DNA from: Vibrio quintilis
GTDB lineage: Bacteria > Pseudomonadota > Gammaproteobacteria > Enterobacterales > Vibrionaceae
Direction: 5' to 3'
Assembly (NCBI RefSeq): GCF_024529975.1
Contig: NZ_AP024897.1
Location: 434,001-498,000, forward strand
Length of the DNA stretch: 64,000 nt
A model generated the notes under the pieces. The model was given only the letters and a program-made list of their open reading frames with translations, had not been told where the DNA came from and searched no databases. Below are positions 1 to 64,000 of this stretch, one piece after another (positions within the stretch are counted from its first letter, which is position 1; every line of letters begins with the position of its first letter). The position numbers and the translations under genes are program-made.

Positions 1-34
1 ATGCAGACTCCCTGGTATTGATGCTAAATGACTT

Positions 35-355
35 TCAATGCGTATGAGAATTCACCGCAATCGTGTTGCTGATTCTCAGCAGGTGGATGATTTCCAGTGG
101 CTGACCGGAGGCATTTTCGATGCGCATATTGCGTTTCTTTTCAATCAGTCGTTTGTAGAGGTAAACCAGTGCGCCAACGCCGGAAGAGTCCATAAACTGA
201 ACGGCACTGAAGTCGAGTTCTACTTCCCGGTGCGGTTCAGCCCAGATAATTTCATCAATCACCGGCTGAATGTTGCGGGTGCCGTCTGCATCGAGGTTGC
301 CGTTGAACTGTAAAGTCAGGCGGATGTCGTTATCGTTGATTTTGTTAAGTTCCAT
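35..355 (-). CDS. STAS-domain anti-anti-sigma-factor-like protein
   Basis: A 106-residue single-domain protein of the SpoIIAA/STAS type. The diagnostic MDSSGVGAL motif sits at residues 55-63; in this family the serine of the DSSG motif is the site phosphorylated by a partner anti-sigma kinase. Length is normal for a stand-alone STAS protein. The start ATG at 355 is preceded by a good ribosome site (AGGAGATACGATC before ATG). No kinase or phosphatase partner lies downstream inside the window, and the gene ends 34 bases from the window edge, so a partner may be outside. Stand-alone STAS proteins in vibrios include biofilm regulators such as SypA; that link is only an inference. Confidence 0.85.
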   Translation of the reverse strand: MELNKINDNDIRLTLQFNGNLDADGTRNIQPVIDEIIWAEPHREVELDFSAVQFMDSSGVGALVYLYKRLIEKKRNMRIENASGQPLEIIHLLRISNTIAVNSHTH

Positions 356-530
356 GATCGTATCTCCTGTGTGTGTTGTACAGGAGACAGAGCAGAATGT
401 GTGCCAGAAAAATAATGTTTATTTTTCAGTTGGTTGGATGAATTTTCTGGGCGGCTGTCAAATTGAGAAACCGGATTTATCAAATTGAGAATCGTGTTGA
501 AGCAGGGAGTGACGTTCTTGTCTTCTATCC

Positions 531-570
531 ATGCAACCTTAATCTTGCATCTTCAGGTTGCTTGGGTATA
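531..570 (+). repeat. Vibrio intergenic repeat, right half
   Basis: The segment GCATCTTCAGGTTGCTTGGG followed by TATA matches the right arm of the repeats at 13037-13179 and 15284-15332. The left arm is degenerate, so this looks like a decayed copy. It lies between the STAS gene and the convergent end of the channel gene. Confidence 0.65.
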
Positions 571-625
571 CATGTTATTTGAGAGAACCTGCTTCTTATC
601 TGTCCTGCCCGTTAATGTGGCGGGT

Positions 626-1600
626 TTATTCGGGCTGACAGAGTTTCTTCCCGGCAATCGCTTTGACTGTCTGCACGACCAGCCATAGCAACAATAAGGA
701 CAGGAAGGCGAGTAAAATTTTTGCGAACATATCAAACCAGAAGCTTTGCAGTAAATGTCCCATTTTCGTGGTGGCAATCGTCAGGGCCGCCAGCGGGAAA
801 GAATAAGCCCACGACGAAATAAAGAAAGGGATGCGGATAAAGCGGAGAATATTACTCAGCAGCAGCATACTGAGAAACAGTGCAATGTAATAAAGGATCC
901 GGCCGGTATTATCCAGTCCGCCGGTCAGCGCGCTGTATGAAATAAACCCGATGGAAGGGGGCGCGAGTAAGATGAACAGCATCGGGGTCAGCCGGGCAGG
1001 CAGCGGTTCATGGAAGAATAACCGGTAAAGAATCATTGTCATCAGGACGACCCAGAATACAATTCCGATACTGAAGAAAAACCAGCTTAACTCGATGAAG
1101 CCCAGATGGACGCCGCTGATCGGTACAATCACATTACCCACCACCGGGATAAACCAGCTGGGATTGGCATGAGATAACGTATAGTGTGTATGGTGAATCC
1201 AGCTGTTCATCACATAAAGTGTCATTAGAAACTGAATCAGGGTACCAGCGCTCCAGAGAAGCAGAGAAGTTTGTTCATGACTGTTCCAGACCACAGATAA
1301 CAGCAGCAGGCTGATGGAAAAGGCCGGGAAAAAATTCAGCCTGACCGGATGGTGCAATTCGTCAAGCACCGCCTGCGGATACCGCACCAGCTTCATGAAA
1401 TAGATTCCCGAAATGACCAGCATAATTGCTGAAGTGAAGATTCCCAGATTCAGGGTCGCTGATGGCAGCATATCTGCGCCAGCCGTCTTCCAGGCGATTG
1501 TCAGCCCGCTCAGTCCCATCACCATGGCAAAAAAAGACACAGGAAAATGCATCAGGCGGCTGGTTGCCTCTGTGTCGGGCTGTGTTTGTACGGTATTCAT
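626..1600 (-). CDS. SLAC1/TDT (TehA-like) family membrane channel or transporter
   Basis: About 324 residues, almost entirely hydrophobic, with roughly ten membrane segments, and the length of tellurite-resistance/dicarboxylate transporter (TDT, SLAC1, TehA, Mae1, Ssu1) proteins. The segment HFPVSFFAMVMGLSGL near the start matches the first helix of that family. Family members pass anions such as nitrate, chloride, sulfite or malate; the substrate cannot be read here. I place the start at 1600 because GAGGTGCCT precedes it; an in-frame ATG at 1624 is possible. It is divergent from a sulfide:quinone oxidoreductase-like gene, which makes a sulfur anion such as sulfite an attractive but untested substrate. 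Confidence 0.85.
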   Translation of the reverse strand: MNTVQTQPDTEATSRLMHFPVSFFAMVMGLSGLTIAWKTAGADMLPSATLNLGIFTSAIMLVISGIYFMKLVRYPQAVLDELHHPVRLNFFPAFSISLLLLSVVWNSHEQTSLLLWSAGTLIQFLMTLYVMNSWIHHTHYTLSHANPSWFIPVVGNVIVPISGVHLGFIELSWFFFSIGIVFWVVLMTMILYRLFFHEPLPARLTPMLFILLAPPSIGFISYSALTGGLDNTGRILYYIALFLSMLLLSNILRFIRIPFFISSWAYSFPLAALTIATTKMGHLLQSFWFDMFAKILLAFLSLLLLWLVVQTVKAIAGKKLCQPE

Positions 1601-1877
1601 AGGCACCTCTTTGACAACCATCATTCTGAATCCGGAAAACCAGACAGAATTGTTATTTAAGATAAATCTAATATAGATAATGCTAATGTATGTGCTGTCT
1701 TTGAGACTAATTGATATTACCTATAGCTGTGATAGATGGTTCCTTTCAATATAATTTTGTTTCTATATCAGACTGACGTCTTAAAAAGAGCGTTATGTGA
1801 ACAATATATCATCATCATTCTGATTTAATGACTAATTTAATTATTATCGGAATGGATTATTTAGTTGGGGTTTGCCA

Positions 1878-3200
1878 ATGAGTCATGCATGGAATGGGAT
1901 GAACAGACGCCGGTTTTTGCAGTTAAGTGTTGGTGCCGCCGCCGCCGGGTTACTACCGGTTCCCGGTATGGCAGAAGAAAAGCTGAAAACCCGTGCCAGA
2001 GTTTTAATCATTGGTGGCGGAGCGGCTGGTATTGCTATGGCAAACCGTTTTGCTCAAAGTCTTGACGGCGCGAAAATTACCGTAGCCGGTGCCCGGATTC
2101 CGCATATATATCAACCCGGTTTAACGCTGGTAGCTTCTGGCTTATGGGAACAGAAAAAGGTGGTCACGGCGACTTCTGACTGGCTGCCTGAGGGGATAAC
2201 CTGGATCCGGCATAACGCCAGTGAGTTTGACCCGGATAATAAGACCGTTCAGCTGATGAATGGTCAGAAAATTCCCTATGATATTTTGATTGTCGCGCCC
2301 GGCTGTCAGCTCAATTATCAGGAGATAGAAGGCATGTCACCGGCGCTGATTGGTCAGCATGGTATCGGCAGTGTTTATGCCGGCCCCGAAGCGGCGACCA
2401 AAACGTATCAGATGATCCGGTCTTATATTAATAAAAACAGCGGACAGGCAATTTTTACCTTATCCAATACACCGATTAAATGTGCAGGTGCGCCGTTGAA
2501 GCTGACTTTTCTGATGCTGGATCATCTTGAGAAAACCGGACGGAGAGAGAACTATGATGTCCGGTTTGTCTCGCCTTATGACAAAAAAGTGTTTTCCATC
2601 CCTTATTACAATGATTTTGTGCTCAAACGCTGGCAGCAACAGCAGGTCGGGTTTCTGGATAACCGGGTACTGACGGCAATTGACGGCCCGGCGCAGAAAG
2701 CCACATTTACCCAACCGGATGGTGTGCAGGAAACTCTGGACTTTGACTTTATTCATGTGGTGCCACCGATGAGTGCACCGGATGCTATCCGGAACAGTGA
2801 ACTGGTTTGGCAGGAAGGCAGTATGGCCGGTAACTGGGTGGAAGTGGATCAGTACAGTATGCAGCACCGGCGTTATCCGGAAGTGTTTGCCATCGGTGAT
2901 GTGGCCGGTACTCCATTCGGAAAAACTGCTGCCAGTGTAAAACTACAGGCGCCGGTTGTGGAAGCCAATGTACGGGCTTTTCTGGCTGGTTCGGAGCTGA
3001 CTGCAACATATGATGGTTATACGTCCTGCCCGCTGATAACTGCCGTTGGCAAAGCGGTGCTGGTTGAGTTTGGTTATGGCGGGAAATTACTGCCGTCTTT
3101 TCCGTTTATTTCGCCGAAAGAAGAGTCCTGGCTGGTCTGGATGATGAAGGAAAAAATGCTGCAACCGGCCTATTACGCCATGCTTCATGGTGCGGTTTAA
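1878..3200 (+). CDS. Tat-exported sulfide:quinone oxidoreductase-like flavoprotein
   Basis: About 440 residues. The N-terminus has a twin-arginine signal (NRRRFLQL, then an Ala-rich hydrophobic stretch ending near GMA). A Rossmann FAD motif follows (VLIIGGGAAGIAMA). Three cysteines typical of the SQR/flavocytochrome c sulfide dehydrogenase group are visible: C143 (PGCQLNY), C202 (PIKCAGAP) and C384 (GYTSCP). The family oxidises sulfide and passes electrons to quinone or a cytochrome. A C-terminal amphipathic region could bind the membrane. The upstream TTG at 1872 is in frame but ATG 1878 (after GGGG) or ATG 1899, directly before the twin arginines, are better starts. It is followed after 11 bases by a small membrane protein gene with a strong ribosome site, suggesting an operon. 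Confidence 0.88.
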   Translation: MSHAWNGMNRRRFLQLSVGAAAAGLLPVPGMAEEKLKTRARVLIIGGGAAGIAMANRFAQSLDGAKITVAGARIPHIYQPGLTLVASGLWEQKKVVTATSDWLPEGITWIRHNASEFDPDNKTVQLMNGQKIPYDILIVAPGCQLNYQEIEGMSPALIGQHGIGSVYAGPEAATKTYQMIRSYINKNSGQAIFTLSNTPIKCAGAPLKLTFLMLDHLEKTGRRENYDVRFVSPYDKKVFSIPYYNDFVLKRWQQQQVGFLDNRVLTAIDGPAQKATFTQPDGVQETLDFDFIHVVPPMSAPDAIRNSELVWQEGSMAGNWVEVDQYSMQHRRYPEVFAIGDVAGTPFGKTAASVKLQAPVVEANVRAFLAGSELTATYDGYTSCPLITAVGKAVLVEFGYGGKLLPSFPFISPKEESWLVWMMKEKMLQPAYYAMLHGAV

Positions 3201-3211
3201 GGAGGTGACAC

Positions 3212-3529
3212 ATGCCTGTTGAAAGTATTTTGATCGTTTTATTTTATAGTGTGAAGCCTTATCTCTGGGTGTTGGCTCTGTTTCTGATGCTCCCGGTGTG
3301 CGAGTTTTTGTTCATTCCGCCCGATTACCGCTTGATGGGGAACGGAATGCATCTGCTTGTCAGCCTTGCCGTCGGAATTCTGACCGGGCTTGCGGTCCCT
3401 TCTCTGATGATGTCACAACTGAGTTATGTTGTGACGATAGCTGACTGGGCTGCGCTGGTGTTGATCATGCTCGGGATCAGTGTATATGTCTGGCTGATAC
3501 TCAGGCCGCTGAATCGTGGGATTGGCTGA
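3212..3529 (+). CDS. Small three-helix membrane protein linked to the SQR-like gene
   Basis: A 105-residue protein with about three hydrophobic segments (residues ~5-30, 45-65, 75-97) and no recognised domain. It begins 11 bases after the SQR-like gene with an ideal AAGGAGGTGACAC before ATG, so the two are very likely co-transcribed. A role as membrane anchor or quinone-side partner for the exported flavoprotein is an inference from position only. Confidence 0.75.
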   Translation: MPVESILIVLFYSVKPYLWVLALFLMLPVCEFLFIPPDYRLMGNGMHLLVSLAVGILTGLAVPSLMMSQLSYVVTIADWAALVLIMLGISVYVWLILRPLNRGIG

Positions 3530-3706
3530 GCCTGGCGGAACCACAGCCCCTGACAACAAAGCAGTAACACTGCCTGAAATCCGGGCAGTTGTCCCCGCGA
3601 GCTGGTGTCCGGTGTTTACGGGACTAATCATTCGTTGAATACAGTTCTCTTTTTTTGGGTTTCACTTTTCATCTGCGTCTGTTATCGCGTACTATTTTTA
3701 TTTCTT

Positions 3707-3755
3707 TATATACCCAAATGACCGGAATGCTGCATCTTCAGGTTGTTTAGGTATA
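3707..3755. repeat. Vibrio intergenic inverted repeat
   Basis: TATACCCAAATGACC on the left and GGTTGTTTAGGTATA on the right form an imperfect inverted repeat around GCATCTTCA, the same family as the copies at 13037-13179 and 15284-15332. It lies directly upstream of the helicase-like gene. The preceding stretch (3530-3706) also holds a small hairpin at about 3569-3589 but no gene. Confidence 0.7.
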
Positions 3756-3786
3756 GTTTTTTTTATTATCAGTTCAGGTTAGGTTA

Positions 3787-6700
3787 ATGGCCCCCCAACA
3801 AGAAGCAGCTCAGGTACTCAGAGCCTGGAATCAGGTTGAATTTTTCCGCACTTATGCCGTGCCGGATCTTCAAGAATCGCCGGTCCCGTCGGTGGCGATC
3901 AAAGCCGGTGAATTAAATGAAAAGCAGAATTTTCTGTTGCCGTGGATTGCCACTCAGCTCAAACCCCGCCTGGGCATCGATACCTATAAGAAAACCACAT
4001 ATACCCTGTATCTTGGATTGTTTGATCGGGCAGTTCTCAGTCATATTGCGGAGAAAAAGTTCGGCTTTAATCCGCGTAGCGATGAGGAAACGGCGCAGCG
4101 TCTGGACCGGGAAGGCTGGAGCTGCTTTGCGAAACTGACGCTGGATGAGCATGGAACTCCCCTGTTTGAGACTCTGTCTGTCAGTACCCTGCCGTGGGCG
4201 ATAGGGCAGTTATTGCATCAGCAGAGCGCCGAATTTTCCCTGACTTTATTTGATGCGGATAATGAAAAGCTCAAAGAGGCGATGAGCCGTATTCAGTTTG
4301 GCCTGCCGCCGCTGCGAACCAGTCCGGGGAAAAAAGTGCTCGACTCAGAGGCGATTCACACACTGGTGGAAGCCTTGTATCAGTGGGCCGGATTAGATCC
4401 TCAGGATTTGGTATTGCCTGGCGCTCAATCTGACTATTTGTTCCAGATGGAATTTTCTCAACAGCCGGAAGTGCCGGATTTACAATTCAGCAAGCGTGTT
4501 TTTGCCGGACATTCACCTGACGATGAGCCGGAACAGGACACCGCGCCGCTTGCGATTCTCAATTCCGCTTATCTGCGGGATATTGAGCGTGCCGCCCGTT
4601 GTATCGAACGGGGAACGGCTGGTGCCGGGCTGATGCAATTTCTGGGTAAAGCGCCGGAACGTTATGCTGACCTGTATCAGGACAAAGCTTTGTCGCTGAT
4701 TGCGGCGCATTTTCATCCTGGCTGTACACCGCCGGGACGCTGGCCGTCTGATATCTCTGAACATTTGTCATTTATGCAGCAGTTTACGGTCAATGCGACA
4801 TTTAAGTCACTGGCCGAAGAAGGTCTAATCTCAGTCAACAGTCCGCCGGGCACCGGTTCAGCGGCAGTGGTGCAAAATGTGGTGGCACAAAATGTTGTCG
4901 CCCGGGCCAAAGTACTGGCCGGGTTTGACGATGTTGCTGAGGGCCTGACGAAAGAGGGCTTTCTGAATCCGGTGCTGACCGGGTTTGAAATGGTGCTGGC
5001 ATCGGCGCATTACCACACAGCAGAGCAGCTGACCCGGGAATTGTCCGGGGTGACGTCGCTGGCGAAATGTTACCGGGATCTGGCCTGCTTCAGGCCGGTT
5101 GCGCATCAGATGAATGCGCCCAGACACAGAAACCGGCTGCAACCGGTTGAAAATCCGGATGAACGGGTCTGGAGTACCATTGCCGCTGTTCTGGGCACTA
5201 AACAAAAACGGGAAGACTTCTGCGACCGGGCTTTTCAGGAGAATTTCTGGAAGAAAGAACCTCCGGCAGAACGAGACCCGGCCAGCGATCATCTGAATCT
5301 CTGGCAATATAAACAACGCTATACCGGCCTGTCATTTAAGACGGCAAAGCAGCAGTTTCAGAATGCACTGGCCGGGTATGAAGCACTGAATAGCAGTTTT
5401 ATTCAGTACGAAGAGCTGCAACAGGTGCAGGAAGAAAACCGTCAGTTGCAGGCATCGCTTAAAGCACAGCTCAGCGGGCTGAAGCAAACCGAAACGACAC
5501 TGCGTGTTTCTCTGGCTGCCCATGAAGAAAACAAAGTCAGCCTGAAGCGGGAAATTGAAACCGGACAAACTCAGCTGGAAGCGATTTATCCACAGCAGCC
5601 GGGCTTTTTTGCCCGTTTATTCAATCTCGATTCTAACCAGCAATATCAGCAGCGTTTGCAGCAGCAGCTCGACCAGTTGGCAGAGTTACAGCGACAACTG
5701 GATGATGAAACGCAAACCGCGGAAATCCATCAGCATGAGCAGGACGTGAATTTACATCATCAGGTGGCGATTGAACGTGAGTATGAAGCGATCAATGCTG
5801 ATCTGGTGGAAAACCAGCAGGTGCTGATTCAGATTAAAGAACAGCTGAAGGAATGCAAACTGCCTGGTGATGATCTGCGAATGACGGATCCGCAGGTACA
5901 GCAGCAGGCTTTCTGGCATAACCGCAAGACCAATCAGTTGCGTTCAGAAGTGTTTATCACTGCCATGACTTTACATGAGGCGTGGCTGATGGAAGCGCTG
6001 GATAACCGGCAATTTGCCGCGCAGTTCCGTGAGCTGGAAAACCTGTTAACCGGCGCTCCGGTAACGCAGAAAAACCTCAATCCGCTGGCCTTGTGGCAGA
6101 TGCTGTTTATGCTGACTCCTGTCATTTCGCTTTCTTTACCGGCTTTCAGCCGGATGTTTGCCGCGCTGCCGGAGCAATCTCTGGGCTGGTTGATGATTCA
6201 GCAGGCCGGAGAGGCAGAACCACAAGCGGCCATTGGCGCATTAATGCGGACAAAACGCACACTGGTGATTGGCGACCCGCTGCAATCTGAGCCACCGTTG
6301 ATCGCGCCGCCACAGTTGATTCAGGCGCAGTTGTCCGGCGATCTGGGCGGACAATGGCAAACATGGGATCCGGCCAGCTGGTCATTGCAGAAAATTGCTG
6401 ATCGGGTCAATCCTTACGGCTGTACGCTGAACGTTGCGGGTCAACCGCAGTGGATCGGCATTCCGTTATGGGTGCACCGTGGCTGTGCGGAACCGATGTT
6501 CAGTCTTGCCAGTCAGTTTGCTTACCATGACCGGTTAATTCCGGGTCAGGGGGAAAATATGACAGTCCGGCCACATCCGGTGCTGGGAGAAAACCGCTGG
6601 ATTCATACACCAGGCCGGTGCACTGATAAACAGTATAAAGAATCTGTGGGCGCAGAAACGCTGACGCTGCTCCGTCAGGCGGCAGCACAGCCGGAAACGG

Positions 6701-7092
6701 TGGAAGGGATTTACATCATGTCGCCATTTAAAGCCATTGTTTCCGGTGTGCGCAGTTATCTGGCAGAAAACAGTGACACGCTGCGGGAAGCGCTTGGCTG
6801 GGACCAGCATACACTGGACTACTTTCTTCGTCGTCATATTGGCACCATCAGTGATTTTCAGGGACAGTCGAATGAGACGGTTATCCTGCTGCTGGGCTGT
6901 GACATTGAAAAACGCAACAGCGCAGAATGGTTTACTGCGCATCCGAATCTGATCAACGTAGCGCTGACCTGCGCCCGGCATCATCTGTTTGTGATTGGGG
7001 ATGCGACCATCTGGCAGGACAAACCGTATGTTGAATCACTGTGTCAAATGCTGCTGAAAGAAGAAGATAGCAAAGCAGTGGCAGAGGTTTAA
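3787..7092 (+). CDS. Large SF1 helicase-like protein with degenerate nucleotide-binding motifs
   Basis: A 1101-residue protein of the DNA2/NAM7-like (AAA_11/AAA_12) superfamily 1 group. The order is N-terminal region of about 340 residues, a P-loop region (residues 351-360), a glutamine-rich coiled coil (about 535-690), a second core part (about 770-840), and a C-terminal helicase lobe (from about 1000). The motifs are recognisable but altered: P-loop NSPPGTGSAA has Ser358-Ala-Ala where GKT/S is expected; the Walker B position reads LMIQQAGEA, with Gln805-Gln806 in place of Asp-Glu; motif III GDPLQ (829-833) is intact; motif VI reads ALTCARHH with Cys1062 where Arg is normal. The reading frame is long and clean, so this is not ordinary decay. 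It is probably a non-hydrolysing scaffold or sensor. It is a single-gene unit closed by two hairpins. Confidence 0.8.
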   Translation: MAPQQEAAQVLRAWNQVEFFRTYAVPDLQESPVPSVAIKAGELNEKQNFLLPWIATQLKPRLGIDTYKKTTYTLYLGLFDRAVLSHIAEKKFGFNPRSDEETAQRLDREGWSCFAKLTLDEHGTPLFETLSVSTLPWAIGQLLHQQSAEFSLTLFDADNEKLKEAMSRIQFGLPPLRTSPGKKVLDSEAIHTLVEALYQWAGLDPQDLVLPGAQSDYLFQMEFSQQPEVPDLQFSKRVFAGHSPDDEPEQDTAPLAILNSAYLRDIERAARCIERGTAGAGLMQFLGKAPERYADLYQDKALSLIAAHFHPGCTPPGRWPSDISEHLSFMQQFTVNATFKSLAEEGLISVNSPPGTGSAAVVQNVVAQNVVARAKVLAGFDDVAEGLTKEGFLNPVLTGFEMVLASAHYHTAEQLTRELSGVTSLAKCYRDLACFRPVAHQMNAPRHRNRLQPVENPDERVWSTIAAVLGTKQKREDFCDRAFQENFWKKEPPAERDPASDHLNLWQYKQRYTGLSFKTAKQQFQNALAGYEALNSSFIQYEELQQVQEENRQLQASLKAQLSGLKQTETTLRVSLAAHEENKVSLKREIETGQTQLEAIYPQQPGFFARLFNLDSNQQYQQRLQQQLDQLAELQRQLDDETQTAEIHQHEQDVNLHHQVAIEREYEAINADLVENQQVLIQIKEQLKECKLPGDDLRMTDPQVQQQAFWHNRKTNQLRSEVFITAMTLHEAWLMEALDNRQFAAQFRELENLLTGAPVTQKNLNPLALWQMLFMLTPVISLSLPAFSRMFAALPEQSLGWLMIQQAGEAEPQAAIGALMRTKRTLVIGDPLQSEPPLIAPPQLIQAQLSGDLGGQWQTWDPASWSLQKIADRVNPYGCTLNVAGQPQWIGIPLWVHRGCAEPMFSLASQFAYHDRLIPGQGENMTVRPHPVLGENRWIHTPGRCTDKQYKESVGAETLTLLRQAAAQPETVEGIYIMSPFKAIVSGVRSYLAENSDTLREALGWDQHTLDYFLRRHIGTISDFQGQSNETVILLLGCDIEKRNSAEWFTAHPNLINVALTCARHHLFVIGDATIWQDKPYVESLCQMLLKEEDSKAVAEV

Positions 7093-7099
7093 GTGATTT

Positions 7100-7135
7100 C
7101 CGGATAAGCCGGGAAATAATCCCCGGCTTATCCGG
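7100..7135 (+). terminator. Strong hairpin after the helicase-like gene
   Basis: CCGGATAAGCCGGG and CCCGGCTTATCCGG form a perfect 14-bp stem with a loop of about 8 bases, starting 8 bases after the stop. There is no clean U tract, so it may stabilise mRNA or act together with the terminator at 7195-7226. Confidence 0.7.
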
Positions 7136-7194
7136 ACATATTTATTTACAATTTATCCGGCAGCGTTATTAAATGTCCTCTCTTTCAGTAACTC

Positions 7195-7226
7195 AGTGCC
7201 TGAATGTCTTTCAGGCACTTTTTTGT
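7195..7226 (+). terminator. Rho-independent terminator
   Basis: AGTGCCTGA and TCAGGCACT form a 9-bp stem with a 7-base loop followed by six or more T residues, about 100 bases downstream of the helicase-like gene. Confidence 0.85.
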
Positions 7227-7319
7227 GAAACTCATCTAATATTATATTCAGGCAACCTGAGCTCAGTTCCTCCAGGCTGCCCTGAAAAATTAAATTTATG
7301 ATGATCACAAGGGTTCAAT

Positions 7320-7613
7320 ATGAAAAGAAAAATACTTCCGGCAATTTTATGTGCAGTTTTGTTAGGTGGCTGTTCTGCACAAACATTTCTGGTGAACGGC
7401 AGTAATGGCGAAGTTCCAACCTCTCAAAAATCTCAGCATTTCTTTGTGTATGGTATTGGTCAGGAGCAGGAAACGAATGCGGCTGAAGTCTGTGGTGGCG
7501 TAGACAAAGTGATTAAAGTCGAAGCACAGCAAACCTTTATTAACGGACTTTTAGGTGTGATTACCTTTGGTATCTATACGCCAAGAGATGCCAAAGTTTA
7601 CTGTAAAATGTAG
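7320..7613 (+). CDS. Bor/Iss-family lipoprotein
   Basis: A 97-residue lipoprotein. The signal sequence ends in the lipobox LLGGC with lipidated Cys19. The body matches the Bor family (lambda Bor, Iss): HFFVYGIGQ, then CGG, then QQTFINGLLGVITFGIYTP and a C-terminal YC. In lambda lysogens Bor/Iss aids serum survival; the role in a vibrio is unknown. The gene is a single unit with its own terminator and no other phage gene beside it. ATG 7320 follows a purine-rich stretch (CACAAGGG). Confidence 0.88.
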   Translation: MKRKILPAILCAVLLGGCSAQTFLVNGSNGEVPTSQKSQHFFVYGIGQEQETNAAEVCGGVDKVIKVEAQQTFINGLLGVITFGIYTPRDAKVYCKM

Positions 7614-7646
7614 TGGTTGCTTTCAATGGTTAAAATATTCTGAACG

Positions 7647-7681
7647 GAAAAAACCTGTTGTGCCTGCTGCAGGTTTTTTGT
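7647..7681 (+). terminator. Rho-independent terminator of the Bor-like gene
   Basis: AAAAAACCTG and CAGGTTTTTT flank a short loop that itself is partly self-complementary, ending in a run of T, about 35 bases after the stop codon. Confidence 0.8.
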
Positions 7682-7811
7682 TTGTATCGTCAACTCATTC
7701 ATACCTCCGATAAATTAACCTCAAATCATCAAATTCGCTGGTGAGATAACGTTCATTCAGAGCGATTCCAACTATCATAAAACCTGAACTTGTGGATATG
7801 CAGGAATCATC

Positions 7812-8558
7812 ATGCGATTTGCGATTGCTTTGCTGTTTCTTCTTTTGCCGCTACTGTCTGTGTCCGCAGAAACGGCCACTCAGATCGTGGATAAATCTGA
7901 CCGGCAGATGCAGGGGCAATCCAGCTATAGTGTTGCGACGATGCGGATTGTCCGCCCGGAATGGACCCGCAGTATGACAATGAAAAGCTGGACCAAAGGC
8001 CGGGATTATTCGCTGGTTCTGGTGACCTCTCCGGCAAAAGACAAAGGCAGTGCTTCCTTAAAACGGTTCCGCGACATGTGGAACTGGATTCCCGCCATTG
8101 AACGGGTGATTAAAATCGCGCCCTCGATGCTCAGCCAGTCCTGGATGGGCTCTGATTTTACTAATGATGATCTGATTAATCAGTCCTCGATTGTGGTCGA
8201 CTACCGGCACAAACTGGTGAAGCAGGAGCTGTTTGACGGTGAGATGACTTATGTGATTGATGCCATCGCCAAACCGGATTCACCTGTGGTCTGGAGCCGG
8301 ATCCGGCTGTGGATTTCCACCCGGACTTACCTGCAACGTCAGGTTAAGTTTTTTGATGAATTTGAAGAACTGGTCAATACCATGAAAACCTTTGATATCC
8401 GGAACATGGGCGGGCGCATGGTTGCCAGCCGGATGGAAATGTATCCCGCCGATAAACCGGGCTATAAAACCGAGTTTGTCACCCATGAAGCCCGGTTTGA
8501 TTTTGCGATCGACACCAGCTTCTTCTCTCTCAGTCAGATGAAATCGCTGCGGGAGTAA
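7812..8558 (+). CDS. LolA-like outer-membrane lipoprotein-sorting-type periplasmic protein
   Basis: A 248-residue protein with a cleavable signal peptide ending near SVSA. It matches the family annotated as outer membrane lipoprotein-sorting protein (LolA/LolB-like fold): the N-terminal segment QIVDKSDRQMQGQSSYS and the central KRFRDMWNWIPAIERVIKI are typical. Such proteins carry a lipid or lipopeptide in a beta half-barrel. It is the first gene of a tight operon: the first permease starts 5 bases after its stop, followed by a second permease, an ABC ATPase and an outer-membrane barrel. That set suggests movement of a hydrophobic substrate from inner to outer membrane. It is not the housekeeping LolA. 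Confidence 0.85.
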   Translation: MRFAIALLFLLLPLLSVSAETATQIVDKSDRQMQGQSSYSVATMRIVRPEWTRSMTMKSWTKGRDYSLVLVTSPAKDKGSASLKRFRDMWNWIPAIERVIKIAPSMLSQSWMGSDFTNDDLINQSSIVVDYRHKLVKQELFDGEMTYVIDAIAKPDSPVVWSRIRLWISTRTYLQRQVKFFDEFEELVNTMKTFDIRNMGGRMVASRMEMYPADKPGYKTEFVTHEARFDFAIDTSFFSLSQMKSLRE

Positions 8559-8562
8559 CACC

Positions 8563-9792
8563 ATGTTAGTCCGGCTGGCGTGGCGCAATCTCTGGCGACA
8601 AAAACGGCGCACCATGCTGACGGCTTCGGCGCTGGCGCTGGCATTGCTGCTCTCCCTGCTGACCCGTGCGTTACAGGAAGGCAGTTATGCGCTGGGGATT
8701 GACCATGTGGCGCGCTTCTATACCGGTCTGATTCAGTTGCAAAACCCCGGTTATGCCGACAGCCTGAGTATTGATGACTTGCTACCGGCATCAGACGCTT
8801 TCATCCGCCCGGTGCGGGAACATCCTCAAATCTCTGATCGGCTGCCGCGTCTTGAATCTTTCGCGCTGGCAGCGGTAGGTGAACACTCTAAAGGCGTGAT
8901 GGTGATTGGTGCCGTTCCTGAACTGGAAGACGGTTATTCGAACCTCAGCCAGAAACTGAAGCAGGGGACATTTCTGACAGCCGGTGATAATCAAATCATG
9001 ATTGGGCAGGGGCTGGCGGACTATTTTCAGCTGAGTGTCGGTGACGAGATGATTCTTTATGGTCAGGGCTACCGCGGACAGACGGCTGCCGGGGTTTACC
9101 GGGTCAAAGGGATTCTGCATTTTCCCATGCCGCAGCTGGACCGGCAGCTGGTTTATATGCCGCTGAAATTAGCGCAAACCCTGTACAGTACCGGTGATCA
9201 GGTCAGTGCCTGGGTGCTGCATACTCATGATCTGGCGGCACTTCCACACATCATCACCGATCTTCAGGCCGGTTACGGCAGTCAGGTTAATGTACGTAGC
9301 TGGCAGGATCTGTCGCCTGAGCTGGCGCAGCAGATTCTGATGGATAAAGTCAGCGGAATTTTCATGATCTATGTGCTGTACGGCATAGTCGGTTTTGCCC
9401 TGTTTGCGACTGTATTGATGATGATCCTTGAACGCCAGCGCGAGTTTGCCGTGATGCTGGCGACCGGCATGTCGCGCGGACGGCTGGTGCGGCTGGTGAG
9501 CATTGAATCCCTGCTGCTGGCCGGGCTGGGCATTGTCATCGGGATGCTGGTCGCAACGCCGATCCTGATTTATCTCTGGTTTCATCCCATCGAGATGACC
9601 GGCGAGTCAGCACAAATGATGCTGGAATCGGGGTTCGAGCCGATCCTGCCGGTGTCGCTTGATCCACAGCTGGTGATTGATCAGGTGATCGCCGTGATGG
9701 TGTTGCTGGCGATCTGTCTGGTGTATCCGCTGTGGCGGATCTTTCGGCTGAACATCGTTGGCGGACTGAAAGGAGGCTCCCATGCTCATTAA
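8563..9792 (+). CDS. ABC transporter permease, FtsX/LolC/MacB type (first)
   Basis: A 409-residue permease with one N-terminal helix (residues ~17-37, after RLAWRNLWRQKRRT), a large periplasmic domain, and three C-terminal helices (about 270-395), the FtsX fold. The segment ILERQREFAVMLATGMSRGRLVRLV before the last helices is the cytoplasmic coupling region. The N-terminal AWRNLWR motif is shared with the next gene, so the two are a paralogous heterodimer. Its 3' end overlaps the next start by 11 bases, so translation is coupled. Confidence 0.9.
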   Translation: MLVRLAWRNLWRQKRRTMLTASALALALLLSLLTRALQEGSYALGIDHVARFYTGLIQLQNPGYADSLSIDDLLPASDAFIRPVREHPQISDRLPRLESFALAAVGEHSKGVMVIGAVPELEDGYSNLSQKLKQGTFLTAGDNQIMIGQGLADYFQLSVGDEMILYGQGYRGQTAAGVYRVKGILHFPMPQLDRQLVYMPLKLAQTLYSTGDQVSAWVLHTHDLAALPHIITDLQAGYGSQVNVRSWQDLSPELAQQILMDKVSGIFMIYVLYGIVGFALFATVLMMILERQREFAVMLATGMSRGRLVRLVSIESLLLAGLGIVIGMLVATPILIYLWFHPIEMTGESAQMMLESGFEPILPVSLDPQLVIDQVIAVMVLLAICLVYPLWRIFRLNIVGGLKGGSHAH

Positions 9793-11017
9793 ACTGGCAT
9801 GGCGCAATCTGTGGCGCAACAAACTGCGAACCGGTGTCATGCTGGGGGCGATGATGTTTGGGGTGATGGGCGCAGTGGTGATCACCGGGTTGATGTCCGG
9901 CATGCTCGATAACATGGCCCATAACGCGATTGACTGGCAGATTAGCCATATTCAGATTCATCACCGCCAGTACGTGAAGAATCCGGATATTCTGGCGACG
10001 ATTGACGATGCAGAGACGCTGCAACAGCAACTGGCCCGTCACCCGCAGGTCAAAGCATTCTCGGCCCGGTTTCTGATTGACGGGATGATTGGTTCCGCCC
10101 GCAGTTCCAAAGGCGTCCGGATTAACGGAGTCGACATTGCCACCGAAGAAAAGCTGACCCCGCTGGCGGGCAGTATGGTTCAGGGAGAATGGTTGTCACC
10201 GCAGGGGAAAAAGCCGGTGCTGGTATCGGCTAAAATCGCTAAACGGCTGAAATTAAGACTGAAATCCAAGGTAGTACTGACCTTTACCGACGGCCGGGGA
10301 GAAGTGACAGGTGCGGCATTCCGGGTGCGCGGGATTTTTCAGACCCCGTCCAGTCAGTTTGATGATAACCATATTTTCGTCCGGCGGGATGATTTGCAGA
10401 AAATCGCCGGGATGACCGGCGTGCATGAAATTGCGGTATTGGCAGTAAAGGCCGGGCAGGTCGATAACCTGCTGCCTCTGGCGCAGTTGCGGGCGCAAAT
10501 CGCAGCCGGAACTTCCGCGCAAAACCTGGTGCAGGACTGGACGCAGGTACAACCTTTGCTGGCGTCAATGCTGGCAACGACCCGGACAAGTTCTGCCATT
10601 ATTCTGGGGGTGTTTGTGCTGGCGATGGGCTTAGGCATCGTTAATGTGATGTTGATGTCGGTGTTCGAGCGCACGCAGGAATTTGGGGTGCTGATGGCGA
10701 TCGGGATGGAGAAACCCCGCCTGTTCCGGTTAATTCTGCTCGAAAGTTTCTGGCTGGGGACGTGTGGCGGAATGCTGGGTGTCGCGGGATGTGGCGCTCT
10801 GATCGCCCTGTTGCAGCAAACCGGTCTGCCGCTGGGGAGTATGGCGGAAGGCTTAGGTGCCTACGGGATTGATACCGTGCTGTATCCCAGAGTCCCGGCG
10901 GCGGAATATCTGGCGATGTTTGTCACGGTGGTCCTGTCAGCCCTGATTGCTGCTCTGTATCCGGCGTGGCAGATCTTAAAACAGCGCCCGGTCGAAGCGA
11001 TGGCGGAGAAACATTAA
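9782..11017 (+). CDS. ABC transporter permease, FtsX/LolE/MacB type (second)
   Basis: A 411-residue paralogue of the preceding permease: AWRNLWRNKLRT at the N-terminus, first helix, periplasmic domain of about 220 residues, and three C-terminal helices with the coupling segment FERTQEFGVLMAIGMEKPRLFRL. ATG at 9782 follows GGAGGCTCCC inside the end of the first permease. The stop overlaps the ATPase start by one base (TAATG). Together these give a type VII ABC exporter of the LolCDE/MacB kind. Confidence 0.9.
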   Translation: MLIKLAWRNLWRNKLRTGVMLGAMMFGVMGAVVITGLMSGMLDNMAHNAIDWQISHIQIHHRQYVKNPDILATIDDAETLQQQLARHPQVKAFSARFLIDGMIGSARSSKGVRINGVDIATEEKLTPLAGSMVQGEWLSPQGKKPVLVSAKIAKRLKLRLKSKVVLTFTDGRGEVTGAAFRVRGIFQTPSSQFDDNHIFVRRDDLQKIAGMTGVHEIAVLAVKAGQVDNLLPLAQLRAQIAAGTSAQNLVQDWTQVQPLLASMLATTRTSSAIILGVFVLAMGLGIVNVMLMSVFERTQEFGVLMAIGMEKPRLFRLILLESFWLGTCGGMLGVAGCGALIALLQQTGLPLGSMAEGLGAYGIDTVLYPRVPAAEYLAMFVTVVLSALIAALYPAWQILKQRPVEAMAEKH

Positions 11018-11706
11018 TGGCAATTGAAATCAGTCAGTTATGTAAAACATATCATCAGAATACCGATTTTCCGGTGCAGGCGGTGAAAGCGCTCGATCTG
11101 ACCATCGAACCGGGTGAGTTTGTTGCGATTATGGGGCCGTCCGGTTCGGGGAAAACCACATTGCTGAATCTGCTGAGCGGGCTGGATCATCCGACGTCTG
11201 GTGAAGTCAGTATCGATGGTTGTTACCTGAGTGAATTGAGTGAAAAGCAGTTGAGCGCTTTTCGCCGCGATCACATCGGATTTATTTTTCAGGACTACAG
11301 CCTGCTGCCGGTACTGACGGCACTGGAGAATGTGGAGTTCGTGATGCAATTGCAGGGGAAAAGTGATGCTGAGTGTCGTCAGCGGGCCACAGCATTGCTG
11401 GCTCAGGTCGGATTGAGTGAGCAGCAGAACAAACGGCCGGCAAGTTTATCGGGCGGACAGCAGCAGCGGGTTGCCGTAGCCAGAGCACTGGCGTCGCGTC
11501 CGCGGTTTGTCATGGCGGATGAACCGACCGCCAATCTGGATGCGCAGAGTACTGCCGGGTTGCTCGACATCATGCAGCAACTGAATGAAAGAGAAGGTAT
11601 TACGTTTATATTTTCCACCCATGACCCACGGGTGATCACCCGGGCCAGACGCGTGATTGTATTTGAAGATGGCAAGTTAAAGGACGATCAACGCAATGAT
11701 CGCTGA
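11017..11706 (+). CDS. ABC transporter ATP-binding protein, LolD/MacB type
   Basis: About 229 residues. Walker A GPSGSGKTT, Q-loop IFQDYSLLP, signature SLSGGQQQRV, Walker B FVMADEPTANLD and the H-loop THDPR are all present, so it should be an active ATPase. The start at 11017 (ATGGCAATTG) overlaps the permease stop; an upstream in-frame start at 10966 would run deep into the permease gene and is not credible. The sequence is most like ATPases of the LolD/MacB/FtsE group, matching the two FtsX-type permeases. Confidence 0.92.
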   Translation: MAIEISQLCKTYHQNTDFPVQAVKALDLTIEPGEFVAIMGPSGSGKTTLLNLLSGLDHPTSGEVSIDGCYLSELSEKQLSAFRRDHIGFIFQDYSLLPVLTALENVEFVMQLQGKSDAECRQRATALLAQVGLSEQQNKRPASLSGGQQQRVAVARALASRPRFVMADEPTANLDAQSTAGLLDIMQQLNEREGITFIFSTHDPRVITRARRVIVFEDGKLKDDQRNDR

Positions 11707-12874
11707 GATCCGGGTTTTGATCATCCTGATATCGCTGCTGAGCGGCATTACACAAGCGGCGATTCCCGGTCTGACGCCGGAAAAAGCTTGGGATCTGTCC
11801 GGTTATGTGACTTACCGGGCGACGCTCTCTGATCCGGAACATCAACCGCATCGCGTTGATCACATGTTGCACCAGCGAGTGAATCTTGAATATCGTTTTG
11901 ATGCCGGGCTGCGGCTCAATGCCGGAATGCGCAATCGGCTGATATGGGGCGACAGCGCAAAAAATCCTTTTTATGCGGCATCCGTGACACAGGATAACGG
12001 ATATGTTGATCTCTCTTCCAACTGGCATGAAGGCCGCCGTTCGGTGGGTAATAGTCAGCTTGATCGTTTGTATTTCACGTGGAACCATCAGGACTGGCAG
12101 GTGCAGGGCGGGCGACAGCGGATCAACTGGAGTATGGCCACAATCTGGAATCCGAATGATATTTTTAATGCCTACTCTTTGTATGAGATCGATTATGCCG
12201 AACGTCCGGGAACGGATGCATTGTTGATCAGCCGTAAAACCGGTTATGCCAGCGGCGCAGAGCTGGCGTATAACCCCAATAAAAACAGTGAACTGACGGG
12301 TTATTCCGGCCGCTGGTTCTTCAGCACAAACGGATGGGACATACAGTTACTGGGTGGAAAGTCCGGGCTGGATCATGTGCTTGGGGCCGGGTTTGCCGGA
12401 GATATCAAAGGGGCCGGTTTTCGGGGAGAATTGAGTTGGTTTCAGCCGGATCGCTGCCACTGGCAGGGCAAAGAGACTGAATCAACCCTGGTTTCGACGC
12501 TGGAAACAGATTACAGCTTTGCCGGTGAAAATAACTGGCTGGTCAAAGCAGCGTGGTTGTATCTCTCTCATGCCGAAGATGTTTTCAGTGCTGCCACGTT
12601 TTTGAATCAGTCGCTGAGCGCCCGCAGGCTGAGTTTCTCCCGCCACAGTTATTATGGTGAAGCCGGATTTGATCTGTCGGCTTTGCTGCGGCTGACCTTC
12701 GCCGGGATTTATTATCAGGATCGTTCGGTTTATCTCAGTTTCTCTGGTCAGTATTCACTGGCAGATGACTGGCAACTGCACAGCGGCGTTCAGTATTTTG
12801 GCGGTGCTGACAGCAGTGTGTACGGGCAGCATCCGCAGGCGCTTTTTTATGGATTGATCCGCTGGAATTTTTAA
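11696..12874 (+). CDS. Outer-membrane beta-barrel protein of the ABC export operon
   Basis: A 392-residue protein with a signal peptide ending near TQAA and many alternating amphipathic strands (for example LRLNAGMRNRLIWG, WQVQGGRQRINW), ending in aromatic-terminated IRWNF typical of outer-membrane barrels. It overlaps the ATPase gene by 11 bases. It resembles alginate-export/DUF1302-like barrels in general features, but I cannot name the family. The position as last gene of the operon suggests it is the outer-membrane receiver or exit for whatever the ABC system and the LolA-like carrier move. Confidence 0.78.
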   Translation: MIAEIRVLIILISLLSGITQAAIPGLTPEKAWDLSGYVTYRATLSDPEHQPHRVDHMLHQRVNLEYRFDAGLRLNAGMRNRLIWGDSAKNPFYAASVTQDNGYVDLSSNWHEGRRSVGNSQLDRLYFTWNHQDWQVQGGRQRINWSMATIWNPNDIFNAYSLYEIDYAERPGTDALLISRKTGYASGAELAYNPNKNSELTGYSGRWFFSTNGWDIQLLGGKSGLDHVLGAGFAGDIKGAGFRGELSWFQPDRCHWQGKETESTLVSTLETDYSFAGENNWLVKAAWLYLSHAEDVFSAATFLNQSLSARRLSFSRHSYYGEAGFDLSALLRLTFAGIYYQDRSVYLSFSGQYSLADDWQLHSGVQYFGGADSSVYGQHPQALFYGLIRWNF

Positions 12875-13036
12875 CCGGATCTGGCTGGGCGACTTAACGC
12901 CTTTAAAGTAATCACTCATCAGGAATCCCGCTTTATCAGCAGAGAATCACAGATATTTAATATGCACGTTGATTAATACTTTTGTTGTGCTAGTTTTCCG
13001 CGGCTGAATCGGTTCACTTTCCGTGTAATCAATAAA

Positions 13037-13179
13037 TATACCCAAACTTACCCGCAGGGTGAGCTGAAAGGCACATCTCTGTGTCAAGAGAATTCGAAAG
13101 GTGGGTCCATTCCTGCATTCCCTTTCCTTGAACAGTACCTTTCGGCTGCACGCATGAATCTTCAGGTTGCTTGGGTATA
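13037..13179. mobile_element. MITE-like element of a Vibrio intergenic repeat family
   Basis: A 143-bp non-coding element bounded by TATACCCAA on the left and TTGGGTATA on the right. The interior contains GGGTGAGCTGAAAGG and GAAAGGTGGGTCCATTCC and a right arm GCATGAATCTTCAGGTTGC. The terminal inverted repeats with TA ends and the lack of an ORF fit a miniature inverted-repeat element. The right end overlaps the possible 5' extension of the GH32-like gene. Shorter relatives occur at 531, 3707, 15284 and, weakly, 44059 and 54326. Confidence 0.75.
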
Positions 13180-13212
13180 AAACCAATAAAAATAATATCA
13201 GGGATTCGTCAG

Positions 13213-14103
13213 ATGGACATATCATCAATCGTCAGCTTCAAAAACACAGCAGTCAGGTATTTCTGCTTTATTATCGTTACAGGTATTGTCAGTGCTATTG
13301 TAGCCAATAGCTTTGCCGTTGATAAATTCGGTGCCGCTTTTCACTGGCCGGAATATCCGGGGCAGATAACCTCAGCCCGTTATCCGGGCTACCATGATCA
13401 CCATGCTTTGAATGCCGTATCCTGGAATCCGGCGCAGGAAGAGAAGAATTTCTGGCAGGGTTGGATGAATCAGCGGAATTATATCAAAGAGTCCTCTTTA
13501 GCACGTTGGTGCGGTGCTGATTCGGCCGCCCGTGAAATCAGCCTGAAAACCCTTGATGGCCGGGTCAGTCTGACACCCACGCCGGTATCCGGTTTAAGTG
13601 GATTAAGAGACTCTTTGTTGTATCACTCAGAGCAGTCGCTTGAAATTAAACCGGGCATTACCTTACTGCAGGATCATCAGGTTGATGTGCCGGTATTTGA
13701 GATTGAAGCAGAGATTATGCCGGAGATGGCGAGAGAAGTCGGATTTCAGATCCGCTCAGGTGAGGCCGGTGCGGTTGCCGTGATTGGTTATGATGCGGTG
13801 ACGGAACGTCTTTATATTGATAGTCACCACGCCAGACATCGTCAGTTTGCCGGTTTTCTTCCGTCAAAGCATGAGACACAGGTGAAATTAAATTCGGGTG
13901 TGCTGAAATTACGGATTCTGGTGGATATGTCTTCAGTGACGGTTTTTTCCGGGGTCGGAGACGTCCTGTTGACCGGGCAGATTTTTCCGCAGTTATCCGA
14001 TACCGGCATGAAACTGTTCAGCTATGGTGGCGCATCTGTTTTGAAAAAAATATCGGTTTGGTCGGTGCATTCCATCTGGGAGCATTCGCACCTGATTTTT
14101 TAA
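13213..14103 (+). CDS. GH32-like protein reduced to the C-terminal beta-sandwich
   Basis: About 296 residues. The N-terminus carries a hydrophobic signal-like helix (FCFIIVTGIVSAIVA). From about residue 80 it matches the end of a glycoside hydrolase family 32 enzyme (levanase, fructanase, invertase): FWQGWMNQRNY corresponds to the conserved GWMNNWxY region, followed by the C-terminal sandwich with GYDAVTERLYID, LKLRILVDMSSVTVF and the closing SVWSVHSIW. The catalytic five-bladed propeller, including the WMNDPNG nucleophile motif, is absent. It is either an internal-deletion remnant or a secreted fructan-binding module. The start at 13213 avoids reading into the MITE; AGGGA lies 9 bases upstream. 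Confidence 0.72.
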   Translation: MDISSIVSFKNTAVRYFCFIIVTGIVSAIVANSFAVDKFGAAFHWPEYPGQITSARYPGYHDHHALNAVSWNPAQEEKNFWQGWMNQRNYIKESSLARWCGADSAAREISLKTLDGRVSLTPTPVSGLSGLRDSLLYHSEQSLEIKPGITLLQDHQVDVPVFEIEAEIMPEMAREVGFQIRSGEAGAVAVIGYDAVTERLYIDSHHARHRQFAGFLPSKHETQVKLNSGVLKLRILVDMSSVTVFSGVGDVLLTGQIFPQLSDTGMKLFSYGGASVLKKISVWSVHSIWEHSHLIF

Positions 14104-14191
14104 CCGGTCTTTTTCAATGCTGGTTTTCCGGCCGGAGTCTCTGGTGAGGATTGTTGCTAAGGCTTATTCGTCAGGCTTTCTGCTGAGAACT

Positions 14192-15142
14192 TTAATAGCC
14201 GACCGGTGGCGGGTTTGCCATCCATTCTGCTTTGGTCAGGTAAGTTTTACCGCCGGACTGATAAAACGGGCTGCTTTTGTCAACAATCGACAGATCATCC
14301 GGGGCGACGGTGCCCATATAAAACCATGTGGGTGTCAGGCTCAGGTACTGGAAGCGGCTGCCGCCCACACCGGGTAAATAATTGGCATCGGCAAAACTGC
14401 CCTCAGCGACGGACAAATCTGCCGAAGGATAATAGTCGGCGCCGACACTGATCAGAATTTTTGCATTTCGGATACTTGCCGGTTCCTCATCATTTTCCGG
14501 TACCAGCCATGCTTTGACTCTGACAAACGCCGCCAGAATATTGTCTGCATCAAAACTGATGATATCGGTGCCGCCATGAACCGGAAAACCCTGCGGATGT
14601 AACTGATATTCCCTGAGATTATCAGCTGCAATACGATAAGGCGTGTCCGCGATAAACTGCTTCATGTCGGAAGAATAGTAGGCGGCCCAGCTGATGGCCT
14701 GATGTGCCGGTGTGATATTTTCCCATCTTGCTGTGGCAGGATCGTTGCTGCCATCGGTTGAACGCAGCAGCCATATATCTCCCTCTTTCATTTTTACCCG
14801 GACATGTTTGACCAGATTATCCTGTTGCTCGAATATAGTGACCCACAGAGTGATTGCGTGCCACGGTGCGGATGTCGTCAGCGCCGGGTCGGTAATGTCA
14901 CTGGCCCAGTATGCCGGTGCACTGTCTCCCCGGGGAATCCCCTGAACAATCGCGGCCCCCTGCGTCCAGCCCGGACTTGGCTGGCTTTTCGGATGAATCC
15001 GGCCGGAATGCAGTTCAGCATCATTCCGGAGTGCCATTGAAGCATAGGTGAAACTTGCCGTGACATGATACATATCAGAAAACCCTGACAGGCATATCAG
15101 GCTGCAGAGTAAAGCTCCGCGTGTGAGATTGTCTCTCTTCAT
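14192..15142 (-). CDS. Unrecognised secreted protein
   Basis: About 316 residues starting at 15142, where GGAGGCCAAT precedes the ATG; an in-frame upstream start at 15202 lacks such a site. A signal-like segment (GALLCSLICLSGF) follows two charged residues. The mature part is rich in Trp, Tyr, Ser and Asp (for example WLLRSTDGSNDPATARW and GTDIISFDADNI) and has the look of a beta-rich extracellular protein. I do not recognise a family. It is convergent with the GH32-like gene and sits alone. Confidence 0.7.
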   Translation of the reverse strand: MKRDNLTRGALLCSLICLSGFSDMYHVTASFTYASMALRNDAELHSGRIHPKSQPSPGWTQGAAIVQGIPRGDSAPAYWASDITDPALTTSAPWHAITLWVTIFEQQDNLVKHVRVKMKEGDIWLLRSTDGSNDPATARWENITPAHQAISWAAYYSSDMKQFIADTPYRIAADNLREYQLHPQGFPVHGGTDIISFDADNILAAFVRVKAWLVPENDEEPASIRNAKILISVGADYYPSADLSVAEGSFADANYLPGVGGSRFQYLSLTPTWFYMGTVAPDDLSIVDKSSPFYQSGGKTYLTKAEWMANPPPVGY

Positions 15143-15283
15143 ATTGGCCTCCATATCGCTCGCGTGATGGTGTTGCGCGATGAGATACAACGGTTGTGTC
15201 ATTACTGGTGATAAACCGTACAGTATGAGTATAGATGTTCAGGGATACGTTGGAGGTGTGTTAATTTTATGAAATTAATTTAA

Positions 15284-15332
15284 TATACACCCAAACAACC
15301 TGAATCATGCATCTTCAGGTTGCTTGGGTATA
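15284..15332. repeat. Vibrio intergenic inverted repeat (intact)
   Basis: CCCAAACAACCTGAA and TTCAGGTTGCTTGGG form a near-perfect inverted repeat around ATCATGCATC, with TATA at both ends. This is the cleanest copy of the family in the window. Confidence 0.85.
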
Positions 15333-15433
15333 ATCCTTTCATTAAACCGTTTATCAGAAAGCATTTGATCAGGGAGGATTTGATCAGGAAACAGCTCATC
15401 AGGAAACCCGTTCGCCAGAACAACCTGTGAGTC

Positions 15434-15466
15434 AAAAAAAACCAGCCCTGATGATCAGGCTGGTTT
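15434..15466 (-). terminator. Bidirectional rho-independent terminator
   Basis: AAAAACCAGCC and GGCTGGTTTT form a stem around TGATGATCA. On the minus strand it ends in a long run of T and lies about 55 bases after the stop of the P-type ATPase, so it should end that operon. Confidence 0.82.
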
Positions 15467-15521
15467 TGGTGGATCCTTATTGATCAGGTATGAATTTATC
15501 GGGCATGCTATCCGGAGATTG

Positions 15522-17582
15522 TTATCCGGAATGCCTGACCGCGACTGACCGGGCAAGAATGCCCAGTGTGGTGCTGTTGTGCAGCAGTGAACTCATAGTG
15601 GGTGAGAGCCAGCCCATCGCCGCTGCCAGCATGATGCCGCTGTTGACATACTCTGCAATTTTGATGTTGCTTTGAATCACGGACATCGCCATCTGCGCCA
15701 GTTTGCGGGCTTCGACCAGGCTGCTGAGCTGATCATGCAGCAGCACGACATCAGCGACCTGCCTTGCCAGCTCTGTCCCCATACACATGGCAATACCGAT
15801 ATCGGCCTTACTTAATGCCGGGGCATCATTAACGCCATCACCTACAAACATGACGGTATGACCGCGCGCCTGAAGTGATTCAATAATCGAGGATTTACTT
15901 TCAGGTGTGGCCTCTGCGTACACTTCATCAAAATGCATTTCATCGCCGAGCTTCTGCGCCTTGAACTTTCTGTCACCGGAGATCATCACCAGATGATTTA
16001 CCCCCAGTTCCCGCAGCTGTTCGAGGGTTTCAAATGCATCTTCGCGCAGGTGATCCCGCAGACCAATCATGCCGATCAGCTCGCCTTCATAAGAGATGAA
16101 CAACAGATGCCGTCCGATCGCTTCATATTCGGTGATTTGATCTTCGTAAGGTGAAAAATCAACGTCTTCATGGGCTTCAAGAAAATGCCGGCTGCCCATG
16201 ATCAACCCATGATGATTCAGCGTGGTTCTCAGCCCGTGGGCGATGATGTATTCCACTTCACCATGATCGATGTGCGGCAGCTTATGATTGCGGGCTGCAT
16301 TGACAATCGCCTGAGACAGCGGATGATTACTGTGCTCTTCTACTGATGCAGTAATCGCCAGTATATCCCGGGCGCTGTTGCTGCTGCTGAAAGAGACAAT
16401 ATCCGTGACTTCCATATCACCATAAGTCAGCGTACCGGTTTTATCGAACACACAGGTATCGACTTTCACCAGCTTTTCAATCGCGCTGCCGCCTTTCAGC
16501 AGGATGCCGTTTTGCGCTGCCCTGAACATGATTGACTTGAAGGTCACCGGGGTGCTCAGCTTCAGCGCACAGGAGTAATCGACCAGGAACACAGAAGCCA
16601 CCCGGTTGATATCCTGCGTCAGAATAAATACACCCGCACCGATACCGAGGGTGATTTTCACCCGCCGGTCAGCCATCTCCTGCGTGATCTGCTGGGTTTC
16701 ACTCTTCTCAGACAGCGAATCATAAATCAGCTTCGCAATCTGGGCTGTGGTGGATTCACTGCCGACTTTCTCAACCCGGACTTTGATTTGACCTTCATGA
16801 ATCGACGTGCCGGAGTAAACCAGTGCGTCGATTTCGCGGCGGACCGGAACGCTTTCTCCGGTCAGGGAGGCCTGATTGATTAAGGCCATGCCGTCTTCGA
16901 TATGACCGTCAACCGGGATCGCGTCACCGGGAGAAAGCTCGATCAGGTCGCCTTCTTTGAGCCGGGAAGAATGACGCTGCTCTCTGCGTCCGTCTTCATC
17001 GATCATCCAGACCTGGGTGTCCTGCGGGGTCATCAAATCTGCCAGCAGGCGATCACTGTTACGGCAGGTTCGCTGCTCCATATATTCCCCGAGACTGATC
17101 AGGCTCTGCGTAACCATGGCGGTGCGGTAATCTTCCCGCCAGAAAGACAGTCCGAGCGCGACAGCATCAAGCACTTCAACCGAGAGTTTTCTGTCTTTAA
17201 GTTCGGACAAACCGGTCTGCAACGACGGTGCGATCAGCTTTGCGGTTGTCAGCGCACCGAGGTGCTGCGGCAGTAAAATGGCAGAGAGAATGCCAATCAG
17301 ATTCAGCGCCACATCGCCACGGGTATATTGATGTTCAGAGTCTGCGTATTCTGCTTCGCGCAGGTTCAGGGCCGCAATCCGGGCCTGAATGGTGTCTGAG
17401 TCCAGCAGTTGTGGATCGAACTCAACCACCACTGAACCTGCATATTCATTGACCCGGACTTCCCGGACACCCTGAATGGCGATCAGGCTTTGTTTTATCC
17501 AGTCTCCGATTCCCCGGTGTTGAATCAGCGTCCGTGATTTAAAACGGATACGTCCGGGAAAAGAATGTTGAATACTAATCAC
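15522..17582 (-). CDS. P1B-type metal ATPase with SCA motif in place of CPC
   Basis: A 686-residue P-type ATPase. Order: N-terminal HMA2-like domain (residues ~1-75, starting HSFPGRIRFKSRTL, without a CxxC site), membrane helices, actuator loop with TGES, a helix with Ser337-Cys338-Ala339 at the site where metal pumps carry CPC, phosphorylation motif DKTGT with Asp380, HP motif SNHPLSQA, hinge VGDGVNDAPAL, and terminal helices containing LLHNSTTLGIL. Motifs for turnover are complete. The non-CPC metal site resembles pumps such as mycobacterial CtpC-type ATPases, where Mn or Zn is handled, but the metal here is unknown. It is the last gene of a five-gene minus-strand operon and overlaps the preceding gene by 8 bases. 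Confidence 0.88.
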   Translation of the reverse strand: MISIQHSFPGRIRFKSRTLIQHRGIGDWIKQSLIAIQGVREVRVNEYAGSVVVEFDPQLLDSDTIQARIAALNLREAEYADSEHQYTRGDVALNLIGILSAILLPQHLGALTTAKLIAPSLQTGLSELKDRKLSVEVLDAVALGLSFWREDYRTAMVTQSLISLGEYMEQRTCRNSDRLLADLMTPQDTQVWMIDEDGRREQRHSSRLKEGDLIELSPGDAIPVDGHIEDGMALINQASLTGESVPVRREIDALVYSGTSIHEGQIKVRVEKVGSESTTAQIAKLIYDSLSEKSETQQITQEMADRRVKITLGIGAGVFILTQDINRVASVFLVDYSCALKLSTPVTFKSIMFRAAQNGILLKGGSAIEKLVKVDTCVFDKTGTLTYGDMEVTDIVSFSSSNSARDILAITASVEEHSNHPLSQAIVNAARNHKLPHIDHGEVEYIIAHGLRTTLNHHGLIMGSRHFLEAHEDVDFSPYEDQITEYEAIGRHLLFISYEGELIGMIGLRDHLREDAFETLEQLRELGVNHLVMISGDRKFKAQKLGDEMHFDEVYAEATPESKSSIIESLQARGHTVMFVGDGVNDAPALSKADIGIAMCMGTELARQVADVVLLHDQLSSLVEARKLAQMAMSVIQSNIKIAEYVNSGIMLAAAMGWLSPTMSSLLHNSTTLGILARSVAVRHSG

Positions 17583-17949
17583 CTGAGTCGCCTTTATGTA
17601 AGTTCCGGTAATATTCCAGCTCTGCCTGCGTATCTTCCAGACGTTCTTTCAACTCCTCGACTTCACCTCGGACGGCAGACCAGGCTTTTTCACCGGTCGA
17701 AGCGATACCGCTTCTGACGTTTTTATTGGTGAGTAAATAGGTGACGGCGGCACCTGCCACGACACCCATAATCAGATGTGTGGTCGTGTTCTGGGTTTTA
17801 TACGTCGTGCCGTCCTGTGGCTGCTGTGTTTGGGGTGCCGCATAAGTCTGGTAAGGATTTTGCGGGTTTTGATAAAAGGTTCCCGGGTTTTGGTTATAAG
17901 TTTCAGGGTATTGCTGATAGTTTTCAGGGTATTGTTTATCCTGGCTCAT
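17575..17949 (-). CDS. Small glycine-zipper membrane protein with C-terminal coiled coil
   Basis: About 124 residues starting at 17949 (AGGAGAAAAAAACC before ATG), inside the end of the preceding gene. The first 50 residues are a low-complexity repeat of Tyr-Pro-Glu/Asn-Gln (QYPENYQQYPETYNQNP). A membrane helix with small residues follows (IMGVVAGAAVTYLLT), then an acidic amphipathic helix (EVEELKERLEDTQAELEYYRN) of YtxH-like look and a His-containing tail. It overlaps the P-type ATPase start by 8 bases. By arrangement it recalls the PacL-type membrane chaperones that accompany mycobacterial P1B ATPases; homology is not shown. Confidence 0.78.
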   Translation of the reverse strand: MSQDKQYPENYQQYPETYNQNPGTFYQNPQNPYQTYAAPQTQQPQDGTTYKTQNTTTHLIMGVVAGAAVTYLLTNKNVRSGIASTGEKAWSAVRGEVEELKERLEDTQAELEYYRNLHKGDSGD

Positions 17950-18247
17950 TGGTTTTTTTCTCCTGATTCTGTTCCAACATATAAACGCCGGCGGCACCGG
18001 CAGCAAGAATGGTCAGCATCGAAAGGACCGGCTGTCCCGCCATTTTTCCCGCCACATATGTGGTTGCGCCACTGATAGCTCCGGCTTTGAGCGTGTCTTT
18101 TGTGACACTGGTGGCGAACTGATTCGGGCTGATTTCTCCACGCTGGCGTTCTTTCCATTGTGAGGCGACGGAAGCGGCTCCGCCGATGATCGCACCAACC
18201 AGCATGGCTCTGCTGGCCGGGCTCAGCTCATCGTGGATGTTACTCAT
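17936..18247 (-). CDS. Small glycine-rich membrane protein of the P-ATPase operon
   Basis: A 103-residue protein with two or three small-residue-rich hydrophobic segments (AMLVGAIIGGAASVAS; TLKAGAISGATTYVAGKMAG; VLSMLTILAAGAAGVYML). No known enzyme motif. It overlaps both neighbours (4 bases at its start with the Pro/Gln-rich gene, 14 bases at its end with the next), so the whole set is translationally coupled. Glycine zippers of this kind usually drive helix packing or oligomer formation in membranes. Confidence 0.75.
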   Translation of the reverse strand: MSNIHDELSPASRAMLVGAIIGGAASVASQWKERQRGEISPNQFATSVTKDTLKAGAISGATTYVAGKMAGQPVLSMLTILAAGAAGVYMLEQNQEKKTNEPG

Positions 18248-19143
18248 ATGTCTGATCCTGCTTCGGCTTCAGGTTCACCTGCGGCTTCCGGCTGAGGCTG
18301 TCTGGATTCTTTATGACGTTCGACGGAGTCTTTGAATCCGGCTTTACCTGCCTGATAGGTATCACGGAAGATTTCACCACCGGCACTCACGTTGTCTTTG
18401 ACTGACGATGCAGTATTGACCGCGGTATCTTTAACCGCAGAGCCGCCGGTTTTCAGTTTCTCACCGGTGCCTGTGACCAGCCCGGCGATGCCTTTACGGA
18501 CATTTTCGTTACCCAGAACCAGCGCTGCTGCAGCACCGATTAATGCGCCTTTCCAGAATTCTTTATCGTTCATACCTAAACTCCCTAGTAATTCTTTGAA
18601 TAAACCTGCGTCTTCTTCACCTAATGCGTTTTCAAGCATTGCCTGACCCTGCTTCATCATCAGATCATTCTCAAACGGAGATTGTTGGGGCTGTTGCTGA
18701 GGCTGAAATTGTGGTCCGGCATATTCAGCAGACTGCGGCTGTGCTGCCGGATTGAACATGGGTTGCTGCTGTTGTGGCTGAGACGGTTGTTGTTGAAACG
18801 GTGGTTGTTGAAATGATTGCTGTCCGTTACCGGGATTGACGTTTGCCTGTGGGGTCATCACCGGTGGTTGTGGTTGGTGAGGTTGCTGAGGCTGGAAAGG
18901 AGGTTGCCCGGTCGCGGGTTCCATTCCGGCCTGTGCAGCCATCATCGCCTGATATTGTGCTGCCTGATGTTGTAAGGCCTGTGCTTGTTGAAGGGCCATA
19001 GCATGCATTTGTGCATGATAGTGGGCCATCGCCGGATTCATCATACCGGGTTGCGGGAAAGCCGGAGGATATACCGGGCAGCCGACCCCGTACATGCCAG
19101 GAGGAATTTCCTGATTGGCAGGGTTTTGCGGGTTGTCACTCAT
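18244..19143 (-). CDS. Pro/Gln-rich protein with C-terminal membrane-associated domain
   Basis: About 299 residues starting at 19143 in an ATGA overlap with the upstream gene. Residues ~1-160 are low complexity, dominated by Pro, Gln, Met and Ala (repeats such as QPQQQQPMF and HAQMHAMALQQAQAL), with many Met and His that could bind soft metals. The C-terminal part has a helical region (MLENALGEEDAGLFKELLG), a short glycine/alanine-rich hydrophobic segment (ALIGAAAALVLG) and an amphipathic tail. No family recognised with certainty. The first Cys-containing segment (GMYGVGCPVYPP) is notable. Confidence 0.72.
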   Translation of the reverse strand: MSDNPQNPANQEIPPGMYGVGCPVYPPAFPQPGMMNPAMAHYHAQMHAMALQQAQALQHQAAQYQAMMAAQAGMEPATGQPPFQPQQPHQPQPPVMTPQANVNPGNGQQSFQQPPFQQQPSQPQQQQPMFNPAAQPQSAEYAGPQFQPQQQPQQSPFENDLMMKQGQAMLENALGEEDAGLFKELLGSLGMNDKEFWKGALIGAAAALVLGNENVRKGIAGLVTGTGEKLKTGGSAVKDTAVNTASSVKDNVSAGGEIFRDTYQAGKAGFKDSVERHKESRQPQPEAAGEPEAEAGSDI

Positions 19144-19472
19144 TGATTGACTCCATTTAAATTCAGACATTCGGCAAGGTCATTACAGGCTCGCTCCGCG
19201 ATCACATCTTCAGGAGAAAACAGGGCTTCAAGACGTGTTGGATCGACAACGGAAGGATCGTATTCGATCAAAATACTTCCTGTACTTCTGTTTAACGTAT
19301 AATTTTTGAATGCGGGAATCTTGCTCAGTGCTTTTTCAATGTCATCTGAATTGAATCGTGCCAGATGTGCGATAATTCCCAGCTTATACTTCAGCCGGAT
19401 TCTCCCCGGAATATGATGGGCAATGTGAACCCAATTCCTTAGTTTTAAAACTGTATTTATCTTTTCGTTCAT
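19140..19472 (-). CDS. HMA2-like small protein (first gene of P-ATPase operon)
   Basis: About 110 residues starting at 19472; a GTG start at 19493 is also in frame. HHIPGRIRLKYKLG near residue 20 is the same HxxPGRIR signature as the ATPase N-terminus, followed by a ferredoxin-like pattern ending SILIEYDPSVVDP. This is the HMA2 type, which keeps the fold of a metal-binding HMA domain without the CxxC pair. It probably docks on, or substitutes for, the ATPase N-domain. It is the promoter-proximal gene, divergent from a second HMA2-like gene at 19670. Confidence 0.8.
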   Translation of the reverse strand: MNEKINTVLKLRNWVHIAHHIPGRIRLKYKLGIIAHLARFNSDDIEKALSKIPAFKNYTLNRSTGSILIEYDPSVVDPTRLEALFSPEDVIAERACNDLAECLNLNGVNQ

Positions 19473-19669
19473 AGCCCGCTGATTGTAAAGCACATCAATA
19501 TGATATTGGTTTTATATTTTATGCGTTTAGTTGATTATCTGCGGTTTCCATGATCTGAGGCGTTATCTGATTTATTTTCCAAAATAAAAATAGGTTGCTT
19601 TCTCTTACATTATCGTGTAAATGGTATTACTATTGAAAATAAGATTGATTATCATATGCATTGGTTGCC

Positions 19670-20023
19670 ATGAATACATTTATCCATAAAACAGAACAGC
19701 GGCTCCGGGTCCGTTCTGACTTTATCCGCAATAATCCGCAGCAGATTCAGCAAGACATTGAGAAACTGCAGCAAATGGAAGCGATAGAAGCGGTGAAGCA
19801 CAAAGTGTATGCCGGTTCTGTGGCGATCCGCTTTGATCATCAGAAAATCTCATGTGAAGCGCTGCTGGAGATGCTGTCTGGCTACGGCTGGACCAAAGTC
19901 GATCAGAAACAGTTCTTTATTGAAAACGCTGCTGTGAAAGGGACGAAGTCTGTCGCAAAAGGACTGGTCGCGCTGGCATTTATCCGGTTGGTGGTGCCTT
20001 CCGTCACCCGGTTAATTGTGTAA
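19670..20023 (+). CDS. Second HMA2-like protein, divergent from the P-ATPase operon
   Basis: About 117 residues from ATG 19670 (an in-frame TTG at 19661 is less likely). The pattern RLRVRSDFIRNNPQQIQQDIEKL, then VYAGSVAIRFDHQKI, parallels the HMA2 fold seen in the gene at 19140-19472, and a C-terminal hydrophobic segment (GLVALAFIRLVVPSVTRLIV) could be a membrane anchor. It shares the 200-bp intergenic region with the minus-strand operon, so the two are probably co-regulated. It ends in a strong terminator. Confidence 0.75.
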   Translation: MNTFIHKTEQRLRVRSDFIRNNPQQIQQDIEKLQQMEAIEAVKHKVYAGSVAIRFDHQKISCEALLEMLSGYGWTKVDQKQFFIENAAVKGTKSVAKGLVALAFIRLVVPSVTRLIV

Positions 20024-20052
20024 ATCAGCGTTAATGAAATGTACAGAAACCG

Positions 20053-20080
20053 GAAACGCCCGCAGATTTGCGGGCGTTTC
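20053..20080 (+). terminator. Terminator hairpin of the divergent HMA2-like gene
   Basis: GAAACGCCCGC and GCGGGCGTTTC form a perfect 11-bp stem with a 6-base loop, 30 bases after the stop; a T-rich stretch follows. Confidence 0.8.
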
Positions 20081-20164
20081 TGTTTGCTGGCAAATTACTG
20101 AATGAACAAAGTACTGAATAAACAAAGAACTGGATTTCCCCATTCGCGACTCAGGAACGCCGCA

Positions 20165-20240
20165 CAATATTTCAAAAACGCATGAATATCTCCCTATAGC
20201 TCTGATTTGCCATCCATGGCAAATAAGTTTTGAAATATTG
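20165..20240. repeat. Nested palindromes in intergenic DNA
   Basis: Outer arms CAATATTTCAAAA (20165) and TTTTGAAATATTG (ending 20240) enclose an inner palindrome ATTTGCCAT-CC-ATGGCAAAT (20205-20224). The 280-bp gap between the HMA2-like gene and the phytase gene holds nothing else that I can identify. It could be an intergenic repeat family member or a structured RNA. Confidence 0.6.
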
Positions 20241-20303
20241 CACCGCGAACCTGCTCACCTGAATTAATGCCTGATGTTTGTTGATCTGCTGCGCTGAAAT
20301 GAT

Positions 20304-22382
20304 TTATTCCATCGCTGCTGCAATCCGCTGCCAGTCAACCAGTTTGAAATTCTGATTTTCCTGCGTGTAAGTTGCATTGACATTGTATCCGTCCTGCGCG
20401 ATAAACAGCCCGGCCGGATACTGTGATCCCAGATTCAGCGAGACCGCATGAATACCGTCAGTTTCACTGGCGCCATCGAGTCCGTTGTCATCGTCAGCAA
20501 TCAGCGCAAAGCTACCCTTATACTGATGATCCTGATTGATATCGTACATGGCGTAAGTATGGTTGCCCTGACTGGATGCAATCAGATATTTGTTCGTGCC
20601 ATCGTTATAAATGGTCAACCCTTCGACATCTGCAACCAGTTTTTTACCGTCCACTTCCGCGACCAGCTCTGCGCTGCTGTCAGCCGACTCATCCGCAGAG
20701 AATTTCCAGATACCTTTGTCTTCTTCACCCACATACAGCGCAGCTGTTTCGGTATCGGCAACACAACCTTCCGGCTGGGAAGCGACACTGAATGTCCGCA
20801 CCACGCTGCCTGAGACATCGCTGCCGGATACAGAAATCCGCCACTGCTCAATCGAACCGTCTTTGCCGTTTACAAACACATAAGGTGTGCCGTCAGACGA
20901 CTGATACATACACAGGCCGTACACTTCATTTACGCCGGAGAGTAGTTGCGATACTTCGCTGCTGACATTGGAGCCCACAGCATTCAGGGCCACAATTGGA
21001 TCCTGTGTGTCGGTCGCTGACTGAATTTTATACAGCGCAATGGTATTTGCATCCCGGTTGCTGGCTGCTGCCAGTGCGAGGGTGCCGCCCTGTCCGTCAG
21101 AGACAGACTGAATCACATCGACATTATTAGGTCTGCCGCCTTTCAGGTACTGAAGTTCGGTGCCGTCGAGGCTGTACGCCATCAAGCCACCTTTTTTGTT
21201 GGTTGCGATGATTTGGCTTTTTTCCGGTGCATCTGCGTTATACCAGAATGCCGGATCGTCGGCTGCATCACCGCCTTTGGCGACCGCTTCTGTTTCCGCA
21301 CTGACTTTCACCAGTGCCACGCCGGACTGGCTCAGGTGTGCCGGGCTGAGCGGGCTGTTAACCGGCATGCTGCTGATGCCGGCAGTCTGGTTCAGTGTGG
21401 CATAGGTCAGCTTCTCATAGCGGGGTTCATCCAGTTCAGAGTTGGCAATCCAGATACCGTCGTCGGCAACCGACAGTGACTTGATTTCATCGACACCTTC
21501 GGCGGTGATCTGTGCGGCCAGTTTCCATGTGTCACGGTCATACAGGGTTAAGCCTTTATTCTCATCGGCTGCCAGCAGATAACCATTGCCATCCGCCAGA
21601 TAAACCAGATCCAGCCCTTCGATTTCACTCAAAGCGCCTAATGGTTCAATGCTGTCAACCAGACGGCGGGAGTTAATATCTTCCGGTGCTGCGCCATAAG
21701 CCCAGACACCAAGATCCTGCTCAGCGATATACAGCGTTGAGGTTTCATCATCCACAATACAGGCGCTCAGCTCGCCGCCGACACTCAGTTTACGCACTGC
21801 AACCGGTGCCCCCTGATCATCGCTCAGCACGCTTTTGATTTCACTGCCGTCATATTTCAGTTTGTACTGTGCGGCGGTGCCGTCTTCCGTGATGCCGGTT
21901 AAAATCAGCTCGCCGCTGGTGGTATTTTTATACAGACACACACCTTCCGCCGACAGGTCAGTGGTGATGGTGCCTAAATCTTTCAGCTGTACTTTATTCT
22001 CATAGCTGATGGCATAAAAGCCAAAGGCGTTATCATCGGGCAGGGCAACGGCCAGTAAATCGACTGAGTCACCGCTTTCAGAGGTAATGCCGTAACGGAT
22101 ATCTGCGCCGGTGGTTTCAATATTGGTCAGGTGGATCAGCTCTTCACCGGAACGGTTATAAACCGCCAGTCCGTCTCCTTCCAGTGTGACCGCCAGCAGG
22201 CTTTTCTCTGCATCGCTGTCATTGACCCAGTATGCGGCATCACCGATATCCTCATAACTGGTTTTGGCGGTGACTGAAGTCACCAGTGATTTTGACGCAC
22301 TGGTGGTTTGGTCACTGTCTGATGAATTACATCCTGTCAGTAAGGCTGCCGCAATGCAGGTGCCGGCTGCTAAATAACGCAT
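20304..22382 (-). CDS. Two-domain beta-propeller phytase lipoprotein
   Basis: A 692-residue lipoprotein (lipobox LLTGC, Cys18). The C-terminal half is a typical beta-propeller phytase: DDPAFWYN, QIIATNKKGGLMAYSLDGTELQYLKGGRPNNVDV, VEGLTIY and SSQGNHTYAMYD. The N-terminal half repeats the same fold in weaker form (AAYWVNDSDAEKSLLAVTLEGDGLAVYNRSGEE). BPPs use calcium to release phosphate from phytate; the second domain in dual-domain enzymes is usually the catalytic one and the first an incomplete helper. Attachment by the lipobox implies a surface or periplasmic position. The gene stands alone between convergent and divergent neighbours. ATG at 22382 is followed directly by the signal. Confidence 0.88.
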   Translation of the reverse strand: MRYLAAGTCIAAALLTGCNSSDSDQTTSASKSLVTSVTAKTSYEDIGDAAYWVNDSDAEKSLLAVTLEGDGLAVYNRSGEELIHLTNIETTGADIRYGITSESGDSVDLLAVALPDDNAFGFYAISYENKVQLKDLGTITTDLSAEGVCLYKNTTSGELILTGITEDGTAAQYKLKYDGSEIKSVLSDDQGAPVAVRKLSVGGELSACIVDDETSTLYIAEQDLGVWAYGAAPEDINSRRLVDSIEPLGALSEIEGLDLVYLADGNGYLLAADENKGLTLYDRDTWKLAAQITAEGVDEIKSLSVADDGIWIANSELDEPRYEKLTYATLNQTAGISSMPVNSPLSPAHLSQSGVALVKVSAETEAVAKGGDAADDPAFWYNADAPEKSQIIATNKKGGLMAYSLDGTELQYLKGGRPNNVDVIQSVSDGQGGTLALAAASNRDANTIALYKIQSATDTQDPIVALNAVGSNVSSEVSQLLSGVNEVYGLCMYQSSDGTPYVFVNGKDGSIEQWRISVSGSDVSGSVVRTFSVASQPEGCVADTETAALYVGEEDKGIWKFSADESADSSAELVAEVDGKKLVADVEGLTIYNDGTNKYLIASSQGNHTYAMYDINQDHQYKGSFALIADDDNGLDGASETDGIHAVSLNLGSQYPAGLFIAQDGYNVNATYTQENQNFKLVDWQRIAAAME

Positions 22383-22725
22383 TTTGTTCTCTCCGGAAAA
22401 TGTTCAGTTAATTTTCATCACATGAATGATTCGCAGAGCAAACTAGTGGCGGTTTTTTGCAAAGATGTGACAGTTGTTTTTATCCCGGCTTATAAATCAA
22501 TAGGTTAGCTGTTTTAATTGCGGTGGGTGAGCTTTTGCGACTAAGAGACAGCCAACGCTGCTTCATGGTTTTCCGGCCAAGCCATCCCTCTTTTTGTGGC
22601 GGTTGTTGTGGCGGAGAGCCGGTTGGGTGAGCTTTTCAGACTTTTTTGCCGCCGCTTCAAATTAGTATCACACAATCTGCGCATAATCGGATGTTGGTAT
22701 CAGATGTCAATTGAATGGTAAACGA
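22383..22725. other. Intergenic region with a short direct repeat
   Basis: 343 bases between divergent genes. The sequence GGTGGGTGAGCTTTT at 22522-22536 recurs as GGTTGGGTGAGCTTTT at 22621-22636, about 99 bases apart. I see no gene; promoters for the phytase gene and for the GGDEF-like gene should lie here. Confidence 0.5.
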
Positions 22726-23718
22726 ATGAACAAAGGGTGGAATCTGCTGTGTTACCGGCTGGCAGATATTGCTTATGCGCTGTCGGTGCACCGGCGCTGG
22801 TTTGTATGGCTGGTGGTGTTGCTCACGGGGCTGGTGACACTCAACTACGCCAATGGCAACGTCAAATCCTGGGCAGAGCTGGATTGGGTGGATATTGCCG
22901 GAGAAGGTTCTTCGGTGGTGATGGTGGTGATCTGGCTGGTGCTGATTTTGTCGATCCGCGCACCGGGGCGTACTACCAGTTATTTCGCAGCCGGGATTAT
23001 CGGCATGATCATCGCCCTGTCTCAGGATTTGATCGATGAATTTATCCGTTTGCAGTCTTACACCATTATCGGCAGCATCATGGAATATATGTTCTTCGGC
23101 CTTGGACTGACGACTTACGCTTTCTGGCAGTGGCGCAAAGAGCAACAGGCGTTGACCAGCTATTTGCTGTTGCGGCAGAAGATGAATAACAGGAATCCGC
23201 TGGTGACAGAAGGCGTGCGCCTGCCGGGTGTCGATTATCTTCATCAGGCTTTATTGCAGCAGGCCAAAGCGGCGATCAGCCAGAAGCAGCCGCAGCGCTG
23301 GCGTCAGACCTGGCTGCTGGTGCTGGATATGCAGCAGTCCGAGCGGTTCGTGCATGAACTGGGCAGCGATGAAGCGACGCGGCTGAATATCGCGTTGTCG
23401 GAGCTGCTGCTGATCAGCGTCCGGCCGCAGGATTTGGTCTGTCATTACGCGGCGCAACGTTATGTGGTGATGCTTGAAGCAACCGATGAGATCGTTGCTG
23501 CCCGCTTGCAGCAGCATCTTCAGCAGCAGCTTAGTCAGTTTTCTTTCTGCACTTCTGCCGGTGAGCTGGCCGCACTGACATGGCAGACAAAACTGGTGCC
23601 GGGAGGTGAGGCGCGTTCGCCACAGAAAGCGGTCCGGCAGCTGATTGATGCCGCCATGGATTTTCCGCACGAGTCCGGTGGCAGTATGCCGCAGTACCGG
23701 TGGCAGCATGACCAGTAA
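22726..23718 (+). CDS. Membrane protein with degenerate GGDEF domain
   Basis: About 330 residues. Three hydrophobic segments occupy residues ~25-135 (FVWLVVLLTGLVTL; SVVMVVIWLVLILSI; YFAAGIIGMIIALS and a following helix). The C-terminal part has the layout of a GGDEF domain (WLLVLDMQQSERF, then RPQDLVCHYAAQRYVVML), but the signature is AAQRY (residues 242-246) in place of GGDEF, so cyclic-di-GMP synthesis is not expected. Start at 22726 rather than the in-frame TTG at 22711. Its end overlaps an AraC-type gene by 11 bases, so the pair probably works together, with the membrane protein as sensor or partner. Confidence 0.78.
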   Translation: MNKGWNLLCYRLADIAYALSVHRRWFVWLVVLLTGLVTLNYANGNVKSWAELDWVDIAGEGSSVVMVVIWLVLILSIRAPGRTTSYFAAGIIGMIIALSQDLIDEFIRLQSYTIIGSIMEYMFFGLGLTTYAFWQWRKEQQALTSYLLLRQKMNNRNPLVTEGVRLPGVDYLHQALLQQAKAAISQKQPQRWRQTWLLVLDMQQSERFVHELGSDEATRLNIALSELLLISVRPQDLVCHYAAQRYVVMLEATDEIVAARLQQHLQQQLSQFSFCTSAGELAALTWQTKLVPGGEARSPQKAVRQLIDAAMDFPHESGGSMPQYRWQHDQ

Positions 23719-24724
23719 CACCGGACAACAGCGCCGTGCAGAACGGGATCAAAAGCTGATCCCGGCTGAACATCATCTGGCGCTGTTACTGGATTTGGTT
23801 AAAGAGCGCGGACTGAACCTGCACTATGTACTGCGCCGCACCGGGATTTTTTATGAAGATCTGTTTTCCGGTGAGATGAAAATCAGCCCGAAGCAGTTTG
23901 CCCGGCTGGCGCTGAACCTCAGCCAGCTGGAGAATGAACCCTCGCTGAGTTTTGTTTTCGGTCAGCGGTTGTTTCCCGGTGCACTGGGCACGCCTGCGCA
24001 TCTGCTGACGCATGCGCCAACACTGCGGGTGTTGCTGGAGAATCTCTGCCAGCACGCCCTGACTTTTTTTCCGCTGCTGCAACTGCGGATCCGGGAAACG
24101 GATTCCCGATTTTATCTGCTGGTGGATGATCCGTTTGGTGAGTCATTTGCACTCAGCGATAAAGCCAGAACCGCATATCTGCGCTGGTTAACCGAGAGCC
24201 TGTTTACGGCAGTAATTTCACTCGCCCGGTGGCGGCTTGGCAGCGCTTTGCCGTGGCAGGCCGTGGTGCTCTGGAAAGCACCGGGCTGGCAGGAACAGTA
24301 TCAGATGTATTGGGGCGATGCGGTGCAGTTCGGCCAGCAGATTACCGCGTTGTCACTCCCTTCCCAATGGCTGGATCGGTCGCTGCCGGAGAGTTCCCCG
24401 GCTCTGTACGCCCTGGCACAGAGCCAGACGGAAGCACCGGCCACCGGCATGTTAAGCTGGATTCGTCAGCAGTTCCGCGCTGCGCCAGCCACACCCCCTT
24501 CACTGGAAGCGCTTGCCCGGCAGATGGCGATCAGCCCGGCCACCTTAAAGCGCCACCTGAAAGCCCACTCAGCCAGCTATCGTCAGCTACTGGACGAAGT
24601 CCGCCAGCAGCAGGCCAGCTACCTCCGCGTTGTTTACGGTTTTGATGATGAACGCATCGCCTCAGAACTGAAGTTTTTCGATGTCAGCAATTTCCGCCGG
24701 GCGCTCAGGCGTTGGGCGGGGTGA
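23708..24724 (+). CDS. AraC-family regulator with arabinose-binding-like N-domain
   Basis: About 338 residues. Residues ~20-210 match the N-terminal domain of AraC regulators of the ArgR/OruR/VirF kind (for example the patterns LLDLVKERGLNLHYVLRRTG and LGTPAHLLTHAPTLRVLLE). The C-terminus holds two helix-turn-helices (SLEALARQMAISPATLKRHLKAHS; DERIASELKFFDVSNFRRALRRW). The start at 23708 lies within the end of the preceding gene. No target operon can be assigned from the sequence. Confidence 0.88.
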   Translation: MTSNTGQQRRAERDQKLIPAEHHLALLLDLVKERGLNLHYVLRRTGIFYEDLFSGEMKISPKQFARLALNLSQLENEPSLSFVFGQRLFPGALGTPAHLLTHAPTLRVLLENLCQHALTFFPLLQLRIRETDSRFYLLVDDPFGESFALSDKARTAYLRWLTESLFTAVISLARWRLGSALPWQAVVLWKAPGWQEQYQMYWGDAVQFGQQITALSLPSQWLDRSLPESSPALYALAQSQTEAPATGMLSWIRQQFRAAPATPPSLEALARQMAISPATLKRHLKAHSASYRQLLDEVRQQQASYLRVVYGFDDERIASELKFFDVSNFRRALRRWAG

Positions 24725-24874
24725 TCCACGACTGAAAATCATCGTTTTCATCGCTTTCCCGGAAAAGTTGCCCATATCTCACTTATAAAACTGTATGTAT
24801 AAGCTATTGTTTGATTATAAGATCTGTTGATCTTTGGTGGTGAGATTCCTTTCTTATGAATTGAGGATAAGGCG

Positions 24875-26359
24875 ATGATTGTTATTTTTGTTCATGGCTG
24901 GAGTGTGACTGATACCAACACCTATGGTTTGTTGCCGGAGGCCATTGCCGCTCAGGCTGGTAGCTACGGCCTGACTGTTGATATCAAACATATCTGGCTT
25001 GGCCGGTATATCAGCTTTAATGACACGGTCAGCATGGATGATATTGTCCGTGCATTTAACCGGGCGCTGCATGATCAGATCCCGGATGGTGAAAAGATTG
25101 CAGAGTTTTCCTGTATTACCCATTCAACCGGTGGACCTGTGGTCCGGGAATGGGTTCAGCGTTATTACGGCAGCAGTAAGCTGGCACAAAGCCCGCTGCG
25201 TCATCTGGTGATGCTGGCACCAGCTAACCATGGTTCTCCGCTGGCGGCTTTGGGTAAAGAAAGAGTCGGCAGAATTAAGGCCTGGTTCGATGGGGTTGAA
25301 CCGGGTCAGCAGGTACTGGACTGGTTGTCATTGGGCAGTCAGCCGCAAATTGATCTGGCGGCTGAATATCTGGATTATCAACCGGCCAAATCCGGATTCT
25401 TTCCGTTTGTTTTAACCGGCCAGAGTATCGACCGGAAATTCTATGATTTCGTGAACAGCTACCTGACTGAAGGCGGTTCTGATGGGGTGGTGCGGGTTTC
25501 CGGCGCGAATATGAATTACAGCATGGTGAAGCTGGTTGAGTCGGATCAGCAGGACGAAGTGGAATTTTTACAGGAACATTTTCATGTGCATCTCCTGAAG
25601 CAGGAAGGTGACATCCGCAGGCCTGTTACTGTTCCGCTGGGTGTGGTGCCGAATACCAGTCACTCCGGGGCGAAAAAGGGGATTATGCGTAGTGTGATCA
25701 GCACGAAATCATCCAAAGTTCAGGTTGCAGAAATGCTGAAATGTTTTCAGGTGAACAGTGAAGATGATTATCTTCAGCGTGGCAATGAACTGGTTGAGCT
25801 GACACAGAAAACACAGAAAAGTGGTCACCGGTATGCCAATCTGGTATTTATCGTAAAAGATGATCAGGGCGTGCCGGTCAATGATTATGATTTGATCCTG
25901 CTGGGTGGTCAGAATACAGATCCGGATGATTTGGCCAAAGGTTTCTTTGTGGATCGTCAGAAGAATGCAGCGCATCCGAATCATCTGGTGTATTACGTGG
26001 ATTACAATAATCTGATGCAGAAAAAGCTGACAGGGTTCAGACTGATCGCCAGACCCAGCCGGTATCAGTTAATCAATCAGTCGGGTCAGCCGGATGATGA
26101 AACGAAGGAGGTCGCCAGACCCGAAAACTGTCTTGCTTACTATCGTCCGGTTGAATACAGAGCTGAGAGTGGCAGCATTGAAGTGATGCCGAACGAAACC
26201 TTTTATATCGAAATTATTCTGCATCGTTATGTGGATAAAAACGTATTCCGCTTTGACAGTGCAGAAAAACCAACACTGCATAAAGAAGGCCTGATCTTCA
26301 AAACCGAAACCCGGCACGATTTCAAGAAAACCAAACCTTCCGGGGATAATGTAGATTAA
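24875..26359 (+). CDS. Alpha/beta-hydrolase (lipase/esterase-like) with unknown C-terminal domain
   Basis: A 494-residue protein. Residues 1-12 give the first strand and oxyanion loop (MIVIFVHGW). The nucleophile elbow is THSTGG with Ser84; Asp in GGSDGVVRV and His in EHFHVHLL complete a plausible triad, as in PGAP1-like lipases. The C-terminal half (from about residue 270) is a separate domain without a family I recognise (VFIVKDDQGVPVNDYDLILLGG and later strands). No signal peptide. ATG at 24875 follows GAGGATAAGGCG. Secreted lipase effectors of this size exist in vibrios, but no secretion genes are nearby, so that is speculation. Confidence 0.8.
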   Translation: MIVIFVHGWSVTDTNTYGLLPEAIAAQAGSYGLTVDIKHIWLGRYISFNDTVSMDDIVRAFNRALHDQIPDGEKIAEFSCITHSTGGPVVREWVQRYYGSSKLAQSPLRHLVMLAPANHGSPLAALGKERVGRIKAWFDGVEPGQQVLDWLSLGSQPQIDLAAEYLDYQPAKSGFFPFVLTGQSIDRKFYDFVNSYLTEGGSDGVVRVSGANMNYSMVKLVESDQQDEVEFLQEHFHVHLLKQEGDIRRPVTVPLGVVPNTSHSGAKKGIMRSVISTKSSKVQVAEMLKCFQVNSEDDYLQRGNELVELTQKTQKSGHRYANLVFIVKDDQGVPVNDYDLILLGGQNTDPDDLAKGFFVDRQKNAAHPNHLVYYVDYNNLMQKKLTGFRLIARPSRYQLINQSGQPDDETKEVARPENCLAYYRPVEYRAESGSIEVMPNETFYIEIILHRYVDKNVFRFDSAEKPTLHKEGLIFKTETRHDFKKTKPSGDNVD

Positions 26360-26379
26360 GTCGTTCAGGCTTGTGTTGA

Positions 26380-26664
26380 TCAGTACATTGCCAGCTGGCG
26401 GTAGATCTCCGGGTTATCCTGGATCATCGCCAGCACTTTAGCGGCCAGCCCGGTCGGGTTACGGCGTTTGCTCTCCCAGCTTTTGATCGTATCCACACTG
26501 GTGCCAAGCGCGGCTGCAAATTCAGCCTGTGAGACGGCCAGCTGAGCACGAATCGCTTTGACATCAGCAATCTCATACCGGGTGACATGCGCTGCTTTTT
26601 TCTGCCCTTGTTCAATTTCTGTCGCTTCCTCAAGGGAGGCTTTCAGGTCTTCGAAGATGCTCAT
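26380..26664 (-). CDS. NadS-type helix-turn-helix antitoxin-like regulator
   Basis: A 94-residue protein of the NadS/HigA-like XRE group: an N-terminal helical arm (LKASLEEATEIEQGQ) and a HTH (LAVSQAEFAAALGTSVDTIKSWE), ending with the family's NPEIYRQL pattern. ATG 26664 follows AGGAGAAGATCA. Members usually lie just after a RelE/HigB-like toxin gene; here the upstream minus-strand DNA has no toxin ORF, only a short degenerate frame ending at the repeat boundary near 26743. It therefore looks like an orphan, perhaps orphaned when the repeat inserted. Confidence 0.8.
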   Translation of the reverse strand: MSIFEDLKASLEEATEIEQGQKKAAHVTRYEIADVKAIRAQLAVSQAEFAAALGTSVDTIKSWESKRRNPTGLAAKVLAMIQDNPEIYRQLAMY

Positions 26665-26742
26665 TGATCTTCTCCTTTTCTTCTTTCATCCGTTTTTCCC
26701 GATCCACACATCTCGGCTCGCGAATCGAAGGTGTACAGTGTA

Positions 26743-27168
26743 CTCTTTTCCGGTCTCACTTTCTGCTGATTTCAGAAGTATTTACCTTTTGTGGATGGTT
26801 TGGTGCGCAGGTGAGTTTTGTTGTTTCAAGCGGCTTCTGATGCACGCGCCCCAGTCACTCTTTTTGCGCGGCCAAAAAGAGTGACGAGAAAAAGGCCGCC
26901 CCGGAATCGCTTTGATTCTGATGCTGATTGAGTTCATCATCTGTGAACCGGGGTACGGTTCGATTCGCATCCTGCTCAACGAACCTTGAAATTCATCCCT
27001 GAATTTCAACGCCCTCTGATACAGGAAAGCATCAGAAAGCGATTAGGGGGAATCAAAACACAAAGTGATCAACCGCCATTACCTGAGAAATCCAATATCC
27101 TGCGGATAAAAACCCCGGATGGGTTTTTAAGGATTTCTGAGCAGGACGCGAATAAATCCGCTCCGCAT
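26743..27168. repeat. ~427-bp direct repeat, copy 1
   Basis: From CTCTTTTCCGGTCTCACTT to CCGCTCCGCAT. By eye this differs from copy 2 (28081-28507) at only about ten positions. Inside is a perfect 14-bp stem, GTCACTCTTTTTGG with CCAAAAAGAGTGAC (26853-26884). No credible coding frame is shared. The part near 26790-26850, read on the minus strand, resembles diverged sequences at 27233-27293 and 27957-28007. Confidence 0.88.
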
Positions 27169-27351
27169 TGCATGCACCAGAGCCTGATAAAACAGGATTT
27201 TTGGATACTTTTCATCCGTTGAAAAGTATCAGGGACGCGTGCATCCAATGCTGCTTGGATCGATAAAATTTATCAGCGTACCAAACCGCCCACAGTGAGA
27301 AACGCTTCCTGCCCAAGTACTTATCTGAATCACGAATGGATATACATACGG

Positions 27352-27388
27352 GAAAACCAAAAAGAGCCACCTCAACGAAGTGACTCTG
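27352..27388 (-). terminator. Terminator of the 65-aa gene
   Basis: On the minus strand AGAGTCAC and GTGGCTCT form a near-perfect stem followed by TTTTTGG and more T residues, about 27 bases after the stop at 27415. Confidence 0.7.
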
Positions 27389-27414
27389 AGTTAGCTTAGT
27401 TGAGAACAACCGTC

Positions 27415-27612
27415 TTATTCCGGAACTTCCACCTTCATCGTGGTGACTTCGCTGATAGAAGCATGAATGGTGAGCAGCTTATTCAGATAAAGTAACACGT
27501 CGCGCGCGTTCTGATTGTTTTGGCCTGTTTCATTAAGATGATCTTCAAGCTGAATCAGGTATTCGCGGGATTTCTGGGAAAGGTGAGGATTGTAAGTGAT
27601 TGTTGCAGGCAT
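27415..27612 (-). CDS. Small protein of unknown family, paralogue of the gene at 33112
   Basis: A 65-residue acidic protein, MPATITYNPHLSQKSREYLI at the start, followed by LEDHLN and DVLLYLNKLLTIHASI. It aligns along most of its length with the 61-residue protein at 33112-33297, which shares the MP(A/V)TI(T/S)Y start, REYLI(Q/Y)LED and LLYLNKL(L/I)TIH. Function unknown; the conserved helical pattern suggests a small dimeric regulator or an antitoxin-like protein. The ribosome site GACATAGGAGG is strong and lies in a structured leader. It is the only gene between two near-identical direct repeats. Confidence 0.75.
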   Translation of the reverse strand: MPATITYNPHLSQKSREYLIQLEDHLNETGQNNQNARDVLLYLNKLLTIHASISEVTTMKVEVPE

Positions 27613-27748
27613 AAGTGCCTCCTATGTCTTGGGAAATGAATCACCACTCAGAGGTGCTAAGAATGGGTGGTGAGCCGGACCGGGGTTAGCACTACCGTGA
27701 CATAGGAAACGGCCTGACCGGAGTCAGCCCCGAGCCCGGCTCACCATG
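27613..27748 (-). promoter_or_regulatory. Structured leader able to mask the ribosome site
   Basis: Upstream of the 65-aa gene (read on the minus strand) an outer stem GGTGAGCCGG / CCGGCTCACC (27669-27748) encloses a partly paired CGGGG / CCCCG helix and exposes TCCTATGTC (27698-27706). That nonamer is exactly complementary to GACATAGGA, which forms the core of the gene's Shine-Dalgarno region at about 27620-27628. A further hairpin CACCAC / GTGGTG lies between. The arrangement suits a cis-acting translational switch. Confidence 0.55.
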
Positions 27749-27812
27749 ATTTGAAATAATGTGTCTGAAGAATAGACGACATCACAATATTCAGGCGTGC
27801 CAAAGCAACATA

Positions 27813-27836
27813 TAAAAAAACCAGCGCGAGGCTGGC
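27813..27836 (-). terminator. Rho-independent terminator upstream of the 65-aa gene leader
   Basis: On the minus strand GCCAGCCTCGCGCTGG is followed by seven T residues. It lies between the hairpin at 27870-27898 and the leader at 27613-27748, so it could end a short RNA started further upstream or act as an attenuator. Confidence 0.7.
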
Positions 27837-27869
27837 ATTTACATGCCCTATATCAACCGGGGTGCTAAT

Positions 27870-27898
27870 CCCGTCACCGGATTTTGCCGGTGAGCGGG
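27870..27898 (-). other. Conserved hairpin shared with 33034-33062
   Basis: On the minus strand CCCGCTCACCGG, a 6-base loop and CCGGTGACGGG. The same stem, with a different loop sequence, is found at 33034-33062, again upstream of the homologous small gene and in the same relative direction. Confidence 0.65.
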
Positions 27899-28080
27899 TA
27901 GAATAGTTCTGGAGGCGGTGGGTGTCAATTGTAGGTAATGGGGTTGAATAGTTGGGCATCAAATGCTGCCTGGATCGATCAAACTGATTAGCGTACCAAA
28001 CCTCTGCTATGTCAGCATCTTCCGGCTCCTTCAGCCGTAGCACTGCTTTTGATGCGCAAGAAGTTCATCAATATCAGTGA

Positions 28081-28507
28081 CTCTTTTCCGGTCTCACTTT
28101 CTGCTGATTTCAGAAGTATTTGGCTGTTGTGGATGGTTTGGTGCGCAGGTGAGTTTTGTTGTTTCAAGCGGCTTCTGATGCACGCGCCCCAGTCACTCTT
28201 TTTGCGCGGCCAAAAAGAGTGACGAGAAAAAGGCCGCCCCGGAATCGCTTTGATTCTGATGCTGATTGAGTTCATCATCTGTGAACCGGGGTACGGTTCG
28301 ATTCGCATCCTGCTCAACGAACCTTGAAATTCATCCCTGAATTTCAACGCCCTCTGATACGGGGAATGCATCAGAAAGCGATTAGGGGGAATCAAAACAC
28401 AAAGTGAACAACCGCCATTACCTGAGAAATCCAATATCCTGCGGATAAAAACCCCGGACGGGTTTTTAAGGATTTCTGAGCAGGACGCGAATAAATCCGC
28501 GCCGCAT
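28081..28507. repeat. ~427-bp direct repeat, copy 2
   Basis: Same orientation as copy 1 (26743-27168), with the start-to-start distance 1338 bases. The differences I see include TTGGCTG for TTACCTT near the left end and GGGGAATGC for AGGAAAGC near the centre. The 14-bp stem GTCACTCTTTTTGG / CCAAAAAGAGTGAC is preserved. Confidence 0.88.
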
Positions 28508-28702
28508 CATCGCCGAATGAACCAATATCAATTTTAAGACACACCGTGAATGTTGTTCACAAAGCGGCGCGATTGTCTGCAATTCAGTTTTCATTGTCTA
28601 TAATTTAATCAGTAAGGGATCGCGGGCCGTTCGTATGCCGGAGTCTCCGGGCATATGTATCGGGTCTGGTTCTGGTCAGACTGACCAGATGATATGGGGG
28701 AA

Positions 28703-28999
28703 ATGGTGATGTTTTCCGAACTAAAGCAAGTGTTGGATCGCTATATCTATTCGACTAAAGACATGACAGAGCTGAATTTGCTGCTGGTGAAAATGCTCAG
28801 TCATGGTGACGATCCAAAACAGATCATCGATGTTATGGCAGGTTTTATCCGCAAACATGATTTGGATGAAACCGCTGAAAAAGAACTCTATGGTTTGATC
28901 GCTCTGATGGGAGGAGAATGCAGTCCTGATAAAGCGGTGGAGTCTGATCAATTTGATGCTTTTTCAGAAACCAATTCATGGATGTCTTATCATCATTGA
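28703..28999 (+). CDS. Small hypothetical protein
   Basis: About 98 residues, mostly helical and acidic (FSELKQVLDRYIYSTKDMTELNLLLVKML). No family recognised. Candidate starts are ATG 28694, 28703 and 28709; the GGGGG at 28696-28700 favours 28703 or 28709. The leader contains a hairpin, TATGCCGGA / TCCGGGCATA, at 28634-28656. It is convergent with the tiny gene at 29077-29256, with an AAGGGGC / GCCCCTT hairpin (29034-29053) between them. Confidence 0.65.
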   Translation: MVMFSELKQVLDRYIYSTKDMTELNLLLVKMLSHGDDPKQIIDVMAGFIRKHDLDETAEKELYGLIALMGGECSPDKAVESDQFDAFSETNSWMSYHH

Positions 29000-29076
29000 T
29001 ACAAAGGGGAATTCACCCTGCGTGTCGTAATTAAAGGGGCGGAAACGCCCCTTGCTTATGTCTGGTCCGGAAAATT

Positions 29077-29256
29077 TTAACCGCAGAAAAGGTTTTTGAG
29101 GATCGCTTGAACTGATTTCAGCTTCCTGCCGCCCTGCATTTTTTCTTCAAAACGGTCAGGTACATTCAACACGATTTCTCCCGGTGGTTTTTGTCCTGAA
29201 TTGTATCTCAAATCCGGTTGAAATTTTATTTTGAGATCTATGTCAGTTACGGCCAT
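29077..29256 (-). CDS. Small 59-aa hypothetical protein
   Basis: A 59-residue basic protein beginning MAVTDIDLKIKFQPD and ending KLKSVQAILKNLFCG. The ATG at 29256 is preceded by AAAGGAAAAC, a good ribosome site, which is the main reason to accept it. Family unknown. It is transcribed toward the 28703 gene. Confidence 0.6.
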   Translation of the reverse strand: MAVTDIDLKIKFQPDLRYNSGQKPPGEIVLNVPDRFEEKMQGGRKLKSVQAILKNLFCG

Positions 29257-29343
29257 GTTTTCCTTTGTTTAGCCGTTTGAGTGCGTTTAATATTCTGTGT
29301 TTATATCAATAACTTTTATATACATACAGAAGGATAATCCGTT

Positions 29344-29565
29344 GTGGGAATGGTAATTGGCATTGCAGGGGTGATTATGGCTTCAATATGCGGTGTTGCC
29401 GGGTTGCTCATTAGTCTGCTGGTGGTTCATATGCATCAACCCTCGGGACCGCCCCGCTATGATAAAACAATGGTGGTGGTTGTCAGTACACTGGTGGCTG
29501 CAATCATCGGTGGTATTGGCGGTGTTGTTGCGGTTGCCCATCTGTTTATGAGCGGTGCCCATTAG
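29344..29565 (+). CDS. Small two-helix membrane protein
   Basis: 73 residues with two hydrophobic segments (VIGIAGVIMASICGVAGLLISLLVV and VVVVSTLVAAIIGGIGGVVAVAHLF) joined by a short polar loop. GTG at 29344 or ATG at 29350 could start it; GAAGGATAA lies upstream. Unknown function. The GNAT gene follows at 29599. Confidence 0.65.
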   Translation: MGMVIGIAGVIMASICGVAGLLISLLVVHMHQPSGPPRYDKTMVVVVSTLVAAIIGGIGGVVAVAHLFMSGAH

Positions 29566-29598
29566 TTGTTGCCAAAAAAATACAGAGCAGGAAGCGAC

Positions 29599-30063
29599 AT
29601 GTATCAGATTGTTAATTGCAGAGACTATGCCGGCGGGCTGGAAGAAGCGGTGAAATATGTACACCGGCAATGGGGCTCTGAGCGTAATTATGCGTTTTAT
29701 TACGACGCAATCAGCCACTCTCCGCCGGTTGCGGGGGCGATTCCTCAGTTTTATCTCCTGTTGGATCAGGACAAAATCATTGGCTGCTATGGATTGATCA
29801 TCAATGATTTTGTCAGCCGTCATGATTTAACCCCCTGGCTGTGCAGCGTGTATATTGATCCGGCCTACCGGGGCAAGCGGCTGATGAATCTGTATTTTGA
29901 GCATGCCAAAACAGAACTGGCAGTGACAAATTATCCGGCGATGTATCTTGTGACGGACCATGAGGGGTTGTATGAGAAATTTGGCTGGACCCGGATTGAA
30001 GATGGCTATGATCTGAACGGAGATGCGACCCGGATTTACATGATGCCACTTGATCGTCCATGA
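29599..30063 (+). CDS. GNAT-family N-acetyltransferase
   Basis: About 154 residues. The GNAT core is clear: a strand pair with IIGCYGLIIND, then LCSVYIDPAYRGKRLMNLYFEHA, where the PAYRGKRL segment is the acetyl-CoA pyrophosphate loop (Q/RxxGxG/A), and YEKFGWTR near the C-terminus. ATG 29599 follows CAGGAAGCGAC. The substrate is unknown. Confidence 0.88.
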   Translation: MYQIVNCRDYAGGLEEAVKYVHRQWGSERNYAFYYDAISHSPPVAGAIPQFYLLLDQDKIIGCYGLIINDFVSRHDLTPWLCSVYIDPAYRGKRLMNLYFEHAKTELAVTNYPAMYLVTDHEGLYEKFGWTRIEDGYDLNGDATRIYMMPLDRP

Positions 30064-30208
30064 TGTCTCTTCCTCTGTTCAGTTCAGGCTGACAGCGATC
30101 AACAAACCCGGCATGTCACTTAAACATCGGGATACCTGTAACCAATATCTGCCTGAACCCGTCCAACGATTGATCATCTGCAAAATTTCGTCATTGCCTG
30201 CTTCGGTG

Positions 30209-31057
30209 TTACTGCTGTGTCCCGTTAACCTGTTCGGGCTGCCAGTTCGTGGCCAGTGTGGTTGCCCGGATGACCGGGAACAGGCCGGTTTGACGGATGG
30301 TTTTAGCCACACGGTTTGAAGACAGATAATCAATCAGGCGCTCCGCGGCTTTCAGCTTTTGGCTGGTCCGGATGATGCCGGCAGAAAATGTGGTGACTTT
30401 CTGGTATTTATCCGGAATCTGGCCAGCATATTCTGCGCCGGGAATCGGCAGGATTTCACTGATTTGCTGGAAGCCGATTTCCACATCACCTCTGGCAACC
30501 ACGCTGGCAACACGTTCACTCAGGATCCGCTGACTCTTCGGCTGGATGGTTTTCCAGATTCCCATGTCGGGCCAGAGTTTGGTGGACAGATAGGTGCCGC
30601 TGGCGCTGGCGGAATAGCCAATGGATTTGGCGGATTTTAAGGTGTGAATGAAGGCTTCCGGTGTACTGATATCCGGTTTCGGCGCACCGGCTTTGACCGA
30701 CATACCGATTTTGGATTCAACCAGGTCGGTCCGGGTCGCGGGATAGACATATCCTGCTTTGGTGCGTTGATTCAGTGAGTGACGGGACAGAATAATCACA
30801 TCAAACTTTTCTCCCCGTTTAAGCCTTTCCGGAATCGAATCCTTTGCGCCGCCGGTTGAAGAGCCGTGAGAGGTTTGGATTTCAATGCCGGTCTCCCGTT
30901 CAAATTCCGGTTTGAGCAGATCAAATGCTGCAGAGAAACCACCGGAAGTGATGACCTGTAATTTTGTACTGTCGTGCCGGGCAAATACCGGTGCGGTGAA
31001 GACGATAGTGCTGAGAAAAAAGCCGGTCAGCAGCACGCGGGGTTGTGTCAGTTTCAT
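30209..31057 (-). CDS. ModA-like periplasmic substrate-binding protein
   Basis: About 282 residues starting at 31057 (TAGGAAAATTT before ATG), with a signal peptide ending near VFA. The pattern LQVITSGGFSAAFDLLKPEFERETGI, GEKFDVIILSR and the late VEIGFQQISEILP match type II binding proteins of the molybdate/tungstate group. There is no permease or ATPase gene beside it, so it is an orphan; it might feed a system elsewhere or act as a sensor. Divergent from an AraC-type gene at 31283. Confidence 0.82.
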   Translation of the reverse strand: MKLTQPRVLLTGFFLSTIVFTAPVFARHDSTKLQVITSGGFSAAFDLLKPEFERETGIEIQTSHGSSTGGAKDSIPERLKRGEKFDVIILSRHSLNQRTKAGYVYPATRTDLVESKIGMSVKAGAPKPDISTPEAFIHTLKSAKSIGYSASASGTYLSTKLWPDMGIWKTIQPKSQRILSERVASVVARGDVEIGFQQISEILPIPGAEYAGQIPDKYQKVTTFSAGIIRTSQKLKAAERLIDYLSSNRVAKTIRQTGLFPVIRATTLATNWQPEQVNGTQQ

Positions 31058-31282
31058 AAATTTTCCTATTATTGTTTTTCGTTGTGCTGACACTTTAAGG
31101 AAGAGCAAAATTCCGATATGCGCGCTGCATGCAGATTTTGATTGTTCTAAATAAAAAGAATGAATTCAATGAAATCTATCGGATTGTCTCATCTGGCTGC
31201 TTCTGTATACTTTTTGTCATCGATCGGTTTTTACTGACTGATTCCACCCATTGCTTTCCACCAGATAATGACAGGAAGCTGA

Positions 31283-31987
31283 ATGACAGATTCGTTATCC
31301 ATCCGTTCTTATTGCCGACAGAAAAACGGACACCGCCATGATTTTTATCAGTTGGTGCTGCCGCTGAGAGGTGTCATCAATATGGAAGTCGGCGCTTTTC
31401 AGGGCAAAGTCATTCCGGGGGAATGTGTGGTGGTGATGTCCGGTGAAATGCACTATTTTTCAGCACAAGAAGAAGCTAAATTTGTGGTTGCTGACCTGTC
31501 GCAACTGCCTGAACAAATCACCGATGCTGCGACCAAAGTTTTTTCCTTAACCCCGCCACTGCTGCATTTTCTGAATTTTATTGAACAGCAGCTGAAGTAT
31601 CAGGTGAATGCTGACATCGAACAGCTGATGCTGAACACGTTCCGCCGTTTGTTGGCTGAGCAGCGTTTAATTCAGAAATTCGACCACAGAATCAGGAATG
31701 TGCTGGAATATATGGAGATGAATTTATCTCAGCCACTGTCAATCGACCGGTTGTCTGCTGTGGCCTGTTTAAGTCCGACACAGTTTAAGAAAATCTTCAA
31801 ACAGCAGACGGGGCTTTCTGTCACGCAGTACCTGATTCAGTTACGGATGGAAAAAGCGCAGGCGCTGTTACTGCATACGGATTATCCGGTTCAGCGGGTT
31901 GCTGAAGCGGTTGGATATACTGACCTGTCAGCATTCAGCCGTCGCTTTTCACTGCATTTTGGTTTGTCTCCTTCCAAATATACTTAG
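31283..31987 (+). CDS. AraC-family regulator with short cupin N-domain
   Basis: 234 residues. The N-terminal half is a small cupin (HRHDFYQLVLPLRG, GECVVVMSGEMHYFSAQEE). The C-terminus has two helix-turn-helices (LSIDRLSAVACLSPTQFKKIFKQQTG; PVQRVAEAVGYTDLSAFSRRFSLHFGLSPSKY). It lies between the divergent binding-protein gene and the co-directional exporter gene at 32082, and might regulate either one. Confidence 0.88.
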   Translation: MTDSLSIRSYCRQKNGHRHDFYQLVLPLRGVINMEVGAFQGKVIPGECVVVMSGEMHYFSAQEEAKFVVADLSQLPEQITDAATKVFSLTPPLLHFLNFIEQQLKYQVNADIEQLMLNTFRRLLAEQRLIQKFDHRIRNVLEYMEMNLSQPLSIDRLSAVACLSPTQFKKIFKQQTGLSVTQYLIQLRMEKAQALLLHTDYPVQRVAEAVGYTDLSAFSRRFSLHFGLSPSKYT

Positions 31988-32081
31988 GCTGACGGGCAAA
32001 TAAAACCGTCCTTTCAGCAAAAACTATTGAGTTAAAACCACATAAGATAATCGCCATGAGATTCAATTGCATGGAGTGCTT

Positions 32082-33005
32082 ATGTTTGGGAACAATCCAA
32101 CGACCAGCGGGGTGTTGATCGTTGTTATTGCCAGTGTGATCTGGGGAACTACCGGAACGGCAGCCAGCCTGATACCGGATGTCAGTGCACTGGCGATCGG
32201 TGCTTTTGCCATGGGTGGCGGGGGATTATTGCTGTTTTTCAATGCAAGGCACACGTTGCGGCAAGACAAAACGCGATTACTTGCCCGACCCGGGCTGCTG
32301 CTTTGCGGCGGTTTGTCTGTTGCTATTTATCCGCTGGCTTTTTATTCCTCAATGCGTTTTTCCGGTGTGGCCATCGGGACGGTGATTTCCATCGCCAGTG
32401 CGCCACTGTTTACTGTGTTACTGGAACGTCTCATCAGCAAAAAATATGTATCACTTAAATGGTTCATCAGCTTTTTGTTTGGTACGGCCGGAATCGTGTT
32501 AATGACGATGGGCAGACAGGATTCGGTGATACAGAACCAGGGTCATCTGCTTCGTTACTGCGGGGTTGGTCTGGGGCTGATTGCCGGGCTGGGTTATTCT
32601 GCCTATTCATGGTGCGCCCGGCAAATGATAGAGAATGGTGTGCATTCAAAATCTTCAATGGCCGGGATGTTCGGGCTGGCGGCATGTCTGCTGCTGCCTT
32701 CGTTATTCCTGACCGGCGATCATCTGTTTGCGGACGGCAAACATATTGCAGTTGCTATGTATATGGCGGTGGTGCCGATGTTTGTCGGATATCTGCTGTT
32801 TGGTTACGGGCTCCGGTATATCGAGGCCAGTCAGGCCACCTTGATCACACTACTGGAGCCTGTGGTTGCAGCATTGTTTGCAGTATTTTTCGTCGGAGAA
32901 AAGTTCAGTACTACCGGATGGTACGGGATGGGATTGATCGCGGTTTGCCTGTTGTTTCAGGTGGTGAAGTGGCCAGTGGTGAAAGCGTGGGTGCCGGATT
33001 CTTGA
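32082..33005 (+). CDS. DMT-superfamily (EamA) transporter
   Basis: About 307 residues with ten membrane helices in two EamA repeats: VVIASVIWGTTGTAASLI opens the first, YRYIEAS/TLITLLEPVVAALFAVFFVGE is the classic end of the second. Such proteins export metabolites or amino acids. The ATG at 32082 with GGAGTGCTT upstream is preferred over TTG 32067. It lies 94 bases after the AraC gene, in the same direction. Confidence 0.9.
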   Translation: MFGNNPTTSGVLIVVIASVIWGTTGTAASLIPDVSALAIGAFAMGGGGLLLFFNARHTLRQDKTRLLARPGLLLCGGLSVAIYPLAFYSSMRFSGVAIGTVISIASAPLFTVLLERLISKKYVSLKWFISFLFGTAGIVLMTMGRQDSVIQNQGHLLRYCGVGLGLIAGLGYSAYSWCARQMIENGVHSKSSMAGMFGLAACLLLPSLFLTGDHLFADGKHIAVAMYMAVVPMFVGYLLFGYGLRYIEASQATLITLLEPVVAALFAVFFVGEKFSTTGWYGMGLIAVCLLFQVVKWPVVKAWVPDS

Positions 33006-33033
33006 GGGCGGGGCATTCCCCAATATTATTCTG

Positions 33034-33062
33034 CCCGCTCACCGGCTCAATCCGGTGACGGG
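33034..33062 (+). other. Conserved hairpin upstream of the 61-aa gene
   Basis: CCCGCTCACCGG, loop CTCAAT, CCGGTGACGGG: the same stem as at 27870-27898. Here it lies about 50 bases upstream of the small gene, just after the exporter gene, and a GGTGGTGATTC stretch after it (33076-33086) also recurs in the other locus. Confidence 0.65.
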
Positions 33063-33111
33063 AATAGGAACCTATGGTGGTGATTCTTTTTTCACGGCAC
33101 AGAAGGCCCTG

Positions 33112-33297
33112 ATGCCTGTAACCATTTCGTATGATCCTGAATTTGCCCGGAAAGCCCGCGAATATCTGATTTATCTGGAAGATGATCTGTTGCAGATAAA
33201 TCTGAAAGATGAAAATACGAGTGAACTGCTGCTTTACCTCAACAAACTGATTACCATTCATGGGGCAACACATCAGGTACATACAGAATCGCTTTAA
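33112..33297 (+). CDS. Small protein, paralogue of the gene at 27415
   Basis: A 61-residue protein, MPVTISYDPEFARKAREYLI at the start and LLYLNKLITIHGATHQ near the end. It is homologous to the 65-residue product of 27415-27612. ATG 33112 follows AGAAGG at a spacing of 6; an in-frame upstream start at 33055 would lie within the hairpin. It sits immediately left of the prophage insertion. Confidence 0.75.
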   Translation: MPVTISYDPEFARKAREYLIYLEDDLLQINLKDENTSELLLYLNKLITIHGATHQVHTESL

Positions 33298-33523
33298 ACC
33301 GGATTTATTTTTCGAGGCAGAGCAGAGCTGCTTCGCTATGTATTGAGGCTCTTTTTGTATGGTACGCCTACGGATGAAAAGATTGTTCATTCAATCATCA
33401 AACCGCCATTTGTCCCGTCCTCACCAGATATGTATAATCCGCGTTCAAATAAAGACCACTGCTTTGATGTTGCCATAGTGAAATTTTCGCTAAGGTTTTG
33501 AAAAATATACAGGTATATCAAAT

Positions 33524-33580
33524 ATGTTCTCAGCGAACCGCTTTTCTGTTGCCCCAATGCTTGATGGGACTGATCAATAA
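33524..33580 (+). pseudogene. dusA: Stranded native 5' end of dusA
   Basis: An 18-codon frame, MFSANRFSVAPMLD then GTDQ and a stop. The first 14 codons match the start expected of DusA and correspond to RFSIAPMLD of the intact dusA at 46680. The native start has been separated from the rest of the gene by the prophage; the last codons are phage DNA beyond the crossover. The upstream host DNA (about 33480-33523) probably still holds the old dusA promoter. Confidence 0.85.
33539..33575 (+). repeat. Prophage attL
   Basis: 37 bases aligned with 46680-46716: CGCTTTTC, four scattered mismatches, then ATGCTTGA in common, then GGAC and GATC with three mismatches (7 differences in 37 in total). The shared ATGCTTGA (33557-33564) is the likely core in which the strand exchange occurred. 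Confidence 0.8.
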
Positions 33581-33819
33581 ATAAAATCAACATCTTAATT
33601 ACATCAAGGGAAACTATAGGGGTGTTTTTTTTGGGTAACTATTAAGAGGGGTACTGAAAATAGCCTAAAGATGCATATGATAGAATTTAAAAAAATCGTG
33701 ATTGCGATTGTTTCATATTGACTTGACGTTATCGATTACATAGAGTGACTTTCGAACCGGGATCTCAGATTCCCCCAATATAATTATTAGATTAAATGTT
33801 AGTTGCTATAGGTATTTAA

Positions 33820-34008
33820 ATGAGAAAAGGTTTGCAATCAATCCTTATGTATAACGAAAGGATTTGTATTCTGGCGGATGCATTGGCCGCGTGGGATATG
33901 GGGAGAGTTGATTTAACAGAAGAACGCGCGGCGCAAATTGGGGATATGTTATGGTCTCTGTGCTGCCAAATTGAAGTAGAGGTTAAACGAATCAAATCTC
34001 ATTGTTGA
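33820..34008 (+). CDS. Small prophage protein of unknown function
   Basis: 62 residues, helical and acidic in the middle (LADALAAWDMGRVDLTEERAAQIGDMLWSL) with a basic C-terminus and two cysteines in CCQ. No family recognised. It is the first gene inside attL and converges on the repressor gene, with a hairpin between. The upstream 240 bases are phage attachment-arm DNA with GGGGT motifs. Confidence 0.6.
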   Translation: MRKGLQSILMYNERICILADALAAWDMGRVDLTEERAAQIGDMLWSLCCQIEVEVKRIKSHC

Positions 34009-34010
34009 GT

Positions 34011-34038
34011 ATTTAAGGGCTCACTCGAGTCCTTAAAT
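34011..34038. terminator. Bidirectional terminator between early gene and repressor
   Basis: ATTTAAGG and CCTTAAAT form a stem around a CTCACTCGAG loop, overlapping the end of the repressor gene; A/T runs lie on both sides. Confidence 0.7.
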
Positions 34039-34629
34039 AAAAGTTCCGTTCCAAACAACTTTACCTACTATCTGTAGTTTATTTATTTCAGAGTCGTCTA
34101 ATTCCCACGCCTCATAATCGTGATTATCGCTGATCACATTTATACCATTCCTTAAAAACTGTAGGCGCTTTATCATAAGCTGGTTTTTAAATGTAAATAC
34201 ATAAATACCATCATTACTGAGCTTTTGACGATGAATGACAACGGGTGAGCCTTGTTTTAGGGTTGGTGCCATGCTGTCGCCGTCGGCCATCATCATAAAT
34301 AATTCAACCGGTTTTGTTTTTAATTCAGAGTCGATAAATGATTCACTAAATATCATTGGTGGTGTTTCATTGCTCTGAATCAGCTGACCATGTTCATCAG
34401 CGCGATACATATCAATAGAAATATAGCCGTGTGGCATCATTGGCGCTATGCCGCCGTTTTTTTTGGCTATTTGTTTAGCCATTAAATAAATTTTATCAGG
34501 AATTTTCTGCCTTTCTCGCCAAGTCGAAACCGTTTTAGGTGATATACCTAAAACTTCTGCTAAATCAGTATTTTTTGTTGTATTGGTCAGGCTTTTGATC
34601 TCAGCTAATTGCTCGTCGAATGAATTCAT
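34033..34629 (-). CDS. CI-like phage repressor with S24 peptidase domain
   Basis: About 198 residues from ATG 34629 (AAAGGACTTCAA upstream). An N-terminal CI-type HTH (DLAEVLGISPKTVSTWRERQKIP) is followed by a LexA/UmuD-like S24 domain: the catalytic serine is in GDSMAPTL and the general-base lysine in MIKRLQFL. That predicts RecA-stimulated self-cleavage and SOS induction, although no clear Ala-Gly cleavage pair is visible in the linker. It is divergent from the PrtN-like gene, with a row of direct repeats between them as the probable operator. Confidence 0.88.
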   Translation of the reverse strand: MNSFDEQLAEIKSLTNTTKNTDLAEVLGISPKTVSTWRERQKIPDKIYLMAKQIAKKNGGIAPMMPHGYISIDMYRADEHGQLIQSNETPPMIFSESFIDSELKTKPVELFMMMADGDSMAPTLKQGSPVVIHRQKLSNDGIYVFTFKNQLMIKRLQFLRNGINVISDNHDYEAWELDDSEINKLQIVGKVVWNGTFI

Positions 34630-34734
34630 TTGAAGTCCTTTTTTTTGATTGTGAGGTTGAAATATCTTAAATAAGACCTCATAATTCCTCATGTTGATTA
34701 TTTGAGGTCTTTTGAGTTCCTTTTGTTTTCTTTG

Positions 34735-34774
34735 GAACTTCGTTGAACCTCCTCGAACCTCTTCGAATTTTACT
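34735..34774. promoter_or_regulatory. Operator: four 10-bp direct repeats
   Basis: GAACTTCGTT, GAACCTCCTC, GAACCTCTTC and GAATTTTACT start at 34735, 34745, 34755 and 34765: exactly one helical turn apart. An inverted pair GACCTCA / TGAGGTC (34675-34709) lies on the repressor side. This is the only region between the divergent repressor and activator genes, so it should be the switch. Confidence 0.7.
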
Positions 34775-34788
34775 ATGAGATGGATGGT

Positions 34789-35043
34789 ATGAATACAAGT
34801 TTTGCATTATTAGCCCGGTTTGAGAGTCCTATTGTTGAATTGAAGCATATTTGTGATGAGTTTTTCGGGATAACTCCCGGTACAGCTGAGCAGCAAGCAA
34901 AAGCATGTGATTTGCCTGTGCCTACCTTCAAATTGCGCGAATCTAAACGTTGTCCGACTATGGTTATGATTTCTGACCTAGCTGATTACATTGATAGTCA
35001 ATATAAACAGGCTCGTGAAGAATGGGAGTCAGTCAATGTATAA
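34789..35043 (+). CDS. PrtN-like (pyocin activator) regulatory protein
   Basis: About 84 residues beginning MNTSFALLARFESPIVELKH and containing FGITPGTAEQQAKACDLPVPTF and DLADYIDSQ, which is the pattern of the PrtN family, activators of pyocin genes in Pseudomonas. In small phages it occupies the Cro/activator position. I chose ATG 34789 because the family begins MNT; ATG 34780 is in frame. It overlaps the next gene by 8 bases. Confidence 0.82.
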   Translation: MNTSFALLARFESPIVELKHICDEFFGITPGTAEQQAKACDLPVPTFKLRESKRCPTMVMISDLADYIDSQYKQAREEWESVNV

Positions 35044-35218
35044 CCAACCCCCCATACACAGCATAAACATAGACTTTTCACACTCTGGTGAAGCTAAAGC
35101 ATTGCTGAACGTTTTAGGTTCAGCAACACACCTTTCACCGCTTGAATTTCAAATGCGTGAGCGTGTAGTCAGGTCATTAATTGACTCTGTTCAACTGCTG
35201 GAAAGTCTGGAGGAATAA
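35036..35218 (+). CDS. Small prophage protein
   Basis: 60 residues from ATG 35036, overlapping the PrtN-like gene by 8 bases. The sequence contains FSHSGEAKALLNVLGSATHLSPLEFQMRERVV, a likely helical protein. No family recognised. Its place in the early operon before Rep suggests regulation or replication. Confidence 0.65.
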   Translation: MYNQPPIHSINIDFSHSGEAKALLNVLGSATHLSPLEFQMRERVVRSLIDSVQLLESLEE

Positions 35219-35229
35219 GGGGGCTTTCA

Positions 35230-35409
35230 ATGGATGAAGTGAATTACACCTTACCTAAAGGGCATAACTCCGAATATCTGGTCCCTTATCACAAGCCTTG
35301 CCCGGACATGATCACCGGGCAAAGCCTGACAGAAGAACAACGCAACAGAAACCTGTTCCTGATTCAAAAGCTAAGAGAGAAACACGGATTAAAACATGCT
35401 GAGCGATAA
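35230..35409 (+). CDS. Small 59-aa prophage protein overlapping rep
   Basis: 59 residues, MDEVNYTLPKGHNSEYLVPY at the start, with a CPDMITGQSLTEEQRNRNLF centre and a basic C-terminus. GGGGGCTTTCA precedes the ATG. It overlaps the Rep start by 14 bases in another frame, so translation of the two is probably coupled. Unknown function. Confidence 0.65.
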   Translation: MDEVNYTLPKGHNSEYLVPYHKPCPDMITGQSLTEEQRNRNLFLIQKLREKHGLKHAER

Positions 35410-37087
35410 AGATGTTGTATACATCGCGGGTGCTGCCCAGAATTCAGAGAAAACCAGACAGAACATAGCCGCCGTTGAGGGCGGTTTTTTTAGTGGTTTT
35501 ATTCATCCAAGGGATGATCAGTGGATGCATGATGAACTGGCTAAAGTCCGGCATCATGAACAACTGCATCATTTACGCACTCGCAAATCCTCAGAAACCG
35601 GGCGCGCAGCGCAACGCGAAGCGTTGAAAGACATAGGCTTGTCAAAGGGCGCAAAAGTCCGACAAGAGGGATTAAGAAGCAAATTATCCCGGATTCAGCA
35701 ACGTGTAAGCACTTTAAACCATGCTTTAAAACCGCTGTCAGTCCTTAGCAGCTCTGAGAGTTACTTCAGCCATGAAGGGCTGTATGAAAGCTATGAACAA
35801 AGCAATGATGACGGGAAATCAAGATTTTATCTGATGTCCCGCGAATGGTCAGGACAGTACAAAGGGCAACTGATTTATAAACCCCGTCCCTGTGATGCAC
35901 CGGATGCAAATGATGGTGAGCGTTACACAGAAAAACTGACCTCTCGGGCTGTGCGGAAAATTTTTGAATCCGGGGCTTATGTGGCCGCTGTTCATGGTGG
36001 GTTCACAACATTTCTTACCCTCACCTTTGATGCAGAACAGAGAGCGCGGATCTTCAGTGGTGAAATCACATTAGGAAGCGAAGTTTCCCGGTTCTTGGAT
36101 GGCCTGAAAAAAATGTACCAGCGGGGATTTCATGCTGAAGTCAAAGGCAAACAGGATAACGCCCTTCAGCACAATATTTCTCAATGCAGCGAGAGCCGCT
36201 TTGTTGAAGGCTCCGAAGAAGATTTTCATTACATGTGGGTCGCTGAATGTCCGGCAAATGAAGATGGTGAAGCTAACCCTCATGTACATTTACTGATGCG
36301 TTGGGGTGTTGAGCGCGATGTATTTGATTCATGGGCAAAACGGATTGAGAAAATCTGGGGTCATGGCATGGCAAATCTTCAGCGTATCAAATATCCGAAA
36401 GCGGCAGGTTCTTACATCATCAAGGCGGTTGGTTATGCCGCAAAAGGTAACAATGCCGAACAAGGGCTAATCAGGGGGAACCGTTACAACATAGCCCGGT
36501 GTTCTCGCGCTCCGGCTTGGGAAGTCCTTGCTTCCTTCGATGCTGCAAACATGGCTGGCATCATCAAAGAGTGTGGTTACAAACTCGAACAGTGGCGCGC
36601 ACCTATTGAACGGGATATCAGGCGTAAACAAACAAAAAAGAAAGAAGCCATCAAAGCCGCTGGTATTGCTAAATCAGAAGGAAATTCACGTCAGATTGTC
36701 CGCCTTCAACGGCTGATCCAATCGCTGGAAACAGAATCAAGAGAACTAAAAACACAAATGAAGTCTCGGGGCGTATTCGCCCGGAGTGACAACAATTTTT
36801 CAATCACCTTCGAAGGTGAAAACGCCAAAGACCAGATAAACGATTTTCTTATATGGGCTGCCGGAGCGCGTGACTGGACAATGAATACACCAGACGCAGA
36901 CCTGACTGATATCAAGCGTTCTGCAATAGAACGGTACGAGCCGCAATACCAACGATATTTGGAAAAGCGCGCAGACTGGAAAAGCTTGTTAGAACAAGCC
37001 TACCCGCCAACGCCGGATGATGACGAAATCAACCATGCTTTATCGACCTTTGAAAGGCAATTCCGACAATATCAATCAATCACCTGA
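35396..37087 (+). CDS. Rolling-circle replication initiator (HUH endonuclease)
   Basis: 563 residues. Motif 1 is TFLTLTFD (about residue 204), motif 2 is NPHVHLLMRW with metal-binding His296 and His298, and motif 3 is YIIKAVGYAAKG with Tyr340 and Tyr347, either or both of which could join to the DNA 5' end. This places it with large HUH Rep proteins of phiX174 gpA, P2 A and PM2 P12 type, nicking one strand to start rolling-circle replication of a circular genome. The C-terminal 170 residues are coiled-coil-like and basic. Length is normal for the family. Confidence 0.85.
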   Translation: MLSDKDVVYIAGAAQNSEKTRQNIAAVEGGFFSGFIHPRDDQWMHDELAKVRHHEQLHHLRTRKSSETGRAAQREALKDIGLSKGAKVRQEGLRSKLSRIQQRVSTLNHALKPLSVLSSSESYFSHEGLYESYEQSNDDGKSRFYLMSREWSGQYKGQLIYKPRPCDAPDANDGERYTEKLTSRAVRKIFESGAYVAAVHGGFTTFLTLTFDAEQRARIFSGEITLGSEVSRFLDGLKKMYQRGFHAEVKGKQDNALQHNISQCSESRFVEGSEEDFHYMWVAECPANEDGEANPHVHLLMRWGVERDVFDSWAKRIEKIWGHGMANLQRIKYPKAAGSYIIKAVGYAAKGNNAEQGLIRGNRYNIARCSRAPAWEVLASFDAANMAGIIKECGYKLEQWRAPIERDIRRKQTKKKEAIKAAGIAKSEGNSRQIVRLQRLIQSLETESRELKTQMKSRGVFARSDNNFSITFEGENAKDQINDFLIWAAGARDWTMNTPDADLTDIKRSAIERYEPQYQRYLEKRADWKSLLEQAYPPTPDDDEINHALSTFERQFRQYQSIT

Positions 37088-37097
37088 AAGGAAATAA

Positions 37098-37277
37098 ATG
37101 AGCAATCTTCAAACCGAAACAAACCGTTTACTCAATGAAATGGATACGGAATCCAAAGCTTATAAGCCGCCAATGGGATTTGGTTTCATTAAACCTTGGC
37201 TGATGAAAACCATCTGGTTATTCAAAGCCTTCAATCAACGATTAAACACATTGGAGGGGAAGATAAATCATGACTGA
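37098..37277 (+). CDS. Small 59-aa prophage protein
   Basis: 59 residues, MSNLQTETNRLLNEMDTESK at the start, then an amphipathic aromatic segment (MGFGFIKPWLMKTIWLFKAF). GAAAGGAAATAA precedes the ATG. It overlaps the next gene by 8 bases. It may associate with the membrane; function unknown. Confidence 0.65.
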   Translation: MSNLQTETNRLLNEMDTESKAYKPPMGFGFIKPWLMKTIWLFKAFNQRLNTLEGKINHD

Positions 37278-37659
37278 TTCAACTGATATTTTAGGTTACG
37301 TCGTTTGCCGGACCTGCCAGCAACCCAAAGCGATCAAACAGGGCAAAGGCAAAAGAGCAGCGTTCGTGCATGGCCGGTGTGAGTGTGGCCCGGATACCCG
37401 AACAGGCAAAGCAGCACAGGCAGAAATGAAAACCTTTCAGCCGCTTGAAGTGGTACAGGCACAGATAGAGGCGATGAAGCAGCCAGAGCCGGAACCACAA
37501 CCGGAATCTTTGCCCGTCCAGACGGAAAAGCAAACCGAATCTGAAACCAAACCGGAACCACAATCTAAACCAGTCACAACGGTGAAATGTGTCGGAATCG
37601 GGGCCGTTCTGGGGCTGGTCTGTGGTGGCATCATTAAAACAATCAAGGCGGTGGCGTAA
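37270..37659 (+). CDS. Zinc-ribbon-like prophage protein with C-terminal membrane helix
   Basis: 129 residues. Residues ~10-45 carry CRTCQQPK and GRCECGPD, four cysteines in two pairs as in a small zinc ribbon. A Pro/Glu/Gln-rich linker follows, then a single C-terminal membrane helix (CVGIGAVLGLVCGGIIKTI). GGGGAAGATAAATC precedes the ATG. It could link nucleic acid or a partner to the membrane vesicle of the virion. It overlaps the next gene by one base. Confidence 0.7.
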   Translation: MTDSTDILGYVVCRTCQQPKAIKQGKGKRAAFVHGRCECGPDTRTGKAAQAEMKTFQPLEVVQAQIEAMKQPEPEPQPESLPVQTEKQTESETKPEPQSKPVTTVKCVGIGAVLGLVCGGIIKTIKAVA

Positions 37660-38135
37660 TGGAAAATCAAACAGAATATTCAGAAAACGAAGTACAACCA
37701 GAAGAAATTTTAGAAACCCATTCTGAAGCAGAAGAAAACGCATTGCTTCAGGAGCTTTCCGGGGAAGATTTTAATCCGGATACCGCTGTTCAGAAATCAG
37801 ACCCGAAAAAAGAAGCGGCACTTGCTGCCGGGGAAGCAACCACAAAAGCCGTTCTGGGGGTGACAGAGCAGCTCATCAAACAATTTGCCCATAAGGATTT
37901 TACCTTTGATACCGCGCAGATTGACAACGTTGCCACCGCTGCCGCTCCCCTGTTCGTCAAGTACAACGGTGAGCTTCCGCCATGGCTGGCGGCTTACCGG
38001 GAAGAATTAACTTTCGTTGTTGCTGCCGGTGCGCTCGGTTTCTCTTCATTCACTCAAATCAAAGCCCTGAAAGCGATTGATCAAGCCAAAGATATCACCC
38101 CGGAGGAGCAAGAGCCGGAACCACATGGAGCGTAA
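37659..38135 (+). CDS. Acidic prophage protein with C-terminal hydrophobic segment
   Basis: 158 residues. The first 60 are very acidic and unstructured-looking; the middle is Ala-rich and helical (KKEAALAAGEATTKAVLGVTEQLIKQF), and near the end there is a hydrophobic stretch (LTFVVAAGALGFSSFTQI). Located just before the packaging ATPase, it might be an assembly or membrane-scaffold protein. No family recognised. Confidence 0.65.
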   Translation: MENQTEYSENEVQPEEILETHSEAEENALLQELSGEDFNPDTAVQKSDPKKEAALAAGEATTKAVLGVTEQLIKQFAHKDFTFDTAQIDNVATAAAPLFVKYNGELPPWLAAYREELTFVVAAGALGFSSFTQIKALKAIDQAKDITPEEQEPEPHGA

Positions 38136-38140
38136 CCCCC

Positions 38141-38800
38141 ATGCAGCCAATTAACCCGAATAACGCCCTGAAAAATGGTCATGTCTTTGCGGTTGGGATG
38201 AGCGGCAGCGGTAAGACTTCAGCGGCGAAAAAATTATTTATACAGGCGACAGATCAGGTCGCCATTTTTGACCCGATGGGCGATTACACCGGCCAGCTTG
38301 CCGGGCGAGTCGTCCGGGGCTATGAGAACATCAAAGACTTTGCAACGGCCCTGATAGCCGGGAGAAAGACCCGGCAGGGGTTCAAGATTGCTTATCAGCC
38401 AAAACACGAAACCAAACCAAAAGACTTTGATCAGTTCTGTCAGGTGGTTTGGGCGCTCGGTAACGGCAAGCACAAAAAGCCACTGAAAATCATCTGTGAA
38501 GAAGTAGCAGAGCACAGCGAAAACGCAGGAAAGGCGACCGGCTACCACGGCAAGATCTTACGCCTGGGCCGGAAGTTTAATCTTCATTCAATTAACTTAT
38601 TTCAACGGGGTCAGGAGGTATCAAAAACAATCATTGATAACTGTCAGCGCGCTTGTGTGATGATGCAGAAAACCCGCGCCAGTGCAATTTATCTGGAAAA
38701 AATGACCGGGATATCAGCCCGTGATATCGATCAGTTAAACCCGCTTGAGTATCTCTTACAGGACGGCAAGCAATACAAAAAAGGCGTGATCAAATGGTAA
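38141..38800 (+). CDS. FtsK/HerA-type genome-packaging ATPase
   Basis: 219 residues. Walker A is GMSGSGKT (19-26), Walker B is the hydrophobic strand ending IICEE (about 115-119), and a later RKFNLHSINLFQRGQEVSKTI segment carries the sensor and arginine-finger-like region. Short single-domain ATPases of this type package DNA into membrane-containing tailless capsids (PRD1 P9, PM2 P9). It lies directly before the capsid module, as in those phages. A filamentous Zot protein was considered, but there is no C-terminal membrane part. Confidence 0.82.
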   Translation: MQPINPNNALKNGHVFAVGMSGSGKTSAAKKLFIQATDQVAIFDPMGDYTGQLAGRVVRGYENIKDFATALIAGRKTRQGFKIAYQPKHETKPKDFDQFCQVVWALGNGKHKKPLKIICEEVAEHSENAGKATGYHGKILRLGRKFNLHSINLFQRGQEVSKTIIDNCQRACVMMQKTRASAIYLEKMTGISARDIDQLNPLEYLLQDGKQYKKGVIKW

Positions 38801-38882
38801 AATGAGATCTAAGTCACATTTATTGTAAACCCGATTCTAAATCCGGTTAGGAATCGATTGTAAATCTGATGTTTAAGTAAAG

Positions 38883-38911
38883 GCCGCCTGATGTTGGGCG
38901 GCTTTTTAATT
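38883..38911 (+). terminator. Terminator before the capsid module
   Basis: GCCGCC and GGCGGC around TGATGTTG, followed by TTTTT, between the ATPase gene and the tiny membrane protein. It separates an early from a late transcript. Confidence 0.75.
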
Positions 38912-38921
38912 TGAGGAACAC

Positions 38922-39035
38922 ATGAAACTAACTGGAAAGAATATTGCTGTTGTCAGCCTGATTGCTGCCGGTGTTGCCGCCGTCGTTGTCTGGGCATCAA
39001 ACAATGTTGATGCTGTTGAAGATGCGATCGGTTAA
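38922..39035 (+). CDS. Tiny single-helix membrane protein
   Basis: 37 residues, MKLTGKNIAVVSLIAAGVAA followed by VVVWASNNVDAVEDAIG. One membrane helix. AGGAACAC precedes the ATG. Small membrane proteins clustered with the capsid gene are typical of internal-membrane tailless phages. Confidence 0.7.
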   Translation: MKLTGKNIAVVSLIAAGVAAVVVWASNNVDAVEDAIG

Positions 39036-39048
39036 GGGAGTTGAATCA

Positions 39049-39852
39049 ATGAATTCAGTCATGAAATTAAACTCATTTACGGGCGTTGGCTGGGGTGAAA
39101 AAGCTTCTTTGACCATTCCAACCGGCCCGGTCTATGAAGAGATTTTTCTGGAAACCAACCTGAAGCCGGAACAAATCCAGCGCGTCACGATCACACTGAA
39201 CGGTGATGAAATTATCGTGCTTGACGGAAAACTGATGAAGGCACTCGAATCTTACAAAGGTATGCCCGCCTCAGATTTCTATCATATCCCGCTGGCCGAT
39301 ATTTCAGCCAAAACAAAGAACGGCATGAAATACACCTCTTTGGTGACTGAAGCCGGCGACAATATCATTTTAGATATTGATATCGCAGAAAAAACCGATG
39401 AAGACCCGGCCACGGTCTATCTGAAAGGTCATGCGACCGTTTCACCGGCGCAGGGCGTGCGTGTGGTTATCCCGCAAATCAAACGTCAGACGATGCAGGC
39501 CACAGCCACAGAAAACGAATTTCTTGATTTGGTTTCCGGGCCGCTGCTGCTGGTTCGCCGGATGCACTTCTTATCTGAAGAGGTGAACGGCCTCGAAATC
39601 TACCGGGATTATGTGAAAGTCTATGACACCACGCGGTCGGTCGATACGATGCGCGCCAAACGGAATAAACGTTTCTGGCAAGCAGGCATGTATCACTTTG
39701 ATCCCATCATGCGCGGCTACTTTATTGATGAACTGTTTAAAACGGCCCATCTGAACGAACTGAAATTCACGGTCAAAACTAACAAGCCGGTTGGCTCGAT
39801 TCCGATTGTGGTTGAGTCCGTCAAAATCGTTCGTCCTGACCTGCTCCGCTAA
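39049..39852 (+). CDS. Major capsid protein, double-jelly-roll (PM2 P2-like) candidate
   Basis: 267 residues, almost entirely beta-strand by pattern, with no membrane helix or coiled coil. The N-terminus (VMKLNSFTGVGWGEKASLTI, then PVYEEIFLETNLKPEQIQRV and TITLNGDEIIVLDGKLM) parallels, from memory, the start of PM2 P2 (short leader, LNS, then a strand carrying PxGxxYExI and a following TPSQIKNV segment). The length equals P2 (269). GGGAGTTGAATCA precedes ATG 39049. The location after the ATPase and a tiny membrane protein supports the call. Structure prediction would settle it. Confidence 0.72.
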   Translation: MNSVMKLNSFTGVGWGEKASLTIPTGPVYEEIFLETNLKPEQIQRVTITLNGDEIIVLDGKLMKALESYKGMPASDFYHIPLADISAKTKNGMKYTSLVTEAGDNIILDIDIAEKTDEDPATVYLKGHATVSPAQGVRVVIPQIKRQTMQATATENEFLDLVSGPLLLVRRMHFLSEEVNGLEIYRDYVKVYDTTRSVDTMRAKRNKRFWQAGMYHFDPIMRGYFIDELFKTAHLNELKFTVKTNKPVGSIPIVVESVKIVRPDLLR

Positions 39853-39861
39853 GGGGGACTG

Positions 39862-40134
39862 ATGTCATTTTTAGATGATCTGGGTAACTTTGGCTCGGGT
39901 TTGCTTGATAGCGTTGGAGAGGGATTCGACAACCTTGTCGATGCAGCTACCCAACCCACACAGAGTGTGAATTCGAAGACAGCCCCGCAAACCATGCAGC
40001 AGGCGGATGATAACGGGAACGCAGTCACCGCCAGTCAGATTCAGCCCAAAACCGATAAAACGCTGTTATATGTCGGCGGTGGGGTTGGCGTGTTGGTTGT
40101 GCTGGGCCTGTTCGCTCTGGCGCTGAAAAAGTAA
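39862..40134 (+). CDS. Virion membrane-associated small protein
   Basis: 90 residues: an amphipathic N-terminus (LDDLGNFGSGLLDSVGEGFDNLV), a polar Gln/Ala/Asp-rich middle and one C-terminal helix (YVGGGVGVLVVLGLFALALKK). A tail-anchored membrane protein made right after the capsid protein. GGGGGACTG precedes the ATG. Confidence 0.7.
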   Translation: MSFLDDLGNFGSGLLDSVGEGFDNLVDAATQPTQSVNSKTAPQTMQQADDNGNAVTASQIQPKTDKTLLYVGGGVGVLVVLGLFALALKK

Positions 40135-40143
40135 GGGGGAAAC

Positions 40144-40296
40144 ATGCCATTGATTTACTTAGCCCCGCTTGCTGCCGGGGCGCTCGGATTCGGGGCGGGC
40201 TTCTGGTCCGGCTCCGGTGTGACTAAATTGCTTAAGTTCGGTGCTATCGGGGGCGGCTGTTATCTCGCTTACCGTGCCGTGAAGGGGGCGCAATGA
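40144..40296 (+). CDS. 50-aa glycine-rich membrane protein
   Basis: 50 residues: LIYLAPLAAGALGFGAGFWS is one helix and LLKFGAIGGGCYLAYRAV a second, both small-residue rich. AAGGGGGAAAC precedes the ATG. The stop overlaps the next start by four bases (ATGA). Confidence 0.68.
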   Translation: MPLIYLAPLAAGALGFGAGFWSGSGVTKLLKFGAIGGGCYLAYRAVKGAQ

Positions 40297-40502
40297 TTCC
40301 TAGTATTGGCGGCGGGCTGACAAATAGTGGCTCTATGCCTATCAGTGCCGCCGGTGGAGCAGCCGGACCAAGTACGGCAAAAGGTCAAAATGATATTGGC
40401 GGGATTAAGAACGGCTCTATCAATTTTGGTGGTGGTTCTTCATCGTGGTTACCGTGGCTGGCGGTGGCAGCCGTTGCGATTGTATGGGTGGTCAAAAAAT
40501 GA
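40293..40502 (+). CDS. 69-aa glycine/serine-rich membrane protein
   Basis: 69 residues: a Gly/Ser/Ala-rich flexible N-terminal 50 residues and one C-terminal helix (WLPWLAVAAVAIVWVVKK). Overlaps both neighbours by four bases. Tail-anchored virion membrane protein is the most likely role. Confidence 0.68.
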   Translation: MIPSIGGGLTNSGSMPISAAGGAAGPSTAKGQNDIGGIKNGSINFGGGSSSWLPWLAVAAVAIVWVVKK

Positions 40503-40909
40503 AATTCACACTCATCAGGCACGACAGGGCCGATATTCAGGCGCAGTTTTCTTTTTTACGACCCGCTTTTAACGGTGTTCCGGCGGCAAAATACGAATAT
40601 CAGTTTTGCCGGGATGCAGTGATCAGCAAACAGGCCAGCTTTTATCAATTGAAAGGCCGTGGCGTTGCCGTCCGGTTCGTCGGCTTGGTAACTGACAGCA
40701 ATGATTACCTGATTCTGGCCCTGACCGGGCGCGGATTAAAACAGGCTGTCCCGCATATTATCCGGGCGGTTCAGTCACAAGGGTATTCAAGTCTCAGATA
40801 TCACACGGTCAGACCGGGGATGACCCGCATGTTACGGGCACTTGGTTTTCAACGTATCAGGCAAGAGCAGCCGGAAACAGTGATGTCTCTTGATTTGGGG
40901 GTGAAATAA
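40499..40909 (+). CDS. Prophage protein with possible GNAT-like fold
   Basis: 136 residues from ATG 40499. The C-terminal half (ALTGRGLKQAVPHIIRAVQS, then GYSSLRYHTVRPGMTRMLRALGF) has the helix-strand-helix order of the end of a GNAT acetyltransferase, where the last segment resembles a typical LYxxxGF motif. The N-terminal half gives no signature. Whether it binds acetyl-CoA is uncertain. It sits within the structural block. Confidence 0.6.
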   Translation: MKFTLIRHDRADIQAQFSFLRPAFNGVPAAKYEYQFCRDAVISKQASFYQLKGRGVAVRFVGLVTDSNDYLILALTGRGLKQAVPHIIRAVQSQGYSSLRYHTVRPGMTRMLRALGFQRIRQEQPETVMSLDLGVK

Positions 40910-41616
40910 TGGGCGGCGGCGGACATTCAACAAGTACAAATACAACAACAAACACAAATACCAGCGGAACCAGCGCGATCAGTGGCGATAATCTGGGGGT
41001 TGTGGTCAGCGGTGCCAATAACAGCACCATTAACGCCACTATGACCGATCAGGGCGCAATCAAAGCGGCGGCTGATATTGCATCAAAAGCAATTGAAGGT
41101 AATGCATCAGCGGTCTCTGATGCCCTGAATTCAAATAACAAGACCACGAAAGAAGCGTTTGATTTCGGTAACAGCTCGCTTGAATTCGGTAAAGACGCAC
41201 TGAAGACAAGTCAAAAGGCCATGAAAGAATCGCTGGGGTTTGGTCGCGATGCACTGGCAGCCACACAAGCCACAACAAAAGCGGCGCTTCAGTCGAATGA
41301 AAGCACGCTTAAACGGGCTTTATCTACAGCTCAGGAATCATTTTCCAGTGCGCTGGACTTCGGCACGGCTTCAGCCAAACGGCAGACCGAAACCGCAAAA
41401 GAAGCGATGCAGTCACTGCGTAAAAATAATGAAGACACAATTAGCGCCGTTCGTTCGATGGCGAGCCAGTCAAATCAGACCGCAAAATCGGCGTTAACAC
41501 TGGCGGACAGTGCTTCACAGCGCAGTCAAACAGGCAGCTCATCAGACATGATGAAAGTGACCGTTGCGGTTGCTGTCGTGCTTGGGGTGGCAATGATTGC
41601 CGTGATGAGGAAGTAA
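40909..41616 (+). CDS. Long helical fibre-like protein with C-terminal membrane anchor
   Basis: 235 residues. MGGGGHSTSTNTTTNTNTSG opens it, followed by a short beta-like segment, then about 140 residues of repeated amphipathic helix with heptad-like Ala/Ser/Thr repeats (for example FGKDALKTSQKAMKESLGFG, FGRDALAATQATTKAALQ) and a terminal membrane helix (VTVAVAVVLGVAMIAVMRK). It could form a membrane-anchored stalk or DNA-delivery tube. The glycine-rich start is unusual. Confidence 0.65.
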   Translation: MGGGGHSTSTNTTTNTNTSGTSAISGDNLGVVVSGANNSTINATMTDQGAIKAAADIASKAIEGNASAVSDALNSNNKTTKEAFDFGNSSLEFGKDALKTSQKAMKESLGFGRDALAATQATTKAALQSNESTLKRALSTAQESFSSALDFGTASAKRQTETAKEAMQSLRKNNEDTISAVRSMASQSNQTAKSALTLADSASQRSQTGSSSDMMKVTVAVAVVLGVAMIAVMRK

Positions 41617-41617
41617 C

Positions 41618-42226
41618 ATGATTATCGAAGCGAATGCAAAAAAACAGATTTCCGTCGGTGGCCGTGGCCGTTATCTGATTGTCAGGGCCTCTTCCGCCCC
41701 GGTTTATGTCTCTACCGATACATTGCGCCCTCAGCGTCTTCAGACCGGAGACCGGATCAATGTAGAACAGTTTAATGAATTGTTTGTTGAACATCATCAG
41801 GCCGGTGAGGTGACATTCGATTATCAGATCTCTGATTTAGAGCATAAACCCGCCGCCACTGACGATATTGTGATTAGAAAAATCATTGAGCCAATTCAGT
41901 TTGAAGCTCACGTCAAAGTGGATGACGGGCTGAAGGTGAAAACCATCTTACCGGCTCAGATGAGCACGTTTGATGACATCACCATTCAACCGGGGGAAAG
42001 CGTCCGGCTCACCAGTGGCGGATTTCGTCAGGTCACGATTCAGGTGATCAGTGATGCAATGACAAAAGTAAGAATTGGTGACAAGAGCACGGCTGCAAAC
42101 CGGGGATTGCTGGCAATGGGGAGTCAGTCCGCGATTGGTAGCTTGAGCATTGATTTCAGTGGTGAGGTGTATGGATATAACGCCAGTGAGACCACCGCAA
42201 AACTAACCGTTATGGGGGTCAAATGA
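41618..42226 (+). CDS. Beta-rich structural protein, vertex (penton) candidate
   Basis: 202 residues, beta-strand patterned, with two similar halves: QISVGGRGRYLIVRASSAPVYV in the first and ESVRLTSGGFRQVTIQVISD in the second each look like one small sandwich. No membrane helix. In tailless phages the vertex protein is a jelly roll coded near the fibre gene. The next gene overlaps by 4 bases and is fibre-like. Confidence 0.55.
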   Translation: MIIEANAKKQISVGGRGRYLIVRASSAPVYVSTDTLRPQRLQTGDRINVEQFNELFVEHHQAGEVTFDYQISDLEHKPAATDDIVIRKIIEPIQFEAHVKVDDGLKVKTILPAQMSTFDDITIQPGESVRLTSGGFRQVTIQVISDAMTKVRIGDKSTAANRGLLAMGSQSAIGSLSIDFSGEVYGYNASETTAKLTVMGVK

Positions 42227-42750
42227 GGATTAGTAACCCGGTAGACCTGTCTTCAGAATTTGCGGCGCTGGCTGCAAAGCTCACGACAGCTCAGACCGAA
42301 ATTCAGAGTAGCCAGAGCACACTATCAGAGAGTGTGACTGAAAAGCTTGAAGCAGTGAAAACAGATGTAACTGACTCTCTGAGTTCTGCCAGTGAGCAAA
42401 CATCGACTGCACTCACACAGACCAGAACGGCAATTGAATCAGCGATTAAATCAACCACAACGGCAGTTACCACCACAGAAACGGCGGTGATTGACGTCTG
42501 TAAAAATGCAAGAGCAACCATACTGACAGCCATTAACAACCACAGTGTGATTCGGCGTATTTATCAAATCACCACGAAGACGGGCCCAACCATCACAATT
42601 CCTTCGGTCAATCCGGCGAAAACGTTTGTGAACGTGAATGCTGAAGACTCTGCCGGGTATGCAGAACTCACGTCAGCAACAACACTGAAGCTGAACCGGA
42701 TTGGCTCAGCCAATAAATGGATGAGAGTACAGGTGATTGAATATGTATAG
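42223..42750 (+). CDS. Spike/fibre-like protein
   Basis: 175 residues: an N-terminal helical Ser/Thr-rich part (about 20-95, TLSESVTEKLEAVKTDVTDS and following repeats) and a beta-rich C-terminal part (YQITTKTGPTITIPSVNPAK to the end). This is the plan of a receptor-binding spike with a coiled-coil stalk. Overlaps both neighbours. Confidence 0.6.
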   Translation: MRISNPVDLSSEFAALAAKLTTAQTEIQSSQSTLSESVTEKLEAVKTDVTDSLSSASEQTSTALTQTRTAIESAIKSTTTAVTTTETAVIDVCKNARATILTAINNHSVIRRIYQITTKTGPTITIPSVNPAKTFVNVNAEDSAGYAELTSATTLKLNRIGSANKWMRVQVIEYV

Positions 42751-42907
42751 CGTACAACTGAATGAAAACAATATTGTTGTGGGAATAATGTCATTTCCAC
42801 CGCAAGACAAAAATCAAATTGCTGTACCTGAATTTGACGATAGTTTACTCGGTCTTCAATACGTGAACGGCCAGTTCGTTGACCCGGAGCCAGTCAGCAA
42901 TGAATAA
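42743..42907 (+). CDS. 54-aa small protein after the spike gene
   Basis: 54 residues, MYSVQLNENNIVVGIMSFPP at the start and VNGQFVDPEPVSNE at the end. The pattern resembles short tail-fibre-assembly-like or fibre-tip proteins in other phages. It overlaps the spike gene by 8 bases and the muramidase gene by 8 bases. Confidence 0.6.
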   Translation: MYSVQLNENNIVVGIMSFPPQDKNQIAVPEFDDSLLGLQYVNGQFVDPEPVSNE

Positions 42908-43418
42908 ATGGGTGTTATTCAGTGCTGCAATTGCGTCGGTTGCTGGTATGGGTTATGTCATATACCGGGCCGCTACCGGCAGCACTGCGACATCAGGAGC
43001 AGGAGAAAATACAGTGAAATCAAGTCAACCACGCGGAGTGAGAAACAACAATCCGCTGAATATCCGGGACAACGGAACAGACTGGCAGGGAATGTGCGAA
43101 ATCAATACAGATCCGTCTTTTGTTCAATTTGAATCAGCGGAATACGGGTTCAGAGCCGGGGCGCGCATTTTGCGCACCTACTACCGGAGCGGATACAAAA
43201 CACTCTCACAAATGATCAGCCGGTGGGCGCCGGTCAGTGAGAACGACACAGCAACATATATCCGGAACGTGAGCAACTGGACCGGCATCGGACCTCATCA
43301 AACCGTTGATGTCTATGACAGAAACACACTTTCAAATGTATTGCTGGCAATGAGTCGGCAGGAATCCGGCCAGTATTATGATATTGGCACTGCCAGGGAT
43401 GGGGTGATGCTGGCATGA
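42900..43418 (+). CDS. Virion muramidase / lytic transglycosylase-like protein
   Basis: About 172 residues from ATG 42900, with an N-terminal membrane helix (WVLFSAAIASVAGMGYVIYR). The catalytic part has RGVRNNNPLNIRDNGTDWQG, then VQFESAEYGFRAGARILRTY and SRWAPVSENDTATYIRNV, which is the pattern of proteins annotated structural protein P5 or phage lytic transglycosylase. Membrane attachment suggests a virion component that opens the cell wall during entry, and possibly lysis at exit. Confidence 0.82.
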   Translation: MNKWVLFSAAIASVAGMGYVIYRAATGSTATSGAGENTVKSSQPRGVRNNNPLNIRDNGTDWQGMCEINTDPSFVQFESAEYGFRAGARILRTYYRSGYKTLSQMISRWAPVSENDTATYIRNVSNWTGIGPHQTVDVYDRNTLSNVLLAMSRQESGQYYDIGTARDGVMLA

Positions 43419-43522
43419 GTATTACAACTAAATTTTATCTACAGAAAATAGCGCTATCGGTCGCAGGGGCAATCGTTGCCGCTTATACAATTAAAGGTCT
43501 TAAAAAGAGTGGATTATTATGA
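43415..43522 (+). CDS. 35-aa single-helix membrane protein
   Basis: 35 residues, MSITTKFYLQKIALSVAGAI followed by VAAYTIKGLKKSGLL. One membrane helix and a basic tail. It overlaps the muramidase gene and the next gene by 4 bases each. Confidence 0.65.
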   Translation: MSITTKFYLQKIALSVAGAIVAAYTIKGLKKSGLL

Positions 43523-43740
43523 GTGATTTTTTAAAAGACAAATTCAATATCGATTTAAACCAGCCTTCCACCCAAAAAGGGATCGCTTTAGTCGGTGCCG
43601 GGGCTGCTTTGGCGTTCGGTCATCCGGACTTATTAACGGCCAGTGTGACAGATACCGGGATTCAGTACGGTGGGATTGTCGGGACGGTGGTTCCGGTGCT
43701 GATTGGTTTGTTTGAGACTTTACGGGATGAGTTTAAATAA
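43519..43740 (+). CDS. Small membrane protein, holin-like
   Basis: 73 residues with an amphipathic N-terminus and two weak hydrophobic segments (GIALVGAGAALAFGH and YGGIVGTVVPVLIGLFETL). Position directly after the muramidase suggests a holin, but a virion membrane role is equally possible. Confidence 0.6.
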   Translation: MSDFLKDKFNIDLNQPSTQKGIALVGAGAALAFGHPDLLTASVTDTGIQYGGIVGTVVPVLIGLFETLRDEFK

Positions 43741-43892
43741 TGGCAGAGTATCAGACTTTAATTGTTGCCGCTGTCAGTGCGTTGTTTAGTGGGGTTGGCG
43801 TGGGGGTAACACTGAGAACAGATGTTAAGTGGCTTCGGCTGATGATGGAGAAAATGGATGTACGGGTCACTAACTTAGAGCAAAAAAAATAA
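43740..43892 (+). CDS. 50-aa membrane protein with cytoplasmic helix (holin/XhlA-like)
   Basis: 50 residues: LIVAAVSALFSGVGVGVTL is one membrane helix and the rest is a charged amphipathic helix (LRLMMEKMDVRVTNLEQKK). The layout is like small lysis-accessory proteins. Its ATG overlaps the preceding stop by one base and it ends the late operon. Confidence 0.62.
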   Translation: MAEYQTLIVAAVSALFSGVGVGVTLRTDVKWLRLMMEKMDVRVTNLEQKK

Positions 43893-43900
43893 TTTATGTA

Positions 43901-43935
43901 AATCCCCTTGATGATATCTCGTTGAGGGGATTTTT
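43901..43935 (+). terminator. Terminator of the late prophage operon
   Basis: AATCCCCTT and GAGGGGATT form the stem, followed by TTTT, 10 bases after the last late gene. Confidence 0.85.
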
Positions 43936-44087
43936 ATAATTAAATAATCAGTAATGATTATATTTAATTGAATGAATATCTCATATGATGAAATTTGTAT
44001 TTTCCTTCCTTTTTCTTCTCTACTCACAACCGTAGTATTTAAGCATAAATTTAAATTATTCATCTTCAGTTAGTTAGGTAAATTATA

Positions 44088-45107
44088 ATGTCAGGTAAAG
44101 GTCCTCTACCTTATGGAGTAAACGGCTCTCGCTATAGTGCTATTGACCATGCAGCAATTGAAAAAAGAGAACAAAAAAAGTTAGAACTGATCCAGCAAAG
44201 AATACAAGCGAGCAATAATACATTAAAGAGGATAGAAAAAAGTAAAGAAAAAGAAGCTGGCGATCAAAAAGACTGGCGTCCTGTTTCTGGATCATTCCCT
44301 CGCTTAGTGTTTGAAACAAAGAATAAAATGGACACTTTCTATAACCCTGATAATCCAAAATCTTCATGTCCTGAAGATATGAGGTATGGTGAAGAATCAA
44401 GAGATACTATTGAGTCTTATGGGTTTTGGTTACCGTTCAGAAACAAGACCAGATATTCTCCGACGCGAGGTTATGATATTCTTGTAGAGGATCAATTTAC
44501 TTTACCTGCACAAGAGCATTTCAAACGGATGAGAGACCTAGGTGAGGGCATTATCAGCTTTTCTATGTTAGGAAATGCAAAAAATTTATTTTCTAAAATG
44601 GTAGACAAGTTTGAGGAAAATAAAGGTGGCTATTATATGCATCCATTATTAGATGACGCAATGAAAGAACATAAAACAACCACTATCTTCCATTCTGCTC
44701 TGAAAAAATGTTTAGGGGAAAACATTAAAGATGGTGAGCTAAGTCAAGATATTGTAAATATATCTAGTAGTTATATGAGAACTTCTGGGAAAGGGGCTGT
44801 TCTTCCACAATTTAAAACAAAATCCCTAGACATTATTAAAGGAACAGTTATTACTGTTCATGGAATATGGGCAATGAAAGTATATGCAGATAAAATGGAA
44901 TATAAAGGAAATCAAATTAGAGGGGTATTTAAATATGAAATTCAAGATCATTTTGGTTTGGATTCCGCTGATGTAGACCATAAACATATAAATATCAATA
45001 GCCTTCCTTTTGAGCGATTAGAAGGGTTTAGATCATGGTACATATTGCAGCACTATAAAAAATACGGTTATAAACCATTTATAACAAAAATAGGATTTAA
45101 ACTATGA
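44088..45107 (+). CDS. DUF3289-type putative toxin (prophage cargo)
   Basis: A 339-residue protein without signal peptide or membrane helix. The C-terminal third (YEIQDHFGLDSADVD, then FRSWYILQHYKKYGYKPFIT) matches the DUF3289 (YPO3983) family, found in many Proteobacteria next to small membrane proteins and thought to be antibacterial effectors or colicin-like toxins. The N-terminal 60 residues are a charged coiled coil. The coding DNA is clearly more AT-rich than the phage core, and the upstream DNA carries a degraded Vibrio repeat (44059-44080), so it is probably a cargo gene taken from a vibrio chromosome. The next gene overlaps by 4 bases. Confidence 0.78.
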   Translation: MSGKGPLPYGVNGSRYSAIDHAAIEKREQKKLELIQQRIQASNNTLKRIEKSKEKEAGDQKDWRPVSGSFPRLVFETKNKMDTFYNPDNPKSSCPEDMRYGEESRDTIESYGFWLPFRNKTRYSPTRGYDILVEDQFTLPAQEHFKRMRDLGEGIISFSMLGNAKNLFSKMVDKFEENKGGYYMHPLLDDAMKEHKTTTIFHSALKKCLGENIKDGELSQDIVNISSSYMRTSGKGAVLPQFKTKSLDIIKGTVITVHGIWAMKVYADKMEYKGNQIRGVFKYEIQDHFGLDSADVDHKHININSLPFERLEGFRSWYILQHYKKYGYKPFITKIGFKL

Positions 45108-45382
45108 AACCAATCATAGTCAATACACTGCTTCTATGTCCTCCTGTCTGGTTTATATATATATGGTGTATTTCTTTTTTTAATATAGATATTAATATGG
45201 ATTTTATGCCAGAGTTAATTTGGGTATTACTGTTTTTTTTAGGTACACCATCAATGTGGATAACTGGCTCTATATACACTTTCTATAAAAAATCATGGTA
45301 TTGGTTCGGAGTATATATGTTTCTTGGAGGAATTCCTGTGGCAACTTATTTTATTTTATCTTTTATTCATGCTTACCTTTAA
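45104..45382 (+). CDS. Small membrane protein, probable immunity to the DUF3289 toxin
   Basis: 92 residues with three membrane helices (LLLCPPVWFIYIWCISFF; LIWVLLFFLGTPSMWITGSIY; WFGVYMFLGGIPVATYFILSF). It overlaps the toxin gene stop by 4 bases. A membrane-located immunity protein implies a toxin acting at or through the inner membrane. No family recognised. A bidirectional terminator follows. Confidence 0.7.
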   Translation: MKPIIVNTLLLCPPVWFIYIWCISFFNIDINMDFMPELIWVLLFFLGTPSMWITGSIYTFYKKSWYWFGVYMFLGGIPVATYFILSFIHAYL

Positions 45383-45385
45383 TGA

Positions 45386-45420
45386 AAATAAAGCTCTTGT
45401 AATCGAGAGCTTTATTATTA
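45386..45420. terminator. Bidirectional terminator between cargo and integrase
   Basis: AATAAAGCTCTTG and CGAGAGCTTTATT form a long stem with TAAT loop, with A/T runs on both sides; it ends both convergent genes. Confidence 0.85.
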
Positions 45421-45456
45421 AGTGATAAAAGGTAAATGTCATACAATTGATGTGTT

Positions 45457-46533
45457 TTATAGAACTGATAATTTTTTATCATGCAGTCTGTGGGGGAATA
45501 ATTGAGTATAAACCTGCCACAGAATATTTAAGTTTCTATGTCCGGTCACTTGTGCGACTTCTTCAATAGAATAACCTTTTTCAAATAGCTGGCTTGCGCC
45601 TTCTCTCCTTAAATCATGATATCGAAGGTCTTCTATTCCTAGTTTATTTCTGACCCGCTGAAATCCAGCGGTAACGCTTTTCGGATTATAGGGAAATATT
45701 CGATCACTTTGTTTGGGTTGTCTGATCGCAATATCATATGATTCACCTAACAATGGCACTATCATATGATTGCCTTCTTTCTTCCTTGGATCTTTCCTGT
45801 CTCTGACAAGTATTGTCTTATGCTTTTTATTCAGATCGTCCCAAGTGATTTTGCAAACCTCACCGATACGCATACAGGTGAGAATACTAAAATCTAATAT
45901 ATCTATATAAGGGATGCGGATCTGGCCATTGGGTCGGTATGATTGCCGCGTTTCCAGTTCTTCCCGGAGTCTTTCCAATTCATTTGTTGTCGGGCGGCGT
46001 GTGCGTTTTTGGCTCTTTCCTACCAGCTTCATATCAATCAGTATGGGAACTGCTTCTTCAAATACGGGGTAGTTTGCTGTGATGTCAAAGACAGGCTTTG
46101 CAAGTTTCATCACTGAGCGAAGGTAAGCAACATCATGATAAATTGTCACAGGCTTTGCTCCTGCTGCTTTGCGGTTTTTACAATGTTGTATCAAATCGCT
46201 GCTTTTGAGTTTGTTACTGTCAACTTTTGCGAGATCGCAATCTCTAAGCATCTGAATAACATATCGCTTTGTTCGTCCGGTGTTTCTCCACAGATCATTG
46301 TCGTTCATGAACATGTCTATTAGTTCACCAAGGGGGACTGACTTATTTTTAATGAGTCCCCCTTCTTCTAGTTCGTTTACTCGTTTTATGCCAAATGTTT
46401 TTGCCAGAGCTTTTTTCTTAAACGTTTTTGATTCACGGTGTACAATTTTAGAATCCTTTTTTACGATAATTGTAGTTTTGAATCTGAGGTCACCATTTGT
46501 TAAGGTCCGGGTTTCAATACTGTAACTAGCCAT
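45457..46533 (-). CDS. Tyrosine integrase
   Basis: 358 residues. Order: arm-binding and core-binding N-domain, then catalytic domain with Arg222 (CMRIGE), His306 and Arg309 (YHDLRRE), His332 (TGHRN) and the tyrosine nucleophile Y342 (QVYTQL). The set is complete, so it should be active. It is next to attR and reads away from dusA, the arrangement known for integrases that use dusA as target. ATG 46533 follows AGGATAAA. Its upstream region overlaps the GGGGTACT arm sites, so integration and expression may be linked. Confidence 0.93.
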   Translation of the reverse strand: MASYSIETRTLTNGDLRFKTTIIVKKDSKIVHRESKTFKKKALAKTFGIKRVNELEEGGLIKNKSVPLGELIDMFMNDNDLWRNTGRTKRYVIQMLRDCDLAKVDSNKLKSSDLIQHCKNRKAAGAKPVTIYHDVAYLRSVMKLAKPVFDITANYPVFEEAVPILIDMKLVGKSQKRTRRPTTNELERLREELETRQSYRPNGQIRIPYIDILDFSILTCMRIGEVCKITWDDLNKKHKTILVRDRKDPRKKEGNHMIVPLLGESYDIAIRQPKQSDRIFPYNPKSVTAGFQRVRNKLGIEDLRYHDLRREGASQLFEKGYSIEEVAQVTGHRNLNILWQVYTQLFPHRLHDKKLSVL

Positions 46534-46549
46534 TTTATCCTACTTCTGA

Positions 46550-46570
46550 AGGGGTACTGTGGGGGGTACT
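46550..46570. promoter_or_regulatory. Integrase arm-type sites beside attR
   Basis: AGGGGTACTG (46550-46559) and GGGGTACT (46563-46570), with related GAAGG repeats at 46594-46609. The same AGGGGTACTG occurs near attL at 33647-33656 and a related AGGGGTG at 33618-33624. Paired sites on both arms fit tyrosine-integrase arm binding. Confidence 0.6.
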
Positions 46571-46640
46571 ATACATCTAAGTTGCAGGACTTTGAAGGAG
46601 TTTGAAGGGGTATTTTATATGGTTAATTTTTGGGTTATTT

Positions 46641-47645
46641 ATGTCATATGTATTAAAATCAAATAGTTATCTAGTATGTCGCTTTTCCATTGCACCCATG
46701 CTTGACTGGACAGATCGTCACTGCCGTTACTTCCATCGCCTGCTGTCTTCTCAGACCCTGCTGTATACCGAAATGGTGACAACCGGTGCGATCATTCATG
46801 GCCGGGGCGATTTTCTGAAGTATAACGAAGAAGAGCATCCGGTGGCGTTGCAGCTGGGTGGTTCCAATCCGGCAGATCTGGCGGTGTGTGCAAAGCAGGC
46901 GCAGGAACGGGGTTATGATGAGGTGAACCTGAATGTGGGTTGCCCGTCTGACCGGGTGCAGAATGGCCGCTTTGGTGCCTGCCTGATGGGGGAACCGCAG
47001 CTGGTGGCGGAGTGCGTGGCAGCGATGCAGGCTGAAGTAGATATTCCGGTGACGGTCAAAACCCGGATTGGGATTGATGATCAGGACTCTTACGAATTTC
47101 TGAGTGATTTTATTACTATCGTGGCAGAGCAAGGAGGCTGTGAACAGTTTACTATTCATGCCCGCAAAGCCTGGCTGAGTGGTTTAAGCCCGAAGGAAAA
47201 CCGCGAAATTCCGCCACTGGATTACCCGCGGGCGTATCAGATTAAGCAGGATTTTCCTCATCTGAATATTGCGGTTAATGGTGGTGTCAAAACGCTGGCC
47301 GAAGTCAACGCGCATTTAGAGCATCTGGATGGCGTGATGGTGGGCCGCGAAGCGTATCAGAATCCTTACCTGCTGGCTGAAGTCGACCAACAAATTTTCG
47401 GCCTGGATACACCGGTGAAAAAGCGCTCTGAAGTGGTTGAAGCCATGTATCCTTATATCGAAGCACAACTGACAAAAGGCGCGTATCTGGGGCATATTTC
47501 CCGTCATATGATTGGTTTATTCCAGAATATGCCGGGTGCACGCCAGTGGCGGCGGTATATCAGTGAAAATGCGCATAAACCTGGTGCCGGGATTGAAGTA
47601 TTGCAAACGGCCCTGAAGAAAATTCCCGCTGAGTTAGATGTGTGA
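46641..47645 (+). CDS. dusA: tRNA-dihydrouridine synthase A with phage-supplied 5' end
   Basis: About 334 residues. From [16 protein letters not shown] on, this is DusA: FMN-binding barrel with [19 protein letters not shown] (catalytic Cys in GACLM), VKTRIGID and VNGGVKT. It reduces uridine 20/20a in tRNA D-loops. The first 13 codons ([13 protein letters not shown]) and the promoter come from the prophage; the native start lies at 33524. ATG 46641 has only a weak ribosome site; the in-frame TTG at 46602 is unlikely. The gene was probably kept functional by the phage. Confidence 0.93.
46680..46716 (+). repeat. Prophage attR
   Basis: 37 bases matching attL (33539-33575) at 30 positions, including CGCTTTTC and the core ATGCTTGA (46698-46705). 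Left of the core is phage DNA, right of it is host dusA. Confidence 0.8.
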
Positions 47646-47769
47646 GATTGACTAAGATTCAGTGAAATTGACCATGCTTTGTGAATTTCATGATGATGCT
47701 ATTTTTAATACGTTGCTTTCTTTTAGTAAATATACGGCAAAAACAAGGCATTAAGTGATTGTTGCTGTT

Positions 47770-47785
47770 CTGGCTTGTTTTCTGC
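47770..47785 (+). promoter_or_regulatory. Sigma-54 promoter of pspG
   Basis: TGGCTTGTTTTCTGCA matches the -24/-12 consensus (TGGC, then G, then TTGCA with one change) with correct GG-to-GC spacing of 12. In enterobacteria pspG is under PspF and sigma-54 control. Confidence 0.72.
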
Positions 47786-47907
47786 AAGTCTGCTTTTTGT
47801 AAAGCTTTGGTATTATCGTAAAACATCCGGTGAAGCCGGGATCGCCGACAGACTTTTCTGAACCAGACTGAGTTGATGTTCTGTTGGATGATCGAAGGAG
47901 AAAATAC

Positions 47908-48105
47908 ATGATGTATGAGTTATTAATGTTACTGATTTTTGTCGGAACGCTGGCCGTCATGGGCGTCACAATTGTGTCTGTGGGAGTGGCTATCGGGCTG
48001 ACTGTTGTCATGATGTTGTTCTTCGGTGTGCTGGGAATGCTGTTGAAATGGCTGCCGGTTTTGATTGTGATTGCAATTGTCTACTACTTCGTGAAAAAGC
48101 GATAA
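47908..48105 (+). CDS. pspG: Envelope stress (phage shock) protein G
   Basis: 65 residues with two long hydrophobic segments, starting MMYELLMLLIFVGTLAVMGV; the C-terminus is WLPVLIVIAIVYYFVKKR. This matches PspG, and the dusA-pspG order is the same as in E. coli. The ATG at 47908 follows GAAGGAGAAAATAC; the longer frame from 47884 has no such site. PspG is a PspF-regulon inner-membrane protein linked to proton-motive-force stress. Confidence 0.87.
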   Translation: MMYELLMLLIFVGTLAVMGVTIVSVGVAIGLTVVMMLFFGVLGMLLKWLPVLIVIAIVYYFVKKR

Positions 48106-48333
48106 CGCTGCGCCTCCCTGGCCTGAAATATTTGTGACCCTGGCCGGTTAAATCACAAGAATTTATCCGGTACAGCACTCAGAGATATTCAGGTTCATCT
48201 CATTTTCTGACATGTTACATTTTTTTAACCTTATGAAATAACAATGTTTTTTGTTAGTTATTGAATATACGTATGAGACATATCGTTATTTCGATTGGTT
48301 ATTTCTCTTCTCTCCGATACGCTTTTATTCAGG

Positions 48334-48360
48334 AAAGTCAGCTTTCTGGCTGACTTTATT
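48334..48360 (+). terminator. Hairpin in the pspG-dppA gap
   Basis: AAAGTCAGC and GCTGACTTT with a short loop, then TATT. The 416-bp gap 48106-48521 also has AT-rich DNA at 48200-48300 likely to hold a promoter. A small RNA ending here is possible. Confidence 0.6.
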
Positions 48361-48490
48361 CGCTATGCTCATGGATGAGTAGACAGACGTTTTCAGGATA
48401 TTTCTATCTTTCCTCCCGGAAACCCCCGTCCTTTCTTTCGTGACTGTGTCTATCCACACAGAGCTGGCAAACATAATAAAACGATACTTG

Positions 48491-48500
48491 CACACACAAC
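48491..48500 (+). promoter_or_regulatory. CA-rich element before dppA, possible GcvB target
   Basis: CACACACAAC lies about 22 bases before the dppA ATG, just upstream of GGAGAGTTAAC. In enterobacteria the small RNA GcvB represses dppA by pairing its GU-rich R1 with such CA-rich leaders. Confidence 0.5.
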
Positions 48501-48521
48501 GAATCTGAATGGAGAGTTAAC

Positions 48522-50117
48522 ATGAAAAAAAAGTTAACGTCACTTTCACTCGCATTGATGGCGATGGGAGCACTATCTTCGGCGCAGGCCGCAACCACTT
48601 TTGTTTATTGTTCTGAAGGCAGCCCGGAAGGGTTTAACCCGACGTTTTATACGTCAGGCACAACCTTTGATGCGTCGTCCAAAGCCATGTTCAACCGTCT
48701 GGTCGAATTTAAGCTGGGGACGACAGAGCTGGAACCGGGGCTGGCAGAAAGTTATGACATTTCTGCTGATGGTAAAGAATATACATTCCACCTGCGTAAG
48801 GGCGTGAAATTCCAGTCGAATAAAACTTTCAAACCGACCCGTGATTTTAATGCGGACGATGTAGTTTTCTCATTCAAGCGTCAGCTGGACAAAAATCATC
48901 CTTACCATAAAGTCTCCGGTGGCTCTTATGAATACTTCACCGGCATGGGCATGGATTCTTTAATCAAAGATATCGTTAAGGTCGATGATTACACAGTTAA
49001 ATTTGTCCTGAACCAGCCGGAAGCGCCGTTTCTTGCGGATTTGGGGATGGATTTCGCATCAATCTTCTCCGCAGAGCAAGCGGATTATCTGATGAAGAAA
49101 GGCACACCGGAACAGCTGGATATTAACCCGGTTGGTACGGGGCCGTTTACCAAAGTTCAGTATCAGAAAGACTCTCTGATTCGTTATGTTGCTTTTAAAG
49201 ATTACTGGCGCGGTAAGTCCAAAATTGACCGTCTGGTGTTCTCGATTACGCCGGATGCATCGGTACGTTATGCCAAACTGAAAGCGGGTGAATGTGACAT
49301 GATCCCTTATCCGAATCCGGCTGATCTTGACCAGATGAAGAAAGACAAGAATATTAAAGTGCTTTCTCAGGAAGGGCTGAACGTGGGGTATCTTGGCTTT
49401 AATACGCAGAAAAAACCATTCACAGATTACCGTGTTCGTCAGGCGCTGAGCCTTGCGACCAATAAACAGGCGATTATCGATGCCGTCTTCCAGGGGGCAG
49501 GTAAAATCGCGAAGAATCCAATCCCGCCAACCATGTGGTCTTACACCAATGATGTGCAGGATTACCCATACGATCCGGTTAAAGCCAAACAACTGCTGAA
49601 AGAAGCCGGTTATCCGGACGGCTTTAAGACCAACATCTGGGCGATGCCGGTTTCCCGTCCTTATAACCCGAATGCCCGCCGGATGGCGGAAGTGATTCAG
49701 GAAGACTGGAAGAAAGTTGGCGTCGACGCCAATATTGTTTCTTACGAATGGGGTGAATATCTGGCCCGGACCAAAAAAGGTGAACACGATACCTTCCTGA
49801 TGGGCTGGACCGGAGACAACGGTGATCCGGATAACTTCCTGTATGTGTTGCTCAGCTGTGATGCGGTGGGTGGTTCAAACCGTTCTCAGTGGTGTAATAA
49901 AAATTTCGATGATCTGCTGATTAAAGCAAGAAGAACATCAGATAAAGCAGAGCGGACGAAGCTGTACAAACAGGCTCAGGTTCTGTTTAAAGAGAAAGCA
50001 CCGTGGATTACGGTCGCACACTCTGTTGTTTATGAGCCAATCCGCAAAGAAGTGAAAGGCTACAAAATCGATCCGCTTGGTGGTCATTACTTCTATCAGG
50101 TCAGCCTGGAAAAATAA
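48522..50117 (+). CDS. dppA: Dipeptide-binding periplasmic protein
   Basis: 531 residues with signal peptide ending AQA. The mature protein begins TTFVYCSEGSPEGFNP, the pattern of DppA, with NPVGTGPF, VRQALSLATNK and DPDNFLYVLLSCDAVGGSNRSQWC near the C-terminus (the disulfide loop and Asp that binds the peptide N-terminus). First gene of dppABCDF. It is separated from dppB by 170 bases that contain a large hairpin. Confidence 0.93.
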   Translation: MKKKLTSLSLALMAMGALSSAQAATTFVYCSEGSPEGFNPTFYTSGTTFDASSKAMFNRLVEFKLGTTELEPGLAESYDISADGKEYTFHLRKGVKFQSNKTFKPTRDFNADDVVFSFKRQLDKNHPYHKVSGGSYEYFTGMGMDSLIKDIVKVDDYTVKFVLNQPEAPFLADLGMDFASIFSAEQADYLMKKGTPEQLDINPVGTGPFTKVQYQKDSLIRYVAFKDYWRGKSKIDRLVFSITPDASVRYAKLKAGECDMIPYPNPADLDQMKKDKNIKVLSQEGLNVGYLGFNTQKKPFTDYRVRQALSLATNKQAIIDAVFQGAGKIAKNPIPPTMWSYTNDVQDYPYDPVKAKQLLKEAGYPDGFKTNIWAMPVSRPYNPNARRMAEVIQEDWKKVGVDANIVSYEWGEYLARTKKGEHDTFLMGWTGDNGDPDNFLYVLLSCDAVGGSNRSQWCNKNFDDLLIKARRTSDKAERTKLYKQAQVLFKEKAPWITVAHSVVYEPIRKEVKGYKIDPLGGHYFYQVSLEK

Positions 50118-50140
50118 TATTTCCGGCGTTTGATGTGAAC

Positions 50141-50178
50141 CAGCGCTCCGGTGTCAGGAAGCAGAGACCGGAGCGCTG
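50141..50178 (+). other. Perfect 12-bp hairpin between dppA and dppB
   Basis: CAGCGCTCCGGT and ACCGGAGCGCTG with a 14-base loop, 23 bases after dppA. No T run follows. It likely protects the dppA 3' end from exonucleases and lowers dppBCDF expression relative to dppA. Confidence 0.75.
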
Positions 50179-50197
50179 CGCGATAGCAGTGGGCTGT

Positions 50198-50249
50198 TTC
50201 GCAGAACTATTTCGCAAAACTATTTCTCAGAACTATCTCACAGAACTAT
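50198..50249 (+). repeat. Four 13-bp tandem repeats between dppA and dppB
   Basis: TTCGCAGAACTAT, TTCGCAAAACTAT, TTCTCAGAACTAT and CTCACAGAACTAT, head to tail without gaps, starting 20 bases after the hairpin and ending 37 bases before dppB. Confidence 0.85.
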
Positions 50250-50286
50250 CGCGCTCAATTATGATTATCAGAGAGCTTGTCTTTTT

Positions 50287-51297
50287 ATGTTTCAGTTTAT
50301 TTTTCGTCGGTTGAGTCTGGTCGTGCCAACCTTTATCGGGATCACGCTGCTGACGTTTACTTTAATCCGCCTGATTCCGGGAGATCCCATCGAAGTGATG
50401 GCCGGGGAACGCGGTGTATCTGCTGAGCGCCACGCAGAACTGAGTGCTCAGTATGGCTTTGACCAGCCCTTATATATTCAGTACTTCCGCTATGTGGAAG
50501 GTATTATGCACGGTGATTTAGGGCATTCACTTGTCACCAAAGAGCCGGTGCTGAGAGAATTTTTAAATCTGTTTCCTGCAACGGTTGAGCTGGCTTTTTG
50601 CGCTGCAATCTTTGCTATTTTAGTCGGGCTCCCCGCCGGGATATTTGCTGCGGTGAAGCGGGGCACGATACTGGACCACTCCGTCATGACGGTATCATTG
50701 ACGGGATACTCAATGCCGATTTTCTGGTGGGCATTGCTGCTCATGCTGGTGTTCTCCGTCACTTTAGGCTGGACACCGGTTTCCGGGCGTATCGATGTCA
50801 GTTACTGGATCGATGATGTGACCGGATTTATGTTGATTGATTCATTCCTCTCCGGAGAAGAAGGCGCCTTTACTTCCGCGGTGTCGCATTTGATTCTGCC
50901 CGGTATTGTGCTTGGTACGATTCCAATGGCCGTGATTGCCCGGATGACCCGCTCCTCGATGTTAGAAGTGCTCAGTGAAGATTATATCCGGACCGCGCGT
51001 TCCAAAGGGATTGCGCCGTGGCGGGTGATTGTGATTCATGCACTGCGTAATGCACTGATTCCGGTGATTACTGTGATCGGGTTGCAGGTGGGAATTCTGC
51101 TGTCAGGTGCGATTCTGACGGAAACTGTCTTTGCCTGGCCGGGCATTGGGAAGTGGCTGATCGAGTCGATTAGTCGCCGCGATTATCCGGTCGTTCAGGG
51201 CGGTATTCTGATTGTGGCAACCATGATCATTATCGTGAATCTGCTGGTGGACATTGCTTACGGCATTGTGAACCCGCGTATCCGGCATAGTCGTTAA
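50287..51297 (+). CDS. dppB: Dipeptide ABC transporter permease DppB
   Basis: 336 residues with six membrane helices; the first is FIFRRLSLVVPTFIGITLLTF and the ABC-coupling EAA loop is YIRTARSKGIAPWRVIVIHALRN. AMAGERGVSAERHAEL-like extracellular segment after helix 1 is typical of DppB. ATG follows AGAGCTTGTC; the ribosome site is weak. Belongs to dppABCDF. Confidence 0.93.
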   Translation: MFQFIFRRLSLVVPTFIGITLLTFTLIRLIPGDPIEVMAGERGVSAERHAELSAQYGFDQPLYIQYFRYVEGIMHGDLGHSLVTKEPVLREFLNLFPATVELAFCAAIFAILVGLPAGIFAAVKRGTILDHSVMTVSLTGYSMPIFWWALLLMLVFSVTLGWTPVSGRIDVSYWIDDVTGFMLIDSFLSGEEGAFTSAVSHLILPGIVLGTIPMAVIARMTRSSMLEVLSEDYIRTARSKGIAPWRVIVIHALRNALIPVITVIGLQVGILLSGAILTETVFAWPGIGKWLIESISRRDYPVVQGGILIVATMIIIVNLLVDIAYGIVNPRIRHSR

Positions 51298-51307
51298 GGA
51301 GAAGGTG

Positions 51308-52210
51308 ATGAGTACTGATTCAACTCAGGTGAACGGCGCTGCACCGGCACCAAGAACACCATTGCAGGAATTTTGGTTTTATTTCAGCAGTAACCGCGGC
51401 GCTTTGGCCGGGTTCTGCTTTATTGTGTTCATTTGTCTGCTGGCTATTTTTGCTGATGTGGTGGCGCCACATTCTCCGTCTGCACAGATGCGTGATGCAT
51501 TACTGTTGCCACCGGCGTGGCTGCATGGTGGCAACTGGTCTTATGTTCTGGGTACAGATGATGTCGGCCGGGATATTCTTTCCCGTCTGATTCACGGCAC
51601 CCGGTTATCCATTTCAGTTGGTGTGGTTGCCGTGACCGCTTCTTTAATGATCGGAATTTTAATGGGGCTGGTGGCCGGTTATTTCAAAGGCATGATTGAT
51701 ACCGCAATTATGCGGATCGTCGATATCATGCTGGCGATGCCAAGCCTGTTACTGGCGATTGCGATTGTGGCCGTGCTTGGTCCGAGTATCGTCAATGCGG
51801 CACTGGCGATTTCCGTTGTTTCCCTGCCGCACTATGTCCGGCTGACCCGGGCTGCAACCCTGGCTGAAATGTCGCGCGATTATGTGACTTCTTCACGGGT
51901 GCTGGGTGCCAGTTCGATGCGGCTGATGTTCATTTGTATTCTGCCGAACTGTTTAGCACCGCTGATTGTTCAGGCCACATTAGGTTTCTCTTCTGCGATT
52001 CTGGATATGGCAGCTCTGGGCTTCCTTGGTTTAGGTGCACAACCGCCGACTCCTGAATGGGGCAGCATGCTGGCGGATGCACTTCAGTTTGTGCAACGGG
52101 CATGGTGGGTCGTGACCTTCCCGGGACTGATGATTTTAATCACGGTTCTGGCGTTTAACCTGATGGGTGATGGTTTGCGTGATGCGCTTGATCCTAAGTT
52201 GAAGCAGTAG
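51308..52210 (+). CDS. dppC: Dipeptide ABC transporter permease DppC
   Basis: About 300 residues; N-terminal soluble arm, helix 1 (GALAGFCFIVFICLLAIFADV), GTDDVGRDILSRLIHGTRLS and the EAA loop YVTSSRVLGASSMRLMFICILPN, all hallmarks of DppC. ATG 51308 after AAGGAGAAGGTG; a GTG three bases earlier is also in frame. Confidence 0.93.
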   Translation: MSTDSTQVNGAAPAPRTPLQEFWFYFSSNRGALAGFCFIVFICLLAIFADVVAPHSPSAQMRDALLLPPAWLHGGNWSYVLGTDDVGRDILSRLIHGTRLSISVGVVAVTASLMIGILMGLVAGYFKGMIDTAIMRIVDIMLAMPSLLLAIAIVAVLGPSIVNAALAISVVSLPHYVRLTRAATLAEMSRDYVTSSRVLGASSMRLMFICILPNCLAPLIVQATLGFSSAILDMAALGFLGLGAQPPTPEWGSMLADALQFVQRAWWVVTFPGLMILITVLAFNLMGDGLRDALDPKLKQ

Positions 52211-52219
52211 GGAGGCATC

Positions 52220-53188
52220 ATGGCATTACTGAAATTAGAAAACCTTTCCGTCTCGTTCGGAAATTTCCGGGCGGTAGACAATATCAGTTATCAGGTCGAA
52301 GAAGGCGAAGTGCTGGGGATTGTCGGTGAATCCGGCTCCGGAAAAAGTGTCAGTTCTCTGTCTGTGATGGGGCTGATTGATTATCCGGGTAAAGTCTCGG
52401 CGGATCAGCTGACCTTTGATGGTCAGGATCTGTTATCGATGTCTGAAAAGCGTCGCCGTCAACTGACTGGTGATGACATCGCGATGATTTTCCAGGATCC
52501 GATGACCAGTCTGAATCCTTGTTTTACAGTTGGTTATCAGATTATCGAAGCGCTGAAAACTCATCAGGGCGGCACGAAAAAAGCGTTGCGCCAGCGGGCG
52601 ATTGAGTTATTGACGATGGTCGGGATTCCGGCACCGGAATCCCGGTTGAAAGCTTATCCGCATCAGCTTTCCGGCGGGATGAGTCAGCGGGTGATGATCG
52701 CGATGGCGATTGCCTGTAATCCGCGCTTGCTGATTGCCGATGAACCAACGACGGCGCTGGATGTGACGATTCAGGCACAGATTATTGATCTGCTGGTTGA
52801 GTTGCAGCGGGAAAAACAGATGGGGCTGGTGCTGATCACGCATGATCTGGCGCTGGTTGCGGAAGTTGCGCACCGGGTGATTGTGATGTATGCCGGTCAG
52901 ATTGTTGAATCCGGCCCGGCTGCGGAAGTGTTTTCTGCACCGAAGCATCCGTACACTCAGGCTTTACTGGCATCGTTACCTGAATCTGCTTCAGGCAAAA
53001 CCCGGCTGGATGCATTATCCGGCGTGGTTCCCGGTCAGTATGACCGGCCAAAAGGTTGTTTGCTGAGCCCGCGTTGTCCGTATGCGACTGAGCGGTGCCG
53101 TCAGGAAGCACCACCAACACTTGGGCCTGTTGAACTTCAGGTGAAATGTCATACGCCACTGAACTCTGAAGGGAGGCCGACAGCATGA
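52220..53188 (+). CDS. dppD: Dipeptide ABC transporter ATP-binding protein DppD
   Basis: 322 residues. Walker A GESGSGKS (36-43), Q-loop [11 protein letters not shown], signature LSGGMSQRV, Walker [13 protein letters not shown], and H-loop ITHDLA. The C-terminal oligopeptide-transporter extension has three cysteines in [11 protein letters not shown], which in related proteins bind an iron-sulfur cluster. Ends in an ATGA overlap with dppF. Confidence 0.93.
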
Positions 53189-54177
53189 GTCAGAATTCTG
53201 TGATCTTAAAAGCTGCGAACCTGAAGCAACATTATCATGTGAAGCAGGGCATGCTGAAACCGGATGCCGTGGTGAAAGCCGTGGATGGCATCAGCTTTGA
53301 ACTGGCGCACGGTAAAACACTGGCGGTGGTGGGTGAATCTGGTTGCGGAAAATCCACTTTAGGCCGGATGCTCACCATGATTGAAACGCCGACCGAAGGC
53401 AGCCTTGCGTTCAATGGGGAAGAGCTGCTGGCGTTGTCGAAGTCAGACCATAAGGCGCTGCGCCAGAAAATTCAGATTATTTTCCAGAATCCGTATGGGT
53501 CGCTGAATCCGCGTAAGAAAATCGGGGCAATTTTAGAAGAGCCGCTGGTGATTAATACGCAGATGAGCAAAGAAGAGCGCAAAGCGAAAGCGATTGAAAT
53601 GATGGAAAAAGTCGGCCTGAAACGGGAACATTATGATCGTTATCCGCATATGTTTTCCGGTGGTCAGCGCCAGCGTATCGCTATCGCCCGCGGACTGATG
53701 CTGGACCCGCAGATCATCGTAGCCGATGAACCTGTTTCAGCACTGGATGTTTCAGTCCAGGCGCAGGTGTTGAACCTGATGATGGATCTGCAACAGGAAT
53801 TTGGCCTGAGCTATGTGTTTATTTCCCATGACTTATCGGTTGTTGAACACATTGCCGATGATGTGATGGTGATGTATCTGGGGAAAGTGGTTGAACAGGG
53901 CACCTGTCAGCAGCTGTTTGAAAACCCGCGTCATCCCTATACACAGGCACTGCTGTCCAGTACGCCGCAACTGGCACCGGATAAACGTCGCCAACGGATT
54001 AAGCTGCAGGGTGAATTACCTTCTCCGCTGAATCCGCCTTCGGGGTGCGCTTTTCATGGGCGCTGCCAGTATGCCAATGATCGCTGCCGGCAGGAGACGC
54101 CTAAACTGCGTTCAGATGCTCAAGCGCATTTGACGGCTTGTCATGCCGTTGAAGAAAACCGGATCACGCTCAGTTGA
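53185..54177 (+). CDS. dppF: Dipeptide ABC transporter ATP-binding protein DppF
   Basis: 330 residues. Walker [22 protein letters not shown], signature FSGGQRQRI, Walker [14 protein letters not shown]-loop ISHDLS. The C-terminus has [11 protein letters not shown] as in DppD. Overlaps dppD by four bases and ends in a strong hairpin. Confidence 0.93.
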
Positions 54178-54185
54178 TCTTCTGG

Positions 54186-54215
54186 CACAGGTGACAAATT
54201 ATTTTGTCACCTGTG
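54186..54215 (+). terminator. Terminator after dppF
   Basis: CACAGGTGACAAA and TTTGTCACCTGTG, 13-bp perfect stem with a 4-base loop, 9 bases after the stop. A faint relative of the Vibrio repeat (GATTGTTTGGGTAT) lies further down at 54326-54352. Confidence 0.8.
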
Positions 54216-54378
54216 AATAGCAGGGAGCAGATTCAGAGAGGTTACCCGCACTTTTGCTTCGCTGATAAAGCATCAGTCAATCAGAGCCATTATGATGGGT
54301 TCGCTGAATAGGTTGATACTCAGACACCTGAATTTCCAGATTGTTTGGGTATCTCTGATCCCGTAACCGGAGGAACTG

Positions 54379-56019
54379 GTGCGTATGTTCCGGATCAACT
54401 GTTTGAACAAGGATGTGAAAACTATGCGGCGCTGGATAGCGGTTAGTATCTGTATTCTTTTTTCTCTGTCCGGCATCTGCGGGCAAATTACACCGGATCC
54501 CGGAGCTGGTGGGGTTCAGTTAAAAATTGCCATGGATGCTGAGCTGGTGTCTCTTGACCCGCATGAGCAGCTTTCTGAAAGTGCATTACAATACTCTCAT
54601 ATGGTGTTTGACCCGCTGGTTCGCTGGCGACAGGATGGTTCTTTTGAACCTCGTCTTGCAACCAGCTGGCAATGGTTAAATGCGACGACATTGCGGGTGT
54701 TTTTACGTCACGGGGTTTTTTTTCATACCGGACACCCCTTCCGGGCGGATGATGTGGCATTTACAATCCGCCGTTTACAACAATCGACCGATTTTAAAGC
54801 GTTGTTTCGTGATATCAGTGCAGTGACCGTGACTGACCCGTACACGATTGATATTCATACCCTGCATCCTTCTCCGTTACTGCTGCATGTTCTGACTTAT
54901 GTATTCACCATTGATAAGCGCTTTTATCAGGGAAAAGACGAGATTGTGAAGTTCGGGCGCTCTTTCGCGTCTGTGCATGCTTCCGGCACCGGGCCTTATC
55001 AGCTGGTGGAGCGGGTCCGGGGAGAAAAAATGGTGTTTGTCCGCAATCCGGATTACTGGGATAAACACTCACCCGGTAATGTACAACGCATCGAAATTAT
55101 TCCGGTAACTTCGGATGCAACCCGTCTGGCTGCCCTTTTAACCGGAGATGTGGATGTCATGACGCCCGTTGCATCGGTGGATGTGGCGAGGGTCAGGCAA
55201 TTGCCGGAAATCAAATTAATCAGCTTACCCGGCACCAGGATTATCATGCTGCAACTGAATCAGCAGCGCCGGGCTGAGTTACGTGATATCCGGGTGCGCA
55301 AAGCGATTAGTCTGGCTATTAACCAGCGACTGATCGTGAAAAAGATTCTGCGCGGACTGGGGCAGCCAGCCGGGCAGCTCAGTGCTGCGCAGTTTGCCGG
55401 ACATCTTGATGATTTGGTGCCAGAATATGATTTACAGCAGGCCCGGCAACTGATGAAACAGGCCGGGTATGCACAGGGATTTCGCCTGTCACTGATGGCA
55501 CCGAATAACCGCTATATGAATGATGAGCAAATCGCTCAGGCTGTGGTTGCCATGCTGAAGAAAATTAATATTCAGGCTGATCTGAAAACACTGCCTAAAG
55601 CACAGTATTTTCAGCTCTACGATCAGCAGGCTGCCGATATCATGATGGTCGGCTGGCAGTCAGATACGCTGGATGCAAATAATATTTACGAATTTATGGT
55701 GGCCTGCCGGAACGGGCGCACGGGTTTGGGCACCTATAATGTTTCTGGTTACTGTAACCCGGAGGCAGACAGACAGATTCAGGCGGCGGGGAAAGAAATG
55801 GATCGCGAAAAACGGACGCTGATTCTGCAAAGTATTGAACAGATGGTAGAAAAAGATGTACCGGTGGTGCCTTTGCACTGGCAGCGAATTTTATGGGCGG
55901 TCAGAAAAGGTGTCAAACTTGAGGAGGTGCTGAATGTTCAGAACTATCCTTATCTGGGGGATTTAGTGGTTGACCCTCAGGGTCACTCCGGTCAGGTATC
56001 AGGTGGTGTAACGAAATAA
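54379..56019 (+). CDS. Peptide/nickel-type ABC substrate-binding protein, second system
   Basis: 546 residues from GTG 54379 (GGAGG at 54369-54373); ATG 54424 with AAGGATG is an alternative that gives a shorter signal peptide (RRWIAVSICILFSLSGICG). The body follows SBP_bac_5: SLDPHEQLSESALQYSHMVF, LVRWRQDGSFEPRLATSW, GTGPYQLVERV, IRVRKAISLAIN. It is closest in pattern to glutathione or oligopeptide binding proteins (GsiB-like) rather than DppA, so the ligand differs. First gene of a five-component operon. Confidence 0.85.
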   Translation: MRMFRINCLNKDVKTMRRWIAVSICILFSLSGICGQITPDPGAGGVQLKIAMDAELVSLDPHEQLSESALQYSHMVFDPLVRWRQDGSFEPRLATSWQWLNATTLRVFLRHGVFFHTGHPFRADDVAFTIRRLQQSTDFKALFRDISAVTVTDPYTIDIHTLHPSPLLLHVLTYVFTIDKRFYQGKDEIVKFGRSFASVHASGTGPYQLVERVRGEKMVFVRNPDYWDKHSPGNVQRIEIIPVTSDATRLAALLTGDVDVMTPVASVDVARVRQLPEIKLISLPGTRIIMLQLNQQRRAELRDIRVRKAISLAINQRLIVKKILRGLGQPAGQLSAAQFAGHLDDLVPEYDLQQARQLMKQAGYAQGFRLSLMAPNNRYMNDEQIAQAVVAMLKKINIQADLKTLPKAQYFQLYDQQAADIMMVGWQSDTLDANNIYEFMVACRNGRTGLGTYNVSGYCNPEADRQIQAAGKEMDREKRTLILQSIEQMVEKDVPVVPLHWQRILWAVRKGVKLEEVLNVQNYPYLGDLVVDPQGHSGQVSGGVTK

Positions 56020-56999
56020 TGCTGAGATTTATTTTCAGACGGCTGATTCAGGCTTGTGGTGTGTTATTAACGATTACGCTTGTCAGCTTTCTTGTTCAGG
56101 GGCAACTGGGCGATCCTGTCCGGCAGATGCTCGGCAATAATGTCAGCCTTGAAACACGGGCTGAATTAAAAGCGGAGCTGGGACTTGACCAGCCTCTGTT
56201 CACACAATACCGGCATTTTTTATCCAGAGCAGTTCAGGGTGATCTGGGGACTTCATATTATTATAAAGAACCGACGCTTAACGTTATTTTCAGTAAGTTA
56301 CCGGCGACGGTAGAATTATCTGTCTGCGCTTTAATTCTGGTCGCTTTGATTGCGACGCCATTCGGTGTCATCGCGGCCATTCGCCCGCGTCATCCCTTTG
56401 CCCGGATGATTATGTTTTTCAGTACGCTGGGTCTATCCATTCCGATATTTATCTTCGGTATTGTGCTGGTGTGGTTTTTTTCCGTTGAACTACGCTGGTT
56501 ACCCAGTTTTGGCCGCGGGGATACAGTAGAGCTGTTCGGGTTCTGGCAATCCGGCATGATGACGACGGATGGGCTGAAGCATCTGATCTTACCGGCAGTT
56601 TCGATTGCTTTTGTTCTGATCCCCATGTTCATCCGGCTGATTTGTGCAGAAATGATTGATGTGCTGCACAGTGACTATATCCGCTTTGCCCGCTCGAAGG
56701 GGCTTTCTTCTGTCCGGATTTATTTTATTCACGCACTGAAAAACACGATGCTGCCTGTGATTACCATTGGCGGGATTCAGACAGGGACACTGGTTGCGTA
56801 TACTATTGTAACGGAGACTATTTTCCAGTGGCCGGGCATGGGCCGCTTGTTCATGGAGGCGATTACCCGGGTCGATACGCCATTGATTGCGGCTTATCTG
56901 GTGGTTGTCGGGTGTGGTTTTGTCCTGCTCAATACCCTCGTTGATTTAATTTATGGCTTGGTGAATCCACGGGTTCGCATTCCGGGCTATGGAGTCTGA
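56019..56999 (+). CDS. Peptide-type ABC permease (DppB/GsiC-like)
   Basis: 326 residues with six membrane helices; FIFRRLIQACGVLLTITLVSF opens it and the coupling loop is YIRFARSKGLSSVRIYFIHALKN. Overlaps the binding-protein stop by one base, and the next permease starts at its stop. Paralogue of DppB in the adjacent operon. Confidence 0.9.
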   Translation: MLRFIFRRLIQACGVLLTITLVSFLVQGQLGDPVRQMLGNNVSLETRAELKAELGLDQPLFTQYRHFLSRAVQGDLGTSYYYKEPTLNVIFSKLPATVELSVCALILVALIATPFGVIAAIRPRHPFARMIMFFSTLGLSIPIFIFGIVLVWFFSVELRWLPSFGRGDTVELFGFWQSGMMTTDGLKHLILPAVSIAFVLIPMFIRLICAEMIDVLHSDYIRFARSKGLSSVRIYFIHALKNTMLPVITIGGIQTGTLVAYTIVTETIFQWPGMGRLFMEAITRVDTPLIAAYLVVVGCGFVLLNTLVDLIYGLVNPRVRIPGYGV

Positions 57000-57925
57000 T
57001 GATGATTGACTTTCACCCCACAGGTCAAAGACGGTTTCAGCATCTGCTGATCGCATTGCGCGGCGATAAGCTGACATTGTTGGCGCTGGCAATTTTTATC
57101 TTCTATACGCTGATTGCGTTGCTGGCACCTTTACTGGCGCCTTACGATACCGCCGGCAATGACTTTATGGATTTGATGAATGCAGAAATCCCGCCTTACT
57201 GGGTGAGCGGGGATGCCCGTTTCTGGCTGGGAACGGACACGCAGGGGCGGGATCTGATTACTGTGATTTTGTATGGGACCCGGCTTTCCCTGACAATTGG
57301 TGTTTGTGCCGTCCTGATACAGATGATCGCTGGTATTACGATTGGACTGATTTCCGGTTATATCGGTGGCAGGCTGGATAGTTTTTTGATGCGTTGTGCG
57401 GATATTCAGTTGTCATTTTCAACCATGATGGTCGCGATTATTGTGCTGGCCTTGTTCCAGGCTGCGTTTGGCAGTGCGGCTTATCAGCAGCTGGCCATGC
57501 TGATGCTGATTTTAGTGATTGGTCTTGCTGAATGGCCGGTCTTTGCCCGGACGGTCCGGGCAAGCGTCTTAGCGGAGAAAGAGAAAGAATATGTTGATGC
57601 GGCCAGAGTGCTTGGTGTCAGCCAGATCCGGATTATGTTCCGGCACATTCTGCCGAACAGTTTGTCTTCGGTGCTGGTGATTCTGACAATTCAGATTGCG
57701 AATGCGATTGTTGCTGAAGCTGCGTTGTCCTTTCTCGGCTTAGGAATGCCGCCGACTCAGCCGTCATTAGGTGCGCTGATCTCCTCCGGAGTGAGTTATC
57801 TGTTTGCCGGTGCCTGGTGGATATGCTTTTTCCCCAGTATTGCACTGATTGTGTTGATCTTTGTAATGAATTTGCTGGGTGACTGGTTCAGGATTCATAT
57901 GAATCCCCGGCTGGAGAGGTATTAA
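56999..57925 (+). CDS. Peptide-type ABC permease (DppC/GsiD-like)
   Basis: 308 residues; helix 1 LLALAIFIFYTLIALLAPLLA, GTDTQGRDLITVILYGTRLS, and coupling loop YVDAARVLGVSQIRIMFRHILPN. Partner of the preceding permease. The next gene begins 3 bases after its stop. Confidence 0.9.
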   Translation: MMIDFHPTGQRRFQHLLIALRGDKLTLLALAIFIFYTLIALLAPLLAPYDTAGNDFMDLMNAEIPPYWVSGDARFWLGTDTQGRDLITVILYGTRLSLTIGVCAVLIQMIAGITIGLISGYIGGRLDSFLMRCADIQLSFSTMMVAIIVLALFQAAFGSAAYQQLAMLMLILVIGLAEWPVFARTVRASVLAEKEKEYVDAARVLGVSQIRIMFRHILPNSLSSVLVILTIQIANAIVAEAALSFLGLGMPPTQPSLGALISSGVSYLFAGAWWICFFPSIALIVLIFVMNLLGDWFRIHMNPRLERY

Positions 57926-57928
57926 TTG

Positions 57929-58936
57929 ATGAGTCTGCTGAGTGTCGGTCATCTGTCGGTCAGGTTCAAACAACACCATCAGGATTTGACGGCGCTATTC
58001 GATATTTCATTTTCTATTCAGCCCGGGGAACGGGTTGCTGTGGTGGGTGAATCCGGGGCCGGAAAATCAGTGCTTGGCTATGCGATTGCTAATTTATTGC
58101 CGGAACAGGGATACATTGCCTGTGGTTCTGTTCGCTTTGGAGATCAGGAACTGAGGTCTTTGTCCCGCAGAGAGTGGCGGAAGATCCGCGGACACCGGAT
58201 TGCGATGATTTTTCAGGATATGATGATGTCGCTTAATCCGGTGCTGACCATTGGTGATCAGATGGTCGAAGCCATTCGGAGCCATAGCAAAATTTCGTTT
58301 CATCAGGCACGGCAGCAAGCGATTGATACTTTACATCAGGTCCGGATCCGGACTCCGGAGCAGTGTTTTTATCAGTATCCGCACCAGTTATCCGGCGGGA
58401 TGCGCCAGCGGGTGATTATTGCGATTGTCTTATTATTAAAGCCTGAGTTGATTATTGCCGACGAACCGACAACGGCGCTGGACGTGACTTTGCAGGCAGA
58501 GATACTGCATTTGCTGAAGGAAATTTGTGAACAGCATCAGGTCGCTCTGCTGTTTATCAGCCATGATTTCGGTGTGATCTCCCGGATCTGTGAACGTACG
58601 CTGGTGATGTATGCCGGGAAAATTGTGGAGCAGGGGCCGACGCTGGGAATTATTAATGATCCGCAGCACCCATATACACAGGGGCTGATAAACGCGTTGC
58701 CGCAAATGGCGTTGCCTGGTCAGCCATTGAATCAGATCAGCGGCAACATGCCATCGCTAACGGCCCGGCCATCGGGGTGTGCGTTTCATCCCCGTTGTCC
58801 TTATGCGTTGCCTGAATGCCGGTATTTAACGCCTGATTTTTTCTATACCGGGGTTTCGGCGACCGCATGTTTTGTGGTTGAGCGAATACAGACCGTTAAT
58901 GCTGATAGTGAGGTTGATCATGGCACCGATATCTGA
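57929..58936 (+). CDS. Peptide-type ABC ATPase (DppD-like)
   Basis: About 335 residues from ATG 57929. Walker [20 protein letters not shown], signature LSGGMRQRV, Walker [14 protein letters not shown]-loop ISHDFG. The C-terminal extension has [11 protein letters not shown]. The end overlaps the next gene start by 17 bases. Confidence 0.92.
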
Positions 58937-59936
58937 TGAGCTGATTCGGATCAACCAACTGGAGAAGCTATTCCTGCTGCGTCAGGGATGGGGTGAAGTC
59001 TTCAGAGCAAAACGAACCGGATTCTCACGGGATATTTTAGTGCATGCACTGAATGGGGTCTCTTTTTCTGTGTTTGCCGGGGAGCGCTTGTGTGTGGTTG
59101 GAGAGTCCGGTTGTGGAAAGTCAACTCTGGCCCGGACAATTATCGGGCTCTTATCAGCAACGGCCGGAGAGATTTATTATCGTGATGCCCGGATTGATCA
59201 CTTAAATGATCGTCAGCGGATGAAATACCGTAAGAAGATGCAGATGATTTTTCAAAATCCGTATGCGTCGCTGAATCCGAAAATGACGGTATATCAAATG
59301 CTTCAGGAAGCCTTGTCCATTCATCTGCCGCACCTGAACCCAGATGATCAGGATGAAAGAATACGCGACCTGCTGGATTCTGTCGGGCTGGGACCGGATG
59401 CGGAGAACCGTTATCCTCATGAATTTTCCGGTGGTCAGCATCAGCGTATTTCTCTGGCACGGGCTTTGTCTGTTGAGCCTGAACTGATCATTGCCGATGA
59501 ACCTCTTTCTGCGCTGGATGTGTCTGTACAGGCGCAGGTACTGAACCTGATGATCGAAAAACAGCAAACCCATCAGCTGACTTATTTATTCATTACCCAT
59601 GATTTAGCCGTGGTTGAACATTTTGCGACGCGGGTGGTGGTGATGTACCTGGGCCGGGTTTGTGAAATCGCCGATCGGGCGACTTTATTTACAACGCCCA
59701 AACACCCTTATACCAAAGCGTTGCTTTCTTCTATTCCCCGCCTTGATAATTTGCAGCTTCAGCCAACGCTGTTAAAAGGTGAAGTGCCTACCACGTTTGA
59801 TATTCCGGAAGGATGCATTTTCTGCCAGCGATGTCCGATTGCTAACCAGCGTTGCTATGAAGAAATCCCGGTCATGCAGATTCAGCCGGATGGCAGTGAA
59901 GTTGCCTGTCATGCTGTCGGAGAGGGGCGAAGCTGA
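58920..59936 (+). CDS. Peptide-type ABC ATPase (DppF-like)
   Basis: About 338 residues from ATG 58920; the frame extends upstream to 58872 but that part overlaps the previous gene. Walker [21 protein letters not shown], signature FSGGQHQRI, Walker B LIIADEPLSALD, H-loop ITHDLA; C-terminal FCQRCPIANQRC. The LysR gene overlaps its stop by one base, so it may be in the same transcript. Confidence 0.92.
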   Translation: MAPISDELIRINQLEKLFLLRQGWGEVFRAKRTGFSRDILVHALNGVSFSVFAGERLCVVGESGCGKSTLARTIIGLLSATAGEIYYRDARIDHLNDRQRMKYRKKMQMIFQNPYASLNPKMTVYQMLQEALSIHLPHLNPDDQDERIRDLLDSVGLGPDAENRYPHEFSGGQHQRISLARALSVEPELIIADEPLSALDVSVQAQVLNLMIEKQQTHQLTYLFITHDLAVVEHFATRVVVMYLGRVCEIADRATLFTTPKHPYTKALLSSIPRLDNLQLQPTLLKGEVPTTFDIPEGCIFCQRCPIANQRCYEEIPVMQIQPDGSEVACHAVGEGRS

Positions 59937-60856
59937 TGGAAATACGCTGGTTAGAAGATTTTATCGCTTTAGCCCGGACCAGGCACTTTTCACGGGCTGC
60001 GGATGAACAGAATGTTACCCAGCCAACGTTCAGCAGGCGGATTAAGCTGCTGGAAGAAGAGATGAAAGTGACGCTGGTGGACCGCAATACACTACCGTTG
60101 TCACTGACACCGGAAGGTGAAATCTTTCTTGTGTGTGCAGAAACAATTACCCGCCAGTTACGGGAGACGAAAATCCGTTGTCTTGAAATTCATGAGCAGT
60201 CGCAGTCACAGATTCGTTTTGTGACCAGTCAGGCGCTGTTCCTGAGTTTCTACCGCGATGAATTCGAACCTTTCTGTCAGGAGCTCGGGATGAAGCTGGA
60301 CGTGAACATGAGATCGAGTGCCTGGGTCGGTAATGATTTCATCAATGCAATGACGGCGAATGAGGCTGATCTGTTGCTCTGTTACTGGCATCCGGCAATT
60401 GAATACCTGGAGGCGCTGGATGATGAGAATTTTGAATCAATCACGCTGACACAAGAGTTGCTGGTGCCTTTCTCTGTTGCTTCCGGTGAACAGACCCCAC
60501 TTTATGCCTTGCCGGGGAGAACTTCAGACCCTTTACCTTATATTGCTTATGATGAACATGCGTCGCTGAACCTGGCACTGACACATCATCTGAAAAGGCA
60601 GCATGATATTGCTCAGCTGAAAGTGATTACTTCCAGTCTGCATTCTGCCAGTGTTCAGGCCATGATCTGTGAAGGTTACGGTGTTGGCTGGTTGCCGATG
60701 AAGTTGCTGCGGAATTCTCAGTCCCTGCTGGTCAGGGCGGGTGACAGCCATTGGGATGTGCCTTTAGAAATCCGCCTGTACCGGCGTAAAGCAAGTAGCA
60801 GTTCTCATCTCCGGCATTTCTGGAGTCAAATCAGAGATGCATTTCACCGGATTTAA
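59936..60856 (+). CDS. LysR-family regulator linked to the second peptide operon
   Basis: 306 residues. Winged HTH at the N-terminus (WLEDFIALARTRHFSRAADEQNVTQPTFSRRIKLLEEE) and a periplasmic-binding-like effector domain. It resembles HypT/YjiE-type LysR proteins in overall pattern, but I cannot assign it. Placed last in the operon it probably senses the transported compound or a related stress. Confidence 0.88.
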   Translation: MEIRWLEDFIALARTRHFSRAADEQNVTQPTFSRRIKLLEEEMKVTLVDRNTLPLSLTPEGEIFLVCAETITRQLRETKIRCLEIHEQSQSQIRFVTSQALFLSFYRDEFEPFCQELGMKLDVNMRSSAWVGNDFINAMTANEADLLLCYWHPAIEYLEALDDENFESITLTQELLVPFSVASGEQTPLYALPGRTSDPLPYIAYDEHASLNLALTHHLKRQHDIAQLKVITSSLHSASVQAMICEGYGVGWLPMKLLRNSQSLLVRAGDSHWDVPLEIRLYRRKASSSSHLRHFWSQIRDAFHRI

Positions 60857-60929
60857 CCATTTTTTAACAAAATGGTATAAACTTGATCAGTGCAGCATTC
60901 ACTATCAACCGGAGCAAATGAGGTCTGTG

Positions 60930-61166
60930 ATGACGATTGATGAGTTAAAAGTGTTGTTCAGAGAGCATCAATTAGTGGAAGCCATTGTCGAGCCTTATTC
61001 AGATGAAGGACAGTGGATTGTCGAATTCCGCCATATTCAGGGAGGCTTTATTCTTCTGACGGATTCCCATGGGGAAGAGTGTTATTACACGGATTATGAT
61101 TTGGCCTCAAGGTCTGCTATGGAAGTCGGATTTAAGCATGTGAAGGTTGATAATTTTGAAATTTAA
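60930..61166 (+). CDS. Small hypothetical protein upstream of cysJ
   Basis: About 78 residues from ATG 60930 with GAGG upstream; longer in-frame starts at 60918 or 60837 would overlap the LysR gene. The sequence (VEAIVEPYSDEGQWIVEFRH; HGEECYYTDYDLASRSAME) has the pattern of the small thymidylate-kinase-annotated or plasmid-replication-like vibrio proteins next to cysJ. Function unknown. Confidence 0.72.
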   Translation: MTIDELKVLFREHQLVEAIVEPYSDEGQWIVEFRHIQGGFILLTDSHGEECYYTDYDLASRSAMEVGFKHVKVDNFEI

Positions 61167-61271
61167 CCTGCCTTACTTCCAAAAAGTTATAAAACATACT
61201 TATCTATTCTTTCTTGTTATTACGGAGCTTGGTTAATCTATCGTCACGCAATAAATAAGGAAGTCGTGACA

Positions 61272-63095
61272 ATGTCTTCAGCAAAAAATACTCCGGAAGA
61301 GCTGGGATTATTATCCAGCCCGGTGAACGGTGACCAACTCAATCAGTTGCAGCAAGCCGTCTCCCAATTGTCCCCGCAACAGCTGGCATGGGTCAGTGGT
61401 TATTTTTGGGGATTAAGCCAATCTTCTCAACCATCATCCAGCAATATTCCTGCAGCAGGTTCGGCGGCGAAACCAGCCGGACAATTGACAATTATTTATG
61501 CGTCACAGACAGGCAATGCAAAAGGTGTCGCCGAGGCGCTGGAACAGGAAGCGCAGGCAAAAGGACTTCCCGTCCGTTTATTCGATGCCAGTGATTACAA
61601 AGGTAAAGACCTTGCGAAAGAAACGCATGTTGTCATTGTGGCTTCAACCAATGGTGAAGGTGAAGCACCGGATAATGCTCTGGAACTGCATGAGTTTTTG
61701 CAGTCGAAAAAAGCACCGAAGTTACCGAATCTGCAATACGGTGTGATTGGTCTGGGCGATTCCAGCTATGAATTTTTCTGCCAGACCGGTAAAGATTTTG
61801 ATGCATTCCTGTCTAAGCAGGGGGCAACCCCGTTTATGGAACGCGTTGACTGTGATGTCGACTATGAATCGCCAGCAGCTGAATGGCGGGGTAAGGCACT
61901 TGAGTTTCTGCAAGAATCACTTTCTGAAACTCAGGCTGAAGTGGTTGTGCTTCCTGTCGGTCAGGCTGCAGCATCACCCTCTCAATATTCGAAGCAAAAC
62001 CCATATACAGCGACATTACTGACTAATCAGAAAATCACCGGGCGGGATTCCGGGAAAGATGTCCGGCATATTGAAATTGATTTGGAGGACTCCGGTATCA
62101 GCTATCAGCCGGGTGATGCGTTGGGCGTCTGGTATCAGAATAGCTCTGGTCTGGCGAATCAGATTCTGAAAGCTGTCGGACTCTCAGGGGTTGAATGTGT
62201 TGAGGTGGATGGCGAGAGTATCTCAATTCATCAGGCACTGATTAGTGAATTTGAAATCACCGCTTCTAACCCGCAGTTAATCGCTCAGATTGCTGAGCGC
62301 TCTGAGTCTGAGCTACTGAAAGATTTGGCTGCCGATAAAGATAAGCTGAGAGCGTATTCAGCCGGGACTCAGGTGATTGATGCGTTGCTTGAAGCGCAGA
62401 TCAAACTGACGGCTGAAGAACTGACACAGATTCTCCGCCGGTTAACGCCACGTATGTATTCAATTGCTTCAAGCCAGAGTGAAGTGGATGAAGAAGTGCA
62501 CCTGACGGTGGGATTAGTTGAATTTGACCAAAACGGTGAAAGCCGTCATGGCGGTGCGTCAGGATTTTTAACTCAGCGATTAGACGAGGGTGAGCCGGTC
62601 AAAGTTTTTATTGAGCATAATAAAAACTTCAAACTTCCTCAGGATGATAATACCCCCATCATCATGGTTGGTCCGGGAACTGGTATTGCACCATTCCGCA
62701 GCTTTATTCAGGAGCGGGATAACCGTGATGCAACAGGTAAAAACTGGTTGTTCTTCGGTGACAGGACATTTACTCAGGACTTCCTGTATCAGGTCGAATG
62801 GCAGAAGTATTTAAAATCTGGTGCGCTGACACAACTGGATGTTGCGTTCAGCCGGGATCAGCATGAGAAAGTGTATGTGCAGCATCGAATTCTGGAAAAT
62901 GCACCGCAAGTCTGGCAGTGGCTCAATGAAGGCGCATATATCTATGTGTGTGGTGATGCGACGAGGATGGCAAAAGATGTACATGATGCCTTGATTACTG
63001 TCGTAAAGCAGGAAGGTGGTCTGGATCAGAGTGCTGCTGAAGCTTATATCAATGATCTTCGTAAAGCGAAGCGTTATCAGAGGGATGTCTACTAA
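61272..63095 (+). CDS. cysJ: Sulfite reductase flavoprotein alpha subunit
   Basis: 607 residues. Flavodoxin-like FMN domain ([40 protein letters not shown]), then FAD domain ([17 protein letters not shown]) and NADPH domain ([37 protein letters not shown]), ending in KRYQRDVY. It carries electrons from NADPH to CysI to reduce sulfite to sulfide for cysteine synthesis. ATG 61272 after AAGGAAGTCGTGACA; GTG 61266 is in frame but too close to the ribosome site. Overlaps cysI by one base. Confidence 0.95.
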
Positions 63096-64000
63096 TGAGT
63101 ATTGATAAAGATACAAATGTTCAGGAAGTTTTAGGGCAGGTATTAGGACCTCTTTCTGACAATGAGCGTTTAAAAAAAGAAAGCAATTTTTTACGGGGAA
63201 CCATTGAACAGGATCTGCAGAATAAGATTACAGGTGGTTTTACTGCGGATAATTTTCAGCTGATTCGTTTTCATGGCATGTATCAGCAGGATGACCGTGA
63301 TATCCGTGCTGAAAGAGCAAAGCAAAAGCTTGAGCCGCTGCATAATGTGATGCTGCGGGCGAGGATGCCGGGCGGAATTATTACACCGAAGCAGTGGCTG
63401 GCGATTGATCAGTTTGCGACAGAGCATACGCTTTACGGCAGTATCCGGCTGACGACGCGTCAGACATTTCAGTTCCATGGGGTGCTGAAGCCAAACATTA
63501 AGATGATGCATCAAACCCTGAGTCAGATCGGTATTGATTCGATTGCTACAGCCGGAGATGTAAACCGGAATGTGTTGTGTACATCAAACCCGGTTGAATC
63601 TGAGCTTCATCAGGAAGCTTATGAGTGGGCGAAGAAAATCAGTGAGCATCTGTTGCCGAAGACGCGTGCTTATGCAGAAATCTGGCTGGATGGTGAAAAA
63701 GTAGAAACCACAGATGAAGAACCGATTCTGGGCTCAACTTATTTACCGAGGAAGTTTAAAACGACCGTTGTGATTCCGCCACATAATGATATTGACGTTC
63801 ATGCCAATGATTTGAACTTTGTGGCGATTGCTGAAGAAGGCAAGCTGGTTGGTTTTAATGTGCTGGTCGGTGGTGGTCTTGCCATGACACACGGTGATAC
63901 ATCAACTTATCCGCGTCGTGCTGATGAGTTTGGTTTTATTCCTCTGGAGAAAACATTAGAAATTGCTGCTGCTGTTGTTACCACACAGCGGGACTGGGGA
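63095..64000 (+). CDS. cysI: Sulfite reductase hemoprotein beta subunit (5' part, cut by window end)
   Basis: 302 codons of CysI, about half of the expected ~575. The start ([20 protein letters not shown]), the substrate-binding segment [29 protein letters not shown] and [15 protein letters not shown] are typical. The siroheme/4Fe-4S cysteines lie beyond the window. ATG 63095 shares a base with the cysJ stop. Confidence 0.95.

What the first reader, a model, noticed from the sequence alone, without database searches (positions are those of the whole stretch)
33539..46716. A complete temperate tailless (double-jelly-roll-like) prophage with cargo
The 13.1-kb element has a PM2 P2-length beta-rich capsid candidate beside a single-domain FtsK/HerA-type packaging ATPase, an HUH replication initiator, a membrane-anchored muramidase, at least eight proteins under 100 residues with membrane helices, and no tail, terminase, portal or filamentous genes. 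That combination defines membrane-containing tailless phages of the corticovirus kind (established from PM2). Here it is joined to a CI-type repressor, a PrtN-like activator and a tyrosine integrase, and everything looks intact. Integrated relatives of PM2 in vibrios have been reported, but the lineage and lifestyle of this one look little explored.
Basis: partly seen in the sequence, partly recalled or inferred. Interest (0 to 1): 0.9.

Follow-up and report, generated by a model that had tools for sequence, protein, structure and literature searches.

The report
Tailless prophage carrying a secretion-system weapon
A complete-looking dormant virus of the tailless, membrane-containing PM2 kind sits in the dusA gene of a Vibrio-family bacterium; the virus kind is already well known, but this one carries what looks like an antibacterial toxin of the cell's own injection system together with its antidote, a sort of passenger I did not find reported for such viruses.

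The parts
33517..33575 (.). attL region: truncated host 5' end of dusA (host start codon at 33524) joined to prophage DNA
   Evidence: 59-bp overlap of left-flank and dusA matches on the empty site L134; alignments
33820..34008 (+). 62-aa ORF of unknown function
   Evidence: ORF only
34033..34692 (-). CI/LexA-type repressor with S24 peptidase domain; SOS induction inferred
   Evidence: PF00717 1.4e-17, PF07022 1.9e-5; 49-51% to two V. cyclitrophicus prophages
34780..35043 (+).
   Evidence: PF11112 1.2e-18, phrog_1300 excisionase 3.7e-29; in 28 of 30 stretches with this integrase, 0 of 73 without; RdfN function shown in PMC8409611 (passages)
35036..35218 (+). small early protein; start chosen by homology to L006 (88%)
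35230..35409 (+). small early protein
   Evidence: 53% over 36 aa to L004/L005
35396..37087 (+). HUH-type replication initiator of the NO16 kind
   Evidence: PF23343 8.4e-9; phrog_38601 1.5e-227; 46-47% over full length to phage NO16, 59% to four V. cyclitrophicus prophages
37098..38135 (+). three early genes (37098-37277, 37270-37659, 37659-38135); the third sits where PM2 has gp h
   Evidence: 63-78% to L004; position against PM2
38141..38800 (+). packaging ATPase (PM2 P9 type)
   Evidence: phrog_2666 7.7e-41; PM2 P9 28%, E 2e-14; L004 87%
38922..39035 (+). P7-position small membrane protein
   Evidence: position between ATPase and capsid gene as in PM2; 68-89% to L004-L007; one hydrophobic segment
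39049..39852 (+). [quoted passage not shown]
39862..40502 (+). P3-, P4- and P8-position small proteins (39862-40134, 40144-40296, 40293-40502)
   Evidence: gene order as PM2; relatives
40499..40909 (+). protein of phrog_10333; N-acetyltransferase position in phage Jorvik
   Evidence: phrog_10333 2.6e-34; Jorvik annotation; start inferred
40909..41616 (+). gpJ homologue with C-terminal hydrophobic segment
   Evidence: 29% to PM2 gp j, E 4e-21; called P10 in the Jorvik record
41618..42907 (+). spike/receptor-binding region (41618-42226, 42223-42750, 42737-42907); function inferred from position
   Evidence: g18 31% and g19, g20 without match in L004; between gpJ and P5 as PM2 P1
42900..43418 (+). 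PM2 P5 homologue, probable virion-associated peptidoglycan hydrolase
   Evidence: 46% over 117 aa to PM2 P5; phrog_873 8.5e-50; same position hydrolase in Jorvik
43415..43892 (+). three small proteins of the release end (43415-43522, 43519-43740, 43740-43892); the last matches PM2 gp k
   Evidence: g24 34% over 44 aa to PM2 gp k region, E 2.5e-5; phrog_8494, phrog_37192
44088..45107 (+). CARGO: DUF3289 protein, probable orphan type VI secretion effector attacking the cell wall
   Evidence: PF11692 2e-32; 52% over 321 aa to an Hcp-DUF3289 fusion of the same genome; PDB DUF3289 entries 9jdi, 9jg8
45104..45382 (+). CARGO: 92-aa membrane protein, probable immunity protein
   Evidence: 34% over 85 aa to the protein behind the Hcp fusion L012, 47% over 32 aa to that behind L014; overlaps g25 by 4 bp
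45457..46533 (-). dusA-type tyrosine integrase
   Evidence: PF00589 1.3e-20; 72-75% to L004 and L005; dusA alongside in 27 of 30 stretches with it
46658..46716 (.). attR region
46641..47645 (+). dusA with prophage-supplied start (335 codons with the stop)
   Evidence: translation and alignment to the empty site

Best explanation
A temperate, tailless, membrane-containing phage of the order Vinavirales, integrated in dusA. Lysogeny (inferred): a CI/S24 repressor holds the early genes off and should be cleaved in the SOS response; RdfN then turns the dusA integrase to excision; the HUH Rep starts rolling-circle replication of the circle; P2-type capsid protein, small membrane proteins and the P9-type ATPase build and fill a lipid-containing shell; a P5-type peptidoglycan hydrolase helps the virion cross the wall. 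Integration cuts off the start of dusA, but the prophage supplies a new start, so dusA probably stays on. In the variable locus beside the integrase the phage carries a DUF3289 effector and its membrane immunity protein. Most likely the lysogen's own type VI secretion system delivers the effector into neighbours, where it attacks cell-wall synthesis, while the immunity protein protects the lysogen and its kin. Shown here: gene content, modelled fold of the capsid, integration, empty site, homology of the cargo to a type VI effector and immunity pair. Inferred: all activity.
For: Capsid families and fold. ATPase, gpJ, P5 and gp k matches to PM2. 21 of 27 prophage genes match V. cyclitrophicus phage 10N.239.312.A01_PE001 (E <= 0.01). 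Empty site and 59-bp att repeat. RdfN-integrase pairing 28 of 30 against 0 of 73, with RdfN shown to be the excision factor in PMC8409611 (passages). Cargo: PF11692; 52% to an Hcp-DUF3289 fusion; sheath protein VipB in the own genome, and in 8 of 8 genomes asked including it; DUF3289 with a 95-aa three-helix immunity protein shown to be a T6SS effector pair in A. jandaei (PMC12135965, passages) and likened to colicin M (PMC11148199, passages). Same pair directly behind gp k in V. ruber L035.
Against: No induction, circle, virion or secretion was shown. The capsid model is of moderate confidence (pLDDT 68), and the capsid does not reach PM2 P2 by tblastn at E 1e-3 or any PDB chain by profile at 0.01. 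The cargo has no Hcp, VgrG or PAAR of its own, so its loading route is unknown. My scan found two, not three, clear membrane segments in g26. The DUF3289 match covers profile positions 92-264 of 272, and g25 is below the cut-off of the related NCBIfam model (101.7 against 156.45 bits). The structure job for the cargo did not finish.
Confidence: 0.8

Rival explanations
1. The phage is as described, but the cargo is not a T6SS effector: it acts as a bacteriocin released on lysis, as an anti-phage abortive toxin with antitoxin, or as a virion or lysis component.
For: The variable locus of related prophages often holds defence or toxin-antitoxin genes (Steensen 2024). g25 has no Hcp, PAAR or VgrG fusion. 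Colicin M, to which DUF3289 is likened, is a released bacteriocin (recalled).
Against: 52% identity to an Hcp-fused DUF3289 in the same genome with a related immunity protein; no PADLOC match at E 0.001; an orphan DUF3289 effector is T6SS-secreted in A. jandaei (PMC12135965, passages); found in only 3 of 103 stretches, so not a core virion or lysis gene.
Confidence: 0.2
2. A defective or domesticated prophage: genes intact but no longer producing virions, kept for its cargo.
For: 41% of all prophages in V. cyclitrophicus looked inactive on induction (PMC11630473). G302 has the cargo pair beside gp k and only a piece of the gene before it (L034), so cargo can outlive the phage.
Against: The core genes are open frames, and 16 of the 18 genes g07-g24 match the sibling prophage L006 at 78-100% identity; both att regions are present.
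Confidence: 0.15
3. A plasmid-like integrative element or satellite that borrowed capsid genes.
For: Rep and integrase types are swapped freely among these elements.
Against: Capsid, packaging, small membrane, spike-region and P5 genes in PM2 order; tailless prophages amplify on mitomycin C in V. cyclitrophicus.
Confidence: 0.04

Closest known systems
dusA-integrated tailless prophages of Vibrio cyclitrophicus (Steensen 2024; compared with PQ189313, PQ189291)
   Same: Gene order, capsid 68-70%, ATPase 87%, integrase 72-75%, CI, RdfN-type gene, integration in dusA with the gene restored (described in the paper), accessory locus
   Different: Rep is of the NO16 kind, not the P2-A kind of those two; g19-g20 have no counterpart in them; cargo is a probable secretion effector pair
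Phage PM2 (Corticoviridae, Merivirus)
   Same: P2 fold and Pfam domains, P9, gpJ, P5, gene order
   Different: PM2 is lytic and 10.1 kb, without integrase; 3 of 27 genes match at E <= 0.01, 4 with the laxer statistics
Phage NO16 (Asemoviridae, Elsinorevirus)
   Same: Temperate, Vibrio host, Rep 47% identical, P2-type capsid
   Different: NO16 goes to dif sites (PMC9966536 passages); 4 of 27 genes match, 6
DUF3289 T6SS effector and immunity pair of Aeromonas jandaei
   Same: Orphan DUF3289 protein followed by a small membrane protein of 92 against 95 aa
   Different: Here it lies in a tailless prophage; secretion not tested

Membership tests
Vinavirales (PM2-like tailless phages) | P2-type double jelly-roll capsid protein | tested here: met
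   PF18628 and PF25513, which also hit PM2 P2 and NO16; model best match 2vvf
Vinavirales (PM2-like tailless phages) | P9-type packaging ATPase next to the capsid block | tested here: met
   order ATPase-P7-P2 as in PM2
Vinavirales (PM2-like tailless phages) | nine signature genes shared by the order (PMC12451628) | tested here: inconclusive
   The section read does not list the nine; by order the positions of PM2 and Jorvik from gp h to P5 are filled, but few match PM2 and none Jorvik by sequence
Vinavirales (PM2-like tailless phages) | icosahedral virion with inner lipid membrane, circular dsDNA | not testable with these tools
   needs particles
Corticoviridae / Asemoviridae (family placement) | shared gene content with the exemplar | tested here: inconclusive
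   E <= 0.01: PM2 3 of 27, NO16 4, PG21 7, Jorvik 0, YY 1; family limits were not in the text read; MfV (Parnassusviridae) was not held and Autolykiviridae not compared gene by gene
dusA-integrated tailless prophage group (Steensen hotspot H1) | integration in 5' dusA with gene restored, own integrase | tested here: met
   integrase 72-75%
dusA-specific integrative elements | RdfN (PF11112) excision factor with an IntdusA | tested here: met
   PF11112 1.2e-18; co-occurrence; role as in PMC8409611 (passages), not tested in this phage
DUF3289 T6SS effectors | DUF3289 domain | tested here: met
   113 bits against cut-off 25
DUF3289 T6SS effectors | adjacent small membrane immunity protein | tested here: met
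   g26 overlaps g25 and is homologous to proteins behind two Hcp-DUF3289 fusions; neutralisation not tested
DUF3289 T6SS effectors | T6SS-dependent secretion | not testable with these tools
   T6SS sheath gene present
DUF3289 T6SS effectors | RIX or other known sorting domain at the N-terminus | not tested
   RIX proteins include DUF3289 members (PMC10435454 passages) but no RIX profile was at hand

The most novel reading that the evidence does not exclude
Tailless PM2-type phages are a regular vehicle for type VI secretion effector-immunity modules in one Vibrio clade: lysogeny hands the host a new loadable weapon plus its antidote, so that infected cells kill uninfected neighbours and the prophage spreads by arming its carrier. 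The module hops between phages with different integrases, and effectors of the same family also ride in a Mu-like prophage and in an island of the same genome.
Probability: 0.35. Interest if true: 0.7.

Novelty: new variant of a known kind. Interest (0 to 1): 0.5.

Why it matters
The accessory locus of tailless prophages has been discussed mainly as a place for phage defence. Probable secretion effectors with antidotes in the same slot, seen in four genomes of one clade and in two effector kinds, would mean that these small phages also spread weapons between bacteria. It gives a 13-kb system in which to test whether a phage pays its host by arming it.

Tried and rejected
Viral contigs (IMG/VR) were scanned with the capsid alignment A1 and the cargo alignment A4: patterns matched 144 and 53 stretches, none a relative. 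The profile of A2 found no PDB chain at E 0.01, so PM2 P2 is reached only by Pfam and fold. Reading the PrtN-like gene as a pyocin-type activator was rejected. Reading g21 as a plain endolysin was set back in favour of a virion hydrolase. Exact direct repeats between the two end regions reach only 11 bp, at an unrelated place; the att repeat is imperfect. The S-type pyocin DNase near the third prophage was considered as cargo and set aside: it lies beyond the dif-like repeat.

Limits of the census. The 103 stretches are the window, two sibling stretches and 100 others; they are not all places, overlap in part (G201, G049), and L035 was fetched for its DUF3289 gene, not for a capsid gene. L035 and L036 are two contigs of one draft genome, and that they are one prophage is inference. 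A3 holds 49 ORFs of 80 aa or more from 29 of 31 integrase-bounded loci (L062 and L004 gave none that long). A6 holds 140 of the 175 ORFs listed and includes host neighbours; the 11 loci named at the end were left out. One search printed all its 25 families, one search printed 25 of 344, one search printed 25 of 55; none says which member matched or how many of the ORFs matched nothing.

Papers. Steensen PMC11630473 parts 1 and 3-6 of 9 plus passages; Krupovic and Bamford PMC1950889 parts 1-2 of 5; PMC12451628 passages and one section; PMC9966536, PMC12135965, PMC11148199, PMC10435454, PMC8409611, PMC12777771 passages only; others seen only in listings. That such cargo is unreported rests on paper searches, whose further papers I saw only as listings, and on phage-record searches. 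One search was weak: its stem 'corticovir' could not match as a whole word. PMC12777771 reports Corticoviridae prophages without known virulence determinants in V. vulnificus. Supplements (for instance Steensen Table S5) could not be read, and no preprints are held. Recalled, from no call: the dif pattern used, colicin M being a released bacteriocin, motif names such as HUH.
Full report
WHAT IS THERE. The window lies at C1:434001-498000 of a 5.85-Mb genome in three contigs (4.12 and 1.69 Mb and a small third). Named relatives by capsid are Vibrio, Photobacterium and Moritella; the closest named ones are V. ruber and Vibrio sp. MEBiC08052 at 81%. The element runs from the att region 33517-33575 to 46658-46716 and is 13.14 kb long. 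Its genes are open.

IT IS A KNOWN SORT. Forty-two of 50,697 phage records hold a related capsid, 30 of them at 60-80% identity, all under Vibrio. Against one of these, a V. cyclitrophicus prophage with the same integrase type, 21 of the 27 prophage genes match at E <= 0.01 (whose printed 22 includes dusA). Steensen and colleagues describe tailless prophages as inducible, those of hotspot H1 integrated in the 5' end of dusA with the gene restored, and carrying a variable accessory locus. PM2-like prophages with integrase and CI repressor were already seen in 2007. In my family search 96 of 329 genomes have a P2_N match.

INTEGRATION. The closest relative G102 has an uninterrupted dusA: window 33408-33575 matches L134 at 91% and window 46658-47682 at 87%, and the two matches overlap by 59 bp there. 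The host start codon of dusA (33524) is cut off; the prophage supplies a new one (46641; 335 codons with the stop). Among 103 stretches around P2-type loci, 30 have this integrase, 27 of the 30 with dusA found; the PrtN-domain protein is in 28 of the 30 and in 0 of the other 73. The two exceptions are a contig that ends near the capsid gene (L121) and a stretch with a second, different integrase (L077). In dusA islands of Vibrio this protein, RdfN, is the excision factor (PMC8409611, passages).

MOSAICISM. The same genome holds two more P2-type prophages. One (L006, next to tRNA-Asp and tRNA-Trp genes) matches 16 of the 18 genes g07-g24 at 78-100% (g15 and g16 do not match), yet has another integrase and Rep, and a CI of 27% over 86 aa. 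The other (L007, chromosome 2) has a dif-like site at one end and a 17-bp repeat at both. Best-matching Rep type among the 30 integrase-matched stretches: 13 of the L004 kind, 9 of the NO16 kind as here, 7 of the L006 kind, 1 none.

THE CARGO. Between gp k and the integrase lie g25 (339 aa) and g26 (92 aa, overlapping by 4 bp). g25 has a DUF3289 domain (2e-32) and matches PDB chains named DUF3289 family protein. DUF3289 has been likened to colicin M by structure and shown toxic in E. coli (PMC11148199, passages), and an orphan DUF3289 protein with a 95-aa three-helix immunity protein is a tested T6SS effector pair in A. jandaei (PMC12135965, passages). This genome has three other DUF3289 genes: one behind VgrG, two fused to Hcp. 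One Hcp fusion lies in a Mu-like prophage (Portal_Mu 3.8e-99), one in an island with integrase and GPA-type Rep next to a gene that by eye looks like dusB. g25 is 52% identical over 321 aa to the C-terminal part of Hcp fusion L012, its own N-terminus being short and different; g26 is 34% identical over 85 aa to the protein behind that fusion. A T6SS sheath gene is present. The simplest reading is an orphan effector and its immunity protein.

IS THE CARGO A ONE-OFF? No. V. ruber contig L035 has the pair (76 and 71%) directly behind gp k; G302 has it (69 and 62%) behind a second gp k copy (78% over 50 aa) that is preceded by only a piece of g23, next to a complete prophage. L038 (G102) and L037 (V. 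ruber) have PAAR plus TseH-like genes and a shared third gene, in L038 right behind gp k, in L037 right behind the P5 homologue with no gp k found. L037 has its integrase at the other end, beside CI. So 5 of 103 stretches carry recognisable T6SS modules. All 5 are among the 14 stretches from the host and the six genomes with the best dusA matches (76% or more, of eight asked), a grouping I made after seeing the result; none was found in the other 89 by the tblastn queries (E 1e-3). In the dusA-bounded loci the Pfam and PADLOC scans of 49 cargo ORFs show restriction-modification, reverse-transcriptase, SIR2 and candidate defence families beside other families, nearly all in one ORF each, and DUF3289 only in the window (only 25 of 344 PADLOC families are printed). 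In the wider set of 140 ORFs TseH and PAAR occur twice each. In the phage records the window's effector has two hits, both Salmonella contigs (25-26% identity); TseH has one distant hit in a faecal phage record (33%).

LIMITS. Nothing here shows activity. The link of effector to T6SS is by homology. T6SS module counts rest on known families only and on one clade with few species, so they may reflect shared descent. The identity of G234 as V. ruber and G254 as Vibrio sp. MEBiC08052 rests on equal contig lengths. The accessory tables of the main paper were not readable, so a supplement may already list such genes.

VERDICT. As a phage it is a new member of a described group. Its cargo makes it a new variant worth a bench test.

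Noticed in passing
window 33055-33297; 13 places in the genome: An 80-aa ORF left of the prophage belongs to a family with 13 places in this genome at E <= 0.001, itself included; by eye, similar ORFs lie beside effector islands and prophage ends (L142 314-562 and 11829-12071, L034 420-587 and 16925-17092, L037 3690-3890, L007 16969-17169).
   Followed up: partly
L143 8372-9841 (G000 C1:2848000-2867900): An Hcp-DUF3289 effector fusion with two small membrane proteins sits inside a Mu-like tailed prophage of the same genome.
   Followed up: partly
L142 1557-11449 (G000 C1:309000-328900): Island with integrase and GPA-type Rep carrying a second Hcp-DUF3289 fusion, beside a gene that looks like dusB.
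   Followed up: partly
L007 14964-16577 (G000 C2:802500-821500): S-type pyocin DNase (PF21431 8.4e-57) with Im-type immunity protein (PF01320 7.9e-26) just outside the dif-like end of the chromosome 2 prophage.
   Followed up: partly
L006 3110-3744: Cargo of the sibling prophage: 152-aa protein without Pfam match plus a 56-aa hydrophobic protein; relatives of the first at 37% in G162 (L040, L041). Possibly another toxin and immunity pair.
   Followed up: partly
L040 and L041 (G162): Two P2-type prophage stretches of G162, one on a 3.47-Mb contig and one on an 11.9-kb contig, with equal identities to most queries: perhaps an excised circle assembled apart.
   Followed up: no
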